A stretch of 62,151 nucleotides of DNA from an uncultured Saprospiraceae bacterium (GTDB lineage Bacteria; Bacteroidota; Bacteroidia; Chitinophagales; Saprospiraceae): contig CALIEI010000054.1 of NCBI GenBank assembly GCA_938022165.1, positions 1 through 62,151 on the forward strand, in the 5' to 3' direction. The position numbers and the translations under genes were made by a program. Below the pieces are notes generated by a model, which was not told the DNA's origin, did no database searches, and saw only the letters and a list, made by a program, of their open reading frames with translations. Of the stretch, positions 1 to 62,151 are shown one piece after another (position 1 is the first letter of the stretch; every line of letters begins with the position of its first letter).

Positions 1-1
1 A

Positions 2-238
2 CCATGGGCAGTAGGAGACAGCATACGAGTGGAGATACATTCGCTCAATCAAGAGACCTTTTTATTTCTCAGACAAGCGCAGACACAAATTACTTTGGGT
101 GACGCAGGCATCTTCGCCGAACCACCTGCCAACGTACCGACTAACATTATTCCACTCAACGCTACCGAACCTTCAGATGAAGCAGTTGGCTTTTTTAATG
201 TAGCCGCCGTCTCCGAAGAAGGACACATTATTGAGTAG
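2..238 (+). CDS. C-terminal end of a DUF4249-like exported protein (partial)
   Basis: The reading frame is open from the first bases of the window and ends with TAG at 236-238, so only the last 78 or so residues are present. An internal ATG at 29 is not the start, because the frame continues upstream as PWAVGDSIRV. The fragment has the pattern GDSIRVEIHSLN, a middle AEPPANVPTNI and a closing GFFNVAAVSE. That resembles the end of DUF4249, a family of exported Bacteroidota proteins often found beside TonB-dependent receptors. The family assignment rests on this tail only. The start and any partner gene lie outside the window. Confidence 0.5.
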   Translation, partial: PWAVGDSIRVEIHSLNQETFLFLRQAQTQITLGDAGIFAEPPANVPTNIIPLNATEPSDEAVGFFNVAAVSEEGHIIE

Positions 239-269
239 ATTTTTTAGAAAAATTATTTTTTGGGGACTC

Positions 270-397
270 CCAGCCTCCGCGAAAAGCTGCGGCTGGGCGC
301 TACGTTTCGGGGCTCGCTAGTCAGCTCGGACCTGCGTCAATGAAAAATTGACTTGGTCTATCTCCTTCGTCGATACCCACTCCACATCGCTAGTCCG
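270..397 (+). repeat. Hairpin-capped dispersed repeat, copy 1
   Basis: Begins with an imperfect hairpin whose arms are CCCAGCC and GGCTGGG, runs into GCGCTACGTTTCGGGGCTCG and ends with CACATCGCTAGTCCG. The same layout (a different hairpin, the same GCTACGTTTCGGG core and the same CACATCGCTAGTCCG end) recurs at 13049-13181. It is more GC-rich than its surroundings and holds no convincing open frame. The rest of the 239-721 gap carries the low-complexity block described next. Confidence 0.7.
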
Positions 398-534
398 TTT
401 TTTATGAAAGAGCTGTTAGCTATCTAGGTGTCTAGGTTTGAGCTGTTAGCAATTAGCTATTGGCTCTTAGCATTAAGAAGTTGAAAATTTTCCAATTATT
501 CTGTGCAATCAGAATATCACTCATAAACCTGATT

Positions 535-723
535 GCACAAGTTAGAGAAGACTTATGTGCTGCTTATGCTCCTTATGTTTCTTATGTGGTTCAATGAACC
601 CGTCAGAGAGGCACTTATATGAACCTTGCACAAGTGAGAGAAGCCCTTATATGTCTTATATGGTTAACCGAACACGTTAGAGGAGCACTCTAGAACAGCA
701 CTCTCCACTCTCCACTCTCCACT
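535..723. repeat. Imperfect direct repeat and short tandem tract
   Basis: Two related segments follow each other: one opens GCACAAGTTAGAGAAG near 535, the other GCACAAGTGAGAGAAG near 628. Both continue with several CTTATGT/CTTATAT words and end in GAGGCAC or GAGGAGCAC. They are followed by a heptamer run (ACTCTCC repeated) that reaches the stop codon of the methyltransferase gene. No gene is seen between 239 and 721. Confidence 0.6.
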
Positions 724-1888
724 AAAAAACAACCTCCTCCAAATAATGCCTCCCAACCCCAAACTGCTTCTTCAATCGAACAATCTCCGCCTCTATCTTC
801 TCCACATCCACTTTCCCATCGTGCTTAATCGCCGTAATCATTAAATTCTTACCCGTATGTTCCGTAGAGATAAACTCAAAAACATTCGTCTTATAGCCAG
901 CCTTTTTCAGAATCAGCGCTCGGATAGTATCCGTGATAATCTCCGCTTGCCGCTCCTTGAGAATCCCGAATTGATAAACAGAACTCAACTCAGAATTATC
1001 TTCGATCAAGTCTTTGCGCACCTGCTTATGACAACAAGGAGAACAAATAATTAATTTTGCATTTGCAGCTATGCCTTTGGCAATAGCATCATCAGTGGCC
1101 GTATCACAGGCATGCAAAGCGATCAGGACATCTACCTCACCAATATCAGATTGCTCTATAGAACCCTCCTCAAAAAACAACTGCTCAAAACCAACATCTT
1201 GAGCAATACCATTACATATATCTATTAAGTTTGGACGCAACTCTATGCCACGCATAATAACATTTTGACCAAGCTTATTTTTTAGATAATCATATAGCGC
1301 AAAAGTAAGATAGCCTTTACCAGATCCCATATCTACGATTTGCATCGGATCCAACTTTGCTAAACTAGGGTTGTTCCGAAGGATACCATCAATGATCTCA
1401 ACATACTTGTTGATCTGCTTGAATTTGTCTCCTTTATCTTTTTGGATATTACCTTTCTTATTTAAAACACCAAGATGTACTAAGTAATCCGTTTTACTTA
1501 ATAAAGTTTTCTTTTGCTTGTCATGACTACGCGTAGCTTCTACTTCCGTTTTTTGTTTTTGTACTTTGAGTTTAAAGTTTTTGCCAGGAAGCCGTTCTAC
1601 AACGATATGCTTTTCAGTGGTGAAAAGATTAGCAATCTCAAAGTCTGATTGGATAAGTTGTACTATGAGATCACTCCCTTCTGACACCCCATAATTTTTA
1701 GTGATGTCCTTGGTAGAGTGGCGATATACAAAAGAGAAATGCCTTTTGTCTTTTATGATCGTCATACGTATGATGACTTTTTTTACTTCCGCTGTTTTAT
1801 CACTAGGCTTACTTAGGGTTAGTCTAGCAAAACTATCTTCTCTTACACAAGTGTACAATTCTTTTATCAGCACTTCTAATTGATCCAT
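722..1888 (-). CDS. Class I SAM-dependent methyltransferase (Methyltransf_32 / METTL25-like)
   Basis: A 388-residue cytoplasmic protein. The C-terminal half carries a Rossmann methyltransferase: motif I is VDMGSGKGYLTFALYDYL near residues 185-202, followed by an acidic strand end (RGIELRP), a DVLIALHACDTATDDAI segment and CSPCCHK. This order is typical of the Methyltransf_32 family, which contains METTL25 and GSTCD relatives. The substrate is unknown; an RNA target is likely by family only. The first 140 residues form a separate lysine-rich region without a recognised domain. I place the start at the ATG at 1888; a TTG two codons upstream is also in frame. No operon partner is evident. Confidence 0.8.
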   Translation of the reverse strand: MDQLEVLIKELYTCVREDSFARLTLSKPSDKTAEVKKVIIRMTIIKDKRHFSFVYRHSTKDITKNYGVSEGSDLIVQLIQSDFEIANLFTTEKHIVVERLPGKNFKLKVQKQKTEVEATRSHDKQKKTLLSKTDYLVHLGVLNKKGNIQKDKGDKFKQINKYVEIIDGILRNNPSLAKLDPMQIVDMGSGKGYLTFALYDYLKNKLGQNVIMRGIELRPNLIDICNGIAQDVGFEQLFFEEGSIEQSDIGEVDVLIALHACDTATDDAIAKGIAANAKLIICSPCCHKQVRKDLIEDNSELSSVYQFGILKERQAEIITDTIRALILKKAGYKTNVFEFISTEHTGKNLMITAIKHDGKVDVEKIEAEIVRLKKQFGVGRHYLEEVVF

Positions 1889-1916
1889 GCCCAAATGTAG
1901 GAGTATATTGGGTATT

Positions 1917-2771
1917 TCAAAAGCTTTTTAAATCCTTTGCTTGGAATGTCCACTCTGGAGTAGTTAATGTGCTGTTTATATTGGCCAAGGAATACCAAGG
2001 ACCAATATCTTTATTGTTTATATTTTTGAGAACGTGGATATCTTGAGCAGGCATATACGACTGTGCTAAAAGAAAAATTTTGTCTTTAGTTTCCTTATGG
2101 ATAGCCATGTCAACCACAAGTACAGCATGTCCTGGGCTTCCACCTTGTATGAATACATCGCCAATTTGAAGATCAGCTAGTTGTTTTTGTTGCAATTCAT
2201 TAGACAGCGATAGGGTGCCAGCATAACTAAACACCATATCCATATATTTTCTAAAAGAAGAATAGGTTTTTGACTCATTTTGAGTAGGAACCCAAAAAAC
2301 ATCATTTCCCTGCACTTTGATTCTTTGACCAGATCTCCACTTAGTATAGGATGCCAAAAAACCATTGGTAAAATTAAAATGAATATCATCAAAACGTTCT
2401 TTGTGATATAAGTATTCAGCGCGTAACCTCATCACTGCGTCGGCACATTGCTGCAAATCTCTTTTGCCTGTGTCAATATCAAAGATTGCTGCATGGATGC
2501 TTTGGGTGTGTTTAGCTTCCTTGTTGAAAAAGTAAACTTTACTACCATGCGGCTTTAACGGGAAATTTTGCAAGTATTGAGCAAAACCAGATGGCTTCAG
2601 TATTGGCCTTTCATAATGTAGGAGCAGTTTAAATCTTTCCTTTATGGTGCTCCCTTGAGGGTCGACAAACACAGCCTTATCATTTGCTTTACTCGACACC
2701 GTTGAAATAGGAGACTCACAACTTGAAATAAGGATTATCAAGAAAATTGTTAGATAGGGGATATGCTTCAT
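1917..2771 (-). CDS. DUF4846 family lipoprotein
   Basis: A 284-residue exported lipoprotein. The start is the ATG at 2771, giving a clean signal MKHIPYLTIFLIILISSC with the lipid-accepting Cys at 18; an in-frame TTG at 2789 would only add six residues. The body matches DUF4846: CADAVMRLRAEYLYHK, a FTNG segment, FRKYMDMVFSYAGT, and near the C-terminus GDVFIQGGSPGHAVLVVD with a conserved His. The biochemical role is unknown; the GHA-containing C-terminal block is the most conserved part and could be a catalytic or binding site (inference). It lies 26 bp downstream of the AI-2E transporter on the same strand and may be co-transcribed. Confidence 0.8.
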   Translation of the reverse strand: MKHIPYLTIFLIILISSCESPISTVSSKANDKAVFVDPQGSTIKERFKLLLHYERPILKPSGFAQYLQNFPLKPHGSKVYFFNKEAKHTQSIHAAIFDIDTGKRDLQQCADAVMRLRAEYLYHKERFDDIHFNFTNGFLASYTKWRSGQRIKVQGNDVFWVPTQNESKTYSSFRKYMDMVFSYAGTLSLSNELQQKQLADLQIGDVFIQGGSPGHAVLVVDMAIHKETKDKIFLLAQSYMPAQDIHVLKNINNKDIGPWYSLANINSTLTTPEWTFQAKDLKSF

Positions 2772-2797
2772 AATAAAAGCATAACGCAAAAAAGTTA

Positions 2798-3856
2798 TTA
2801 AGTAATATTCTTATTTGCTTCATTTCCATAAGTTTCTCCTACCATTTGCCAGCATGTGATAAACAAAGCTGCAACGACTGGCCCCAAAACAAAGCCACTC
2901 AAGCCAAACCATGTAATACCCCCTAAAGTAGATAAAAGAATAAGATAGTCAGGTAACTTAGTTTCATTGCCTACTAATCTAGGCCTTAGCAAATTGTCTA
3001 AGAGACCTATCAATAATGCGCCAACTAAAATAACAATGATTCCTTTTCCGTAATTTCCTTGTAGCAAATAGATAATGCCTATAGGGCCCCAGATGATCGC
3101 TCCACCTATTGGTAAAAGGCTTGCTAATATCATTAATGTACCCCATAAAATAGCCCCTTCAACACCAACAGCTAAAAATAAGATTCCCCCAGCTACGCCT
3201 TGTAAGATGGCAATAAGTAAACTTCCTTTTACAGTGGCTTTCGCTACATTTTGAAATCTATTGATTAGTCTATATTCAACAGAGTTCGCCATAGGAAAAT
3301 TCTTTACAATTAACTTAATTATTTTTCTACCATCTCTAAGAAAGAAAAATAAAACATAAAGCATGATCGCTATCTGTATAAAAGAACCAAAAATATTTTG
3401 GGAAAAACCGATAATTCTTTCCCCTATTTCACCAGTTATTTCAGGAGCAATCTTATTTAATGAAGCCTGAATATTTTTAGTGTCTAAACCAAAACGATCT
3501 AAAAGTGGACTAAGTTTATTTTGAGCATAACCCAGTTTTCCTTGTAAGTCAAATTCCTCACTTTGAACATTTTCAACTAGACCTATAGATTCATTGATAA
3601 TAGCCGTAGACAATAAGGCTACAGGAATAATTACTAAAAGTATTATGGAAATAAGTGTTATAGCGGCGGCAAGATTTTTCTTCTTTTTAAATTTATTTCT
3701 TACCCGTAAATGCCAATCATTAAATAGTATACTTAGTACTACAGCCCAAAATACACCGAGACTAAACTCTTTTATCATCCCAAAAAATATGATAGTTACC
3801 AAACTAACAAGAATGAAGAAGAGCGTTTGCGGAAGATTCACCTTTAGATTATTCAC
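2798..3856 (-). CDS. AI-2E family (PerM-like) membrane transporter
   Basis: A 352-residue polytopic inner-membrane protein. Two N-terminal hydrophobic hairpins (residues 10-45 and 62-88), a long soluble loop (about 90-150), then at least five helices with the family signatures LFFFLRDGRKI, LLPIGGAIIWGPIGI and a C-terminal FGLSGFVLGPVVAALF. Members are labelled AI-2 exporters or Na+/H+ antiporters; the substrate cannot be read from sequence. The start codon is GTG at 3856; no in-frame ATG lies close enough to keep the first helix. The following DUF4846 gene begins 26 bp downstream. Confidence 0.88.
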   Translation of the reverse strand: MNNLKVNLPQTLFFILVSLVTIIFFGMIKEFSLGVFWAVVLSILFNDWHLRVRNKFKKKKNLAAAITLISIILLVIIPVALLSTAIINESIGLVENVQSEEFDLQGKLGYAQNKLSPLLDRFGLDTKNIQASLNKIAPEITGEIGERIIGFSQNIFGSFIQIAIMLYVLFFFLRDGRKIIKLIVKNFPMANSVEYRLINRFQNVAKATVKGSLLIAILQGVAGGILFLAVGVEGAILWGTLMILASLLPIGGAIIWGPIGIIYLLQGNYGKGIIVILVGALLIGLLDNLLRPRLVGNETKLPDYLILLSTLGGITWFGLSGFVLGPVVAALFITCWQMVGETYGNEANKNIT

Positions 3857-4032
3857 AATAGCTTAGTTTATTTGCTAAGATAGTTATAGCTAAGCGATGT
3901 CCAAGCATTCTTCGACGGATATCCAAAAGTGTGATATGATCTATAGTAGATAATAGAGTAAATGAAGAGTCCACTCTGAGTGGACTCAATGAAGATGGGG
4001 CTTAAAATTTAAAGTAGCAGACTAAGCAAAAA

Positions 4033-4710
4033 TTATTTTGCTAAAACCTGTTCTATTCTTGCAAGCAGGTCTTCTGCCTTAGCAAAGCCGTTTGAAATGA
4101 GCTTGTATTTTCCATCATCTAATAAGACCACGCTCGGAAAACCTCTAATACCTAATTCACTAGCTTCATTGAAATCTGCTCTTGTGAGCTGCTTAAACTC
4201 GTCTGAATTAAAAGCTTTAGTAAATTCTTGCTTGTCAATATTGTATTTATCAAGTAGGGGATAGTAGTTGTCTACTATGTGTGTATGCTTGTTTTGCTTA
4301 TAAAATAATTCTTGCACATCCTTAAAAAAGGCAAGTTCTAGTTTTGGATTTAATTGACGTACCACTAAAACTGCTCGCGAAGGTGGTTCTGTGTCATATT
4401 TAAATTCTGGGTCATCAAGAATTTCATAATTGAATTCTTGCCCACTGGCTTCATTGACATGCATCCAATGTTCCTTCAAAAAATCTTTCATGGTATTAAT
4501 ATGCTCATCATTATAAGGTCGAAGCCCGCCCATGATTAATTGCACTTTCACTTTATCTCCTAGCTCATCTACCAGCTCACCCAATTCTGGACTAAAACCA
4601 TAACACCAAGAACACATAGGATCTCCAATGTAAATAAGTGTCGGGGGTTCTTGCGATAAGCTTAATGTCTGCATAAAAAGTAGGGTTGAGATGAATAGAT
4701 ATTTTATCAT
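4033..4710 (-). CDS. Periplasmic DsbA-family (FrnE-like) thiol oxidoreductase
   Basis: A 225-residue protein with a signal peptide (MIKYLFISTLLFMQTLSLSQ) and a thioredoxin-fold DsbA domain. The active site is C33-S-W-C36 in GDPMCSWCYGFSP, the cis-Pro loop is GIRGFPSVVLL, and an all-helical insertion lies between them. The FrnE-like subfamily is suggested by the M-C-x-W-C-Y-G-F pattern. It would oxidise or isomerise disulfides in exported proteins; this window encodes many Cys-rich secreted proteins, a plausible but unproven target set. Confidence 0.85.
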   Translation of the reverse strand: MIKYLFISTLLFMQTLSLSQEPPTLIYIGDPMCSWCYGFSPELGELVDELGDKVKVQLIMGGLRPYNDEHINTMKDFLKEHWMHVNEASGQEFNYEILDDPEFKYDTEPPSRAVLVVRQLNPKLELAFFKDVQELFYKQNKHTHIVDNYYPLLDKYNIDKQEFTKAFNSDEFKQLTRADFNEASELGIRGFPSVVLLDDGKYKLISNGFAKAEDLLARIEQVLAK

Positions 4711-4746
4711 ATGTACTAAACAATTGATTGCGGTGGAAGTTATAAA

Positions 4747-4782
4747 AAAAAGGAGATTGTCTAATAAGACAACCTCCTTTTT
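4747..4782 (-). terminator. Intrinsic terminator (bidirectional hairpin)
   Basis: Arms AAAAGGAGATTGTC and GACAACCTCCTTTT around a TAATAA loop, flanked by an A-run on one side and a T-run on the other. It lies downstream of the 142-aa gene on the minus strand and upstream of the DsbA-like gene. Confidence 0.8.
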
Positions 4783-4943
4783 ATCAATGAATAATGATAA
4801 ATCTTATTTAACAATGGTTCGGTAATAAATTTTAAATCGCTTGTAAGCAGCACATTAAGATATAACCAGCAAATTCTATAAATCGCAGAAATAAAATATC
4901 TGCACTAATTTGATTTATAATTTTACAGAAATTACCGAGCCAT

Positions 4944-5372
4944 TCACTTGATAAAAGAAGTACTAATAAAGAAATTATCGTTTTCCATAAATACTCTATA
5001 ATTACCGCTAGGTAAATTCTTAGTATTGTAATAAATTGTTGGATTGCTGCCCGTATTGGCATGCGCAGAACCATTATAAATCTCCTTACCGCGCGAGTCT
5101 ACTATTTTATAGTAGATGTTTGGTTGCGAAACAGCTTCACTAAAAACAATTCCGATAAAGCCATTATTAGCATTTAGAAATGATTCAGCGATGTAAGTTT
5201 CTTGTATATACTTTGTGGTAGAAGAACTGATCTTTGCGTCAGTTATTTTTTTAGTCGTGCTAACATAATCATTGCTAGCAATTACATTTTGGTATGGATC
5301 GGTTTGGGCTTGCAATGCAATACAGCATATTGTCAACGCAAGTACGAGTGTAATCTTCTGTAAACGGATCAT
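4944..5372 (-). CDS. Small exported beta-rich protein, unknown function
   Basis: 142 residues with a clear signal peptide (MIRLQKITLVLALTICCIALQAQ). The mature part is rich in Ser, Thr, Asn and aromatic beta strands and ends with LPSGNYRVFMENDNFFISTSFIK. The pattern 'PSGNYRV' followed by a short strand resembles the last strands of T9SS type A sorting domains and related small secreted beta-sandwich proteins of Bacteroidota, but it is too divergent to call a sorting domain. I do not recognise a named family. It is a single gene, ended by the hairpin at 4747-4782. Confidence 0.65.
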   Translation of the reverse strand: MIRLQKITLVLALTICCIALQAQTDPYQNVIASNDYVSTTKKITDAKISSSTTKYIQETYIAESFLNANNGFIGIVFSEAVSQPNIYYKIVDSRGKEIYNGSAHANTGSNPTIYYNTKNLPSGNYRVFMENDNFFISTSFIK

Positions 5373-5979
5373 AATACTTCAATTTTTGGATTAGTAATTT
5401 GTACTCTTTCAACAATATGTCAACGTTTTGGGTTCGCATTCTGTCATAAATTGAATGCTATATTGTCGAAATCTTACATTAAAGCATAGTAAAAAATCAT
5501 ATATGTAATTATTTAGACTGCATTTAAGTGTATTTGGGTCAAAAATACGCAAAAAAGTTTTATATTAGGTAAAAATTGCATATATTGAAATATTATATTT
5601 TTAATAGCTAGTTTGACTTAAATATAATTTCGAGTATTTAGCTTTATTCAAACCATAATGTCAATATCTACGTTATAGAAGTATGAATTGGATTTTAGAA
5701 TCCATTTTTTAGCAGAACTTATAAAACCACTTACCATGCAAAATCACCCGATTTTTGTCGATTTCATATCTTTTGACTCTGGTAAATATTTTCTCACAGA
5801 AAGATTCTCAAAAAAAATCTACTGTGTTTCCTCAGATCAATTAGTTAATAAGTTTAAGTCAGGACACATACGTGTTGGTTTTCTAGATAATACCAACTAG
5901 ACCTTTCTCTAAATATTAGCTTGCTACAAATCTTTTCATTATCCTTGTTTGTTTTAGTACCAACAATTAAAAAGATTTT
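5373..5979. other. AT-rich gap with only a doubtful small ORF
   Basis: About 600 bp of strongly AT-rich sequence between divergent genes. The only candidate is a 54-codon frame from the ATG at 5736 to 5900 on plus (begins MQNHPIFVDFISFDSG). It has no recognisable domain or ribosome-binding site, so I do not call it a gene. Promoters for the flanking genes must lie here but none is clear. Confidence 0.4.
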
Positions 5980-6774
5980 ATGAGGCTTATTATTCTATTC
6001 AATGTATTCTGTTTTTTTTCTTGTACCGCAACGCCGAATACTGATTTTTTGCCTCCTAGCAATTTGCAAATTTTAGATGCTCCTGTTAATGAGCATGTAC
6101 AAGTGACCATAGATTTGCTTGAAGGGATGAAAGCAGGAAGCGATGTCTCTACAATTTTAGAAAAAATAGCCTCGTTTGATCAAGATGAATTGATCAAGTC
6201 ATTAAATACCAAAAATAAGAAACTTGCTTTTTGGATAAATATCTACAATGGTTTTATCCAGTACGAGCTAGTAGGGAATCCTAGTATCTTTGCAGATAAG
6301 GGGAGCTTCTACAAAGATCAGCGACATAAAGTAGCAGGTATAATGATGAGCTATGACAACTTTGAACATGGTATTTTGAGAAACTCGAGAATCAAATTAT
6401 CTCTTGGCTATTTGAAGCGATGGTTTGTGCCTTCCTGGGAAAAGAAAATGAGAATTAAAGATGTCGATGGGCGTATTCATTTCACACTGAACTGTGGTGC
6501 TAAAGATTGCCCACCTATTGGTATATTTAGTGATGTGAATCTAGATCAGCAATTGGATAAAGTGACCAAATCCTATCTAATGAATAGTACCAAAGTTGAT
6601 GGTAATAAGATAACTACCTCACCATTGTTTTCCTGGTTTAGAGCAGATTTTGGAGGGAAGAAAGGAGCTACTAAATTTTTACAACACTACAAGGTTATTC
6701 CCGAAGGCAAATTTGATCTTAGCTTTAAATCCTATGACTGGACACTGTTGACTGGAAACTATATCGATCTATGA
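5980..6774 (+). CDS. DUF547 domain lipoprotein
   Basis: 264 residues. The N-terminus MRLIILFNVFCFFSC is a short lipoprotein signal with the acceptor Cys at 15. The rest is a DUF547 domain: KLAFWINIYNGF near residue 80, YDNFEHGILR, and the strongly conserved DGRIHFTLNCGAKDCPP near 163-180. DUF547 proteins have a papain-like arrangement in which this Cys/His region is conserved, but their substrate is not established. The 3' end overlaps that of the convergent cytidylate kinase gene by 6 bp. Confidence 0.82.
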   Translation: MRLIILFNVFCFFSCTATPNTDFLPPSNLQILDAPVNEHVQVTIDLLEGMKAGSDVSTILEKIASFDQDELIKSLNTKNKKLAFWINIYNGFIQYELVGNPSIFADKGSFYKDQRHKVAGIMMSYDNFEHGILRNSRIKLSLGYLKRWFVPSWEKKMRIKDVDGRIHFTLNCGAKDCPPIGIFSDVNLDQQLDKVTKSYLMNSTKVDGNKITTSPLFSWFRADFGGKKGATKFLQHYKVIPEGKFDLSFKSYDWTLLTGNYIDL

Positions 6775-7464
6775 CCCGCTTGAGCTATTGAGCATTTCAA
6801 TACGCTCCTGAGCCCATTCTAGCGCTTTCTTTAGCTGCGATGCTCGATCGAGCGAGGTGTTATCTAGTAAAATCGCATCTTCAGCTTGTGTAAGTGGACT
6901 ATCCTCTCTAGTACTGTCTATATAATCTCTGTCTCTAAGATTGGACTTTATTTCTTCTAGACTAGATTCTATGCCTTTATCTTTTAATTCTTGAAACCTA
7001 CGATCTGCTCTGATGTCAATTTCAGCGGTAACAAAGATTTTTAATTCTGCATCAGGAAAAACTACTGTACTTATATCTCTTCCATCCATGACTACACCTT
7101 TATCTCTTCCTAGGTGCTGCTGTTGCTTTACTAGTTTTTGTCTTACTTCTGATATTATTGCTACATGACTGACTTGCTTCGCTATATCCATTTTGCGGAT
7201 GTCCTTTTCTACATTTTTGCCATTCAAAAACGTAGTAGAATTTCCATCTAAATATTCAAAGTAAATGTCTATCTCATCTAATTTACCAATAACTTCATCG
7301 TGATTCTGGATATTAATATTATGCTGGAGTAAAAACAAGGTGACTGCCCGGTACATGGCACCCGAGTCGATATATATATAGTTTAATTCTCTTGCAAGTT
7401 GTTTGGCTAATGTACTTTTGCCGCAGGAGGAATAGCCATCTATGGCTATATTTATTTTTTTCAA
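6769..7464 (-). CDS. cmk: Cytidylate kinase
   Basis: 231 residues, the normal length for bacterial CMP/dCMP kinase, which phosphorylates CMP to CDP in the cytoplasm. The P-loop is GYSSCGKST (residues 10-18), followed by YIDSGAMYRAVTLF, the GRDISTVVFPDAELKIFV segment (CMP/ATP binding) and a LID region with RADRR and RDYIDSTREDSPL. It ends inside the last codons of the convergent DUF547 gene. On the minus strand, TAATTTTG at 7494-7487 fits the Bacteroidota -7 consensus about 23 bp before the ATG, without a clear -33 box. Confidence 0.95.
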   Translation of the reverse strand: MKKINIAIDGYSSCGKSTLAKQLARELNYIYIDSGAMYRAVTLFLLQHNINIQNHDEVIGKLDEIDIYFEYLDGNSTTFLNGKNVEKDIRKMDIAKQVSHVAIISEVRQKLVKQQQHLGRDKGVVMDGRDISTVVFPDAELKIFVTAEIDIRADRRFQELKDKGIESSLEEIKSNLRDRDYIDSTREDSPLTQAEDAILLDNTSLDRASQLKKALEWAQERIEMLNSSSGS

Positions 7465-7623
7465 TGTTAATATCTATTGTAGACATCAAAATTAATAAAT
7501 TCTCAGCAATCTAGCTGCGAATAGCTTAAATATTAAGACGAAGGAGAGCTCCTATTGAATGAGCCACATTCCCAGTATTAAATTGAAATATAAGTTTAAC
7601 GGAAAAGCACCGATATCTTGTTT

Positions 7624-9135
7624 CTATCTAAGTCTATTCAAAATCATCTCCCATAATTTCTCAAATGGAATAATCTCCAATTCAGAAATAAGGCCACGAT
7701 AATTGAATGGTGTCTCTTCAAGTTTATCCAAATACTTTTGAGTATTCGACAATCTAGATACTTGAAATTCCGCCTTGCTTAGTTGCATCAACAAACGTAT
7801 AAACTGAATCACTCTGTGATACTGTTCCTTTTTGAGTTGTCTGTTAGCGTAATTCTTAAGTCTGTCGATTCGTTCCTCCGCAGAAGTGAAACTCTTTTTC
7901 TCAATAAAAAACAAAACTTGCGCTACCACCATCAACACAGTAAATATTCGCTGATCTTTAGGATACAAAATAGGATCAGATAAAAATCTAGATAACCTAA
8001 ACATCTTTCTGCGCTGAGTTTCCAATACAGGATTTTCTTTGCCTTGACTTTCTATGATATAGTTAAGATAGATATCGTATATTTTCCACTTCTCTCTGAT
8101 GAGAGTACTTTGCTTTTTATATTTTGAGTTTCCTACAGCTTCATTAAAGATAGCTAAGGCATTGATATAGTTTTCTGTGTGAAAAGCTAGAAGTAAGTAA
8201 TATTCCATAAACTGGAACCACTTGTCTGATCCTTTTGGAAAAGATTTCAAACATTTCTCAGCGTTTATTTTTCCATTCTTCCAATCGTGCAGATGCAAGT
8301 AGGCAGTCATCTTCTTCAATTGGAATATAGCTAGCTTATCAGCTCTATGGTAGGTAGGATTTTCTTCAATATATGCTTCAGATTTATTGCAAACTTCGAG
8401 CATAGAGTTAAAGTCCCTGAGCATCTGATAACGATACGTCCATACCAGGTACATATTGTACACGATAACAGGGGAGTCGTATATTTCAGATAAACCTACC
8501 AATGCATCACAATAGGTATCTATCTTTTCTTCAAGGTTGTGATTCTTGCTAGGTGGTTTGAGGTAATTCATGATTACCCTTTGGTATAACTCTTCAGAAC
8601 GAATTTCTGCTTCTAGGATGTTGGCAAACTTCTTTACATGCCCATCATAGATCTCAAAGTTTTTCTCATCACCAATATTAGCCGAGTGTTCTCTTAGAAT
8701 TCTAGAACAATTGACAATAACATCTGCAAATTTGAATTTCAAGGCTGTAGTCAGAATTGACTTTGCATGAGACGAAGCAGTGGCATCAGCCCCATAAGAC
8801 AAAAGTATTTTTACCAGAGTCCATTCCTTATTGCAAGAAAAGTAAGCTCGCTCGTATGTAGAGGTAGAGGGTAGATTGATATCAAGGAAGAATAGTGTAT
8901 TGAGTAGTCGTTTTCTAAACCGTGACTTTAGTTGTCGATATTTATCATCTGTAGGACTACAGCCATACAATGCTGAAGCAGCATCTCTATCATTCTTGAA
9001 TTTACTCAGCATCAAAGATTCATAAAAATCATTGAATTTGGAGTTTTTGTTCTTCAAAGAGTGGTCATCAAAAATCTCTATTTTCCTAACTTTCTTCTTC
9101 GTAACGATCTTTGATATCTCAATCAAATTTTTCAT
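7624..9135 (-). CDS. Large helical-repeat protein, unrecognised family
   Basis: 503 residues, basic at the N-terminus (KKKVRKIEIF) with no signal peptide or membrane segment, so cytoplasmic. Almost the whole chain is predicted helical, with TPR-like pairs (for example YHRADKLAIFQLKKMTAYLH and NYINALAIFNEAV), but no canonical TPR consensus. A conserved-looking start (KFNDFYESLMLSKFKNDRDA ahead of ALYG) precedes a basic KSRFRKRLLNTLFFLD helix that could contact nucleic acid (inference). I cannot assign a function. It stands alone between cmk and an empty gap, with the start at the ATG at 9135. Confidence 0.75.
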   Translation of the reverse strand: MKNLIEISKIVTKKKVRKIEIFDDHSLKNKNSKFNDFYESLMLSKFKNDRDAASALYGCSPTDDKYRQLKSRFRKRLLNTLFFLDINLPSTSTYERAYFSCNKEWTLVKILLSYGADATASSHAKSILTTALKFKFADVIVNCSRILREHSANIGDEKNFEIYDGHVKKFANILEAEIRSEELYQRVIMNYLKPPSKNHNLEEKIDTYCDALVGLSEIYDSPVIVYNMYLVWTYRYQMLRDFNSMLEVCNKSEAYIEENPTYHRADKLAIFQLKKMTAYLHLHDWKNGKINAEKCLKSFPKGSDKWFQFMEYYLLLAFHTENYINALAIFNEAVGNSKYKKQSTLIREKWKIYDIYLNYIIESQGKENPVLETQRRKMFRLSRFLSDPILYPKDQRIFTVLMVVAQVLFFIEKKSFTSAEERIDRLKNYANRQLKKEQYHRVIQFIRLLMQLSKAEFQVSRLSNTQKYLDKLEETPFNYRGLISELEIIPFEKLWEMILNRLR

Positions 9136-9589
9136 TCGGCACTTTATTTTTTCTGTTTCCTATTAATGTTACATAGCTAGCCAAAGACTATAACAAAAAT
9201 GATGTCACATAATAGTCATGGTAAATAACGATATTTTATAAAAATAGATACCAATTAAAAGTAATAAATCTAATAATTATAATACCTAATAGGGCAAAAA
9301 CAGATAAATATACATTGAGTACGGTCTGTTTTTTAGGGTTTGTGCAGCTTATTCAGGTTTTAATGTTAGGCTCTAATTGTGACTGCAATATATTAAATTT
9401 TATTTTAATTAAACCACTATTAGCCCTAGAATCGAGTCACAACGAACCTAGGTGGCTCAGCAGCATTGGTTTAATAAACGCTTCAAGTACACTTTGTTGG
9501 TACTATTAAGGGACAAAAAAAAAGCGGCTATTGCTTTCGCAATGACCGCTTCCTTAATCTTTACATGATCAAATTAATGACCTAAATAT
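9136..9589. other. Gene-free gap upstream of the helical-repeat gene
   Basis: AT-rich sequence with no convincing gene. A 64-codon plus-strand frame (9315-9509) lacks coding character. The right-hand part contains the terminator listed next. Confidence 0.5.
9516..9552 (-). terminator. Intrinsic terminator of the DUF2795 gene
   Basis: Arms AAGCGGCTATTGC and GCAATGACCGCTT with a TTTC loop. The A-run at its left becomes a U-run on the minus-strand transcript, 40 bp after the DUF2795 stop codon. Confidence 0.82.
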
Positions 9590-9811
9590 CTAATATTCAT
9601 CTTCATTGAAGAGAAAATCATCTTTTCTAGGATAATCTGGCCAAATCTCTACCATACTGTCATATACCTCACCTTCATCTTCTATCATTTGTAAATTTTC
9701 AATCACCTCTAAGGGTGCTCCTGATCTGATAGCATAATCGATAAGTTCATCTCTGGTTGCTGGCCATGGGGCATCTTCAAGATTGTGTGCCAAGTCTAAA
9801 GTCCAATACAT
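9590..9811 (-). CDS. DUF2795 family small acidic protein
   Basis: 73 residues, acidic and soluble. The sequence MYWTLDLAHNLEDAPWPATR, then ELIDYAIRSGAPLEVIENLQ, and a C-terminal DFLFNEDEY, is near-invariant in Bacteroidota DUF2795 proteins. The fold resembles a small helical nucleic-acid-binding module, but the function is unknown. It is a single gene with its own terminator, which fits an abundant standalone transcript. Confidence 0.88.
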   Translation of the reverse strand: MYWTLDLAHNLEDAPWPATRDELIDYAIRSGAPLEVIENLQMIEDEGEVYDSMVEIWPDYPRKDDFLFNEDEY

Positions 9812-10033
9812 ACTTTAATTTATTATAAGTTTTACTAGAAGGGATAACTACTATAGTTTGAAATAAGTTCTTTATCCGCCCACTTTTTATCTGCATAAAA
9901 TTCGGGCAAATGTAACAAACTCAAGCTTTGCATCCAATACCTAATTACGCTTATTATACAAGCAATTTTGATATTTTCAAAATTTCAAAAAACTTTTTAT
10001 AATGACTTGATAATCAGCCTTATAGATAGTGCG

Positions 10034-11263
10034 CTATTTGTAGCTAGTTAAAATTTCGTAGGTGCTATTTTGATATTCCTTCGGTAAGGAGCCTATATAG
10101 TGGGCATTGAACGGGCCTGTCGGATCACAAAAATAATAATTGCGACCTTCATATTTAATCACATTTTTATATTGGCTTGGAGGATTTTCCATTCCGACAG
10201 CTATAGAAAGATGCTCTGGTAAGGCTATTACCAAGAGCGGAAGATCTAAGGTGATCTTGTTCAAATTGTAAAACAGTGCACACCGATCTTCACAATCTGA
10301 ATAATTATGAAAAAATAGCTCTTCAGCTATCATTGGTTTATTTCGGCCAAAAGCTTCATGATCTTCCTTATAATTGAATGCCATCCTAGTAATAGAAACC
10401 AGAAACTCCAGCTTTGTTTCTTCATTCATTCCTTCCATATACTTTTTTAGCTGAGGCTGTAAGGAGGCTACCGCAGTTGGAGAAAGAGGCGTCTTGACAT
10501 AGGCAGCCTCATCAAAAATGGGATAGTTGTTGATCAATTCGATCAGATTAAGATCAATCTCTACATCTAATGATATAGGCTGTTCTTTGAAATCAAACTT
10601 CACATTCAAAAGCTTAGTCCTAGGCGCCAATTTGGGTAGAGAGCTTAGCTTGAAACTAAATGGCTTTTTAGGGCTAGCTATGTCATAGTCCAGTACATAT
10701 ATCTGTGGGACAAAGTCATCCTTCTTATTTATAGCAGCCGTCAGATTTACAAAGTTTCTATTGCCGAGTAGGATAGTAGATATTTCATACAGCTTATCTT
10801 CAGTATACACATTCAACCACATTTTATGATTGAGAAAAGTGATCTTACTGTCATAGCCACTCTTAGATAATAACAAATAAGAAAGCAAGGTCTTCTCGTA
10901 GTCATTACCTGTATCTAGCATCTGATCTACAGCTGTATGAAGAAGTTCAAAGTACATCCAGTCATTGAGATTCATCTCTTGACTATGAACTTTTAATTGA
11001 CTTAAAACTTGATTGAAATCTTTACTTTCTTTCTGTCTAAGAAATTGCGAAAACTCTTGTTCACTAAACCTAAGTCCCTGCACATCCGCTAGGCTAGACT
11101 CATAATTCAAATAGACTTGCTCTCCATAAAAGGCGATCTCTAATTCCTTGATCTCTGCATGTGCATCGATAATAGAAAACACCAATACCATCAAAAAGAC
11201 TAGGGAACGAAATATGGATTTTTGCAATATCAAGTAAGTAGAATTTTTCTGATTGCAGATCAA
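10034..11263 (-). CDS. Exported transglutaminase-like (papain-fold) protein
   Basis: About 409 residues. The C-terminal 90 residues contain a likely Cys-His-Asp triad of the transglutaminase-like superfamily: C324 in NYSDCEDRCALFYNL, H351 in LPEHLSIAV and D380 in YYFCDPTG. The N-terminal 300 residues are a less conserved all-beta and helical region. The hydrophobic stretch SIFRSLVFLMVLVFSIIDAHA marks export. No ATG gives a good signal: the options are TTG at 11263 or TTG at 11227 (MQKSIFRSL), while the only nearby ATG (11191) would cut the signal short. The activity may be proteolytic or non-enzymatic; I cannot tell. Confidence 0.68.
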   Translation of the reverse strand: MICNQKNSTYLILQKSIFRSLVFLMVLVFSIIDAHAEIKELEIAFYGEQVYLNYESSLADVQGLRFSEQEFSQFLRQKESKDFNQVLSQLKVHSQEMNLNDWMYFELLHTAVDQMLDTGNDYEKTLLSYLLLSKSGYDSKITFLNHKMWLNVYTEDKLYEISTILLGNRNFVNLTAAINKKDDFVPQIYVLDYDIASPKKPFSFKLSSLPKLAPRTKLLNVKFDFKEQPISLDVEIDLNLIELINNYPIFDEAAYVKTPLSPTAVASLQPQLKKYMEGMNEETKLEFLVSITRMAFNYKEDHEAFGRNKPMIAEELFFHNYSDCEDRCALFYNLNKITLDLPLLVIALPEHLSIAVGMENPPSQYKNVIKYEGRNYYFCDPTGPFNAHYIGSLPKEYQNSTYEILTSYK

Positions 11264-11448
11264 ATCATTTTTGACCGACCTCTCTTATGTATGTAACAAA
11301 TATAAGCGTTTAAATATTATGCCGCTTATACTTAAGATATTCTTAATTCTTCTGCCTTTATATTGACAATGATATATAATCATTGCATCATATATCGCGC
11401 AGATAATGCGTGCCGAGCGCAAAGCCATGCCATGCCATGTGCACAGCA

Positions 11449-11528
11449 AAGCTTGCCCGGCTTTTTTCTAACGGGGCATGCCACACGTACAGACAAGCTT
11501 GCCCGGCTTTTTTCTGACGGGGCATGCC
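11449..11528. repeat. Tandem duplication with hairpins, 46-bp period
   Basis: AAGCTTGCCCGGCTTTTTTC, then T(A/G)ACGGGGCATGCC, occurs twice, starting at 11449 and 11495. Each unit contains GGCATGCC, a perfect palindrome. The surrounding 11395-11540 block is much more GC-rich than the genome average here. No gene is present. Confidence 0.75.
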
Positions 11529-11599
11529 TTGTCTCTACCACCCACCATTTCTAATGAATTGAATTCCAACAATCTACATTCACCGGACAAGGGATAGAA

Positions 11600-11760
11600 G
11601 ATGCCACGAGCCCGATTTTTTTTTTTCGGGACCGTGGGTGCGCGACCAAGCCTGGTGGGTTGGCTGGCACGGATACCATCGCATAGCCCGGTCCCGAGTG
11701 AGGCCTTTTTTTGGGTCGATGGCTATCGGCCCCAAAAAGGGCGAAACCGAGGGATGGCCC
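11600..11760. other. GC-rich structured non-coding segment
   Basis: Contains CCCGA followed by an 11-T run and TCGGGACC, then further on GGTCCCGAG, so several alternative stems are possible; also GGCCCCAAAAAGGGC. Small ORFs on both strands are by-products of the GC bias and show no protein-like composition. It may be an RNA structure or a decayed repeat; I see no match to a known RNA family. Confidence 0.4.
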
Positions 11761-11776
11761 ATACTAAGCATAAGAC

Positions 11777-11811
11777 AAAAAAAAGACCCACTCCAATACG
11801 AAGTAGGTCTA
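11777..11811 (-). terminator. Probable terminator of queA
   Basis: Arms AGACCCACT and AGTAGGTCT (one mismatch) with an adjacent A-run at 11777-11784 that becomes a U-run on the minus strand, 25 bp after the queA stop. Confidence 0.65.
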
Positions 11812-11835
11812 AAATTATTTTCTCTATAAATGAGC

Positions 11836-12900
11836 TTAGATGATGAGCATAGCATCACCATAGCTATAAAATCTATATTTTTCCTTGATAGCTGCTTGAT
11901 AAGCTTCCATCATCAGTTCGTGTCCACCGAATGCGCACACCATAATCACTAGACTAGATTTTGGCAAGTGAAAATTGGTGATCATAGAATTTGCAATCGT
12001 AAATTCATAAGGTGGATAAATAAATTTATTAGTCCAGCCTTCAGCCGTCTTTAGCAGTGATTCTGCGGAGATAGCTGATTCTATACTACGCATAGAAGTT
12101 GTCCCTACAGAGCAGATTCTTCTACGCTCTTTGATGCCCTTGTTGATCTTACTCACTGCGTCTTCTGGAATCTTGAAGTATTCAGCATCCATTTTGTGCT
12201 TAGACAAATCCTCAACTTCGATATTTCTAAAAGTACCAAGACCTACATGCAGCGTTACTTCAGCAAATTCTACTCCCTTGATCTCCAACTTCTTCAGCAG
12301 TTGCTTGCTGAAGTGTAGACCTGCAGTAGGAGCAGCTACAGCGCCCAATTCCTTTGCATACAAAGTTTGATAACGCTCTATATCGATTGGTTCGATTTCG
12401 CGATTGATATATTTTGGTAGGGGAGTATTTCCGAGTTTTGCTACGTCAGCTTTGAACTCTTCATCGGTACCTTCATACAAAAATCGGATCGTACGTCCAC
12501 GAGAAGTCGTGTTGTCAACCACCTCAGCAACCAGGATATCATTTTCCTCATCATCACTAAAGTACAGCTTGTTGCCCACTCTGATTTTTCTAGCAGGATC
12601 TACCAGTACATCCCACAGACGCGCATCCGTATTCAACTCTCTCAGCAAGAATACCTCAATACTTGCACCCGTTTTTTCTTTTCTTCCATACAGTCTAGCT
12701 GGGAACACCTTCGTGTTATTTCGAATCATAATGTCCTCATCATTGAAGTAGTCAATAATGTCTTTAAACACCTTATGTTCGATACGCCCAGTATCCTTAT
12801 GCACTACCATCAATCGACTCTCATCTCTAACATCAGACGGATATTGAGCAATTAATTTTTCCGGAAGTTCAAATTGGAATTGTGATAATTTTGTTCTCAT
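11836..12900 (-). CDS. queA: tRNA preQ1(34) S-adenosylmethionine ribosyltransferase-isomerase QueA
   Basis: 354 residues, full length. QueA transfers and isomerises the ribosyl group of SAM to preQ1-modified tRNA, giving epoxyqueuosine at the wobble base. Signatures are [20 protein letters not shown] at the N-terminus, the [14 protein letters not shown] motif near 60-74, [13 protein letters not shown] near 187-199, [10 protein letters not shown] near 217-226 and [11 protein letters not shown] near 308-318. A minus-strand TATCTTTG at 12937-12930 is a good -7 box about 30 bp before the ATG. No other queuosine gene is in the window. Confidence 0.96.
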
Positions 12901-12929
12901 CTATGATTACTGTATTTGAAAAATGTCGG

Positions 12930-12937
12930 CAAAGATA
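12930..12937 (-). promoter_or_regulatory. Candidate Bacteroidota -7 box of queA
   Basis: Read on the minus strand the octamer is TATCTTTG, a full match to TAnnTTTG, about 30 bp before the queA ATG. A -33 TTTG at the usual distance is not obvious. Confidence 0.4.
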
Positions 12938-13048
12938 ACTATTATTTATACTACTATAGGCCATTCTGATCTAGGTTTTCTCATATATTCTTTGTTTTGG
13001 TTCTTTTTGCACGCTTATACCCATTTATCGATCTATTTTTTTGGGCCT

Positions 13049-13181
13049 ACCCGACAAAAAGAGTCGGGTCGCTACGTTTCGGGACTCGACATTCGTCTCG
13101 GTCCCAGCCAGCTCTGCTCCGTGGCTCTGCTATTGGCTTGGACTTCGGCTATCGCCTCACCCACTGCACATCGCTAGTCCG
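13049..13181 (+). repeat. Hairpin-capped dispersed repeat, copy 2
   Basis: Hairpin ACCCGAC / GTCGGGT with an AAAAAGA loop at 13049-13069, then CGCTACGTTTCGGGACTCG, ending CACATCGCTAGTCCG at 13181. The core and end match the copy at 270-397 while the hairpin sequence differs, as expected for a structure kept by compensatory change. The segment from 12901 to 13278 has no gene; the open frames here are by-products of the repeat. Confidence 0.75.
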
Positions 13182-13278
13182 GTTGATGTATAGCTTTGGT
13201 TTTTCATGCTTAGTAGGTTAATGCAAGCTGTGGTAAGTTTTTAGCACCTTCCTAATTAGCAAGGTCCACAAAACCATA

Positions 13279-14553
13279 TTAAAACTGACAATCTTCGGAA
13301 AACGAGGTGATCGATTCGTCTATAGACCAATGCGCAGGGATTGAATCTATATCATCCACTTGTATACAAGTAAGGCTAGGAGTATTTATTGCAAAAAATT
13401 GAACTAAATTACTATTGTTTCCATTTGACATATTGATTCCTGTTAGGTTATCATTTTCTTGAACCCAAACTAATTCAAGAAGCTCGTTTTTTGAAATATC
13501 TATAAACTCTACAAAAGTGTTTGTAACCAAAAGATTTAATAAGTTTGGGTTATATTCTGTGAAAATGGAAGTTATTGGATTGCCGCTGACTACCACTCTA
13601 AATAATTCTGGATTATTAGAGATGTCTATGATAGGTATGTGATTTTCACCAAGTTCAAGGATTCTTAATTTTGTGTTTTTCGAAAGGTCAATCCTTGTTA
13701 GTTGATTTTGACCAGCGCTTAAGCCAAGCAAATTTGGATTATTGCTTACGTCAATGAATGAGAGTTGGTTGTTAAACAAAAATGTATTTTCAAGATTTGG
13801 ATATAAAGAGAGATCAAGTTCTTCGATCTTATTGTGATTAATAAGTAAACTAGTAACACTTTCGTTTAATCCCATATTAAAATTGGTAATATTATTAAAG
13901 CCAAGTGCTATAGTTTCGAAGTTGAGATCTGTCAGCACCGATACATCTGAGATGTCATTTTCTCTTGCATCCAAGATTTTAGCATTCGGGAAAAATACTA
14001 AATCAGAAATATCACTAATCTTTTTGCCTACTAGATTCAGTTCACCCATAAAAAGATGAGCTTCGCAAATAGTAATTTCTTTATCGCCATTTTTATCTAT
14101 GACTTGCTCATTTTTGATTAGAGCTTGTTTCAAAATATCATCCGAAAATGAAATCAGTTCTGAAAGCTCATTTAATTCAATAATATTACTAGGGAGAGAA
14201 GTACCTCCTTTATCATCTTGTGCAGTGATACTAACCGAAATAGGAAATCGATAATTTTTTGATTCAAATACAAAAGTTGTTGCTTCTGTATTTGTTGCAT
14301 GAGAATTATTTATGGCTACATTGTAGCTTATAACATCATTGAGGTCATCGTCTACTGATTCACTCCACTTAATGGTGATAAAATTACATTCCTGAGTTAC
14401 CACTTCTAGAGCAACCGAAGATGGATTATTATTTTTTTCTATTTGCTCTTCTTCATTTTGCTCCTCTGGAATAATTATATCATCGTCACCATTAGATTTG
14501 CAGGAGTTTAAAATAACAATACTCAACACTAAAAAAAACATTTTAAATTTCAT
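13279..14553 (-). CDS. Leucine-rich-repeat lipoprotein with an Fn3-like N-terminal domain
   Basis: 424 residues. The N-terminus MKFKMFFLVLSIVILNSC is a lipoprotein signal (Cys 18) followed by an Asp/Glu-rich linker that matches surface-export signals of Bacteroidota lipoproteins (inference). Residues about 45-130 resemble a fibronectin type III domain. Residues about 165-400 are irregular leucine-rich repeats of the internalin type with 20-21 residue spacing, such as LNLVGKKISDISDL, IDVSNNPNLLGLSAGQNQL and IDLSKNTKLRILELGENHI. The tail SLTCIQVDD is typical of this Bacteroidota group. Likely a surface binding protein; the ligand is unknown. Confidence 0.8.
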   Translation of the reverse strand: MKFKMFFLVLSIVILNSCKSNGDDDIIIPEEQNEEEQIEKNNNPSSVALEVVTQECNFITIKWSESVDDDLNDVISYNVAINNSHATNTEATTFVFESKNYRFPISVSITAQDDKGGTSLPSNIIELNELSELISFSDDILKQALIKNEQVIDKNGDKEITICEAHLFMGELNLVGKKISDISDLVFFPNAKILDARENDISDVSVLTDLNFETIALGFNNITNFNMGLNESVTSLLINHNKIEELDLSLYPNLENTFLFNNQLSFIDVSNNPNLLGLSAGQNQLTRIDLSKNTKLRILELGENHIPIIDISNNPELFRVVVSGNPITSIFTEYNPNLLNLLVTNTFVEFIDISKNELLELVWVQENDNLTGINMSNGNNSNLVQFFAINTPSLTCIQVDDIDSIPAHWSIDESITSFSEDCQF

Positions 14554-15175
14554 ACTCTTCGGTTTTAGGGTTAATTGGATATGCTTATTCCATGTTAATT
14601 GGATATAATAAGCTTATCCTTTTTGGCTTTACTCTGCCGAAAAAATCGCTTGTGAAAAATAACCAGCGAAAATTATTTTGGCATTATTAGGTGGTAAGTA
14701 CGACAATTTTAGTTCCAAAAATATTTTAGTATAGAAACACAAAGAACGCTATACAATACTATTGAGTCACATTTAGAAGTAAGCCCATTACTTTGTCAGC
14801 ACTATATATTAACCTCAGAATACTAAAGAGCAGTAAAAGGGAAGTTTTAAGCAAATAGAAAATTTAATTCAAAATGGATGCTTGTCACAAAGTGATTTTT
14901 GTCCAGAGGACAAAAATAATAAGAGAACTGTCCTAAATCTACGGCGGTATTCAAGCTGTATAAAGGTAAAAGTGTCTAATAATTGCCATGTCACTAGTGT
15001 CTCTTATTCCTTCTTAGCTAGTCAGTGAGGATGTATTGAATATTCTGATCTAGCTTTAGATTGTATACCTCGACTCCTTTGCCTTGCAAATTCATCAGGT
15101 ATAGAGTGCAGTTTATCTATTATATGATCCCTATATGTCAATTCATTCTTATATTGAGTTCACATATTTTCTTAG
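14554..15175. other. Gene-free gap between divergent genes
   Basis: About 620 bp with no convincing gene. Two exact copies of GTTAATTGGATAT (14570 and 14594, 24 bp apart) sit just upstream of the LRR lipoprotein start and could be a regulator-binding pair or a local duplication. The short frame at 15061-15243 overlaps the permease start and is not supported. Confidence 0.45.
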
Positions 15176-16426
15176 ATGTCATTGTTTTTAAAAATAATAG
15201 GGGAGAGTACTCGGTTAGCCTTAGGTCAACTAAGCGGCAATAAGCTGCGCTCTTTTCTTTCCTTACTAGGAATCACGATTGGCATCTTCTGTATTATCAG
15301 TGTGTTTTCAGGAGTGGACTCGCTAGAGGATAATGTGCGAAGTAGTTTTGAAAAACTAGGCAATGATGTCATTTTTGTAGAAAAATTTAGTTGGTCTGAT
15401 TCTTTCGAAAAATGGTGGAAGTATATCAAAAGACCCAATCCAAGTTATGATGATTACTTGTTGATCAAGGAAAAGGCAAATAGTGCGGAGATGTCTACTT
15501 TTTACTTGGTCGCTGGCTTTACGACACTCAAGTATAAATCCAACAGTGCCGAGAATGTAGTTATCTTAGGAACCACCTCAGACTTTATAGAGATATTCAA
15601 AACGGAGATTGGTCAAGGTAGAAACATGACGCCCAGTGAATTTAGCAGAGGGGCTAACAAAGTAGTTATTGGCTTCAAAGTGGCAGACGCTCTGTTCGGC
15701 AAAATTGATCCCATCGGAAAAACCATCAAACTCAAAGGAAGAAAGTATACGGTCATCGGCGTAATCGCAGAGTCAGGAGATGATTTAATCAATGTAGCTG
15801 ACTTTGATGATGCAGTGCTCGTGTCTGCTGCTTCTGCCAGAACAATGGTTAATTTTAATTCTCGATACTTGATGCGTTCAACTATCGGAGTGAAGGCTGC
15901 AGAAGGCAGCACTATAGATGATCTCAAAGATGAGGTTACAGGTATTATCAGAGCTAGTCATAGATTGAGTCCCAAAGAAGAAGATGATTTTTCACTCAAC
16001 GAGATGTCTATGCTTACTTCCATTTTAGATGTGATTTTTCTTGCACTCAATGCCGTTGGGTTCATCATAGGTATCTTTGCTATTATAGTAGGTATGTTTA
16101 GTGTCGCCAACATTATGTTTGTATCCGTCAAAGAAAGGACGCCACTGATAGGCGTAAAGAAAGCCTTAGGCGCAAAACACTTCGTTATATTACTTGAGTT
16201 TTTGATTGAGTCTGTAGTACTATGTATACTTGGAGGTTTGCTTGGTCTTGGTTTTGTTTATCTCCTGACTTTTATTATTTCTAGTGTTGCCGATTTTCCT
16301 ATTTTCTTATCCTCTAAGAATATCATTATAGGACTCAGTCTATCTATTGTAGTTGGTATTGTATCCGGTATTATACCCGCGTATCTTGCTTCCCGAATGG
16401 ATCCAGTAGAGGCTATAAGAGCCTAA
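15176..16426 (+). CDS. MacB/FtsX-type ABC transporter permease
   Basis: 416 residues with the four-helix MacB/LolC topology: TM1 at about 25-45 (SFLSLLGITIGIFCIISVFS), a periplasmic MacB_PCD domain from 50 to 275, then three C-terminal helices (SILDVIFLALNAVGFIIGIF onward). The cytoplasmic coupling motif KERTPLIGVKKALGAK and the ending MDPVEAIRA are family hallmarks. These permeases work with a MacB-like ATPase in export of peptides, lipoproteins or drugs, but no ATPase gene is adjacent, so the partner is encoded elsewhere. Confidence 0.88.
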   Translation: MSLFLKIIGESTRLALGQLSGNKLRSFLSLLGITIGIFCIISVFSGVDSLEDNVRSSFEKLGNDVIFVEKFSWSDSFEKWWKYIKRPNPSYDDYLLIKEKANSAEMSTFYLVAGFTTLKYKSNSAENVVILGTTSDFIEIFKTEIGQGRNMTPSEFSRGANKVVIGFKVADALFGKIDPIGKTIKLKGRKYTVIGVIAESGDDLINVADFDDAVLVSAASARTMVNFNSRYLMRSTIGVKAAEGSTIDDLKDEVTGIIRASHRLSPKEEDDFSLNEMSMLTSILDVIFLALNAVGFIIGIFAIIVGMFSVANIMFVSVKERTPLIGVKKALGAKHFVILLEFLIESVVLCILGGLLGLGFVYLLTFIISSVADFPIFLSSKNIIIGLSLSIVVGIVSGIIPAYLASRMDPVEAIRA

Positions 16427-16578
16427 TTTTCACTTCAGGATTTATTAAAGTTTTAGAATAAGTCTCCTATTAGCGTTTTTCTCTAAGTTTCTAAATTTTT
16501 GTGACATATATAGAATCTTTTTATATGTATTACTAGTATATATCCACTACTACGTAATTTAATATAGAACAGAAAATA

Positions 16579-19500
16579 ATGCACACTCAGACAAGATTCT
16601 TATCTTATTTACGCTCAACTATTATAACCTTAGGACTATTGTTCTCCTTGTTTATAACTCCAAACAAAGCGTATGCCGAGGGATCGGTTGATTTTATAGA
16701 TTATCCGGGATTTCGATTATTCTATTTTGCCGAAAGGCCGCAGCAACTAAAGGTATATGCCTCTGCTGGAGAATTCATCAATTTTGGCGCATCACATGTA
16801 GGGATATCAAGCGGTTTTATTGAGCTGTACAGACCAGACGGCACCTTACATTCTACTTATAACAACACGGGCTCCAATGCTGGACTTGGAATTATCAATA
16901 ATAATATCGAGGAAGCAAACGGACCTACAGGGGGCGGTACTACACAAGGTGCTGGTTACACTCCAGGTATAGTAGAGGTTGACAATGGTGAAGAAGGTGT
17001 ATGGACCATTGTTTTAGGATATGGATTTTATCAAAATTCAGGGTTCGACAACTTGATGAATAATGAACCTTGGACTAGAGAGGAAGATCAGCCTACCAAT
17101 CGAAGAGTTGTTTTGTCTTGGGATATAACGGTTTCTCAAAATGCGGCTGCCAATGATGGTGGCAATATGCTCACCGGTAGAGTATATACCAATGAATATC
17201 AATCTATAGTTAGTGAAAATGGTAATACCACTTCACCTACTTTTTACCTCTTGACTGATGAAGGATTTCAGTTTCAAATAGACTATCAAGATGTTGATCC
17301 TTGGGGTTTTCAAATTGTATCAAACAATATGGGGATCATCACTGGTGATACCGAGGCTACCTATTCTTCTTTTGAGCAAGATGAGGTGGAAAGGTCAGCT
17401 GATATTTCCTCATTTGATCCGGCCAATTTTTATTTATACGAACCACAAGCAAGAGACATCAATGGTCTTATAAATAATAAGGTATTTTTCAATATACCAG
17501 ATCCAAATATGCCTGCTTCCGCAACGGTTACAGACATCATTAGAGATGATACACATACTACTTGGTTGTTAAGCGAGCTACCAGATCTTGAATTACAGAT
17601 TTTGAATGTAAACTTCTTTGCGAAGGAGGCTAATAATGCTCAAGGTATTGAAGCAGTACTAGATAGAACTAATGGTGCAGTTGTAACATATGAAACGAAT
17701 GTAAGTGGTACAGCCCAATTGGTGATAGACCTCAACAGTAATGGCATCTATGGAGACGAAGAAGATAGAGTAGTGAATGCTAATTCAAATGTAGGCGTCA
17801 ATGAAATCACATGGGATGGGTTAGATAGAAACGGACAAGAATTGGATCAACAATTCAATAGAACATTATCATATCGCCTTACCATTAATGCAGGTGAATT
17901 ACATCTTACGCTTTCTGATATTGAAAACGATTTAGGAGGTGTTTCATTGACTAGACTTAATGGCGATTCTCCAAGTGATCAATTTTTGTACGATCATTCT
18001 AGATTAGGAGAAGCTATCAGTGGTGGTAACGTGCTACCTCTACCGACATCAGAGCCATTTACTTTTGATAATAATTTTGGTGATCTCAAGATGCTAGATT
18101 ACTGGACATATGTAGCTAGTGTTTCTGCTGATTCAGAATTGGTAATTGATATTGTTGATGATATTTCACTTTTAGCACCAGATACTGATGGTGATGGAGT
18201 TAGAGATGATAGTGACTTAGATGATGACAATGATGGTATTTTAGATGAATTAGAATATTGTGGAAATCAATATACTACTTGTTTTTCTACTAGCTTCAAT
18301 CTTGACTATGACGAAGATTTTGATGGTATTCCAAATTATGCAGACGCAGATGACAGTGCATTTGATTTGGGATGCGAGGATGTTGATGGCGACGGAAGAT
18401 GCGATAGATTACCACAAAACTTGGATCAAGATAATGATGGTGTACCAAACTTTATTGACCTAGATGCAGACAATGATGGTATTTTTGATGTTGCAGAGAC
18501 CTTATTAAGTGATGCAGATAATGATGGATTTTTGTACGAAGGGACACCAATTGTTGATGACTTTGGTAGAGTATTATTGACATCAAGTAGTCAAGCAAAC
18601 TATATTTCTGAAACAGCAAATAATGATGCTGACCTAGTACCGAACTTTTTAGATCTAGATAGTGATAATGACGGTATCCACGATATTATTGAGTCTGGAC
18701 ATGAAGATCCAGATGATGACGGTGTATTGTCATTCCCAGGAACTCAAGAGGTGACTATGCTAGGCCTGATAATCAATATACCTGGCCAGGAGGTCATTTC
18801 TATAACCAAAGATCATGATGGAGATAGCTTACCTGATTATTTGGATTTAGATGCAGACAATGATGGGATCAATGATATCGTCGAAGGAGGCAATATAGAT
18901 GCCGATAACGATGGCCAGCTTGAAGGTGATTTTAATCTAAATGGTCAAGCTGTCCTTAATAATGAAATATTAAGTACTTCGTTTCCTACAGACCAAGATG
19001 GAGACGGTATCCCAAATTATAATGATCTAGATAGTGATAATGATGGCATCAATGATGTCTTAGAAGGAGGAAATGTTGATCCAGACAATGATGGAAGAGT
19101 AGGTACAGGTATCGCTAATATAGCACCTGATGGAAGAGTAGTAATGGATGGAGATACTATTGCTTCTACTTCTTTCCCATTAGATACGGATCAAGATGGA
19201 ATTTTTGACTACGAGGATATAGATAGTGATGGAGATGGGATCTTTGATGTATATGAAGCAAACCTACCAGATGAAGATAACGATGGTATGGTCGGATCAG
19301 GTAATCTAGAAGTAGATGATAATGGTATTGTTTTAATCAATGGTCAAACAGGAAATACTTCTAATCCGATCGACACAGATGGAGATGGTGCTCCTGATTT
19401 CAGAGATTTAGATTCAGATAATGATTCCATTTCAGATAATGAAGAATGCGCTGCTGGTGCACCTTGTCCAGATGTAGACCAATCAGGTGTACCTGATTTT

Positions 19501-22500
19501 CTAGAATTTACGCCTTTGGTATGTCCAATTCCATTGGTGCAGCCTACTGTTGATTTTCCTAGTAGCATATGCGATAATGAGACATTAAGTTTAACAGTAA
19601 ATGAATCTGCTATCTATGAATCTGCATATCCAAACGAAACAATAACATATATATGGACAAATAATAATGGTGTTCAAATTGGGACTACTACAAATTCCGT
19701 ATTTGATATACCGGCTAATGATCCATTACTAGTATTGCCACTAACCGTGATGGTGTCAGTGGATGTTGATTGTGAATCTGAAAACTCAGATCCAGTATCA
19801 TTAGACATAAATCCAACACCAAATCCAATGCCATCTGCTGCATTTGAAAGTATTTGTGTTGGAGGCGGCGTTGAGTTATTTGCAGAAAGTATTCCGGGAG
19901 CAACTTACCAGTGGTTTTTCAGTACTTTCCCGTTTTCAAATATTCAAAATCCATTAGTCCAGACATTAAACCAATCGACTACATTTGGTGTGGTGGCTAC
20001 ATTAAATGGTTGTGAAAGTGAAAGACAAGATGTATTCATTGTTGTGGATGAACCTCCAGTTATACAAGCTGTTTTGGGAGATGGTATTTACTGTACAGGA
20101 GAGGACGTATTTTTCACAGCAGTTAATAATAATCCTGATTTAGCAGGAGATCTAAATTATATTTTTTCTGGACCAAATGGTCTATTGGTGGATGTATTGG
20201 TCCCAGCGAATGGACAATTTGAGTTCACCCTACCAGCAGTTGACTTTGTCAATAGTGGTCAGTATTCTTTAGTAGTAGATGATGGTTCTGGTTGTGTGTC
20301 GAACACAGAGAATTATACTGTGGATATCACGGAAGGTCCAGACCAACCTGTGATTACTGCCATTGACAATTCAGTTTGTTTAGGTGAGATGATTACATTG
20401 ACAACACAAACCTATACTGGTCCAAATGTAACCTATACATGGATTTTTGACGGAGTAGATATTGACGTTTCTGCTACACCTGAGTTTGACATCATTAATG
20501 CTACGAATGCAAGTGGAGGTAACTACTCTGTAAGGGTAGATACCGGAGAAGATTGTGGACCATCTACTTCAGCTCCTGTCTCCATATCTGTAGTAGATAC
20601 TTCAGTATCACCAGAAATAGAGAATGACTTAATTTCTACCACTGCCTGTGAAGGACAAACAGTGAACTTGAGAATAGCAAACCCAACACCAGAGACTATT
20701 TATACTTGGAGAAACCCTAGTGGAGCAATAATAGCTACAGATGTACTTGATGTGGATATTACAAATATTCAAATGAGTGATCAAGGAGTTTATACAGTTG
20801 AAGCAAATATTGATGGATGTGCAATACTTACAGATCAAGAAACTATTGAAGTAAGTGAAGGGCTAGAAACTCCAACCGTAGATGATGTTAACATCCAGGC
20901 TTGTGAAGGTCAAAATGTAGATATCGTAATAAACAATTATTCATTTTCGCCAAATACTATTTTTAGCTTGTTCTCATCAGATGGGACTTTACTAATTCAA
21001 TCTCCAGAGCCAATTTTTGAATTAGGTAGTGTAACCAGTAATTCCAATACTAATTATTTTGCAACAGTAGAACAAGGAGATTGCTCTTCACCAATGTCAA
21101 CAGAAATAACTTTGACAATTATTACTCCACCAAATGAATTAGCAAATGCAGGAGTAGACGCTAGTTTTTGTGCAAGCGAAAATATCAACCTTAATGCGAC
21201 TATGCCTACAGTTGGTACTGGGACTTGGAGTAGTACGACAGCAACTATTGCTGATGCAAATAATCCAAATACGAGTGTATCTAATTTACAAGTTGGTACA
21301 AATATGTTTATTTGGGAACTTAGCGCAAATGGGTGTAGTGCTTACAGTAGAGATACCGTTTTTATCAATGTGAATGACGTACCTAATGAGACTGCAGTTA
21401 TTCAAAATAGTACAACTGAATTTTGCGAATCTAGCCTTAATAATTTCACCTTATTTGCTGATGGTATTTTCCAGAGCATGGGGCAATGGACAGTAGCTAA
21501 TGGGCCGAGTTCACTTGTATTTAATGATCCAAATTCGAATATTACCAGTGCAACTGGTTTTGTACCTGGAACATATACTTTAGCATGGACATTAAGTACA
21601 GCAGACTGTGGAATTTTTTCTGCGGATGAAATAAATATCACCATAAGTGAGCAGCCGGCAGAAATAGCTGATGCAGGAAATGATGCTGTTATATGTGGAT
21701 CCGAAGTGACCTTAAGTGCTACCCCTCCAAGTCAGGGTCAAGGAGTTTGGACCTCAACATCAGGTGTCATTCTAGATCCTACTAATCCGAATACGATAGT
21801 AAACAACTTGCCCTTGGGTAATCACACATTTACATGGACTTTGTCGTCTGGTACTTGTACAAATTATTCTTTTGATGAAGTTGTAATTGAAAGTTCAGGT
21901 TCGCCTAGCGAAATAGCAGGAGTTGTCAATGATAGAATTAACATTTGTGAAGGAAGCAGCCTTTCGTTGGAGGCAATTATGCCTGTCCAGTCGCAAGGCG
22001 TGTGGGTGCAAAATAGTGGCCCGAATGCTACAATTGCAAATCCAAATCAAATTGTAACTAATGTAAATTATAGTGTTGCTGGTACCTATGTTTTCTTTTG
22101 GGAATTGTCCACTCAAGATTGCGATGTATTTAGTGTTGCTGGTATTGAGGTGGTAGTAGATCCGCTACCAAGTGAATTGGCTAATGCGGGAGTAGATACT
22201 AATATCTGTGGAACACAATTGACTTTAAATGCAAATGCACCACAAGATGGAACAGGAATGTGGACTTCAACCTCTGGTATTATTGCTGATCCTAGTGACC
22301 CAAATACGATGGTAACTGATTTATCGGCAGGTACACATGTATTCACTTGGGAGTTGTCTTCAGGTGTATGTGAGAATTATTCCTCTGATCAAGTAACTAT
22401 TACTTCTAGTTCAACACCTAATGAAACTGCACAGGTAGTAAACAATGATATGAGACTTTGTGAGAATGACATAAACGGATCCATCAATATTGTTGCTATT

Positions 22501-24027
22501 GATCCTTTGATTTCAACAGGTCGTTGGGAGCAAGTGTCTGGTCCTAATTCTAGTGTTATAACAAATGATGGAAATGCAATAGCAAGTGTCTCAGGACTTG
22601 TGCCAGGAGTATATCAATTCGTTTGGATACTTAGTACAGACAATTGTTCGGATTTTAGTCAAGATGTTTTGACTATAAGTGTGGATGAACTTCCAACGAA
22701 TATATTTGCAGAAGCGGGCACTGATCAATCATTGTGTGCTATTGAGACCACTACCTTAAATGCAAACATGCCAGCAATTGGTTCTGGTACATGGTCTATA
22801 ATTAATACACCTGGAGCCAGTGTGGTAGACATTATGGATCCTAATACCACTGTTCAGCTTGTAGAAGGGGAGAATATTTTTGTATGGTCTCTTTCAAATG
22901 GAGGATGCGAAAATTACGCTACTGACACAGTTCGTGTCTTTCTTTCTACGCCAGAAGATGAAGCGGACATTATAACGCAAAGTTTAGATATTTGCGAAAA
23001 TGCAGCTACTTCAATAACTTTAGAAGCAGCAGCAATCAACTCTGCAACTGGTTTATGGACTCAAACAGCAGGCCCAGGTAATGCTAATATAAATAATGCT
23101 ACTAGCACACAAGTAGATATAACTAACCTGAGTCCGGGTAATTATTCTTTCCAGTGGACTTTGTCAGTTGATAACTGTAATGACTATGCAAGCGATGTTG
23201 TAAATGTGAATATCTCGGAGTTACCTAATGAAGAAGCCAATGTAGCTCAGGACGAAGTCATCGTATGTGATGATAATTCTGTTTCTATTGAAGCAATGAA
23301 TCCTACCGTAGGTACGGGTGTTTGGACTTCAAGTAATAATGCGACAATTGTATCCGAAAATAATTCAACGACGACTGTTAATAATCTACAAGCCGGCCAA
23401 AATACATTTACATGGACTTTAAGTAACGGAGCTTGTGTAGATTATTCTCAAGCTGAAATTAATGTATTTGTTGAAGATGGTGTTGAAGCAGTAGGAGATA
23501 ATTATTCTACCGCATTTGCAACTACTATTCAAAGTGAAAATCTAGTTAATAACGATATCCTTAATGGGAATAGTGATTGGACTATTGAGCTAGTTGGAAG
23601 CGCTTCTGAAATAACTATAAACACAGATGGAACTTTCTCTTTCGTTCCAGCAAATGGATTTAGTGGAGAATATACTTTTGAGTACGACTTATGTGATACA
23701 AGCTGCGGTATCTGTGAAAGGGCAGTGGTTAGAATCGTAGTGGACGAAGCGGTTGAATTTGAATGTGATATTCCAAATGTGTTGACGCCTAATAATGATA
23801 ATAAAAATGATGCATTGGTTATTGATTGTGCAAATCAATTTGAAAACAATGTTATCCAAATTTTCAACCGTTGGGGAGATAAAGTGCACGAAAAAGAAAC
23901 TTACCAAAATGATTGGAGAGGTACTTTCAAAGGTGACGACTTACCAGCAGGTACATACTTCTATGTCTTTAAGAAAGACAGAAATGAGTCTGAAGCAATT
24001 ACTGGCTTTATAACTATACTCAGATAA
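16579..24027 (+). CDS. Giant T9SS type B (gliding-type) surface adhesin
   Basis: 2482 residues. Signal peptide ending AYA at about 33. Residues 34-530 are an N-terminal region including an FlgD-like Ig segment near 370-430. Residues 535-965 hold about 25 calcium-binding DxDxDG thrombospondin type 3-like repeats (for example DTDGDGVRDDSDLDDDNDG). About 980-1515 are PKD/Ig-like domains with paired Cys. About 1517-2300 contain nine copies of an 87-residue module (G-x-W-T-S-x-S-G ... F-x-W-x-L-S-x-x-x-C). About 2303-2390 is a cadherin-like domain, and the last 88 residues are a type B sorting domain (PNVLTPNNDNKNDALVI, IFNRWGDKV, LPAGTYFYVF). Exported by T9SS and probably surface-attached. The PorP/SprF gene starts 39 bp downstream. 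Confidence 0.9.
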   Translation: MHTQTRFLSYLRSTIITLGLLFSLFITPNKAYAEGSVDFIDYPGFRLFYFAERPQQLKVYASAGEFINFGASHVGISSGFIELYRPDGTLHSTYNNTGSNAGLGIINNNIEEANGPTGGGTTQGAGYTPGIVEVDNGEEGVWTIVLGYGFYQNSGFDNLMNNEPWTREEDQPTNRRVVLSWDITVSQNAAANDGGNMLTGRVYTNEYQSIVSENGNTTSPTFYLLTDEGFQFQIDYQDVDPWGFQIVSNNMGIITGDTEATYSSFEQDEVERSADISSFDPANFYLYEPQARDINGLINNKVFFNIPDPNMPASATVTDIIRDDTHTTWLLSELPDLELQILNVNFFAKEANNAQGIEAVLDRTNGAVVTYETNVSGTAQLVIDLNSNGIYGDEEDRVVNANSNVGVNEITWDGLDRNGQELDQQFNRTLSYRLTINAGELHLTLSDIENDLGGVSLTRLNGDSPSDQFLYDHSRLGEAISGGNVLPLPTSEPFTFDNNFGDLKMLDYWTYVASVSADSELVIDIVDDISLLAPDTDGDGVRDDSDLDDDNDGILDELEYCGNQYTTCFSTSFNLDYDEDFDGIPNYADADDSAFDLGCEDVDGDGRCDRLPQNLDQDNDGVPNFIDLDADNDGIFDVAETLLSDADNDGFLYEGTPIVDDFGRVLLTSSSQANYISETANNDADLVPNFLDLDSDNDGIHDIIESGHEDPDDDGVLSFPGTQEVTMLGLIINIPGQEVISITKDHDGDSLPDYLDLDADNDGINDIVEGGNIDADNDGQLEGDFNLNGQAVLNNEILSTSFPTDQDGDGIPNYNDLDSDNDGINDVLEGGNVDPDNDGRVGTGIANIAPDGRVVMDGDTIASTSFPLDTDQDGIFDYEDIDSDGDGIFDVYEANLPDEDNDGMVGSGNLEVDDNGIVLINGQTGNTSNPIDTDGDGAPDFRDLDSDNDSISDNEECAAGAPCPDVDQSGVPDFLEFTPLVCPIPLVQPTVDFPSSICDNETLSLTVNESAIYESAYPNETITYIWTNNNGVQIGTTTNSVFDIPANDPLLVLPLTVMVSVDVDCESENSDPVSLDINPTPNPMPSAAFESICVGGGVELFAESIPGATYQWFFSTFPFSNIQNPLVQTLNQSTTFGVVATLNGCESERQDVFIVVDEPPVIQAVLGDGIYCTGEDVFFTAVNNNPDLAGDLNYIFSGPNGLLVDVLVPANGQFEFTLPAVDFVNSGQYSLVVDDGSGCVSNTENYTVDITEGPDQPVITAIDNSVCLGEMITLTTQTYTGPNVTYTWIFDGVDIDVSATPEFDIINATNASGGNYSVRVDTGEDCGPSTSAPVSISVVDTSVSPEIENDLISTTACEGQTVNLRIANPTPETIYTWRNPSGAIIATDVLDVDITNIQMSDQGVYTVEANIDGCAILTDQETIEVSEGLETPTVDDVNIQACEGQNVDIVINNYSFSPNTIFSLFSSDGTLLIQSPEPIFELGSVTSNSNTNYFATVEQGDCSSPMSTEITLTIITPPNELANAGVDASFCASENINLNATMPTVGTGTWSSTTATIADANNPNTSVSNLQVGTNMFIWELSANGCSAYSRDTVFINVNDVPNETAVIQNSTTEFCESSLNNFTLFADGIFQSMGQWTVANGPSSLVFNDPNSNITSATGFVPGTYTLAWTLSTADCGIFSADEINITISEQPAEIADAGNDAVICGSEVTLSATPPSQGQGVWTSTSGVILDPTNPNTIVNNLPLGNHTFTWTLSSGTCTNYSFDEVVIESSGSPSEIAGVVNDRINICEGSSLSLEAIMPVQSQGVWVQNSGPNATIANPNQIVTNVNYSVAGTYVFFWELSTQDCDVFSVAGIEVVVDPLPSELANAGVDTNICGTQLTLNANAPQDGTGMWTSTSGIIADPSDPNTMVTDLSAGTHVFTWELSSGVCENYSSDQVTITSSSTPNETAQVVNNDMRLCENDINGSINIVAIDPLISTGRWEQVSGPNSSVITNDGNAIASVSGLVPGVYQFVWILSTDNCSDFSQDVLTISVDELPTNIFAEAGTDQSLCAIETTTLNANMPAIGSGTWSIINTPGASVVDIMDPNTTVQLVEGENIFVWSLSNGGCENYATDTVRVFLSTPEDEADIITQSLDICENAATSITLEAAAINSATGLWTQTAGPGNANINNATSTQVDITNLSPGNYSFQWTLSVDNCNDYASDVVNVNISELPNEEANVAQDEVIVCDDNSVSIEAMNPTVGTGVWTSSNNATIVSENNSTTTVNNLQAGQNTFTWTLSNGACVDYSQAEINVFVEDGVEAVGDNYSTAFATTIQSENLVNNDILNGNSDWTIELVGSASEITINTDGTFSFVPANGFSGEYTFEYDLCDTSCGICERAVVRIVVDEAVEFECDIPNVLTPNNDNKNDALVIDCANQFENNVIQIFNRWGDKVHEKETYQNDWRGTFKGDDLPAGTYFYVFKKDRNESEAITGFITILR

Positions 24028-24066
24028 GATATTCGAATCTGATTTTAAAAATTTGAAATTGTAGTA

Positions 24067-24978
24067 ATGATGAATAAAATAATAATTAGCATCTTTTTTC
24101 TTGGGTTCTTCTTGCAGGTAAATGCGCAGCACAATCCTCAGTTTACTCACTTTATGTTCAACAAGCTTCTGTATAATCCAGCATACGCGGGTAACAGAGA
24201 TGCCTTAGCTGCTTCTGCTGTGTATAGAAATCAGTGGTTGGGAATAGAGGGCGCACCGGTTACACTTAATTTTAATGTACATACTCCTTTAGCAGGTGAT
24301 AGAGCAGGTGTAGGTTTGTCTGTTGTAGCAGATAAGATCGGAGTAGTGAATACAACTTTTGCGACGCTTTCATATAATTATAGGGTTCCAGTTGGTGAAA
24401 CTGCTAAACTGAGTCTAGGATTATCTGGTAGACTTGAGCACGGAAGAATGGACTTTACCCAATTAGATGGTGCGGATCAAGGAGATGATTTTATTATGAA
24501 TAATATCTCTAATCAGGTAAGACCAAATTTTGGTGTTGGTGTATTTCTGTCAGACAATAATTACTATGTCGGAGTTTCTCTGCCTACGATTTTGGAAAAC
24601 ACACTCTATTCTGAAGCAGGATTTGAATCAGTATATAGAACGTTTTATGCCATGGGAGCAGTAGTGCTCGATGTAGCGAAAAATGTAAAGTTTAAACCTG
24701 CTGTCCTGTTAAGTATCAATCCAAATGCACCTTTTGATATGGATCTAAACGCTAGTTTCTTATTTATGGAAGCACTTTGGGTAGGAGGTACTTATAGACT
24801 TGGGGATTCGGTTGATGCTTTATTGCAATATCAATTTACACCAAATCTAAGAGCAGGTATGGCTTACGACTTTACTACATCTGAGTTAAGGGCTTCTACA
24901 GCTGGTGGATTTGAACTAATGGTTGAATATTTATTCGATAGAAAAAATAGACAACTTACTAATATCAGATATTTCTAA
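24067..24978 (+). CDS. PorP/SprF family T9SS outer-membrane protein (first copy)
   Basis: 303 residues with a signal peptide ending VNAQ at about 21, then the hallmark opening HNPQFTHFMFNKLLYNPAYA and GNRDALAASAVYRNQWLG. The rest is an outer-membrane beta-barrel of alternating strands that ends in RYF, with a terminal aromatic. SprF is needed for secretion of the type B protein SprB in gliding bacteria, so this copy most likely serves the adhesin encoded directly upstream. Two ATGs in tandem (24067 and 24070) can both serve as start. The operon continues into the PorE-like gene. Confidence 0.92.
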   Translation: MMNKIIISIFFLGFFLQVNAQHNPQFTHFMFNKLLYNPAYAGNRDALAASAVYRNQWLGIEGAPVTLNFNVHTPLAGDRAGVGLSVVADKIGVVNTTFATLSYNYRVPVGETAKLSLGLSGRLEHGRMDFTQLDGADQGDDFIMNNISNQVRPNFGVGVFLSDNNYYVGVSLPTILENTLYSEAGFESVYRTFYAMGAVVLDVAKNVKFKPAVLLSINPNAPFDMDLNASFLFMEALWVGGTYRLGDSVDALLQYQFTPNLRAGMAYDFTTSELRASTAGGFELMVEYLFDRKNRQLTNIRYF

Positions 24979-25014
24979 GACCTAATCATCTAAGTGATTT
25001 TAAAATATAAAAGA

Positions 25015-27333
25015 ATGCAAATTTTAAAAAATATATTTTTATTGGGCCTTTTACTAAGCACTTTGATGCCTGCTATTGCTCAAGAAAATTTAATAGATTA
25101 TTCATTTCATAATGAATATACAAATATCGTTTTGGCACTTAATCGACTAGAAGCTAAGAAGAGTGATGTCGATAAAAAAGCCCAAACTATTTATGATGGT
25201 TTAGGCTATGCTAAGGCAGCAAATATGTTTAAGTCTACTGAAGATTCAGAAGCAGCAGATAAAGCCCTTTGGTCTAAGTTAGCCAATGCAGCTAGGTTAA
25301 ATGCTAAATACGAAGAAGCTGCATATTGGTATTCAAAGGTAACTGCAGATGGACCTGTGCCACAAGAATTGCTTTACTATGCACAAGCGTTGCAAGCATC
25401 TGGAAATTGCACAGAAGCTGTCAAGTGGTTCAAATTATATAATGCTTCTCCTGCTAAGTCTAAAGTAGCATTCATAGAAAACTGTGATGAGGTAGAACAG
25501 TTTAATTCTTTTGATGAGGTAAGCTTAAATAACCTTGAAGGATTAAATACTGGAAAGCTAGATTTCTCAGCTAGACCTTATCAAGATGGGATTGTATTTA
25601 CTTCAAATAGAGGTGGCAACTTCTTTTCAAGATTGATAGATACTTGGACCAATAAAGGGTTTACAGATTTATTTTATGCCAAGAAAGGTGAAAATGGGTA
25701 TTCCAATCCAACTGCTTTTAAGGGAGCTGTTAATGGAAAATTCCACGATGGAGTAGCTGCATTTTCTAATGATGATACAGTAATGTACTTCACAAGGAAT
25801 GATAAATCAAAAAAATCAAAAACGGAACTTGTAAATTTGAAAATCTACGAAGTTACCAATTCCGAAAATGTAAAATGGAATACGGCAAATGAGCTTCCAT
25901 TTAATGGAGAAGATTTTTCTACATGCCATCCAACTGTAAGTAAAGATGGCAATACAATGTTTTTCTCTTCTGATAGACCTGGTGGTTTCGGTGGGATGGA
26001 TGTTTATAAAGTGGCTAAAATAAATGGAGAGTGGTCAACACCTGAAAATTGTGGGCCAAGTATAAATTCTGCTGGTAATGAAGTATTTCCTTTTATTACT
26101 TCAGAAGGGGATTTAGCATTTTCATCTAATGGGCATCCTGGAATGGGTGGCTTAGATGTTTATGTCGCTAGACAAGATAATCCAAACTCAAATAACTGGA
26201 CTAGAATTGTGAATGCAGGATCACCATTCAATTCTATGAAAGACGACTTTGGTTTCTATATGAATGATGATAATACCAATGGGTTTATTTCAACGAGTAG
26301 AGTAGGTGGAGAAAATAATGATGATATCATAGAATGGAGCAATGATACACCTATTGACTTTTTTCCAATCCTTTCGAGAGAACAAGTCTTCTGTGTAGTA
26401 GATAAGAAAACTGGAGCTGCCCTTAGCAATACCAAAGTAGATGTAAATCAAATGAACGGTACAGAATCGGCTAAAACAAATGTAAAAACTGATGCTAATG
26501 GTCAGTTTGTTCTGACTGTTTGGCCAAATACAAATATCAATTTCACATTAAATAGGAACGGATATGACAAGTCAACAGAAAGAGTAGATTTTGAAAATAG
26601 AACTAGTGCGGAAGAAGCTTGCTTAGAAATCGCAATGAAGAAAAAGGATCTTGCTTCCATTTCAGGTTCAGTAGTAAATAAGAGTGCAAAAGATGCCCCT
26701 ATTTCTAATGCAACAGTAACTATTTTTAATTCATGTACCAAGAAAGAAACCGTAGTGAAAACAAATCGAAACGGAACGTTCACTTTCGAAGGACCATGTG
26801 ATTGTGAATATCGTTTTGTGGGAACAAAAACTGATTTCATTAAAAAAAGTAAAACCTTAAATAGTAAGAAGATTGCTTGTAATGAAAGTAACAAAATTGT
26901 TCTTGGCCTAAAGAAGCCTGCCCCAGCAAAAGTAAAAACGCCACTGTTCGAAGGCAAAACACTTTACACAGGCATGATTATACCTATCAAAAATATCAAT
27001 TATGATTATAACAAATCTGATATTAGACCAGATGCTGCTACAGAATTAGATAAGGTGGTAAGCTTAATGCAAAAGTACCCGAATCTTGTTGTAGAATTAG
27101 AATCTCATACAGACGCTAGAGGTAGCGCATCTTACAATCTCAATTTATCTACCAAAAGAGCAAATAGTGCATTGGAATATCTCATTTCAAAGGGTATTCC
27201 TAGAAGTCGTGCAACCTCAAGAGGGTTTGGTGAAACGTCTCTTTTGAATGATTGTCAGGATAAATCTTCTTGTACGGATGATGAGCATGAATTGAATAGA
27301 AGAACCCAAGTAAAAGTAATTAAGACAAATTAG
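25015..27333 (+). CDS. OmpA-family, PorE-like protein (TPR, beta-propeller, CarboxypepD-reg, OmpA)
   Basis: About 772 residues from the ATG at 25015, which opens a signal peptide MQILKNIFLLGLLLSTLMPA ending IAQ; a GTG seven codons upstream is less likely. Order: TPR-like helices (about 35-160), PD40/WD40-like beta-propeller (about 190-450, with SNRGG, SSDRPGGFGGMDVY and SSNGHPGMGGLDVY), two CarboxypepD-regulatory-like beta domains (about 455-630), and an OmpA peptidoglycan-binding domain (NYDYNKSDIRPDA, SHTDARGSASYNLNLSTKRA, NRRTQVKV). This is exactly the PorE architecture, which anchors T9SS to peptidoglycan. It is last in the adhesin-SprF-PorE operon and is followed by a terminator. Confidence 0.9.
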   Translation: MQILKNIFLLGLLLSTLMPAIAQENLIDYSFHNEYTNIVLALNRLEAKKSDVDKKAQTIYDGLGYAKAANMFKSTEDSEAADKALWSKLANAARLNAKYEEAAYWYSKVTADGPVPQELLYYAQALQASGNCTEAVKWFKLYNASPAKSKVAFIENCDEVEQFNSFDEVSLNNLEGLNTGKLDFSARPYQDGIVFTSNRGGNFFSRLIDTWTNKGFTDLFYAKKGENGYSNPTAFKGAVNGKFHDGVAAFSNDDTVMYFTRNDKSKKSKTELVNLKIYEVTNSENVKWNTANELPFNGEDFSTCHPTVSKDGNTMFFSSDRPGGFGGMDVYKVAKINGEWSTPENCGPSINSAGNEVFPFITSEGDLAFSSNGHPGMGGLDVYVARQDNPNSNNWTRIVNAGSPFNSMKDDFGFYMNDDNTNGFISTSRVGGENNDDIIEWSNDTPIDFFPILSREQVFCVVDKKTGAALSNTKVDVNQMNGTESAKTNVKTDANGQFVLTVWPNTNINFTLNRNGYDKSTERVDFENRTSAEEACLEIAMKKKDLASISGSVVNKSAKDAPISNATVTIFNSCTKKETVVKTNRNGTFTFEGPCDCEYRFVGTKTDFIKKSKTLNSKKIACNESNKIVLGLKKPAPAKVKTPLFEGKTLYTGMIIPIKNINYDYNKSDIRPDAATELDKVVSLMQKYPNLVVELESHTDARGSASYNLNLSTKRANSALEYLISKGIPRSRATSRGFGETSLLNDCQDKSSCTDDEHELNRRTQVKVIKTN

Positions 27334-27473
27334 CAAAGCTAGAATAATCCAATAATTGTAGAATAAGCTCTGACAGCTTAGCTGTGGATGAACAAGAGAA
27401 AAGGGAAATATGCACCAATTAAGTGCTCAATTTCTTGAAAGTTTTTATTGTCAGTAGATTATCAATTTGTAAG

Positions 27474-27503
27474 TGCTCTATCCCTCGGGATAGGGCATTT
27501 TTA
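27474..27503 (+). terminator. Intrinsic terminator after the PorE-like gene
   Basis: Hairpin GCTCTATCCC / GGGATAGGGC with a TC loop followed by ATTTTT, 140 bp after the stop. It separates the two T9SS operons. Confidence 0.8.
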
Positions 27504-27665
27504 CATTTTGGGAAACTGAAAAGCTATAATTCCACCAATTGTTAAAAAATGGGGTAAATATAGGTTTAGAAGCCGTTACTTACGTCAAACGTTTTAGTCC
27601 TAAGTCATATGGACTTTTGTGCTATATTATTTACTCAGAATCATGCATAATTATCTAGATTCCTG

Positions 27666-27673
27666 TACTTTTG
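27666..27673 (+). promoter_or_regulatory. Candidate -7 box of the second SprF-adhesin operon
   Basis: TACTTTTG, a match to TAnnTTTG, lies 55 bp upstream of the SprF start. A -33 TTTG at 19 bp spacing is not seen, so this is tentative. Confidence 0.28.
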
Positions 27674-27727
27674 ATTGGAATTACTACTAGGAATACAAAC
27701 TAGATATCCCGTAAAAGAATTTTATTG

Positions 27728-28663
27728 ATGAGCAGACTATTTTACATTATTATTTTTATAAATATAAGCTTTCCGGTTTTCGCTCAGCAAACACCAATTT
27801 TCACTCAATATCGTGATAACTATTCTATCATCAATCCTGCTTCATTGAGTAGTGATTATTTACTGAGGGAGCAAAATCTTGATTTTGGTATATCTCTAAG
27901 ATCACAATGGAATAATTTGAATAACCATCCAGTCACGCAAAGTGTCAAGGGGAATTTTATTTATGCTCAAAGTGGAGTTTCTATAATCAGTGGTGGCTAT
28001 CTCATCAATGATAGAACTGGACCGACAAGTTTCTCTGGTTTGTATGGAAAGATTGGCGGCATCTTATCAGATGATCCATATTGGGGTGGGATCTCCATGG
28101 GTATCAATATAGGTGTGCAACAGTTCCGTGTAGATGCTTCGCAATTTATAACTAGACAAGAAGGAGATATATTAGCAACACAAGATCAAAGTAAAATTGC
28201 GCCTGATGTTGGCTTCGGGTTCTATTATTACAAAAGATTTGAGAAAGGTTGGTTTTCAGATGATCTTGTTTATGCTGGTGTTTCTATACCTCAAGTTCTA
28301 GGCCTGAATATAGCATTTCAAGAAGGCGATCAAGATTTCAATATTCGAAGACAACAGCATATCAATTTAATTGCTGGATACTATAAAATGTTAGACAATG
28401 ATAAATTCATTGAACCTTCAATCTGGCTTAGATATGTTGCTAATGCTCCATTGAGTCTCGACATCAATTTTAGATATCATGTAAACAAAAGTATATTCTT
28501 TGGATTTGGTGGTAGCTTGGCTAAAACCTTTCATTTTGAAACTGGATTTGTCATTGGTGATCAGCTAAGGATTGGTTATGGCTTTGATTTTCCATTCAAT
28601 ACCATTGGTCCTATTGGGAGAAGTACCCACGAAATTAACTTAAGCTTTGCCCTAGAAAGATAA
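27728..28663 (+). CDS. PorP/SprF family T9SS outer-membrane protein (second copy)
   Basis: 311 residues from the ATG at 27728 (the preceding TTG is unlikely to be the start). Signal peptide MSRLFYIIIFINISFPVFAQ, then the family opening QTPIFTQYRDNYSIINPASL, a beta-barrel body with VSIPQVLGLN and a C-terminal EINLSFALER. It differs strongly from the copy at 24067, so it is not a recent duplication. It lies two bases upstream of the second type B adhesin; here the SprF-like gene comes first, the reverse of the neighbouring operon. Expected role: outer-membrane partner for secretion or anchoring of that adhesin. Confidence 0.88.
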   Translation: MSRLFYIIIFINISFPVFAQQTPIFTQYRDNYSIINPASLSSDYLLREQNLDFGISLRSQWNNLNNHPVTQSVKGNFIYAQSGVSIISGGYLINDRTGPTSFSGLYGKIGGILSDDPYWGGISMGINIGVQQFRVDASQFITRQEGDILATQDQSKIAPDVGFGFYYYKRFEKGWFSDDLVYAGVSIPQVLGLNIAFQEGDQDFNIRRQQHINLIAGYYKMLDNDKFIEPSIWLRYVANAPLSLDINFRYHVNKSIFFGFGGSLAKTFHFETGFVIGDQLRIGYGFDFPFNTIGPIGRSTHEINLSFALER

Positions 28664-28665
28664 AA

Positions 28666-31494
28666 ATGAGCATAAAATTGAAAAATATATTGACTTTTTT
28701 CTCAAGGTTTGTGTTGATACTTACCATTTGGTTATGTTATTTGATTAACGGCATTCAAGCGCAAGATGTAGTCATGACGCTTTCTACAGAAGTAGCCATG
28801 TCAGGCACGGAGGCATGTGTCGAACTTAGTGTTGAAAACTTTACAAATGTTAGGTCATTTGATTTTATTTTTAATGTAAACAATACGATGGGGAATGCCA
28901 CATTTAGTCGTGTTGCAAATTTTAATTTACCTGCGTTATCCGCTGCAAATTTTACAGACTTAGGTTTTTTTGGTGTTACTGTAGATTGGGATGCCACTGA
29001 TCCCAATGTAGGGGCAACAGTGCCTGATGGAACTGTAATCGCAGAATTGTGTTTTGATGTAACTGGTAATTTTGGAGATGTTATCGAAGTTTTTATTATT
29101 TCGAATAATCAGGCAATTTTTGAAAGTACAGACGGTACTACAGAATTACTTGGCATAATAAATGGCTCCATTTCTATCACAGGTATGCCTCTTGAAGTTG
29201 TAGAAAATAATATTCTTCCAGAAGACTGCAACGGCATAGGACCTAATGGGCATGTAGAGATTACCGTTAGTGGTGGAACTATGCCCTACACTTTTGAGTG
29301 GTCAGACTTGTCTCCATTTGAAGACCTTACTGATGTGGAGGCCGGAGACTACAGCGTTACAGTAACAGACTCAAGTATGCCACCTTCTGAAGTGATACTA
29401 TCCTTCACTGTTCCCGATTTAACTACTCCTCCTACCATAGATATAGGAACGAATAACCTTATCACTTGTAGAGACGAAATCATTACACTTGGAGGTTCGA
29501 ATACCTCCATGGGAGATGAGTTTGAATACCAATGGTTATCACCAGGTGTAACTTTTGTTTCAGGACAAAATGACCCAATGGCAGAAATTGATCAAGCGGG
29601 AATTTATACTTTTAGAGTAACCAATACACAAACTGGCTGCACGGCTGAAGATATGATTGAGGTTACTGAAGATAAAACTCCACCGAATATAGATGCAGGT
29701 ATGGATCAATCACTCACTTGTGACAAAGGCGGATTGATTTTGACAGCTAGCAATGACGAAGGCTTACCTAATCTCTCGGCAGAATGGATTGCAATAGGTG
29801 GTCAAATAAATGAGGTGATTGATGACTTTAGTATCAATGTGTTATTATCCGGTACTTATTCTGTGGTGCTGACCAATGAAGATAATGGTTGCACCAGTGA
29901 AGATGAGGTCGAAATTTCTCAGCCTGTAATCCCTACCATAGAAAGTGATGGCGATACACCTTCACTCAATTGTGATACACCTGAAGTAGACATAACAGCT
30001 ATAACTACTGATCCAGATTTTAGTGTAAACTGGACTACGACTAGTGGGCAAATTGTTTCTGGTGAAGACACTAATGTGGTCACCGTTTCATCTCCAGGGA
30101 TATACATATCTACCGTTATAGATCCAAGTAATAATTGTTCAGCTATATTAGAAGTTGAGGTCATTGGTAATACTGATGAGCCGATAGTAAATGCAGGCGA
30201 TGATGCTACCTTCACTTGTAATGAGCCGATAGTCACCTTGTCTGGAACTACAGATACAAATGATGGTACTATTGAATGGACCGATGAGAATGGAAACTTT
30301 ATTTCAAATGAATTGTCCTTTGATGTCAATCGTGCGGGCGATTATATCCTAAATGTAACAAATGAATTTGGGTGTCTAAGAACAGATGACTTAACTGTCG
30401 TTGCTGACACCATGTCGCCAGTAGCCAATGCTGGTCAAGACTTTGAAGCTGGTTGTATTGATGCAGCAGGTATCGCTTTGGATGGAACTGGTTCAGCTAT
30501 GGGTAATGAATTTAACTATATGTGGTCTACTTCTAACGGAACCCTTTTGGATGGATTTAATACCTTGACACCTACTATAGGTACACCGGGTATTTATGAT
30601 TTGGTAGTCACCAACTCTAATAACGGATGTACAAGCCTTTCTACAGTGACAGTGAGTCTACAATCTGATTTACCTTTAGCAGACGCTGGCCCCGATTTTA
30701 GTGTTTGTGAAAATTCAGCAAACCTATCAGGCAATATTGCCGATATAGTTACAGGTGTATGGACCACAACCGGTACAGCTGGTATAGATGATCCTAATGC
30801 TGAAAACATCGCTATCACGAATTTAAGAGAAGGTGAAAATGTATTTGTTTGGACGCTTTCTACTCCGGAGTGTGCAAACTACAGTTCTGATACCGTACGT
30901 GTTATTTTAGAAACTGCGCCTAATGCAGTTGAAGATATGCGTTCTATTCCTTTAGAAGAAAATACCTTGTCATTTAATGTACTTGAAAATGACAATACAG
31001 CGAATAATGATGGTGTCTTTGTAAGCTTTGAAACGAGCGATCCGAATTTTATGGATTTAGGAGAAGGCCTATTTAGCTACACATTCCCAAGTGATAGTAC
31101 GAATACTTTTACTTTTTCCTATACAGTTTGCTCAGAGGTGTGTCCAGACTTATGCGATGTAGCATCTGTAACTTTAGAACGAATGGAGCCTGCTTTAGAA
31201 CCTGTAGAATTAGATGGATTACCCAATGTAATTACGCCGAACGGCGATGGGCTCAATGATGCGCTTATTTTTGATATTTTACTGACTAATCCACAGGATT
31301 TTCCAAATCCAGAATTAGTCATATTCAATAGATGGGGGGATGTAGTCTTTGAGCAAAGGCCTTATCGCAACGATTGGCAAGGTACCAATCAGACTGGTGG
31401 TGACTTGCCCGAAGGAACCTATTATTTTATTCACCGACTAGATCTTACCAACGCAAATACCCTATCTGGTGATATCACCATAATAAGAGACTAA
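28666..31494 (+). CDS. T9SS type B surface protein with an N-terminal cohesin-like domain
   Basis: 942 residues. Signal peptide with a long hydrophobic core ending GIQAQ at about 32. Residues 33-165 look like a cohesin-fold domain (VCLSVENFTNVRSFDFIFNV-type strands, DGTVIAELCFDV). About 170-250 is a SprB-type repeat (GPNGHVEITVSGGTMPYTFE). About 255-770 hold PKD/Ig domains with repeated NAG-DD and GCTS motifs, then one W-module (GVWTTTG ... NVFVWTLS) shared with the giant adhesin. The C-terminus (849-942) is a type B sorting domain: PNVITPNGDGLNDALIF, IFNRWGDVVF, LPEGTYYFIH. Only two bases separate it from the upstream SprF gene, so they are co-translated. Confidence 0.9.
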   Translation: MSIKLKNILTFFSRFVLILTIWLCYLINGIQAQDVVMTLSTEVAMSGTEACVELSVENFTNVRSFDFIFNVNNTMGNATFSRVANFNLPALSAANFTDLGFFGVTVDWDATDPNVGATVPDGTVIAELCFDVTGNFGDVIEVFIISNNQAIFESTDGTTELLGIINGSISITGMPLEVVENNILPEDCNGIGPNGHVEITVSGGTMPYTFEWSDLSPFEDLTDVEAGDYSVTVTDSSMPPSEVILSFTVPDLTTPPTIDIGTNNLITCRDEIITLGGSNTSMGDEFEYQWLSPGVTFVSGQNDPMAEIDQAGIYTFRVTNTQTGCTAEDMIEVTEDKTPPNIDAGMDQSLTCDKGGLILTASNDEGLPNLSAEWIAIGGQINEVIDDFSINVLLSGTYSVVLTNEDNGCTSEDEVEISQPVIPTIESDGDTPSLNCDTPEVDITAITTDPDFSVNWTTTSGQIVSGEDTNVVTVSSPGIYISTVIDPSNNCSAILEVEVIGNTDEPIVNAGDDATFTCNEPIVTLSGTTDTNDGTIEWTDENGNFISNELSFDVNRAGDYILNVTNEFGCLRTDDLTVVADTMSPVANAGQDFEAGCIDAAGIALDGTGSAMGNEFNYMWSTSNGTLLDGFNTLTPTIGTPGIYDLVVTNSNNGCTSLSTVTVSLQSDLPLADAGPDFSVCENSANLSGNIADIVTGVWTTTGTAGIDDPNAENIAITNLREGENVFVWTLSTPECANYSSDTVRVILETAPNAVEDMRSIPLEENTLSFNVLENDNTANNDGVFVSFETSDPNFMDLGEGLFSYTFPSDSTNTFTFSYTVCSEVCPDLCDVASVTLERMEPALEPVELDGLPNVITPNGDGLNDALIFDILLTNPQDFPNPELVIFNRWGDVVFEQRPYRNDWQGTNQTGGDLPEGTYYFIHRLDLTNANTLSGDITIIRD

Positions 31495-31709
31495 AAACTT
31501 TAACAGTTTTTATTGACTTCTAGGCGATACATTACAAAAAAATACCATGTATTGGGTATTTCAAATGACCAACGTATCCCTAATTTTACACTGCATATTT
31601 ATAGTAAGTGTTTGACTAGTAAAGCCCCCTGGATAACACCCGGTATTTAAAAGCTCACTAAGCTCAAACTTTAGACTTTTAACACTTCTTAAAAGTCGAT
31701 TACGATTTG

Positions 31710-31740
31710 AGTGAGTTGTCCATACAGCTCACTTTTTTTT
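31710..31740 (+). terminator. Intrinsic terminator downstream of the second adhesin operon
   Basis: Arms AGTGAGTTGT and ACAGCTCACT (one G-U pair), CCAT loop, then a run of eight T. It lies 215 bp after the adhesin stop; no other plus-strand gene intervenes. Confidence 0.78.
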
Positions 31741-31789
31741 ATTGGATTAACTTCATTCCTTGAATACCAATTGAAAAGGATTTCGTGTG

Positions 31790-31935
31790 AAGGATAGGAG
31801 TGAATGGCACGATAGTGACATGTCCGTGCGCTAGCCTTGAAGCCTTAGCTAAGGACCGTAACGAATGTGGAGTCACGGAAAGCCTGACAGGGATGTGATG
31901 TCGAGTCGGCTTGTAGTAAAGCCAGCACAGCACTG
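31790..31935 (-). repeat. Possible diverged third copy of the dispersed repeat
   Basis: Read on the minus strand this GC-richer segment contains GACTCCACATTCGTTACGGTCC-like sequence, close to the GACTCGACATTCGTCTCGGTCC-like part of copy 2 and the ACTCCACATCGCTAGTCC end of copy 1. The match is patchy. The 68-codon frame across it is a by-product and not a gene. Confidence 0.35.
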
Positions 31936-31957
31936 GCACACCCAAAAAATAAAAACC

Positions 31958-34249
31958 TTAATTACTTTTCTGAATTTTTACGACAATCGATTTTGATATA
32001 GGGGTATGACTTTTACGGGCAAACTTGTTATGTGGAACGAGGACATTGGTTTCGGGGAAATAAGTCGCTAGATTACCAACGGGAATATCATAAGAAACTA
32101 AAGTAAACAATTTTGCTATACGAGTCTTGCCATCATAATGACTGCTTATGTCAACATAGTCTCCTTTTTGAAGGCCTGCTTTTTCCATATCCTTAGGATT
32201 TATGAATACGACTCGACGGCCATTTTCTATACCTCGATAACGATCATCCAAGCCATAAATGGTAGTGTTATATTGATCATGACTTCGTACCGTCATCATA
32301 AGATATTCGTCTTCTGCAAGGGTGTGTTCACTAAGTTTGTTGACCGTAAATTTTGCCTTACCATCATTTTTGAAACTTCGATCACGTGCTACATTAGGAA
32401 GGTAAAAGCCCTCAGGATTACGCACACGACGATTGTAATCATCAAACCCTGGAATGTTTAATTCAATAGCCTCTCGAATAAGGTCGTAGTTGTCAATCAT
32501 ACCTTGCCAATTTACTTGTTCATCATCGAATAGGGTATTGGCAATGCCGGCAACAATTGCGGGCTCACTCTTGAGCATAGTAGACTTTGGCTTTAGTGTT
32601 CCTTGAGAACTGTGTACAATCCCCATCGAATTTTCTACACTCACAAATTGCTCACCGCTTGCTTGAATATCAATTTCTGTTCGACCTAAGCAGGGGAGAA
32701 TCAACGCAGTCTCACCGTGTACAAGATGACCTCTGTTTGGCTTCGTGCTGACTTGAACAGTAAGGCTGCAGTTTTGTAAACCTTTGGCAGTATAGTTGGT
32801 GTCAGGAGTGGCGGATAAAAAATTCCCGCCCATTCCGAAAAATACCTTAGCCTTTTTTTCGGCCATGGCTTGAAGGGCGCCAACTACATGGTAGCCTTCT
32901 TCTTTTGGCGGTTGAAAACCATAGTTGGTTTTGAGATTCTTGTAAAGATGATCTGGAATTTTTTCCCAGATACCTACAGTACGATCCCCTTGTACATTGC
33001 TATGACCGCGTACTGGGCAGGTACCACCACCTGGTATACCAATACTCCCTTTGAGCAAAAGTATATTTACGATTTCTTGTATAATGTCTACACTGTTTTC
33101 ATGTTGGGTGATGCCCATCGCCCAGCAGATGATAATCTTTTTGGAGCTAGCGATCCACTGGACAGCTTGTTCGATATCTTTTTTAGCTACACCACATTTT
33201 TGAATGAGATCTTCAACCTTATGTTTTTTTAAATCTTCAAGCAAATTATCATAGCCTGTCGTACGAGATTGTATGAATGCTTGATCCAAGACTGATCCTG
33301 GAGCCTCTGCTTCTTTGGCTAGTAGCATTTTTAAAATGCACTTCAGTAAGGCTGCGTCTGTATTGATATTTAGATTTAGATAAAGGTCTGTAAGTTTCAC
33401 GCCACTACCCATTATGTGTCCTACTTTCTGTGGATGTTTGAAGCGCAGGAGCCCAGCCTCTGTAATAGGATTAATCGAAATGATCTTGGCCTTATTCTGT
33501 TTTGCTTTGGAAAGGGCCGAGAGCATGCGTGGATGATTGGTGCCAGGGTTTTGACCGATTACCAATATAAGTTCCGTGATATAAAAATCTTCCAGCTTAA
33601 CTGATCCTTTGCCTATGCCAACAGTATTAGACAATGCAACCCCACTTGATTCATGGCACATATTCGAACAGTCTGGTAGATTATTGGTGCCATATTTCCG
33701 TACCATCAATTGATATAAAAAGGCAGCTTCGTTGGAAGTCCTTCCAGAAGTATAGAAAATGGCTTCATTGGGAGATGCAAGATTTTTGAGTTGCTTTGCG
33801 ATCAGTTTGAATGCATCCTCCCAATCAATAGGGGAGTAATGGCTGTCTCCCGGACGGATCACCATCGGGTGAGTTATTCGCCCACTTTTTCCTATCTCAT
33901 AATCACTCCACTGTGATAAGTCCGCAACACTATGCTTTGCAAAAAATGCAGGGTCAGCTAATTTTTTAGTAGTCTCTTCGGCAATAGCCTTGACACCATT
34001 CTCGCAATATTCACCCAAGGCTGATCTATGATCGTCCGGATCAGGCCAAGCACATCCTGGGCAATCAATTCCTCCTTTTTGATTCAGGCTAAATAAAGTT
34101 TTAGAACAGCTAGTAGCAGTCATCTCTTCCCTCATGTGATGCAATGAAGAGCTCAATGCTTTTAATCCAGCAGCAGTTTTAGGAGGAGTACTGATTCTTA
34201 CGTTTTCCCTTTTTTCAGGAGTTAGTGGATTTATGTCTTGCTTTGCCAT
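31958..34249 (-). CDS. Molybdopterin oxidoreductase, FdhF/YdeP family
   Basis: 763 residues, cytoplasmic, matching the YdeP-type 'oxidoreductase alpha subunit' group related to formate dehydrogenase H. The N-terminus has C63-P-G-C66 in GGIDCPGCAWPDPDDHRSAL. The molybdenum-ligand position, Sec140 of FdhF, aligns to C198 in SNMCHESSGVALS. Bis-MGD-binding segments follow: YTSGRTSNEAAFLYQLM, GQNPGTNHPRMLSALSKA, GGGTCPVRGHSNVQGDRT, and a C-terminal molydop-binding domain (MMTVRSHDQYNTTIYGLDDR). The true substrate of YdeP enzymes is not settled. The start codon overlaps the stop of the upstream small gene (TAATG), and FdhD is encoded about 2.6 kb upstream. Confidence 0.9.
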   Translation of the reverse strand: MAKQDINPLTPEKRENVRISTPPKTAAGLKALSSSLHHMREEMTATSCSKTLFSLNQKGGIDCPGCAWPDPDDHRSALGEYCENGVKAIAEETTKKLADPAFFAKHSVADLSQWSDYEIGKSGRITHPMVIRPGDSHYSPIDWEDAFKLIAKQLKNLASPNEAIFYTSGRTSNEAAFLYQLMVRKYGTNNLPDCSNMCHESSGVALSNTVGIGKGSVKLEDFYITELILVIGQNPGTNHPRMLSALSKAKQNKAKIISINPITEAGLLRFKHPQKVGHIMGSGVKLTDLYLNLNINTDAALLKCILKMLLAKEAEAPGSVLDQAFIQSRTTGYDNLLEDLKKHKVEDLIQKCGVAKKDIEQAVQWIASSKKIIICWAMGITQHENSVDIIQEIVNILLLKGSIGIPGGGTCPVRGHSNVQGDRTVGIWEKIPDHLYKNLKTNYGFQPPKEEGYHVVGALQAMAEKKAKVFFGMGGNFLSATPDTNYTAKGLQNCSLTVQVSTKPNRGHLVHGETALILPCLGRTEIDIQASGEQFVSVENSMGIVHSSQGTLKPKSTMLKSEPAIVAGIANTLFDDEQVNWQGMIDNYDLIREAIELNIPGFDDYNRRVRNPEGFYLPNVARDRSFKNDGKAKFTVNKLSEHTLAEDEYLMMTVRSHDQYNTTIYGLDDRYRGIENGRRVVFINPKDMEKAGLQKGDYVDISSHYDGKTRIAKLFTLVSYDIPVGNLATYFPETNVLVPHNKFARKSHTPISKSIVVKIQKSN

Positions 34250-34620
34250 TAGCTAATTTCTTTTTGGTTTGGATTGGGAAATGTGTCCTTGTCTTCTGCT
34301 CCTCTCGGATGTAGACAAGTGAAATCCTTTTCTATAAGTAGATTCAAAGATTGTTCTCCAGCACTATGGATACTCTGTACTCCGACGCTTTTTTCCTCAT
34401 TCATAGTTTCCAAATCTAATGCTCCCATTCGAATAGAGATGGTCTCTTCAAGGTATTGGACACTTGTCGTTTTCTCTTTTGCTGGTATGAGTCCGTAGCT
34501 GAGTTGTGTTCCATTCGGAAATCGGATGTTTGACATCACTTTGTTTCCAGCTAACAGTTCTTTTAGTTCAAACTGAGTTAAGCGAATACGTAAAGAATTT
34601 TCTCTAATGCGGATTTTCAT
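34249..34620 (-). CDS. Small partner of the molybdopterin oxidoreductase (DUF7009-like)
   Basis: 123 residues, no signal or membrane segment. It opens MKIRIRENSLRIRLTQFELK, a pattern I associate with the DUF7009 family found next to YdeP/FdhD genes in Bacteroidota, and its C-terminus has a Cys-containing DFTCLHPRGAED segment. The stop overlaps the start of the oxidoreductase gene by one base, so the two are translationally coupled. A role in cofactor loading or folding of the enzyme is an inference from this linkage. Confidence 0.6.
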   Translation of the reverse strand: MKIRIRENSLRIRLTQFELKELLAGNKVMSNIRFPNGTQLSYGLIPAKEKTTSVQYLEETISIRMGALDLETMNEEKSVGVQSIHSAGEQSLNLLIEKDFTCLHPRGAEDKDTFPNPNQKEIS

Positions 34621-34678
34621 GACCTTAAGATATGTTTTTATATTAATTGGGAGCGGTAATTTAACCTATTTCGCAGGC

Positions 34679-34709
34679 TTTGGTCAAGGAAATTAAATCC
34701 TTACCTTTA
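34679..34709 (+). promoter_or_regulatory. Bacteroidota-type promoter for the DUF2157-GDYXXLXY operon
   Basis: TTTG at 34679-34682 and TACCTTTA at 34702-34709 with a 19-bp spacer, matching the TTTG / TAnnTTTR layout of the primary sigma factor in this phylum. The ATG follows 20 bp after the -7 box, giving a very short leader. Confidence 0.55.
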
Positions 34710-34728
34710 TTCAAGACAAAAGAAAGAA

Positions 34729-36015
34729 ATGAGTTTCCAGAAAGAAATTCCGAAACTGTTGGAAGAAGGTGTTATTGATAAGGCGACGGCTGACCGATTG
34801 AGTCAATATTACCTAAATAAAGCGTCTACATCTCCCAATAGATTGTTTTTGGTATTTGGAGCATTAGGTGCTTCGCTCATTGGTTTAGGTATCATTTTGA
34901 TCCTTGCACATAATTGGGATGATTTGTCTAGATTCACGAAGACTATTTTTGCATTTATTCCTTTACTTATTGGTCAGATACTCTGTGGATATACTTTGTG
35001 GAAAAAACCAGAAAGCGCTACATGGAGAGAATCATCAGCCATATTTTTATTTTTTGCGGTAGGGGCTAGTATCGCCTTAGTCAGTCAGATTTATCATTTA
35101 CCCGGCGAGTTATCTTCATTTCTTTTTACTTGGGCAATCTTAGTGTTGCCTATAGTATATCTCATGCGATCTACTTTCTGCTCGATTTTTTATTTGCTTG
35201 GGATTACGTGGTATGTGATTCTCACCTCATTTTCAGGTCCCTATTTTGACCCGATATATTTTTGGTGGATGTTCTTAGCTATTATTCCATTCTATGTTTT
35301 ATTATACAGAATCAAGCCGGGGAGTAACTCAACTGCATTCCACAATTGGCTAGTACCTGCTTCCGGTTTATTTGGATTGATGGGTATTTTTCATAATGTA
35401 GAGGAGCTAGCAGGTGTGATTTATTGTTCCGCTTTTGGATTGGTCTATCTCATCGGCCATTCTTATTTATTCAATAATATTAGATTGTTGAAAAATGGAT
35501 TTAAAGTCATCGGAGCTTTAGGTACCATTATCTTATTGTTGATCCACAGTTTTAATTTCCCTTGGAAAGAGATTACTTCTGAGGGAAAAGGCCTAGTCGA
35601 TATGTTCTTGTCTATAGAGGGGCATGTAGCATTATTGCTAATTATCCTGTGTTATGGCATGTTGTATTTCAATTATAAGCATAGAACGCATTTTGAATTG
35701 AAACCATTATCACTTGTGTTTGCTGCATTTGCCATCATTTTTGTTGTAGGATTAAATGCACCCACATTTGCTTTGATCTCCATAAATGCATTACTATTGA
35801 TTATCGGTGTATTGACCATCAAAGAAGGTGGAGATCAAGATCATCTTGGCATATTAAATTTTGGTATGTTGGTTATCGGTGCGCTAGTCGTCTGTCGTTT
35901 TTTTGATGCTGACTTGAGTTTTGTATTTCGAGGGATATTATTTGTCTTGGTGGGAATCGGATTCTTTATAGTCAATTATTGGTTATTGAATAAAAGGAAG
36001 AAGCATGCAGAATAA
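34729..36015 (+). CDS. DUF2157 polytopic membrane protein
   Basis: 428 residues. A short soluble N-terminus (FQKEIPKLLEEGVIDKATAD) typical of DUF2157 is followed by about 12 hydrophobic helices, beginning LFLVFGALGASLIGLGIILILAHNWDDL, where the HNWDD motif is conserved. The function is unknown. It overlaps the next gene by 11 bp, and the same pairing of DUF2157 with a GDYXXLXY protein is common in bacteria, so they probably form one membrane complex. Confidence 0.9.
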   Translation: MSFQKEIPKLLEEGVIDKATADRLSQYYLNKASTSPNRLFLVFGALGASLIGLGIILILAHNWDDLSRFTKTIFAFIPLLIGQILCGYTLWKKPESATWRESSAIFLFFAVGASIALVSQIYHLPGELSSFLFTWAILVLPIVYLMRSTFCSIFYLLGITWYVILTSFSGPYFDPIYFWWMFLAIIPFYVLLYRIKPGSNSTAFHNWLVPASGLFGLMGIFHNVEELAGVIYCSAFGLVYLIGHSYLFNNIRLLKNGFKVIGALGTIILLLIHSFNFPWKEITSEGKGLVDMFLSIEGHVALLLIILCYGMLYFNYKHRTHFELKPLSLVFAAFAIIFVVGLNAPTFALISINALLLIIGVLTIKEGGDQDHLGILNFGMLVIGALVVCRFFDADLSFVFRGILFVLVGIGFFIVNYWLLNKRKKHAE

Positions 36016-36583
36016 GCTATTTCTAATTTCATTATTTGGCGTAATGGTCTTACTTCAATGGTTTGTACCCTCCAAAATGATTTGGAATCAAGAGGATATA
36101 CTAACGAATGGAGAGATGTATAAATTTGAATGCAAACCGATAGATCCCTATGATCCGTTTAGAGGCAAGTATATTACCTTAAGATTTGAGGAAGAAGACT
36201 TTATAATGAAAGATCATCTGGATATTAAAAAAGGGGATAGGATATATGTAGCCTTACGTAAAGACACAGACGGGTATGCAAAAGTAGAATCTATATCGGC
36301 TAGTGAACCAACAGAGCTGGATAACATCGTAATAGCAAATGCCGGCTGGAGATTTATGAGGGAAGACAATCTAAATGATCAAGTAAACATAAACTTTCCT
36401 TTCAATCGTTTCTATATGGAAGAGTCAAAAGCCAAGCCAGCTGAAGACCTTGTCAGAGAATCTACACGCGATAGTCTGCTGTCAACCTATGCAATTGTTA
36501 TGATTAAAGATGGAAATGCTGTCATCAAAGATGTGATGGTGGATGGTATTCCCATAAAGGACTTAGTAGAGAAAAATAAATAG
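36005..36583 (+). CDS. GDYXXLXY-type membrane-anchored protein
   Basis: 192 residues with one N-terminal membrane segment (LFLISLFGVMVLLQWFVP) and an exported domain. The family's motif, normally GDYxxLxY, appears as RGKYITLRFEEE after DPYDPF. The rest forms two similar beta halves, the second with NFPFNRFYMEE. Function unknown; it acts with the DUF2157 protein with which it overlaps. A terminator follows within 15 bp. Confidence 0.85.
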   Translation: MQNKLFLISLFGVMVLLQWFVPSKMIWNQEDILTNGEMYKFECKPIDPYDPFRGKYITLRFEEEDFIMKDHLDIKKGDRIYVALRKDTDGYAKVESISASEPTELDNIVIANAGWRFMREDNLNDQVNINFPFNRFYMEESKAKPAEDLVRESTRDSLLSTYAIVMIKDGNAVIKDVMVDGIPIKDLVEKNK

Positions 36584-36595
36584 TGGACTTAAACC

Positions 36596-36632
36596 AAAAA
36601 AAGAGCCTCAATCAAATTGAGGCTCTTTTTTA
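36596..36632. terminator. Bidirectional intrinsic terminator
   Basis: AAAAAGAGCCTCAAT and ATTGAGGCTCTTTTT around a CAA loop: a perfect 15-bp stem between convergent genes (GDYXXLXY on plus, bTHX on minus), with A and T runs on both sides. Confidence 0.92.
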
Positions 36633-36665
36633 ATACTCGATTTAGAATCAAAGTATAAAGGCTAA

Positions 36666-36782
36666 TTAAGCCTTCTTATCATCTTTCTTAGGAGCTGTTT
36701 CTTTAGTCTTTTGAGACCTTATTTTACCGTAAGAACCCTTAGTTCTTTTACCTTTTTTAGTTTTAATGTCACCTCTTCCCAT
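36666..36782 (-). CDS. 30S ribosomal protein bTHX
   Basis: A 38-residue gene, too short for most ORF cut-offs. Its product begins MGRGDIKTKKGKRTKGSYGK and ends in a Lys-rich tail (PKKDDKKA). The MGRGD-x-K-T-x-K-G-K-R-x-x-G-S-Y-G-K pattern is diagnostic of the small basic protein bTHX (Thx), which sits in the head of the 30S subunit and stabilises 16S rRNA. The ATG is at 36782 and the stop at 36666, directly beside the bidirectional terminator. The tail is longer than the Thermus form, as usual in Bacteroidota. Confidence 0.9.
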   Translation of the reverse strand: MGRGDIKTKKGKRTKGSYGKIRSQKTKETAPKKDDKKA

Positions 36783-36865
36783 GGGAATTGAAATTTTGAT
36801 TTATTTTAAAATGAATATTACAGACTGCGAAATTAGGTATTTTCTTCATTAAAATCACCATTTTT

Positions 36866-37684
36866 TCAAAATGTAGTGATAACTCGTTTAGAATGAGCAT
36901 ATATATTAAACCTATTTTTCTGCATAAAGCCGATCAAAGTCATCCCATTATCTAAAGCATAGTCTACCGCTAGTGAAGAAGGAGCCCCAACGGCTACCAT
37001 CATAGATATGCCTGAAACTAATGCTTTTTGGACCAATTCAAAGCCAGCTCGACCGCTGACATACAGTATCAATTGCTTTCGATCTAGGCCTTTTTCTAGC
37101 ATTTGCCCGATGACTTTATCTACTGCATTGTGCCTTCCTATATCTTCTCTGATTACTCGCATACGCCCTGCAAAATCAAAAAGTGCCGCGGCATGGATTC
37201 CACCTGTTTGCTCAAAAAGTTGTTGCTGTCGTCTCATTTGCTGATCCATTTGCAGCAGTAAGTTCGAACTAATTTGAGTTGTACATTCACCAAGATCAAA
37301 TGTCCTTACGAGTTCTATAGCTTCTAGACTGGTCTTCCCACACATACCACAAGCCGCAGTGCTAACTGTACTGCGCTCCGACTTTTTTAGAGGAGCTGCC
37401 TTTAGTGAGACCAAAGCTTTTTCTCCTTCAAGTGCTACTTCTTTGATTTGTTGGATATCATCAATTATGCCTTCAGTATACAGAAAGCCTTTTACCAAAT
37501 CCCCAGTACAGACAGGAGTATGCATAGTAATCACTAAGTCCTCAGAATCTACTCCAGGGTACTTGAGCTGAATCAAGAGTGGCGTTTCTATAGCCAATTG
37601 ATCAGAAACATCTTGTGACTCTCTTAGACCAATTTTGCTAATAGGGTAGGATTTTATTCCGGTTGTGATATCGCTTTTAGACAT
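36866..37684 (-). CDS. fdhD: Formate dehydrogenase accessory sulfurtransferase FdhD
   Basis: 272 residues, full length. FdhD moves sulfur from IscS to the bis-MGD cofactor of formate dehydrogenase-type enzymes. The functional cysteines are C112 and C115 in TAACGMCGKTS. Other landmarks are the N-terminal IETPLLIQLKYPG, VKGFLYTEGII, GGIHAAALFDF and the C-terminal EDIGRHNAVDKVIG with VSGRAGFELVQKA. Its obvious client is the YdeP-type enzyme encoded 2.6 kb downstream on the same strand, with unrelated plus-strand genes in between. Confidence 0.95.
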   Translation of the reverse strand: MSKSDITTGIKSYPISKIGLRESQDVSDQLAIETPLLIQLKYPGVDSEDLVITMHTPVCTGDLVKGFLYTEGIIDDIQQIKEVALEGEKALVSLKAAPLKKSERSTVSTAACGMCGKTSLEAIELVRTFDLGECTTQISSNLLLQMDQQMRRQQQLFEQTGGIHAAALFDFAGRMRVIREDIGRHNAVDKVIGQMLEKGLDRKQLILYVSGRAGFELVQKALVSGISMMVAVGAPSSLAVDYALDNGMTLIGFMQKNRFNIYAHSKRVITTF

Positions 37685-37729
37685 GTATGATGAGTTTACA
37701 CCGTAAAGTAGTGAATTTTCAAAAATGAA

Positions 37730-37878
37730 CTATTTTGGATGAGATTTTTTCTTTTTGAAATTTAGTGATGCTTGCGCACGCCTATTTATAGTCGCACAGG
37801 CATCAGTGGATTGAGAAAAGAGAAAATATCGCCAAAAGAGACATTTTGGAATTTTGTGACTTTGCGGAGTAAACTCAA
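37730..37878 (+). repeat. Dispersed repeat, copy A (inverted partner at 61993-62120)
   Basis: Runs from CTATTTTGGATGAGATTTTT through GTGATGC, a 30-nt loop, GCATCAGTGGATTGAGAAAA, then GAAAATATCGCCAAAAGAG and GCGGAGTAAACTCA. The reverse complement of 61993-62120 has the same blocks in the same order, except that the loop between the GATGC and GCATC arms is CTGA. It lies upstream of fdhD in an intergenic space without genes. Confidence 0.85.
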
Positions 37879-37889
37879 GGGTACGCAAT

Positions 37890-37922
37890 AAAAAAAGCCC
37901 CCAAAAAAATTGGAGGCTTTCT
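37890..37922 (-). terminator. Intrinsic terminator of the OmpA / helix-hairpin-helix operon
   Basis: AAAGCCCCCAA and TTGGAGGCTTT arms (one mismatch) with an A-run on the left that reads as U on the minus strand, 66 bp after the stop at 37988. Confidence 0.78.
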
Positions 37923-37987
37923 CTATGATTTATTTTGAATTTGATAATCTCAAGACCTAATAAATAGCCCTTGAAAGATCAAACTGC

Positions 37988-39547
37988 TTATGACAATTTA
38001 CCGCCGTCATGCTCGTCTTGCCACTTTTCAAGTGCTTCCCACTCACCACGTGCAGCCATACCAGCTTGTAAAGGCCATGATGCAGGATCATGCATTTTAA
38101 ATCTAGGTCCAGCTTCATCCAACAATCCTTTGATAACGCTAGGATCCGTATTTGATAATGCTACCCAAGTCTTGATACCACCTGCTTTAATGATCTCACC
38201 TATTTTTGGTCCTATTCCTTCGATCTTAGTCAAGTCATCTTCAGCAGTAGGATCAACAGCTGCTATTGGATTAACAGGAGCAACAGGCGTCTGAGATACA
38301 AATCCTGCCACTGGAGCAGCAGGCGTTTCAGTAACAGTTTCAGCTACTGCATCCACTGGATTTTTTAATTTTCCACCATCGTGCTCATCTTGCCACTTCT
38401 CAAGCGCATCCCATTCACCTCTTGCAGCCATACCAGCTTGTAAAGGCCATGATGCAGGATCATGCATTTTATATCTTGGGCCAGCTTCATTCAATAATCC
38501 CTTGATTACACTAGGATCTGTCTTTGCTAAGTCAGCAAAAGTCTTAATTCCTCCAGCCTTAATAAGCTCTGAAATTTTTGGTCCTATTCCTTCGATTTTA
38601 GTCAAATCGTCTTCTGCTACTGGTGCAGGAGGTGGAGTAGGAGTTGGTGTTACTTTCGCTACAGGCACTGGTATTGGAGTAACTGAAGACTTGTTACTTG
38701 CTTCCAATTGCTCGTGGTGTCTCAATAAGCTTTCATACTTGATCTGTAAGTCACTTCTTTCTGCCTCTGCCTTGCTAGCTGCTTTACGTGCTGCTTCTAA
38801 TTCTGCATCAGCATTAGGATTTACCTCAGGAGCTGCTGCTACCTGCGCTTTTAGCTTTGCGACTTCATCTTTAAGATTCTTATTCTCTGCGGCATGGTCT
38901 ATATCAGAGCTACTTAGATTTGCAGTAGCAGCCACTAATTTGTCATACTTTACTTTCAAAGTATTGCGCTCCAAGTTTGCTTCTTCAAATCTTGGCTTAT
39001 ATGATTCAGACCTTCTGATGTATTCGTCTTTTTCTGCCTTAGTTTCAGATACAACATTTCTAAGCTTCTCTATTTCAGAATCTCTGTTATGAAGAATATC
39101 CGTTAAACGAGCTACTTCCTTTTCGTTTTCATCATCTGATTCAACGACTACTTCGCCAGTTCCTTTCAAGCTAGTTATTTCGCTATTTAGCAAACCAAGT
39201 CTTTGGTTAAGTCCGTCTCTTTCAGTAGAAATAGATCTAAAGTCATTTTCTAACTTACTTGATTTGTTTCTAAGCGTAGCGATTTCACCTTTTTGCTTAT
39301 CGATCAACTTTTCAAAGTTTGACTTCTCTTTCATGAAGCTCAAATTAGACTTTTCAAGTTTGCCATACTTTTTGGCAAAACCAGTATTGCTTGATACTTC
39401 ATTTTCATACTTGTGTCTCCACTCATCTATCTTTGGAGATCTGAACAACCATCCTAGAATGAATGCGCCTACGGCAGTTAATGCTAACCAAAATACCCAA
39501 GAGCATAACATGGTCCAGAATGCGGATAAAACAATTATAGTAAACAT
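37988..39547 (-). CDS. Membrane-anchored coiled-coil protein with two helix-hairpin-helix modules
   Basis: 519 residues. An N-terminal membrane helix (residues 1-35, FWLALTAVGAFILGWLF) is followed by a long heptad-rich coiled coil (about 45-285), a Pro-rich linker (PTPTPPPAPVAEDD), then two near-identical modules at about 309-395 and 433-519, separated by an Ala/Pro linker. Each has a helix-hairpin-helix, DLTKIEGIGPKI, and a unique tail HDPASWPLQAGMAARGEW ending EKWQDEHDGGKL. Such HhH modules bind DNA or protein. The overlap in layout with envelope OmpA proteins (next gene, 34 bp upstream) suggests a cell-envelope scaffold; this is inference. Confidence 0.8.
   Translation of the reverse strand: MFTIIVLSAFWTMLCSWVFWLALTAVGAFILGWLFRSPKIDEWRHKYENEVSSNTGFAKKYGKLEKSNLSFMKEKSNFEKLIDKQKGEIATLRNKSSKLENDFRSISTERDGLNQRLGLLNSEITSLKGTGEVVVESDDENEKEVARLTDILHNRDSEIEKLRNVVSETKAEKDEYIRRSESYKPRFEEANLERNTLKVKYDKLVAATANLSSSDIDHAAENKNLKDEVAKLKAQVAAAPEVNPNADAELEAARKAASKAEAERSDLQIKYESLLRHHEQLEASNKSSVTPIPVPVAKVTPTPTPPPAPVAEDDLTKIEGIGPKISELIKAGGIKTFADLAKTDPSVIKGLLNEAGPRYKMHDPASWPLQAGMAARGEWDALEKWQDEHDGGKLKNPVDAVAETVTETPAAPVAGFVSQTPVAPVNPIAAVDPTAEDDLTKIEGIGPKIGEIIKAGGIKTWVALSNTDPSVIKGLLDEAGPRFKMHDPASWPLQAGMAARGEWEALEKWQDEHDGGKLS
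37999..38629 (-). repeat. Tandem gene-internal duplication (372-bp period)
   Basis: Two DNA segments (about 37999-38257 and 38371-38629) encode the two helix-hairpin-helix modules. Stretches such as CATACCAGCTTGTAAAGGCC are identical at 38059 and 38431, while third positions elsewhere differ, so the copy is old enough to have diverged slightly or is homogenised by recombination. Confidence 0.85.
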
Positions 39548-39581
39548 GATATATTTATTTTTTGTGTGTTTTTTAAAATGA

Positions 39582-40472
39582 TTAGTTAGTTACGATGATT
39601 TCAACTCTTCTATTCTTTGCTTTCCCTTCATCCGTATCGTTGGTAGCGAGTGGCTTAGTTGGCCCTTCACCTACAATAGAAGTAATAGCACTTTCACGTA
39701 CACCTTGGCGTACCATGTAGTCCTTGATTTCTGCTGCTCTCCTTTTACTCAGTCTAGTATTACCTCCTAGACTACCTACGTTGTCAGTATGTCCTGATAC
39801 TTCGATAGCGGCATCTGATACTTGGCTTACATAGTATTTTAGATCCGCAAAATAAGTTTTCAAAGCTTGATCCATGTTCACTTGGTTCGAACCAGTAGCA
39901 AAATAGATGCGGTAAGGTTCCGCCTTCAGTCGCTGTCCGATATCTGCTAGATCACTAGCTCCTCTAAAGTTGAAACTTACACCTTCTCTTAGTAGATTCT
40001 TTGGTGTGAATTTCAAGCTGTAGTCAGAAAGACCAGTTGTGATGATATTAGCAGCTGGAGCACCATTCGAAACAAGATTAGCCTTAATGGCTTCAGCACG
40101 CGCAACACCTAGGTTGTCGTAGGAGCCAGAATAGCTTTGGTTCTCATCCTCTTTGTAAAAACCAGTCAGCAAAAGTTGCCGATCGGTATTACCTTTGAGG
40201 TAAGTGCTGACTTGATTGAATGCAGTTTGCGTTTTAGCCGGCACATTTGGGTCCGCGCTAGTTATAGGGAAGGTAAAGTGGTTTGCCGATCCAGCATTAA
40301 ATCGACTGCCATCATTCACATTCCATACCATTTCCTCCTTCACGGGAGCAGCTGGGATTACTTCCTTAGGTTTTGCTTCTACTTTATTACAAGTAGGACA
40401 AGACAAAAAGTAAGATCCAGCCCCTATCCACGCCAATAAAAGGAGTAATAGTGGGTAGAAAAATTTGTGCAT
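39582..40472 (-). CDS. OmpA-family protein with two OmpA-like domains
   Basis: 296 residues. The N-terminal hydrophobic segment MHKFFYPLLLLLLAWIGAG is followed by SYFLSCPTCNK, so either a membrane anchor or a signal. Residues 50-165 form a divergent OmpA-like domain (LLLTGFYKEDENQ, LGVARAEAIKANLV), residues 180-296 a canonical one: YFATGSNQVNMDQA, EVSGHTDNVGSLGGNTRLSK and NRRVEIIVTN with the peptidoglycan-binding Asp and Arg. It probably links the membrane to peptidoglycan. The coiled-coil/HhH gene follows after 34 bp, and both end at the terminator 37890-37922. Confidence 0.87.
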   Translation of the reverse strand: MHKFFYPLLLLLLAWIGAGSYFLSCPTCNKVEAKPKEVIPAAPVKEEMVWNVNDGSRFNAGSANHFTFPITSADPNVPAKTQTAFNQVSTYLKGNTDRQLLLTGFYKEDENQSYSGSYDNLGVARAEAIKANLVSNGAPAANIITTGLSDYSLKFTPKNLLREGVSFNFRGASDLADIGQRLKAEPYRIYFATGSNQVNMDQALKTYFADLKYYVSQVSDAAIEVSGHTDNVGSLGGNTRLSKRRAAEIKDYMVRQGVRESAITSIVGEGPTKPLATNDTDEGKAKNRRVEIIVTN

Positions 40473-40668
40473 TGTTATTGCAGTTTTAAAAAATTATAGA
40501 ATAGTTTGAGAAGTGAGTTGGTTTTTCATTTCTCTTACATTATTTAGACATCCAAAAATAGGAAAAGATACGCTTAAATCATTGATAATGTTTGAGTATT
40601 GATAAAAGTTAAGCTATAATCATCGATACTTTTACTTGGTATTTTGAAGAAACGATAAATACACAGCC

Positions 40669-42291
40669 TCACTTCATTAATGGATCAGCGATCGAGCGAT
40701 CATTGGATAGCCTGGGTACTTTATTCTGACCACCCAATTTGCCTTGCGATTTCATATAATCTCTAAAAGCATTTTTCCGTAAGCTACTGATCTTAAGCGG
40801 GCGCAAGATTTGTCCTTTTATCAGATCACGATAATAAATATTTTGATTAATCATCTCATTATCAAGCGTCTGCGAGAAAGATTCTAAATCCTGAGGCGCT
40901 TTTGCAAATTCTATCAGCCACTCGTGATAGGGCAGCCCTTCTATAGGGTTTACCTGTGGCGCTACCGTAAATTCGACCACTTCTACTTGATGCTTAGCAC
41001 AGGCATCTACCATTGCCTTCTCTACTTCTTTGCCTATCACATGCTCGCCAAATGCAGAAATGAAATGCTTGATACGACCAGTCACGATTATTTTATAAGG
41101 ATCTAAGGATACAAATTCTACCGTGTCTCCAATGTTATATCCCCATAGCCCAGCATTCGAGTTCAATACGATCACATAATTCACGCCGAGCTCCACCTCC
41201 TTGATACTCATTCTTGATGCATCCACTTTCCCGAATTCAGCGGCAGGGATAAATTCAAAAAATATCCCTGAGTTCGTATTCAATAACAGTCCCTTTTCAT
41301 TTGTATCATCCTGGTAAGCAATGAATCCCTCTGAGGCCGGGTAGGTTTCCAAAGTAGGTATAGACTTTCCAACCAACTTTTCTAACACCTCCCGATAGGG
41401 CTCAAAGTTCACTCCGCCATAAACAAACATATTGAAGTTGGGAAACAATTCACTGATCGAAGCTGCTCCCGTTTTTTCGAGTAGCCGTTCATAATACATT
41501 TGTACCCAAGGTGGTATTCCACTTATCAGCCGCATATCTTGCTCCTTGGTCTCCTCCACGATCCGATCCAGTTTCGTCTCCCAGTCATCTATACAGTTGG
41601 TTTCATAGCTTGGCAGTTGATTACCACGCAGCCAGCTAGGGACCATATGATTTACTATGCCTGACAGACGCCCAGTCAATATTCCTGAAGTTTTACTTAG
41701 TTGTGGACTGCCTGACAAAAATATCATCTTACCATCCACCCAGTCACCTTTACCCGACTGCGCATAATAGTTGAACAATGCATTTCGAGCTGTCCCAAAA
41801 TGGTTCGGAATACTATCCTTAGTGAGCGGTATATATTTAACCCCCGAGGTTGTTCCCGAAGTCTTAGCCAGATACTTAGGCACCCCCGGCCACAACACAT
41901 CCTTGGCACCATCTCTCACCTGATCAAAATATTTTTTCAACTCCTCATAGTCTCTCACTGGCACGGCAGACTTAAAATCCACATACGACTTCACCTTTCC
42001 CAGTTGATGATCTTTACCGAATTGTGTGGCAGCTGCTTTCTGTATATTTTTATGGAGTATTTTATGCTGATCGGCCACTGCATTTTTTGCATTTCTCTGA
42101 ATCATTGCAGACACACGCTTCGCAATTGGTTTAAGCAAAAATGATTTTACAGCCATGGCATAAAGATAAAATTTTCCTTCTTCTAGTTCAGTATAATTTG
42201 GGTGGCGGACGGGCTTTCCGTTTGTATCTAGCACGCCTAGATCTGCTTCAGTATAGTCGTGCTTAGTCTTCGTTATGCACTCAGCCGTCAT
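40669..42291 (-). CDS. GH3 family acyl-acid-amido synthetase-like protein
   Basis: About 540 residues, soluble. GH3 enzymes are ANL-type adenylate-forming ligases; plant members join amino acids to auxin or jasmonate, bacterial substrates are mostly unknown. Signatures are ATQFGKDH near 90, the phosphate-binding loop YLAKTSGTTSGVKYIPLT near 145-162, ASEGFIAYQ near 330 and NIGDTVEFVSLDPYKIIVTGR near 395-415. Start uncertain: ATG 42291 follows AAGGAGTG, but homologues usually begin at the internal ATG 42156 (MAVKSFLLKPIAKRV), so the first 45 residues may not be translated. Confidence 0.85.
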   Translation of the reverse strand: MTAECITKTKHDYTEADLGVLDTNGKPVRHPNYTELEEGKFYLYAMAVKSFLLKPIAKRVSAMIQRNAKNAVADQHKILHKNIQKAAATQFGKDHQLGKVKSYVDFKSAVPVRDYEELKKYFDQVRDGAKDVLWPGVPKYLAKTSGTTSGVKYIPLTKDSIPNHFGTARNALFNYYAQSGKGDWVDGKMIFLSGSPQLSKTSGILTGRLSGIVNHMVPSWLRGNQLPSYETNCIDDWETKLDRIVEETKEQDMRLISGIPPWVQMYYERLLEKTGAASISELFPNFNMFVYGGVNFEPYREVLEKLVGKSIPTLETYPASEGFIAYQDDTNEKGLLLNTNSGIFFEFIPAAEFGKVDASRMSIKEVELGVNYVIVLNSNAGLWGYNIGDTVEFVSLDPYKIIVTGRIKHFISAFGEHVIGKEVEKAMVDACAKHQVEVVEFTVAPQVNPIEGLPYHEWLIEFAKAPQDLESFSQTLDNEMINQNIYYRDLIKGQILRPLKISSLRKNAFRDYMKSQGKLGGQNKVPRLSNDRSIADPLMK

Positions 42292-42369
42292 CACTCCTTA
42301 CTTCAGGCAGATCTATGCGCACTAGATATCACTGCTATCCCTGCCACAAAAAATGTTTGTTTAAAAGAA

Positions 42370-43230
42370 AAGTTCGTCGATGTTTTCAACCTTGCGTTAG
42401 TATACAAGTATTAAAATGCCTTTGCTAGTTTATGTCAACATGTTGGATTTATACACCAATAAAAAAATAAAAGTTAGTCCACGGCTCTAGCCGTGGATTC
42501 TATACGCGTGTATAGCTTAGCTATTGTTTAAAAGAATCTTTTCAAAAAAGTAAAATATAAGCATAGCATAAGAGCTATGTTTGATACGTGTACTGGATCT
42601 ATGACTGGAGCCATAGACCAACGAGGTATTTTATTTATATCATAAAAGGAATTGAAAAATATCTGCCGCAACGTGGCAAAATAAATTAGCCTAGGGTTGA
42701 AGCCCTAGGTCATCAGAAAGCAAGAAATTATAGCCCCAAAGCGCCTGCCCAACTCGTAGAGGTGGGGGCGTAATAAAAGCTGTATCACTTGCAGCTCTAA
42801 TTAAAAGGTAATTTTGAAAGACTTTAATAATTGATATTTTCACAAATACTTAATTTCCTCGACTTTTAATTTGTGTCCTAACGCAAGGTTGAAAACCTCG
42901 ACGATATAAAAAAAGAAAGAAAGATAGTCGATGTTTTCAACATCGATTCAATACACTCGTCTCAAAATTTGTATCCTAACGCAAGGTTTTTAACTACTAT
43001 TTATTGCGCTATACCGAAGGTATAAAAGCACAGCAAACGGAGTGCGCGAGAGGCTAGCGGTGGCAGCGGCATGGCCGACAATAAAAATAATTTTGATAAA
43101 ATAAATTGCTTACTAACAATAAATAAGCTGAATAGAAAAGCAAAATTCTAAGGCCATATAGCGAACGACGCGACTCCACCGAAGGTCGGAGAAGACCCCA
43201 AAACCACTTCATATTACATTTAATTGTTAT
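42370..43230. repeat. Palindrome-rich, REP-like island
   Basis: The 1.1-kb gap 42300-43415 holds no gene but at least six short palindromes: TCCACGGCTCTAGCCGTGGA (42478-42497), CTATACGCGTGTATAG (42500-42515), CCTAGGGTTGAAGCCCTAGG (42690-42709), TCGATGTTTTCAACATCGA (42928-42946), and TATACCGAAGGTATA (43010-43024). A longer sequence, GTCGATGTTTTCAACCTTGC at 42376, recurs inverted at 42878-42903 (CTAACGCAAGGTTGAAAACC) and partly at 42973. They look like REP elements; no REP-associated transposase gene is in the window. Confidence 0.7.
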
Positions 43231-43433
43231 GCAATAATTACCGCTTCTAGGGTAGTCAAATTAGAGAAATATTTAAGCTAAAGAAGCTATTTTTGTCTAC
43301 TCATATAGTACAATGAAGATTTCCACTTAAAAAAGAATCCCCTACGTTTCTTTTTTGCAATTGTATTTCCGTAAGCCGCAGCTTTTACATTAAACACAAA
43401 CATTCAATTCACCAGTTGAGTGTCTACTCACTT

Positions 43434-46400
43434 ATGGAAAAAACAATTATGAACAAGCCAACACGTTTTATTTATCTAGCCCTTTCATTCTTTTTACTTA
43501 CACACTCCTTGCAACTATTTGCAGATAATTTTGATTCGGCAACGAATGGTTTATCAGCACCTGCCACCCCAGCGAGTCCTATGGTAATGGATATTACGGT
43601 GTGCGATGGAGAGTCTACAGAAATAACACCGGTCGCAGGAATGGGCGCAGGAACTGGTGGAGGAACTTCTATTATTTTTTCTGAAACATTTGATACTGAT
43701 GGAGAAGGAGTAGCAGGCGCATGTACAGGTGCCGCAACGAGTACCTGTGCAACCAATGTAGCGCCTGCAAATGGTCAATGGTCCATTACGGGTGATGTTT
43801 CTGGATTTACGGCAACATCTGACTTTGCTATCACAAGTGGCGGGATGTTGGAGTTTCAAGATACCGATACTGAAGTGTGTTTTACCACTAGTATGATAGA
43901 TATATCTGCTTGTACCACATCTGATTTTATGGTAGGTATTTCGGAAGCAGGCACCATGGAATCAACAGACTACGTGGATGTAAATTTCATAGTTGATGGT
44001 GTGTCTAGTATGGTACCCAATTGGATGGGCCTTGGAGACGGGATGCATACTTTGATAGATGATTTTACGGCAACTACGGTGAGTCAAACGGGCATAGTTG
44101 GAAATACGCTGGTCATCGAAATCTGTGTAATGAATAACTCTGGTGCGGAATCTCATTTCTTAGATAACATCATGGTGGGTTGTGACGCCGCTGGTACGGG
44201 AGCGGTTACTTTCAAATACTACGATATGGATCCGGCTACAGGTGCGACTCCAATAGCTGGACCTACGACTGACCCATTTGATCCTATGACGGCAGCTGGT
44301 GAAATGGATATGATATGGGTGACTGCTTGTGAAGGGACGTGTGAAAGTGCAGCTAGCAAAGTAACTGTAATTGTAAATGAAATACCGATGGCACCAATGG
44401 CGATGGGGGGTACTTTTTGTGATGGAGATATGATCGCAGATGTAGTTCCTACTGGAGAAGCTGGAGCATTATTTTCATATTACAGTGATGCTGGATTGAT
44501 GACTTTGATTCAGACTGGAGCTACTTATACACCAATGGGAACTATTGGTGTAGAAACGATTTATATAACGCAAACGATTAATGGCTGCGAAAGCGATGCT
44601 GTTGAAGTCAACATAGAGGTCTTACCAACTCCAGCAGCTCCAACAGCGGAGAGTGTTACCTTTTGTCTTGGAGAACCTGTTGAAGACATTGAAGCAGTAG
44701 GAGAGCCAGGTGCTATATTTACATATTATAGCGATGCGGCATTGACTGCCTTAATCCAAACAGGGGCAAATTATACACCTATGGGTAACCCCGGAACAGA
44801 AACCGTTTTTGTAACACAAACAGTCGGCGGTTGCGAAAGTGCAGCTACACAAGTAGATATCACTATCGCTGGATTTGAAAATATCACAGTAGAACCAACA
44901 TGTAATGTCGATGTATTGGATTATTGTCTTGATATTACTTTTGATTTTGTAGGTCCTGGCCCATCAAACATGTATGAAGTAGTTGTCAACGGTATTTTGT
45001 TTGGCCCTTTTGCATACGGAACTACTGGTTCTGAAGCAATCACAATTTGTGATCCTGTTAATTTTATCGGAGATGAGCAAACAGGGCTTGCTGTTGAAGT
45101 AGCAGACTTGGATAGAGGTAATCTTACAGAAGGGATCACGCAAACTGGTGGAGGTGCTTCCAATCTTGAAGGTTGTATTGAAATATCTGCAGTATTGGCG
45201 GCACAGAATGCGGACAATAATGGAGACGGACTTGTCGATTTTTGTGATGAATTTATCACCTTGACCAATGGGGGTACTGCACCACTTGATATATCTGGGT
45301 ATACGATTTCTGATGCAGTGGCAGTGAGACATATCTTTACAACAGTTACATTGATAAACCCTGGTCAAACGATCACACTATTTAATAGTGATTTGAATCA
45401 AGTCGCTAATTGCGCTGGTTCTGGTATTTGGAATAATGGTGGCGATGACATTATATTAAATGATGCTATAGGAGGCCTGGTTGATATGGAGACATATGGA
45501 GGCAGTACTGCTGGTGTGCAAGAAGACTTTGAGGTGATTGGCTGCGGTCAAGGTATGACTACTGGTACAGGACCTTCTTCTTGTTTGCAGATCAACTCAG
45601 TGATGGCAAATCAAAATGCTGACAATGATGGCGATGGTGCGATTGATTTTTGCGATGAATTTATTACCATCACTAATCCTGGAAATATGCCATTAGATAT
45701 TTCAGGATATATGATTTCTGATGCAGCTACACTACGTCATATTTTTCCAACTACTACGATCTTAGCGCCAGGTCAGGTGTTGACCATTTTTAATAGTGAT
45801 TTGAGTGAAGTGGCCAACTGTGCTGGAGCAGGAGTCTGGAATAATGGGGGTGATGATATTATAATTGTTGATGCCCTTGGCGCACCAGTAGACAGCGAAA
45901 CTTATGGTGGCTCTCAATCAGGTGTTGAATTTGCTTTTGCTATAGATCCATGCCCAGTAGGAATGATTATGGACAACGGGGTTTGTTCTGGTCTTACAGA
46001 ATTTGATGAACCAAATTGTTGTCCTGAGATCGAAATTTCCTCATTCATGGCGATGAGTATATGTGCTGGTTCTTGTCCAGCTCCGGGCTCAGGCTTGATG
46101 GTAACGGGGGAATGTGGAAATATTCCTAGCGCTTCAGAAACAAAATGGTATTCAGATCCTGCTGGAATGTTTTTGGTTTTTGAGGGGGATGTTTTTGATC
46201 CTATCTCAGAAGGGGTGTTGGATAATTCTACGCCCGGCCAGTTTAAGTTTTATGCACAAGTGAGTTGTGATTTTTGTTTATCAGAACTTACTCCAGTGAC
46301 GGTAGATATTTTTGATTGTGATCCTCCAAATGATGCTTGTGGAGGATGCACATATATAGTTCAGCTTTATGATACTGGATTCAATGGTTGGGAAGGCGCT

Positions 46401-49400
46401 AGCTTTACCGTTTCTGTAAATGAAGGACCTGATGTAGAGTATAAGGTAACTGCATCTGATTGTGGATTCCTTTCATTTCCGATAGATATTATAGATGGCG
46501 GTACTATTGATTTTGCTTACTGGGAAGGAAGCAATAGTCAAGAAGATGCTTATAAGATCTTAGATGGATTAGGAAATGTAGTAGCCAGCGAAGGAATAGC
46601 TTTTACAGGAAATAATATTGTTGGATCTGTAGATAACAGAGTAGATGTAATATGCCCAATGTGTTGTACAGATGCGACAGAACCCTTTGAGTTTGTCTTT
46701 ACGGCAGGAACTGACGCCTTCGAAAAATCATGGGAAATCAGAGATAATAATGGTGTAAGAGTTGCATTTGCAAACGCTGGCACTTACAGTGGTTTGTTTA
46801 ATGGACAGTCGGATTCACAAACATTATTTTTAGACCCATGTGAAGAATATACTATCACAACTTTTGCGGCAAGAAATAATGGCTGGGAAGGTGGTACGTA
46901 TACTTTGCTTTCAAGTAATGCAGATCGTGGAGTGCAGGTTGCTCCAAATACCTATCAAGTGGCTGCGGGGCCAATGACTTTTACAGAGGAGCTATCCTCA
47001 ACTTTCACTTTACCATGTAGCATGGAGTGCCCGGATGAGGAAACTATCTTAGCAGATGACTTAGACAATTGCCTATTGAATGCACATACCGCTATGGAAA
47101 TAGAGGCTCCAATTTGTTATCCTAATAATTGTCATTTTTCTCCTGAGCCATCACTTACAGTATGTTATCCATCTGCGATAGGCGGTCTAGTAGAGGGGCC
47201 ATTAGGTACTACTTCGGCATCCTTGCCGGTAGGAAGTAATACCCTTATATATAAAGCTACCTATAGTGATGGACAAATTATAAAGTGTACTACTCAGGTT
47301 CATGTAATATCAGAAGTGAATCCGCAGTTGGCATGTAATGACTTTGTGATTTTACCCTTGATAGATGATAACGATGATTGTGAAACCGTAATTACTGCGG
47401 ACATGATATTGGAAGATCCAGATCCTTGTAATGCACAATACTTGATAGAGCTGACTGATCCAAATGGTAATGATCTTGGTAATGTTATCAGCAATGTAAA
47501 TGCAGGGCAAGTATTGGATTATTCTATAACCCAAATAGGAACAGGATTGTCTGCACTATGTGAAGGACAAATCTTAGTGGAAGACAAAGCAGCACCGAAT
47601 ATCTCATGTGTAGACTATGTGATTAATTGTAATCACCCAAATGCATTAGATGAAACGTATACTCACACGGAAACTTTTGAAGTAGATGCAGCGGAGCTGC
47701 CTGGAAACATTGCTGGAGGAACAGTTTCGAATCCTTCAGAGTTGATTTTGCCAATCCTAGATGTTGGCTGTGGCCCATTTGGCGAAATTATTCAGGATAT
47801 CAATGTAACAGTTGATATTGAGCATGATGATATTGAAGACCTTACTATCATATTAGTTGCGCCTGATGGAACAACGGTGACTTTATTAGAAAGAAGAACT
47901 TGCAATAATCAATTCAGTCGAAATATTGATGTGACATTTGACTCCGAAGCATCATCACCTGTTTTCTCTGGATGTAATCCTGGGATTCCTGGTTTGTCTG
48001 GCACATTCCAGCCTGCACAACCATTAAATATATTATATAATAGATTTTATAGTGATTTGGAAGGGGATTGGCAATTAATCGTAAGAGATGACGACGAACA
48101 AAATGTTGCTATAGGATTGGGAGAAGTATTAAGTGCAAGTATTGAACTTACTGCAGGTTTCCCATTTCCATACGCTGCTTCAGATTGTAATTTGACATCT
48201 GTGAATTTGATCAATGAAATATTTGTAGATACGAATTGCGATCAATCTGGGGGACTAGGTACGAACATAGTGCGTGTTTGGCAAGCAACGGATGCTGCAG
48301 GTAATGTATCAGAGTGTACACAAAATGTTGGACTTCGCGCTCCGAATATTAGTGATGTGACTATACCAGATGATATTGTATTGGCTTGCGGTGACGTACC
48401 AACTAGTCCTGATGAATTGAGTCTTGATGATAGCGGTATTCCGTTCTTTGAGTGTTTTGAAATAGAAGAAAGCGATTTAAATAATTGCGATATAATACTA
48501 ACATATGAAGATGAATTTTTTGAGTCTTGTGGAGATGGTTATAAGTTATTCCGTACTTGGAATATCTTAAACTGGTGTGCAGGTACAAGTATGGATGTTG
48601 TGCAAACCATTTTTGTATTGGATGAGATTGGGCCAGAGATTGCGCAGAGTAATATTATCATTAGCGCAGATGAGACATGTAGTGCTGATGTTGATTTAGT
48701 TGATTTGCAGATTACAGATGCTTGTTCAGCAATTGAAAATGTTACTGCTACATATCTTGTGGGAGCTAGTTTGCAGATAGTTGATCTTGGAGCTGGTGAA
48801 ATTATTGAAGGCTTGCTTTTAGGGAACACCACTGTAACTATAAGTGCTACTGATGAATGTGGCAATACAAGTGAGGAAGAGGTGATTATAGCAGTGGTTG
48901 ACAATGTGGTGCCGACCGCATCTTGTAATGATGGTCTTAATATTACCTTATCAAATGATGGCATCGGTGAATTAACTGCTGCTAACTTTGATGAAGGAAG
49001 CAATGATAATTGCAGCGATGTAAGCTTATTAATCCGAAGTCTGGGATGTGAAGGAGGCACCTTTTCTCAAACGGCTGAATTTTCTTGTTGTGATATAGGA
49101 ACTGTGATAGTAGAGTTGTTGGTGACGGATGCTGCTGGTAACACTAATATATGTTGGTCAGAAGTTTTAATCGAGGATGCTACTGCTCCTGTTATTTCCT
49201 GTGAGGCTGATCTGACAATAACTTGTGAAGATGAGGCAAACGCTGAAAGTTTATTTCAAGCTCCAGTAGCAACAGATAATTGTAATGTAGATATTGAGGC
49301 GAGTGAAATTGTTACGGTTGATTTGCCAAATTGTGGTCAGTTATTAACAAGAACTTGGACGGCAAGTGATGCATCTGATAAGTCAGATGATGCTACTTGC

Positions 49401-51590
49401 TCGCAAACAATTACAGTGCTACATGTTTCCGACTTTATAGTTCAATTTCCTGCCGATGTTGATTTTGATAACTGTATGCTTGGGGATATTCCAGGTCCAA
49501 TCATTACTGAAGATGATTGTGAAATGGTTTCTATTTCAACGGAGGACAGAATATTTACTCAAGTGCCTGGTGCTTGCTACCAGATCGAAAGAACGTATAC
49601 TGTAGTTAATAACTGTATAGTAGATGATCCATCTGCGGGTGAATTTACAGATTTGGGTATACCATTACCTATTCCTAATACATTTAGAGATGATGATGGC
49701 TATTTCCAGTTTACACAGATTATTACTGTTAATGATGGCACTGCGCCTTCTATTAGTTTCATTGCACCTTTCCCATGTGATTTTACAGATGGATGCGAAG
49801 GGGAAGCCATATTGACTGCTACAACTGAAGATGATTGCGCTGACCTTGCTGATGTTTCCTTGAGTTTCGAGATCGATGCATTTGGCGACGGGACGGTAGA
49901 TATCACAGGAAGTGGTGATGATGCAACAGGAACATACCCATACGGTGATCATTTGATTACTTGGATTGCTACAGATGGTTGTGGAAATGTAACTGTTGAG
50001 GAGTATAGCTTTTCTCTTGAAGATTGTAAGAACCCAACTCCAGTAGGACAAGGTGTAACCACAGTAGTAATGAACAATGGTGAGTGTGTGTCTATTTGGG
50101 CAAATGATCTTCTTGAATATGCTGAAGATAATTGCACAGAAAGAACAATTGAAGAATGGGATGACAACGCTATGGTCAGAAGAGAAGGTAGTAATGGTCC
50201 TTTAAGTACTTCTATAGAACTTTGTTGTGAAGATATTGTAGATGGTGCTGTCAATGTTGAAGTATGGGTAGAAGATGAAGCAGGAAATGCTGATTTTATC
50301 ATTGTTGCTGTTGTTGTTCAAGATAACGGAAGTAACTGTCCTACAATGGGAACTCAATCTGCTCAATTGATAGGATCAACTTTTACTGACAATGGAAAAG
50401 CAGTAAAAGAAGTCATCGTTGAAATAAACGGTGCTGAAATGGGAATAACAAACCAACAAGGTGTATTCCAATTGGCTTTGGGGCTAGATGAAATGTATCG
50501 TGTAGAACCAACTAAAGATGGTGACGATCCCGTATCCATCAGTACATTTGATTTAGTCATTTTGGCTCAACATGTTTTACAGGTAAATCTAATAGATAAT
50601 CCTTATAGACTATTAGCTGGCGATGTTACTCAAAATGGAGTTATCGATATTTTTGACATGATCGAAATACGGCAGCTCATATTATTCCAATTAGAAGAGT
50701 TTAGTAATGTGGATTCATGGATTTTTGTACCTGCGGATTACGAATTCCAAAATCCTAATTCTCCATTTAGTGAAGATGTTCCGACCTTTATGGATATTGA
50801 CTTTACGGAGGATTACAATTCAGCAGATTTTATAGGAATAAAAATGGGAGATATGGATGGGTCCTTTGAGAATGCGCAATCTACAAGTGTTGATGAAAGA
50901 GGAGTTCCTAAAAAGTTAATTTTTGAAGCGACAGATAAGTTGTTGGAAAAGGGTGAACAAATTGAGCTTGAATTGTTAGCTAAAGATTTCGATCAAATTC
51001 TTGGATTTCAATATACGCTTGATTTTGATCCAAGTGCTTTAGCCATTGTTAATGAAAAACCAGGTAGCTTGGATGTATCAAAAGCAAATTTTGGAAATAG
51101 CTTCCTTGACCAAGGAAAGCAGATGTTTTCATATCATAATAATAAGCCCGTTACTTTTGAAGATGGAGAAGTTCTATATTCTATTACGCTTAGTGCCTTG
51201 GAAGATGTGATGTTAAGTGAAGTACTACAATTGAGTAGTTCATTCACAAAAGCTGAAGCTTATAATAGCAAGGAAGAAAAACTTGATCTCAGTTTAGTGT
51301 TTACGGATCGATTCGATCAACAGCTGGGTACCTTTAAATTATATCAGAATAAGCCTAATCCATTTAGGGACGATACGATTATAGAATTTGATTTGCCGAA
51401 CTCAGACTATGCGACGATGACTGTATTTGACGTTAGTGGAAGAGTAGTATATAGGGTATCTGATTATTTTGAATCGGGTGTCAACCAAATTGTAATCAAT
51501 AAATCGCAAATTGGTCAAATCGGACTGTTGTATTACTCATTGCAATCAGGAGCGTTTACTGCTCAGAAGAAGATGATTTTAATTGAATAG
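43434..51590 (+). CDS. Giant T9SS type A secreted multidomain protein
   Basis: About 2718 residues. Start at ATG 43434 or 43449; a TTG at 43416 is less likely. Signal peptide around RFIYLALSFFLLTHSLQLFA. Two Ig-like repeats (about 330-480), two lamin-tail domains (about 580-700 and 720-835, FDFCDEFITLTNGGTAPLDI-type), Met-rich early region, CUB/P-like segments (about 960-1160), a proprotein-convertase P-domain (about 1405-1580, VTVDIEHDDIEDLTIILVAP), HYR/Ig-like Cys-rich domains (about 1600-2270), a dockerin-like segment (about 2371-2430, GDVTQNGVIDIFDMIEIRQL), a cohesin-like domain (about 2498-2628), and a type A sorting domain (YQNKPNPFRDDTIIEF, VFDVSGRVVY). Probably cell-surface or released. 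A terminator follows. Confidence 0.88.
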   Translation: MEKTIMNKPTRFIYLALSFFLLTHSLQLFADNFDSATNGLSAPATPASPMVMDITVCDGESTEITPVAGMGAGTGGGTSIIFSETFDTDGEGVAGACTGAATSTCATNVAPANGQWSITGDVSGFTATSDFAITSGGMLEFQDTDTEVCFTTSMIDISACTTSDFMVGISEAGTMESTDYVDVNFIVDGVSSMVPNWMGLGDGMHTLIDDFTATTVSQTGIVGNTLVIEICVMNNSGAESHFLDNIMVGCDAAGTGAVTFKYYDMDPATGATPIAGPTTDPFDPMTAAGEMDMIWVTACEGTCESAASKVTVIVNEIPMAPMAMGGTFCDGDMIADVVPTGEAGALFSYYSDAGLMTLIQTGATYTPMGTIGVETIYITQTINGCESDAVEVNIEVLPTPAAPTAESVTFCLGEPVEDIEAVGEPGAIFTYYSDAALTALIQTGANYTPMGNPGTETVFVTQTVGGCESAATQVDITIAGFENITVEPTCNVDVLDYCLDITFDFVGPGPSNMYEVVVNGILFGPFAYGTTGSEAITICDPVNFIGDEQTGLAVEVADLDRGNLTEGITQTGGGASNLEGCIEISAVLAAQNADNNGDGLVDFCDEFITLTNGGTAPLDISGYTISDAVAVRHIFTTVTLINPGQTITLFNSDLNQVANCAGSGIWNNGGDDIILNDAIGGLVDMETYGGSTAGVQEDFEVIGCGQGMTTGTGPSSCLQINSVMANQNADNDGDGAIDFCDEFITITNPGNMPLDISGYMISDAATLRHIFPTTTILAPGQVLTIFNSDLSEVANCAGAGVWNNGGDDIIIVDALGAPVDSETYGGSQSGVEFAFAIDPCPVGMIMDNGVCSGLTEFDEPNCCPEIEISSFMAMSICAGSCPAPGSGLMVTGECGNIPSASETKWYSDPAGMFLVFEGDVFDPISEGVLDNSTPGQFKFYAQVSCDFCLSELTPVTVDIFDCDPPNDACGGCTYIVQLYDTGFNGWEGASFTVSVNEGPDVEYKVTASDCGFLSFPIDIIDGGTIDFAYWEGSNSQEDAYKILDGLGNVVASEGIAFTGNNIVGSVDNRVDVICPMCCTDATEPFEFVFTAGTDAFEKSWEIRDNNGVRVAFANAGTYSGLFNGQSDSQTLFLDPCEEYTITTFAARNNGWEGGTYTLLSSNADRGVQVAPNTYQVAAGPMTFTEELSSTFTLPCSMECPDEETILADDLDNCLLNAHTAMEIEAPICYPNNCHFSPEPSLTVCYPSAIGGLVEGPLGTTSASLPVGSNTLIYKATYSDGQIIKCTTQVHVISEVNPQLACNDFVILPLIDDNDDCETVITADMILEDPDPCNAQYLIELTDPNGNDLGNVISNVNAGQVLDYSITQIGTGLSALCEGQILVEDKAAPNISCVDYVINCNHPNALDETYTHTETFEVDAAELPGNIAGGTVSNPSELILPILDVGCGPFGEIIQDINVTVDIEHDDIEDLTIILVAPDGTTVTLLERRTCNNQFSRNIDVTFDSEASSPVFSGCNPGIPGLSGTFQPAQPLNILYNRFYSDLEGDWQLIVRDDDEQNVAIGLGEVLSASIELTAGFPFPYAASDCNLTSVNLINEIFVDTNCDQSGGLGTNIVRVWQATDAAGNVSECTQNVGLRAPNISDVTIPDDIVLACGDVPTSPDELSLDDSGIPFFECFEIEESDLNNCDIILTYEDEFFESCGDGYKLFRTWNILNWCAGTSMDVVQTIFVLDEIGPEIAQSNIIISADETCSADVDLVDLQITDACSAIENVTATYLVGASLQIVDLGAGEIIEGLLLGNTTVTISATDECGNTSEEEVIIAVVDNVVPTASCNDGLNITLSNDGIGELTAANFDEGSNDNCSDVSLLIRSLGCEGGTFSQTAEFSCCDIGTVIVELLVTDAAGNTNICWSEVLIEDATAPVISCEADLTITCEDEANAESLFQAPVATDNCNVDIEASEIVTVDLPNCGQLLTRTWTASDASDKSDDATCSQTITVLHVSDFIVQFPADVDFDNCMLGDIPGPIITEDDCEMVSISTEDRIFTQVPGACYQIERTYTVVNNCIVDDPSAGEFTDLGIPLPIPNTFRDDDGYFQFTQIITVNDGTAPSISFIAPFPCDFTDGCEGEAILTATTEDDCADLADVSLSFEIDAFGDGTVDITGSGDDATGTYPYGDHLITWIATDGCGNVTVEEYSFSLEDCKNPTPVGQGVTTVVMNNGECVSIWANDLLEYAEDNCTERTIEEWDDNAMVRREGSNGPLSTSIELCCEDIVDGAVNVEVWVEDEAGNADFIIVAVVVQDNGSNCPTMGTQSAQLIGSTFTDNGKAVKEVIVEINGAEMGITNQQGVFQLALGLDEMYRVEPTKDGDDPVSISTFDLVILAQHVLQVNLIDNPYRLLAGDVTQNGVIDIFDMIEIRQLILFQLEEFSNVDSWIFVPADYEFQNPNSPFSEDVPTFMDIDFTEDYNSADFIGIKMGDMDGSFENAQSTSVDERGVPKKLIFEATDKLLEKGEQIELELLAKDFDQILGFQYTLDFDPSALAIVNEKPGSLDVSKANFGNSFLDQGKQMFSYHNNKPVTFEDGEVLYSITLSALEDVMLSEVLQLSSSFTKAEAYNSKEEKLDLSLVFTDRFDQQLGTFKLYQNKPNPFRDDTIIEFDLPNSDYATMTVFDVSGRVVYRVSDYFESGVNQIVINKSQIGQIGLLYYSLQSGAFTAQKKMILIE

Positions 51591-51642
51591 TCGAAGTAGG
51601 CTCAAAATTTAACATATATAAATACCAATAGATACCAACGAA

Positions 51643-51684
51643 AATGCCTTTTAGCACGTCTTTAGTGTTAAGAGGCATTTTTTC
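51643..51684 (+). terminator. Intrinsic terminator after the type A giant gene
   Basis: Imperfect stem AATGCCTTTTAGCAC / GTGTTAAGAGGCATT with a GTCTTTA loop followed by a T-run, 53 bp after the stop. Confidence 0.8.
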
Positions 51685-51798
51685 TTTGAATTTAGGCAAT
51701 TTGACACGTTAAACTGTGTTAATATTATAGCTTATGGAAATAATTCTGGAATTTATGTCTATTTTTAGTCATATTTGAAAAAACACTAACCACACCCA

Positions 51799-52617
51799 AT
51801 GCTCAAGAAAAGATTAATTAAATCTTTAGGTCTGTTTTTTGCAATTATTTTGTGTACTACAATGGTAGCACAAGTTGAGAACGGGGCTGAAAATTATGTT
51901 TATACCCCACAATTTGGGAACTTCGATAAACTACAACAAAAAGGAGACATGTCTATCCAAATCGCTTCTGGTGGCCTTGTTAATATCCCTTTTCCAAGTG
52001 TTAGATTTTCGATTAGTCCAATTGATGGTTTTGGAGTTGGTCTGAATTATTTTACGTTCAGCAATTCAAATTCAAGATTTGATGTACAGACAACAAAATC
52101 TTATGTAGCTTCAGGTGAAGTCTTTTACTACGGGGAGTTTGATAATGAAAATGCAAAAGTATCTACTTCATATCGACTTGGTGCAGGCTACGGAGCCGGA
52201 GAAGTAAATAGAACATATAATTTAGATCAGGTAAGAGGAGAAACGAATCTTGGAATACAAAGATATATTTTGGAAGCAGGATTATTGATTGAATCAAAAA
52301 ATGTTGGATTTGGATTTGGCTTGAGACCTAAATACTACAACTTCAGCAATAATTTTGGATTCGGAGATGTGGATCTTGATGAGGTTAGAGCTTTAGATTA
52401 TTTAGTGAGAACAGCTCCAGTATTTTTGCTAGACCTCAATACAAGATTTGAGTTTGGAGGAGAGATCGGAAGGTTATTTTTCAGTTGGGACCAAACCTTA
52501 AATAATATTGAAGGTGAAAACGATTTTGTCCCAGGATATTTGAATAAAAGTTCAATCCATTTAGGATTTTATATACTTATTAATAAAGCGATTAACAATA
52601 AAAATAAAGAGAAATGA
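51799..52617 (+). CDS. Predicted outer-membrane beta-barrel protein
   Basis: 272 residues with a signal peptide ending MVAQ at about 25. The mature part alternates short polar and hydrophobic strands rich in Gly, Tyr and Phe (for example FGVGLNYFTFSN, YRLGAGYGAGEV, FGFGLRPKYYNF), as expected of a 10- to 12-stranded barrel, ending with a hydrophobic strand and a charged KNKEK tail. I do not recognise a named family. Its stop overlaps the start of the di-haem peroxidase gene by four bases (ATGA), so the two are co-translated and probably act together at the outer membrane. Confidence 0.7.
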   Translation: MLKKRLIKSLGLFFAIILCTTMVAQVENGAENYVYTPQFGNFDKLQQKGDMSIQIASGGLVNIPFPSVRFSISPIDGFGVGLNYFTFSNSNSRFDVQTTKSYVASGEVFYYGEFDNENAKVSTSYRLGAGYGAGEVNRTYNLDQVRGETNLGIQRYILEAGLLIESKNVGFGFGLRPKYYNFSNNFGFGDVDLDEVRALDYLVRTAPVFLLDLNTRFEFGGEIGRLFFSWDQTLNNIEGENDFVPGYLNKSSIHLGFYILINKAINNKNKEK

Positions 52618-53759
52618 AGAATGTAAAAATTTTAGTGCTTTTTTTAGCCATTGCAGCTACATTTAGTTCGTGTATTGATAACGATGAAAGCTTTGAGCAT
52701 AATCATTATAAAGACTTCGAATTGATGGAAAGAGTCCTTAATATTCCAAGCGAAGGGCCTGAAGATTATAATTTAGAATTTCCAGCATACTATGGTAGAA
52801 CGAGTTTCTTTGGAAAAGATGACGCTACTTTGGGTAGGGTTATGTTCTACGATACTAAATTGTCTGCTGATGGTACAGTATCATGTGCTTCTTGTCATAA
52901 ACAAGAGTTAGCATTTTCTGATGATAAGAAAGTGAGTGATGGTATCAATAATCAAGTTACTAATAGAAACTCATTAGCATTGGGTGCGGTGTTTAACTTT
53001 CAAGAGTATTACGGTCCAAACAGAGTTCCATTCTTCTGGGATAATTCAATCCAAACTGTAGAAGAACAAATTCCATTCACTTTTGCTGCTAAAAATGAAA
53101 TGGATATGTCTATGGCTCAGATAGTAGATGTTATGAATAGTAACGATTACTATAAGCCTTTGATCCGTGCTGCTAATGGTACAGATAAAATTACGGAGCA
53201 AGCTGCTATTAGAGCATTGGCTGAATTTGTAAATGCACTAGGTAGCTTTAATTCACCATTTGATCAGGCTCTTTCTAGAGAGGTGCCAAATGGTTTAGGA
53301 TTCGGAGTTCCGCCTGCAGTTACTTCTGACTTTAGAGATTTTAGTGCTACTGAAAATAGAGGGAAGAGAATCTATATGAATAGCTGTGCTTCTTGTCACG
53401 GTGAGGTTATGGGTGCTCCAAATGTAATGCAAGCAAACAATGGTCTTGAAATTACAGATGGTGACTTTGGAGTTCCAGGAACTCAAGGCGAATTTAAAGT
53501 TCCTTCTTTGAGAAACTTAAGTCTTACTTATCCTTACATGCATGATGGTCGTTTTGCTACTATTGAAGAAGTAATTGAGCACTATAGCACTGGACTTAAA
53601 AATCCTCAAAATATCCATCCTGAGCTTCAGGAAGATGGACAACCAAAGAAATTCAATTTCACAGATGATCAAAAATCTGATCTCTTGGCTTTCTTGAAAA
53701 CATTGGATGACGAAGAAATACTTACGGATGTAAGATTTAGTGATCCGTTTAAGCGATAG
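52614..53759 (+). CDS. Di-haem cytochrome c peroxidase family lipoprotein
   Basis: 381 residues. Lipoprotein signal MKNVKILVLFLAIAATFSSC (Cys 20). Two c-type haem sites: C91-A-S-C94-H95 (SCASCHKQELAFSDD) and C258-A-S-C261-H262. Downstream comes the family's MHDGRFATIEEVIEHYSTG, which includes the distal ligand region, and a C-terminal LLAFLKTLDD. Members reduce hydrogen peroxide using periplasmic electrons, though MauG-like members oxidise proteins instead, and the conserved sites do not fully separate these roles. It is encoded in an operon with the barrel protein upstream. Confidence 0.93.
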   Translation: MKNVKILVLFLAIAATFSSCIDNDESFEHNHYKDFELMERVLNIPSEGPEDYNLEFPAYYGRTSFFGKDDATLGRVMFYDTKLSADGTVSCASCHKQELAFSDDKKVSDGINNQVTNRNSLALGAVFNFQEYYGPNRVPFFWDNSIQTVEEQIPFTFAAKNEMDMSMAQIVDVMNSNDYYKPLIRAANGTDKITEQAAIRALAEFVNALGSFNSPFDQALSREVPNGLGFGVPPAVTSDFRDFSATENRGKRIYMNSCASCHGEVMGAPNVMQANNGLEITDGDFGVPGTQGEFKVPSLRNLSLTYPYMHDGRFATIEEVIEHYSTGLKNPQNIHPELQEDGQPKKFNFTDDQKSDLLAFLKTLDDEEILTDVRFSDPFKR

Positions 53760-53781
53760 CATATATAGAATATTGCCTTAA

Positions 53782-53818
53782 AAGTGCTTGCTTCCTTGAT
53801 TGGGAGCAAGCATTTTTT
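53782..53818 (+). terminator. Intrinsic terminator after the peroxidase gene
   Basis: Stem GTGCTTGCTTCC / GGAGCAAGCAT around TTGATTG, followed by six T. Confidence 0.83.
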
Positions 53819-53887
53819 GTTTTAGAGCATGATGAAGCATAAATTTTCTATCTTATTGAATGATTTTACATTTCACACCGAAGTAAC

Positions 53888-55063
53888 ATGAGTTTTATTC
53901 TTGGGATTTTAGTTGCAATACTAGGCTTACTGTTAGTAGTGGTGATAAAGCTATCAACCACATTCTTTCATGAACTAGGACACGCTTTTCCTGCGCTCCT
54001 GTTTACGGAGAAATCTGTTACAGTGTATATCGGTTCCTACGGTGATATATCGAACACGAAATATTTTGAGTTTGGAAGGCTAAAAATTTATTTCAAGCTG
54101 AATATAATGGATTGGAAAATCGGGATGTGCAGACACGAAGAGCATGCTTCGCATAATTGGAAAACGGCTCTGATCATTTTAGGAGGCCCGATAGCTAGTT
54201 TGATTATTTCCTTGCCCTTGTTCTTTTATTTAAAATCTATAGAGCAACATACCTTTTTGTTTTTTCTGTGCATTGTTTTTATTGCAGCGGCAGTATATGA
54301 TTTGTTTATCAATCTGTGGCCTTTTGGAGGTGGTTTTGTTATGCATGATGGTTCGATAGCTTTTAGTGATGGTGTCGCTTTATCTATGCTCTATTCTAGG
54401 AGTAGACTCTCTAAGGAATTTTTTGAATTAGAAAAGCTACATCAAGCCAAAGACTATACGGCTCTTATTGAGAGTGGGAAAGAGGCTATAGATATTCCGG
54501 TCAAAGGTCGCTTCGCTTATGATTTTGTTATTGCTGGATATACTGAATTGAAAGAATACCAATCTGCTCTAGACACCTATGCTTCACTCAAACACCAAGT
54601 AAAACTAGTCGATAGTGATTACTTTGAAATCGGTAAGCTCTATAAAGCTGCCAACAATTATCAAGAAGCTTTAAAGTATTTTATACACTACAAGTACAAA
54701 CATTTTGGTGATATAAATCTCCTAGAAGAGCTTGGAGAATTGTACCTCGATATGGGCGATGAGGATAAAGGCTTAGAGACAGCCAACATTTTACTGGGTA
54801 TAGATAGCAATCACTTTAAAGGACGTCTATTGAAGAGTAGAGCTTTGACAATATTTGAAGAGTTTCCTTCGGCTATTGAAGAAGCAGATTATGCTGCATC
54901 CTTAAACCCAGAGGATCCATCTGTTTATTATCAATACGGCTTGATTTATGAAAAACTGAATAGGCCTAAATTGACTCTTGAAAATTTTCAGAAAGCAAAA
55001 GCACTTGGCTGTGAAGTTCATGGATTAGATTATAAGATCGAAATTGCGGAAAGTAGAATTTAA
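53888..55063 (+). CDS. M50-like membrane metalloprotease fused to a TPR domain
   Basis: 391 residues. Residues 1-22 are a membrane helix leading into the zinc motif H28-E-L-G-H32 (FFHELGHAFPALLF). Two more hydrophobic segments (about 97-117 and 123-143) are followed by NLWPFGGGFVMHDG, which replaces the NPDG-type third ligand motif of site-2 proteases and keeps HDG. From about 185 to the end come six TPR-like repeats (YQSALDTYASLKHQV, ANNYQEALKYFIHY, NPEDPSVYYQYGLIYEKL). The zinc motif supports peptidase activity, but the altered third motif leaves this open. It stands alone after the peroxidase terminator. Confidence 0.75.
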   Translation: MSFILGILVAILGLLLVVVIKLSTTFFHELGHAFPALLFTEKSVTVYIGSYGDISNTKYFEFGRLKIYFKLNIMDWKIGMCRHEEHASHNWKTALIILGGPIASLIISLPLFFYLKSIEQHTFLFFLCIVFIAAAVYDLFINLWPFGGGFVMHDGSIAFSDGVALSMLYSRSRLSKEFFELEKLHQAKDYTALIESGKEAIDIPVKGRFAYDFVIAGYTELKEYQSALDTYASLKHQVKLVDSDYFEIGKLYKAANNYQEALKYFIHYKYKHFGDINLLEELGELYLDMGDEDKGLETANILLGIDSNHFKGRLLKSRALTIFEEFPSAIEEADYAASLNPEDPSVYYQYGLIYEKLNRPKLTLENFQKAKALGCEVHGLDYKIEIAESRI

Positions 55064-55259
55064 CTAAGACAAATAAACTAAGGATGACTTAGGTGACTTG
55101 TGCACGATATATTGGCTTAGGTTTTCTTAGGTGGTTTTCTGAATCAGCTTTGCCTTTCACCTTACATATTCATTCCTATAAATTCAGTTGTTGAGAAGTT
55201 TTCCCTATTGGAATGTTACATTTCAGCAAGTCTGCGTTATACTATTATAAATAACTCAA

Positions 55260-56015
55260 ATGAAAACGCAGATCAACCTTTTATTAATCCTAGTCATTCT
55301 ACTATTTGTACCTGAATTATCCGCCCAAATGGATACCATCTACAACATTGGTTTGGATAGAAATCGCTTCACCTTAGAAGAATTAAACCAGCATATCGAA
55401 GAACGCCGAGCAAACATTACGGAGGAGGATGGGCTAGTACTTCGTTTTGAAATTAATAATGAAGTTGTAGAAAATGATACACTAGTAAAGTATGGGGTAA
55501 TGCATTATATCGGATTGTCTATCCTAGATGATGAAGATAAAGCGAATATCAGATTGAATAATAAATTACCAAGTTTTGAATTTGTTGACTTAGAGGGTAA
55601 GACTTTGCACTCTGATGAACTCATTGGAAAAGTAGTACTCATCAATTTTTGGTTTACAAGGTGCGCTCCATGCATCGAAGAAATGCCTTACTTGGATCAG
55701 CTCAAAGAAGCTTATGAAAAAGATGGCGTTGTGTTTATTTCCATGGCACCCGAAGAGTCACCGCAAATAAAGTCTTTTTTGAAGAGACATGATTTTTCAT
55801 ATAGGCATATTCCAGACGCTGATGCGTTTTTGAAAAAATTTGGGGTAGGATTTCCCAAGAATATATTGGTTGATAAAGAAGGTATGATAAGATACATTGA
55901 TTCCGGTATCATGGGTGTAGTGGCTACCGTTGATGATAGTGGTAGAATTAATGAGAATTATGAGTTGGAATGGGATGCTTTAAGATCAAAGATGGAGTTG
56001 CTTATTTCACAATAA
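55260..56015 (+). CDS. Exported TlpA-like thioredoxin-fold protein
   Basis: 251 residues. Signal peptide MKTQINLLLILVILLFVPEL ending SAQ at 23. A poorly conserved N-terminal part (about 24-98) precedes a redoxin domain: LPSFEFVDLEGKTL, GKVVLINFWFTRCAPCIEEM with C135-A-P-C138, VFISMAPEE, and the cis-Pro loop VGFPKNILVDKEG. It is expected to reduce disulfides in the periplasm, in a way related to TlpA/ResA. The next gene starts 14 bp after the stop and is probably in the same operon. Confidence 0.87.
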   Translation: MKTQINLLLILVILLFVPELSAQMDTIYNIGLDRNRFTLEELNQHIEERRANITEEDGLVLRFEINNEVVENDTLVKYGVMHYIGLSILDDEDKANIRLNNKLPSFEFVDLEGKTLHSDELIGKVVLINFWFTRCAPCIEEMPYLDQLKEAYEKDGVVFISMAPEESPQIKSFLKRHDFSYRHIPDADAFLKKFGVGFPKNILVDKEGMIRYIDSGIMGVVATVDDSGRINENYELEWDALRSKMELLISQ

Positions 56016-56029
56016 TTAAAATACTCAAA

Positions 56030-56974
56030 ATGTCAGCTAATCAATCTATAAACAAAAAAATGAAACAGTCGATTCTTGTTTTAATTATAGGATTTTTATT
56101 TTTTGCAAATCTTAATGGACAACAATTTGAAAAATCAAAAGCAGATAGTCTGCGAGATGAGGGAAATATAAAGTTGGCTGTCCAAGAATATTCTAAACTT
56201 TACCAGCAAGATTCAACAAATAGAAACAATACCTACAACTATGCTCGTGCATTAGCATTAGATAGGCAAATTGATACTGCGTTTTATTATCTTAATATAG
56301 CCACTGCAAAGGACACCTCTGTTCAAACATTAAATGACCCTGATTTTTATTTTTTGATTGAAGATGATAGATGGGCGGGGCTCCAAAATAACTTGGTAGA
56401 ACGAGTAGAAGCCAAGTTTGGCAAGTACAAAAATATAGAGTTGTCAAAAGAGCTTTGGACCATGGGAATTAAAGATCAAGCTTTTTATTATCATTTAGAT
56501 GTAGTCAATAATACTGTTGGTAGAGAATCCCCAATAAACGCAGCAATTTGGGAATTAAAAAAGAAAATAAATAATCAAAATTTGAATAGGTTAGTGGAAA
56601 TAATAGATACACATGGATGGCCAAAAAAATCTGTTGTTGAAGGAAGCGCTGCAAGTTCAGTTTTTCTGATTATTCAACATGCTGGAATTGAAACCCAAAA
56701 AAAATATCTTCCACTAATGACGGAAGCGGCTAATAATGGAGAAGCAGAATGGAGTTCTTTGGCCTTGCTAATAGATAGGGTGAATTTACGAGAGGGTAAG
56801 GAGCAAAAATATGGTTCACAAATATATCGAAATAAAGATGGTTCATTCTATGTGAAGGATTTACAAGAACCAGAATATGTAAATCAAAGAAGAAAGGAAG
56901 TTGGACTTGGACCTATAGAAGAGTACGTACAGAGATTTGGAATAGAATGGACTATTGAACAGAAGGAGAAGTAA
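56030..56974 (+). CDS. DUF6624 exported protein
   Basis: About 314 residues from ATG 56030; ATG 56060 (MKQSILVLIIGFLFFANLNG) is equally possible and gives a tighter signal peptide. Residues about 35-110 form TPR-like helices (GNIKLAVQEYSKLYQQDSTN). The C-terminal half is a DUF6624 domain: LVEIIDTHGWPKKSVVEGSA, FLIIQHAGIETQKKYLP, LALLIDRVNLREGKEQKYGS and QEPEYVNQRRKEVGLGPIEE. Function unknown. It follows the TlpA-like gene by 14 bp. Confidence 0.78.
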   Translation: MSANQSINKKMKQSILVLIIGFLFFANLNGQQFEKSKADSLRDEGNIKLAVQEYSKLYQQDSTNRNNTYNYARALALDRQIDTAFYYLNIATAKDTSVQTLNDPDFYFLIEDDRWAGLQNNLVERVEAKFGKYKNIELSKELWTMGIKDQAFYYHLDVVNNTVGRESPINAAIWELKKKINNQNLNRLVEIIDTHGWPKKSVVEGSAASSVFLIIQHAGIETQKKYLPLMTEAANNGEAEWSSLALLIDRVNLREGKEQKYGSQIYRNKDGSFYVKDLQEPEYVNQRRKEVGLGPIEEYVQRFGIEWTIEQKEK

Positions 56975-57134
56975 AAAAGGCTTAGAGAATAACGTTTAGT
57001 TGTGATACAATTTTCTTTGCAACTTTGCAACAGTTAAATCTCTTAACTTAGGAAGTTTGCAAAAAGTTTAATTTGTTTATAATTTACGTTTTGCATATAT
57101 TTAAATTTTAAATTATCCAAAATTAAAATCATAA

Positions 57135-57866
57135 GAAAAATCAAAAATCAAAAATCAAAAGTCAAAAGTCAAAAATTTTTCATTACTCTTTTTATTCCTG
57201 ATATTCTTTTTATCTAGCTGTGAAAATCAAAAGGAAAATATTCAAACTGAAACTGAAAATATAGTCTACAAGTATAATTATAGTCTGACAGGCGATGTTT
57301 CTGGCCTAGGTATTGCCCATAACGATGGGCTAGATTGTGTTTATGATAAATTAATAAATAATCATATTTGCTTAAATAGCTTCGAATTCAATAGTTTGTC
57401 ATTAAATTATTCAAAAGAATGTCTTGACTTCAGAAATACAGATAGTGATTTTAATCTGGAATTTAATCGTAATTACCATAATATTCAATCACAGCTTGAT
57501 AGAATAGTGGAATTACGAACTGTGATAGATAATGAAAATAGTGACTCATTTGTTATTGAAAGTATAGATATAGCCATAGCATCCTTAATCTATTGGCATA
57601 ATAATGTATTCAAATGGCATGACCTTCCTTATTGTAGTGAAAGTGGTAGTTATCAAAATCAAGTAGTTGATCCTCGAAACGGTTTTGACGCAGAGGGAGT
57701 GGAGTGGCTAGGGGAAACTATTTGGAACATGGCTGAGGCTGATTTTTGGTCGGGTTTAGTTGGGGGAATCGGATCCTTTGGTAATCCAGGTGTGATTGTT
57801 GGTGGGGCACTATGGGGGTCTGCAGGTGCTGGTATCAGAACTTTATGGGAAAGACCTTGTCCATAA
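57135..57866 (+). CDS. Lipoprotein with Gly-rich C-terminus; start codon obscured
   Basis: The frame that ends at 57866 stays open back to 57135, just after an in-frame TAA, and encodes a lipoprotein signal (NFSLLFLFLIFFLSSC) followed by ENQKENIQTETEN. No ATG, GTG or TTG precedes this signal in frame; the first TTG (57396) would remove it. A heptamer repeat lies exactly where the start codon should be. The mature part is helical with Cys residues, and the last 35 residues (SGLVGGIGSFGNPG, GGALWGSAGAGI) are Gly-rich and hydrophobic like a glycine zipper. Family unknown. Expression may be phase-variable, or this is a gene with a damaged 5' end. Confidence 0.5.
   Translation, partial: EKSKIKNQKSKVKNFSLLFLFLIFFLSSCENQKENIQTETENIVYKYNYSLTGDVSGLGIAHNDGLDCVYDKLINNHICLNSFEFNSLSLNYSKECLDFRNTDSDFNLEFNRNYHNIQSQLDRIVELRTVIDNENSDSFVIESIDIAIASLIYWHNNVFKWHDLPYCSESGSYQNQVVDPRNGFDAEGVEWLGETIWNMAEADFWSGLVGGIGSFGNPGVIVGGALWGSAGAGIRTLWERPCP
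57141..57175 (+). repeat. Heptamer tandem repeat (5 units) at a gene start
   Basis: Five units TCAAAAA, TCAAAAA, TCAAAAG, TCAAAAG, TCAAAAA run from 57141 to 57175, inside the signal-peptide frame of the lipoprotein. One unit gained or lost shifts the frame. Confidence 0.8.
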
Positions 57867-57883
57867 CTTATAATTGTATTGAT

Positions 57884-58075
57884 ATGATAAAATTTCTAAA
57901 ATTTTTAAGGTTTCTATTTATGTTTGTTGGAGGAGGTGTAATCATAAATTATTACCTATTTGGGAAGAAAAATATCGGGGAAGTAATCTTTATTGCAGTC
58001 TTTGTTTCAGTTCTATTTTTATTGTACAACAAAGAAGTAATTTTTGAAGATAGAACTAAGGATAGATTGAATTAG
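57884..58075 (+). CDS. Small two-helix membrane protein
   Basis: 63 residues from the ATG at 57884, 17 bp after the lipoprotein stop; a longer frame upstream only overlaps the lipoprotein. Two hydrophobic helices (LRFLFMFVGGGVIINYYLF and IGEVIFIAVFVSVLFLLY) joined by a KKN turn, with a charged C-terminal tail. No family recognised. Size and position next to a Gly-rich secreted protein resemble an immunity or anchor partner, but this is speculation. Confidence 0.55.
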   Translation: MIKFLKFLRFLFMFVGGGVIINYYLFGKKNIGEVIFIAVFVSVLFLLYNKEVIFEDRTKDRLN

Positions 58076-58094
58076 TTTAGAAAATAAACTTAAA

Positions 58095-58139
58095 ATAAAA
58101 CGGAAGTTACTAAATTATTAAGGTGGCTTCCGTGTTTTA
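58095..58139. terminator. Bidirectional terminator between convergent genes
   Basis: AAAACGGAAG and CTTCCGTGTTTT arms with an inner partial stem (TTACT / AGGTGG), flanked by A- and T-rich runs, between the two-helix gene (plus) and the LolA gene (minus). Confidence 0.75.
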
Positions 58140-58244
58140 TTTTCCTTTAGCTTATCTTTTGATTAAGCACTTTCCTATAATAACCTAGCTGTTATCGAAT
58201 AGATCCTGTAAGAAAAATTTTATTCAGATAATCTCCAAATTCTA

Positions 58245-58940
58245 CTAAAAATCTCTCATATCCTCGACATAGATATCTGGAAAAGCAGAAGCGTCGAACT
58301 CAAACTTGCTACTTGGAATGTCAATATTGGATGCTAGTTTGTCATTGATGAAAGTATATCGAGATCCATCTTTTGAAAATGCCTTGACGCTAACCATATC
58401 AATATTTTTGGTATCAACAGTAAGGCGCAGTTTAGAAAATTCACTATTATCAGAATCAATCGGCTTACATTCAACTAGGGCAACCGTGCGTCCATTTTGC
58501 TTTATCTCATCGCTGATAGCAAAAATAAATGCATCACTTTCATACAGCTTAAGTAGATTTTCTGGACTCATAAAGTTATCCTCTTCAGCGAGTGCCTCTG
58601 CACTATGTATTTGAACCTCGTTGTTGTTCTTGAGATGAATCCAAACTTTCTCTCCGTTGGAGATTACAGATTGCTGCTCAAAGTCCATGTAGAATTTTTT
58701 ATCATCTTGAAAGATTTGCCCTTTCTGTATAATCTTATCTTCTTCTGGAATCTCTATTTCTAATGAAAAATCCATTTTGAGATTATCAAACCCTTCATAC
58801 TTGTCTTTTAGCTTATTGAGAAGACGGGTAGCAGCAGGGTCGCTATCTTCAGTACTACTGTAATCATTGGTTTGCGCAGTGGACACATTAAGTGCTAAGG
58901 CACAAAGCAGTACAAGGATGATATGATTAAGATTCTTCAT
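58245..58940 (-). CDS. LolA-family outer-membrane lipoprotein carrier
   Basis: 231 residues from the ATG at 58940, which opens a signal peptide MKNLNHIILVLLCALALNVS ending TAQ; a longer in-frame start at 58988 would put 16 residues ahead of it. LolA features: LLNKLKDKYEGFDNLKMDFS, GQIFQDDKKFYMDF, VISNGEKVWIHLKNNNEVQI, and a later PSSKFEFDAS. LolA carries lipoproteins across the periplasm to the outer membrane, fitting the many lipoproteins here. Sequence identity to the proteobacterial form is low but the fold pattern is clear. Confidence 0.8.
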   Translation of the reverse strand: MKNLNHIILVLLCALALNVSTAQTNDYSSTEDSDPAATRLLNKLKDKYEGFDNLKMDFSLEIEIPEEDKIIQKGQIFQDDKKFYMDFEQQSVISNGEKVWIHLKNNNEVQIHSAEALAEEDNFMSPENLLKLYESDAFIFAISDEIKQNGRTVALVECKPIDSDNSEFSKLRLTVDTKNIDMVSVKAFSKDGSRYTFINDKLASNIDIPSSKFEFDASAFPDIYVEDMRDF

Positions 58941-59012
58941 GTTATCTACAATTAGTATTATAACCCAAAAACGAGTCAAAAAAGGCACTATAGGTTAAGC
59001 AAAAGTTAAAGC

Positions 59013-60293
59013 CTATGTCTTACGCTTTTTCTTCTTTGCAGCTGGGAAAAGAACATTGTTTAAGATCAGTCTATAGCCTGGAGAATTGGGGTGCAAGCTA
59101 AGGTCTGTCTCGGGATCATTGACAAAGTGTCGATAATCTTCTGGATCATGCCCTCCATAGAAAGTCCAAAATCCTTGGCCTACCGTACTATGTAAATAGC
59201 GTGCTTCATTGGCTGGTTTATTTTCACCCATGATCAGTACGCTTGACTTGATTTGCTCTTTGAGATAAGCTGTAGTCTGTCCCATAAAACCTTTGACGGT
59301 ACGAGTATGGCACTGGGTAAGCATGGATGGAACTGGGTCCCACTTTGCGGAAAAATCAAATAGGGTAAAGTAATCTGTGTTAGGCGAAACTCGACGAGTC
59401 TGACTGTCATCAATAGAGCTGTATTCATATACCAGCGGATCAGTCACCAACTTAAAATCCTTGAAGGCAAAGGTCTTACTAAAATCTAATTTTGATTGTG
59501 CACTTGGATCTTGCCCATCACCATCATACATGTGATCACATATATCCAAACCTTCTGAAGCCAATGCTATGTCATACGTATCTGTAGCAGAACACATGGC
59601 AAACATGAATCCACCTCCGACTACGTACTCTTGTATCTTTTTAACCACCGCCAACTTTAATTGTGATACTTTTTGATATCCAAGCTCTGAGGCTAAGCCC
59701 TCCATACGTTTGACTGTTTCTTTATACCAGCTGGTATTGTGGTAGTTTTTATAAAATTTACCATACTGTCCAGTGAAGTCTTCGTGATGGAGGTGTAGCC
59801 AATCGTATTCTGTTAGCTTATCATCAAGTACCTCTCTATCGTATACGACGTCGTAGGGAATCTCTGCATAGGTCAATACCATAGTCACTGCATCATCCCA
59901 AGGTTGTACCTTTTCGCCTCTAGCATTCACATCAGGAGTATATACCGCAATCTTTGGGGCTACCTCTAGTTTGATTACATCTTGGTTTACTTCAGGATTG
60001 GAAATATCTAATTGGATTTTGGCAAACTGAGCATCAGGAATAATATTGAAACTCACTCCTCTAGTAAGGCATTCTTTTTCAAAAATTTTATTGTGTTTGA
60101 AAGCAAAAGTACCGCCGTCATAGTTGAGCAGCCAAAAAGCTTCAGCGCCTGCATTGAGCACCCAATAGGTGATCCCATACGCTTTGAGGTGGTCTCTCTG
60201 TTCTTCTCCCATAGGCAACATGATATAGGAAGCTTGTAGAGAACTCAGTCCAACAAAAAATAGCGAACAAATAGATAAAATAATTCTGTGCAT
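59013..60293 (-). CDS. Exported conserved Bacteroidota protein (often mislabelled asparagine synthetase B)
   Basis: 426 residues with a signal peptide (MHRIILSICSLFFVGLSSLQ ending AS) and a basic tail KKKKRKT. Conserved blocks: MLPMGEEQRDHLKAYGITYW, LLNYDGGTFAF, a central segment WLHLHHEDFTGQYGKFY, VGGGFMFAMCSATDTYDIAL, and GEARY-type NEARYLHSTVGQGFWTFYGG. The central part suggests a class I glutamine amidotransferase-like fold with Cys in FAMCSAT. Databases label relatives 'asparagine synthetase B', but neither the Gln amidotransferase Cys1 domain nor the ATP-binding synthase domain of AsnB is present. The real role is unknown. Confidence 0.75.
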   Translation of the reverse strand: MHRIILSICSLFFVGLSSLQASYIMLPMGEEQRDHLKAYGITYWVLNAGAEAFWLLNYDGGTFAFKHNKIFEKECLTRGVSFNIIPDAQFAKIQLDISNPEVNQDVIKLEVAPKIAVYTPDVNARGEKVQPWDDAVTMVLTYAEIPYDVVYDREVLDDKLTEYDWLHLHHEDFTGQYGKFYKNYHNTSWYKETVKRMEGLASELGYQKVSQLKLAVVKKIQEYVVGGGFMFAMCSATDTYDIALASEGLDICDHMYDGDGQDPSAQSKLDFSKTFAFKDFKLVTDPLVYEYSSIDDSQTRRVSPNTDYFTLFDFSAKWDPVPSMLTQCHTRTVKGFMGQTTAYLKEQIKSSVLIMGENKPANEARYLHSTVGQGFWTFYGGHDPEDYRHFVNDPETDLSLHPNSPGYRLILNNVLFPAAKKKKRKT

Positions 60294-60568
60294 AGATAAT
60301 TTTTTTCAAATCGACCTTATATTTAAGGCCTACATTCAACAAATTAGAACGTGATTTGTGCCCTAAAGATTACCAATTTTTAGCTTTTAACCCCTTATTA
60401 ACTAAGAGGGAGCTCTAAAATGTGTAAAAAACATAAAATAAATTATTTTTAAGTATCTCAAAGGACCAATAATTAGGTTTTATTTACCTTCATGTAAGGA
60501 AAGGCCCGGCAAAATACTTCGTTTCAAGGCCTGGATTTTCAAATTGTTTATCATTAAAAGCAAATATT

Positions 60569-61435
60569 ATGCGCTGGCAAGGAAGAGAAAAAAGTAAAAA
60601 TATTGAAGATCGCCGTGGAATGAGCGGTGGTACACGAGCTGCAGGAGGTTTGGGTATAGGGGCTGTTATCCTTGTTTTATTAGCCTCAGTATTTTTTGAC
60701 ATCGATATCTCTGGTTTGTTTCAAGGTGGAGCGGGTCAACAACAATATCAGCAGCCAACGGGTCAACGATCTCAAGTAGGTGGAGAAGGTGATGAGCTTG
60801 CAGAATTTGTAGCCGTCACACTAAAAGACACTGAAGATGTGTGGAAGAAGATCTTTCGTGAAGATTTAGGTAGAAACTATCGAGAACCTAATTTGGTACT
60901 ATTTGAAGGGGCAGTTCAATCAGCATGTGGGCATACTTCATCTGCAGCGGGTCCTTTTTATTGTCCTGGTGATGAAAAGATGTACATCGATTTAGTTTTT
61001 TATCGAGAGCTAAAAACTAAATTTAATGCGCCAGGAGATTTTGCTATGGCTTATGTGGTAGCCCATGAAGTAGCGCATCATATCCAAAAACAATTAGGCA
61101 TAACCGATCAAGTCCATCGAAAGCGTGGACGTATCAGTAAGGCAGAGTATAATGATCTGTCTGTACGCTTAGAATTGCAAGCGGACTTTCTCGCAGGTGT
61201 GTGGACGCATCATGCAGAGAAGATGAACAGTATCCTAGAAGAAGGAGATATTGAAGAAGCCTTGACTGCAGCGAATGCCATCGGTGATGATACTATACAA
61301 AAGCGTTCTCAGGGTTATGTAGTTCCTGATTCTTTTACGCATGGTACTTCAGAGCAAAGAGTGCGCTGGTTCATGAAGGGTTTACAAACTGGAGATATTG
61401 CCCAGGGAGATACTTTTGCGGCAAGAAATTTATAG
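60569..61435 (+). CDS. YpfJ-family neutral zinc metallopeptidase
   Basis: 288 residues. Starts MRWQGREKSKNIEDRRGMSG, the family's typical beginning, then a membrane helix (GGLGIGAVILVLLASVFF) and a Gln-rich linker. The catalytic zinc site is H166-E-V-A-H170 (AYVVAHEVAHHIQ), with downstream RLELQADFLAGVW giving the third ligand Glu/Asp region. Other landmarks: SACGHTSSAAGPFYCPGDEK and VPDSFTHGTSEQRVRWF. The domain faces the periplasm. Substrate unknown. Confidence 0.93.
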   Translation: MRWQGREKSKNIEDRRGMSGGTRAAGGLGIGAVILVLLASVFFDIDISGLFQGGAGQQQYQQPTGQRSQVGGEGDELAEFVAVTLKDTEDVWKKIFREDLGRNYREPNLVLFEGAVQSACGHTSSAAGPFYCPGDEKMYIDLVFYRELKTKFNAPGDFAMAYVVAHEVAHHIQKQLGITDQVHRKRGRISKAEYNDLSVRLELQADFLAGVWTHHAEKMNSILEEGDIEEALTAANAIGDDTIQKRSQGYVVPDSFTHGTSEQRVRWFMKGLQTGDIAQGDTFAARNL

Positions 61436-61542
61436 TCTCAACGATTATTTTTTGCTTATTTGTAGTTGTCATAGCAACATTATTTATTTTTTGTTTTATC
61501 TTTGAGTGATCAAATGACCCCAAAGCATTAATACAGTTATAA

Positions 61543-61884
61543 ATGTTGCACACGGCTATCGCTGAATATTTGCACCCATTGCAAGTCAGCGTTAAAAAAA
61601 TGTTTGGTAATCATGCCATTTACATTGACGATAAGATATACCTCGCTATACGAGAAAATTCGGATAATCCAATTGATAATGGTATTTGGATATGCACCTC
61701 TCGCAAGCACCACGAGAGTCTCAAAATAGATTTTCCCTCTTTAACAAAGTTAAGTGCTATCAATTTTAGCAAATGGCTTCTCCTTCCTAAGACTGCTGAA
61801 GATTTCGAGCAATCTGCTAAACAAATTTGTGAAATGATTAAGGTAGGTGATGAACGTATAGGAGTGGAGGTGAAGAGGAAGTAG
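61543..61884 (+). CDS. Small TfoX/Sxy-N-like protein
   Basis: 113 residues, cytoplasmic. Sequence VSVKKMFGNHAIYIDDKIYL resembles the KMFGG-x-G-x-Y-x-D-G core of TfoX N-terminal-like domains, and the C-terminal half (SKWLLLPKTAEDFEQSAKQI) is predicted helical. In gammaproteobacteria the domain belongs to a competence regulator; small single-domain relatives elsewhere have unknown roles, so no competence function is implied. An alternative is a distant MmcQ/YjbR-like fold. Confidence 0.5.
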   Translation: MLHTAIAEYLHPLQVSVKKMFGNHAIYIDDKIYLAIRENSDNPIDNGIWICTSRKHHESLKIDFPSLTKLSAINFSKWLLLPKTAEDFEQSAKQICEMIKVGDERIGVEVKRK

Positions 61885-61992
61885 GATGGAAGTAGTGTTG
61901 ATGATTTCATCATTGGTGTGATGCGCTTATCTAACTTTTTGTCTGAACTAACCTGTGCGACTCCTTAAGAGGCGTAGATTTTTAGGATTAAA

Positions 61993-62120
61993 AGATGAGT
62001 CCGCTCCGAGAACTCACGAAAGCACAAAATGACTCTTTTGGCGATATTTTCCATTTTCTCAATCCACTGATGCTCAGGCATCACTGAATTTCGAAAATAA
62101 AAAATCTCATCCAAAATAGC
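61993..62120 (-). repeat. Dispersed repeat, copy B (inverted partner at 37730-37878)
   Basis: Reverse-complement of this segment reads GCTATTTTGGATGAGATTTT onward, then GTGATGC-CTGA-GCATCA, ATTGAGAAAATGG, GAAAATATCGCCAAAAGAG and CGGAGCGGACTCAT. Blocks and order match copy A; the 30-nt loop of copy A is replaced by 4 nt. It may continue past 62120 to the window edge. Confidence 0.85.
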
Positions 62121-62151
62121 CTATTTTTTGCAATCCGCTAGTTTCCGGAGT

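What the first reader, a model, noticed from the sequence alone, without database searches (positions are those of the whole stretch)
37730..62120. Inverted repeat pair 24 kb apart with a conserved hairpin and a variable loop
Segments 37730-37878 and 61993-62120 are reverse complements over roughly 120 aligned bases. Both contain a GATGC...GCATC stem flanked by conserved blocks (ATTTTGGATGAGATTTTT, GAAAATATCGCCAAAAGAG). The stem is the same, but the loop differs (about 30 nt against 4 nt), which is how a structured RNA or a mobile non-coding element evolves. The pair could also recombine and invert the 24-kb segment that carries fdhD to the YpfJ-type peptidase.
Basis: seen in the sequence. Interest (0 to 1): 0.66.

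Follow-up and report, generated by a model that had tools for sequence, protein, structure and literature searches.

The report
Hairpin MITE carrying a 24-bp module
The two mirror-image segments are two of many copies of a short, gene-less jumping DNA element that folds back on itself, and some copies carry an extra 24-letter hairpin module that also turns up in a different repeat of the same genome.

Summary
The 24-kb pair is two copies of a high-copy MITE: 37691-37877 (187 bp) and 61996-62151 (cut by the contig end). The genome has 161 terminal-repeat matches (reversed control 1). Target duplications are 4 bp: exact in 33 of 53 own copies; in a wider set 43 of 71 against 1.7%. Four of four congeners with fdhD keep the neighbouring genes without the insert. 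The same ends flank a 574-aa IS1182-like transposase in a Saprospiraceae MAG. The window's genome shows no homologue, so mobilisation in trans is inferred. The element is a fold-back hairpin with compensatory changes, but fold-back origin explains this; strand bias is weak and absent elsewhere and gene orientation unbiased. The 'variable loop' is a 24-bp ladder: 0-2 units (up to 4 in a congener) of CYTGTGCGAC-N8-GGCGTG in either arm, with a variable but self-complementary core. The same unit sits in an unrelated CACAAAG-type repeat, with empty sites present. A 24-kb inversion is not supported. Precedents: MITEPye1, BrickBuilt. The shared module is the new part.

The parts
37691..37877 (+). MITE copy 1, full length, 187 bp, with one 24-bp module in its right arm
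   Evidence: ends at 37691 and 37877; alignment with 29 other genome copies and copy 2; flanks ATGA/AGGG, so no intact target duplication
37691..37709 (+). left terminal inverted repeat of copy 1 (4 mismatches to TGAGTCCACTCCGGAAAGT)
37859..37877 (-). right terminal inverted repeat of copy 1 (3 mismatches)
37777..37800 (-). 24-bp hairpin module CCTGTGCGAC-TATAAATA-GGCGTG inside copy 1 (the 'long loop')
   Evidence: pattern hit G000:C54:37777-37800:-
61996..62151 (-). MITE copy 2, short form without the module, truncated by the contig end (156 of about 163 bp)
   Evidence: core pattern hit at 62064-62086
61954..61974 (+). solitary module-like unit TGTGCGAC-TCCTTAAGA-GGCG outside the MITE (core of 9 instead of 8), 21 bp from the end of copy 2

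Best explanation
A non-autonomous MITE of IS1182-like type. SHOWN by sequence: an element of about 163 bp, about 19-bp terminal inverted repeats, 4-bp target duplication at ANNNNT sites, mostly intergenic placement, insertion absent from congeners, fold-back along its whole length, and the same ends plus a 4-bp duplication on a 1844-bp element that encodes a DUF772/IS1182-like transposase in another Saprospiraceae MAG. INFERRED: a DDE transposase of that kind, acting in trans and now missing or unassembled in this genome, moved the element. Also SHOWN: the centre carries 0, 1 or 2 copies of a 24-bp unit (24-bp ladder) in either arm, inverted with respect to each other, and the same unit is found in another repeat family beside empty sites of that family. 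INFERRED: the unit entered the MITE as a discrete insertion; most tandem copies (same core) arose locally by slippage, and double-arm forms arose by exchange between left-arm and right-arm forms. Identical arms may be avoided because a long perfect palindrome would be unstable (general knowledge, not tested).
For: 161 terminal-repeat matches in the genome, reversed control 1. Exact 4-bp duplication in 43 of 71 elements of several genomes against 1.7% for mismatched flanks; lengths 2, 3, 5 and 6 show no excess. Own complete copies: 33 of 53 exact, 44 of 53 with at least 3 of 4, base -5 A in 46 of 53, +5 T in 52 of 53. 42 of 67 short elements from public genomes exact against 2.8%. Transposase element L258:4352-6195 with AAAT/AAAT, DUF772 E 5.3e-13, IS1182 model E 7.8e-24. 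A 35% identical homologue in same-family genome G039 lies between TGAGCCCACTCT and AGAGTGGGCTCA; 5 of 113 terminal-repeat loci hold a tblastn hit at E 1e-3, the weakest (L178) at exactly 0.001. Empty site: no terminal repeat at up to 6 mismatches in 4 of 4 congener gaps. Fold-back: z -9.18 and -7.47 on the two strands of copy 1. Module ladder: centres of 6 (29), 30 (16) and 54 nt (5) in the 50 of 55 own copies with this core. Filled 46-bp and empty 22-bp sites in the CACAAAG repeat, 4 and 6 of 10.
Against: No homologue of the transposase in the window's own genome, nor in 98 of the 99 other genomes searched, so the trans-acting step is not shown; the genome is a 258-contig assembly at 87.7% completeness. 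The transposase is under the NCBIfam IS1182 cut-off (84 of 270 bits). Copy 1 itself has no target duplication and 20 of 53 own copies lack an exact one. Only one transposase element with both ends and an exact duplication was found; the G039 one matches in 3 of 4 bases (read by eye). One congener gap (G002) is as long as the window's, 308 against 303 bp, filled with unrelated sequence. A different 196-bp core with the same ends makes up 5 of 55 own copies. The ladder counts come partly from loci fetched because they hold the unit; an exact genome-wide core search gives 33 without, 13 with one unit and 1 with another loop, of 47 (it cannot see two-unit centres). One centre of 52 in G004 breaks the ladder.
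Confidence: 0.9

Rival explanations
1. A structured RNA: the hairpin is kept because its transcript has a function (mRNA stabiliser, terminator or small RNA), and spread is secondary.
For: Covariation across 30 copies: 11 of 64 pairs with changes on both sides, 98.5% of cells paired, 0 of 500 shuffles. The + strand folds better than its complement in 65 of 66 copies; consensus mismatches are 7 G-T against 1 A-C.
Against: The G-T/A-C excess gives p = 0.07 only, and 50 elements with the same ends elsewhere show no such excess (249 of 410 against 260 expected). No orientation bias relative to flanking genes (10 ++, 9 --, 10 -+, 3 +-). No Rfam match in the window. The copies are related, so shuffles overstate significance, and sliding the partner by +1 still gives 7 pairs changed on both sides. 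Arm-to-arm repair of a DNA palindrome would also give paired changes.
Confidence: 0.08
2. An inversion switch: the pair recombines and flips the 24-kb segment.
For: Inverted orientation, 80-83% complementary arms of about 80 nt.
Against: The pair is two of dozens of copies; identity is low for homologous recombination (general knowledge); gene order across copy 1 equals that of 4 of 4 congeners with fdhD.
Confidence: 0.03
3. The 24-bp unit is not mobile: it entered an ancestral MITE and an ancestral CACAAAG repeat by rare recombination and later spread as a passenger of both; its variable core is ordinary divergence under selection or repair that keeps it palindromic.
For: In both families the unit sits at fixed positions, as expected if each was entered once or twice. 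Tandem copies share one core at C57 and in G004 (C11, C22, C326).
Against: The four filled CACAAAG sites found without reference to the arms have four different cores, while the arms differ only at the second and the last base. It lies in both MITE arms in opposite orientation, beside the MITE at 61954 in a further context, and at C121 a degenerate tandem neighbour has another core.
Confidence: 0.6

Closest known systems
MITEPye1 of Paracoccus yeei (PMC11578231; passages, and section 3.6)
   Same: 159 bp, 18-bp terminal repeats like IS1182-family elements, 4-bp direct repeats, intergenic, folds into one long stem-loop
   Different: 1-3 copies in the chromosomes (passage) against dozens here; no internal 24-bp module described in what I read; sequences not compared
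BrickBuilt MITE of Porphyromonas gingivalis (PMC4596501; abstract, section 5 and part 1 of 2 of section 7)
   Same: a Bacteroidota MITE with an internal short tandem unit (23 nt) of variable number
   Different: IS5-type ends, tandem arrays of up to 22.8 units, target duplications of inconsistent length; here 24-bp units sit in opposite arms, mostly 0-2, and recur in another repeat family
IS1182-family insertion sequences (ISPse1, table passage in PMC3281130: 1653, 16/16, 4, which I take as length, ends and duplication)
   Same: 4-bp duplication, one transposase gene, similar size (1844 bp for L258)
   Different: the L258 transposase is below the family model's cut-off
Small dispersed repeats of cyanobacteria (Elhai et al. 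2008; cited in PMC3116915 and PMC2884548, passages; the paper itself is not held)
   Same: units of some 20 bp, tandem and dispersed, which might be mobile
   Different: sequence and mechanism not compared; other phylum
REP/REPIN palindromes with RAYT transposases (PMC3733652, PMC3116915; passages)
   Same: short hairpins with a fixed motif and variable stems or loops
   Different: GTAG follows the solitary window unit but the other units read GGCGTG or GGCGTA; no RAYT gene was sought; the MITE itself has target duplications

Membership tests
MITE | short element without coding capacity | tested here: met
   paired elements of 38-333 bp, main form 163 bp, too short for a transposase
MITE | terminal inverted repeats | tested here: met
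MITE | target-site duplication of constant length | tested here: met
   4 bp, 33 of 53 own copies exact; 43 of 71 against 1.7% control
MITE | absence at the orthologous site in relatives | tested here: met
   copy 1 only: absent from 4 of 4 congener gaps between the HHH gene and fdhD
IS1182-related MITE | ends shared with an autonomous IS1182-type element | tested here: met
   L258 element: same ends with 4-bp duplication; transposase matches the IS1182 model at E 7.8e-24
IS1182-related MITE | transposase above the curated family cut-off | tested here: not met
   84.4 of 270 bits; hence 'IS1182-like', not filed as a member
IS1182-related MITE | cognate transposase in the same genome | tested here: not met
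   no match at E 1e-5 in G000; assembly incomplete
BrickBuilt | IS5-type ends GAGACC... | tested here: not met
   ends are TGAGTCCACTCC; BrickBuilt ends from Table 2 of PMC4596501
Rfam RNA family | match at gathering score | tested here: not met
   0 matches in the window
REP/REPIN | GTAG or CGTC end tag and a RAYT transposase | not tested
   no search made for a RAYT gene; GTAG follows one unit only of those read

The most novel reading that the evidence does not exclude
The 24-bp unit CYTGTGCGAC-N8-GGCGTG is itself a mobile nano-element: it inserts precisely, without target duplication, into the centre of the MITE (both arms) and into a CACAAAG-type repeat, in both after a G (not so at window 61954). 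Its core is remade at each move as a new short palindrome, as if a hairpin intermediate were opened and refilled.
Probability: 0.2. Interest if true: 0.65.

Novelty: new variant of a known kind. Interest (0 to 1): 0.36.

Why it matters
It explains why several contigs of this genome end inside the repeat, and shows that one set of ends, TGAGTCYACTCCGRAAAGT, marks MITEs in many Bacteroidota genomes with an IS1182-like partner. The module shared by two unrelated repeats is a testable case of very small mobile DNA outside cyanobacteria.

Tried and rejected
An IS3-type partner was suspected from the look of the ends; rve domains were searched in six genomes and the six hits' loci read, none with the ends at up to 5 mismatches. 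The viral collection gave one match at a single end, with no partner in the stretch held. Rfam: nothing at gathering score. tRNA/tmRNA: none in the window. RNA-strand selection: tested, weak here and absent elsewhere. A literature search for hairpin repeats inserted without target duplication in Bacteroidetes returned nothing.

Ascertainment: the solitary units were found by an exact pattern for their arms, so arm conservation there proves nothing; only the 4 filled sites and MITE copies fetched by similarity or by their ends are free of that bias. The 18 core types are related by descent, so its shuffle control overstates. In one search, 7 of 100 genomes match, but five have one hit each and the reversed control has one hit in each of six genomes; only G000 and G004 count.
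Full report
WHAT IS THERE. The window is one whole contig of a 258-contig genome of 3.9 Mb. Against the genome they are two copies of one interspersed repeat: 48 matches at 40 places with the first copy as query, although only 40 of 146 candidates were scored. An alignment of 30 loci (one of them copy 1) with both window copies shows sharp ends, TGAGTCCACTCCGGAAAGTAGCGG... and ...CTTTTCGGAGTGGACTCA, with unrelated flanks. The end sequence alone has 161 matches with up to 3 mismatches, against 1 for the reversed pattern. Copy 1 is 37691-37877; copy 2 runs from 61996 to the contig end and lacks about 7 bases. Several contigs begin or end at or inside this repeat (for example C7, C84, C155, C164), so copy numbers are lower bounds.

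MOBILE. Elements with paired ends show a 4-bp direct repeat of the target: 43 of 71 exact, while mismatched flanks agree in 1.7%; lengths of 2, 3, 5 and 6 show no excess (own and related genomes). For this genome alone 33 of 53 copies are exact and 44 of 53 agree in at least three bases; the target is ANNNNT (A in 46 of 53, T in 52 of 53). Copy 1 has no such repeat (ATGA/AGGG). Copy 1 lies between an HHH-domain gene and fdhD and ends six bases before the called fdhD start. Five congeners were searched with fdhD and four have it; in all four the HHH gene is its neighbour, and none of the four gaps has the ends at up to 6 mismatches. Three of these gaps are shorter (117, 141 and 207 bp against 303 as cut); the fourth, G002, is as long (308 bp) but unrelated. 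So copy 1 is an insertion and the order on both sides of it is shared: no inversion breakpoint there.

PARTNER. Within 100 relatives (own included) 11 have the ends at up to 2 mismatches, most in G000 (125), G004 (77), G057 (35), G065 (23) and G010 (14). Of these, 68 hold a short paired element, and 42 of the 67 with both flanks have an exact 4-bp repeat against 2.8% in the control. One stretch, L258 from a Saprospiraceae MAG, holds a 1844-bp element with these ends, AAAT on both sides, and one 574-aa gene. That protein matches DUF772 (E 5.3e-13), weakly and below cut-off DDE_Tnp_1, and the IS1182 model at E 7.8e-24 but under its cut-off. tblastn of it finds four more of the 113 stretches (L190, L263, L154 and, at E 0.001, L178). 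Among 100 genomes (own included) only G039 has a homologue, 35% identical, lying between TGAGCCCACTCT and AGAGTGGGCTCA with a 3-of-4 target match (the last read by eye). The window's genome has none. That the MITE moved by such an enzyme in trans is inference, with precedent in MITEPye1 of Paracoccus yeei (PMC11578231, section read), where mobilisation is also inferred from the ends.

FOLD. Copy 1 folds as one long hairpin on either strand (z -9.18 and -7.47). On 30 copies, 11 of 64 pairs have changes on both sides and no shuffle of 500 reaches that; slid by +1 the count is 7, by other slides 0 to 3. One strand is more stable in 65 of 66 copies, resting on 7 G-T against 1 A-C mismatches in the consensus (p = 0.07). 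Fifty elements with the same ends elsewhere show no such bias. Orientation relative to neighbouring genes is balanced, and 25 of 33 copies overlap no ORF of 90 aa or more by over 30 nt.

THE VARIABLE LOOP. Between CAGTGATG and CATCAGTGG the centre is 6 nt in 29, 30 nt in 16 and 54 nt in 5 of 50 own copies, and up to 102 nt in a congener: steps of 24, with one centre of 52 in G004 as exception. Part of these loci were fetched because they hold the unit; an exact genome-wide search for the core gives 33 without a unit, 13 with one and 1 with another loop, of 47. Each step is one unit CYTGTGCGAC-N8-GGCGTG. It lies in the left arm, or inverted in the right arm, or in both; where both arms carry it the cores differ in 5 of 5 own copies. 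Head-to-tail copies share one core at C57 and in G004, but at C121 a degenerate second unit has another core. Across 18 distinct 10-nt core types, 38 of 54 inner positions pair, against 22 for shuffled halves, and 0 of 5000 shuffles reach 38 (the types are related). The unit also occurs outside the MITE: at window 61954-61974 and on contigs C57, C77, C121, C183, C206, C221 and C241, mostly inside a repeat built of CACAAAG or CATAAG motifs. A search for that repeat made without reference to the unit gives 10 sites: 6 empty (22 bp) and 4 filled (46 bp), a difference of exactly 24 bp, with four different cores and arms that differ only at the second and last base. Of 100 relatives only the own genome and G004 have it credibly.

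READING. The MITE is a new family of a known kind. The unit is the unusual part: a constant-armed, variable-cored 24-bp hairpin shared by two unrelated repeats. The cautious reading is rare entry into each family followed by passive spread and slippage; the bold reading is a nano-element that moves on its own. BrickBuilt (PMC4596501; abstract, section 5 and part of section 7 read) shows that a MITE can hold a 23-nt minisatellite, there as tandem direct repeats.

ORGANISM. Neither the tools nor the window name it. A contig of same-family genome G010 has the same length and match position as a named Saprospiraceae record, so the family is probably Saprospiraceae (inference).

Noticed in passing
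window 42369-42989: Another inverted repeat family (CCTAACGCAAGGTTG, copies in both orientations) upstream of the large secreted protein gene; 11 places in the genome with up to 1 mismatch, reversed control 0.
   Followed up: partly
L034, L044, L284, L285, L286; L043 cut by a contig end: A different core (196 bp in the five complete copies) between the same MITE ends; the one folded has two extra internal hairpins.
   Followed up: partly
L138:1501-1538; L049 near 2982; L050 near 3252: Minimal forms: 38 bp with the two ends back to back and AGAT target repeats, and 29-bp TGAGTCC...ACTCA hairpins.
   Followed up: no
L081-L087: A repeat built of CACAAAG, CATAAG or CATATAAG motifs, host of the 24-bp unit; motif variants go with particular loci.
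   Followed up: partly
window 11431-11522: A 46-bp unit in tandem (85% identical copies), each with GCCCGGC followed by a T-run.
   Followed up: no
window 37684-37691: Copy 1 ends six bases before the called fdhD start codon, so the MITE may supply or displace the promoter and leader of fdhD.
   Followed up: no
window 37995-38245 and 38367-38617: A 251-nt direct duplication (83%) within the HHH-domain gene.
   Followed up: no
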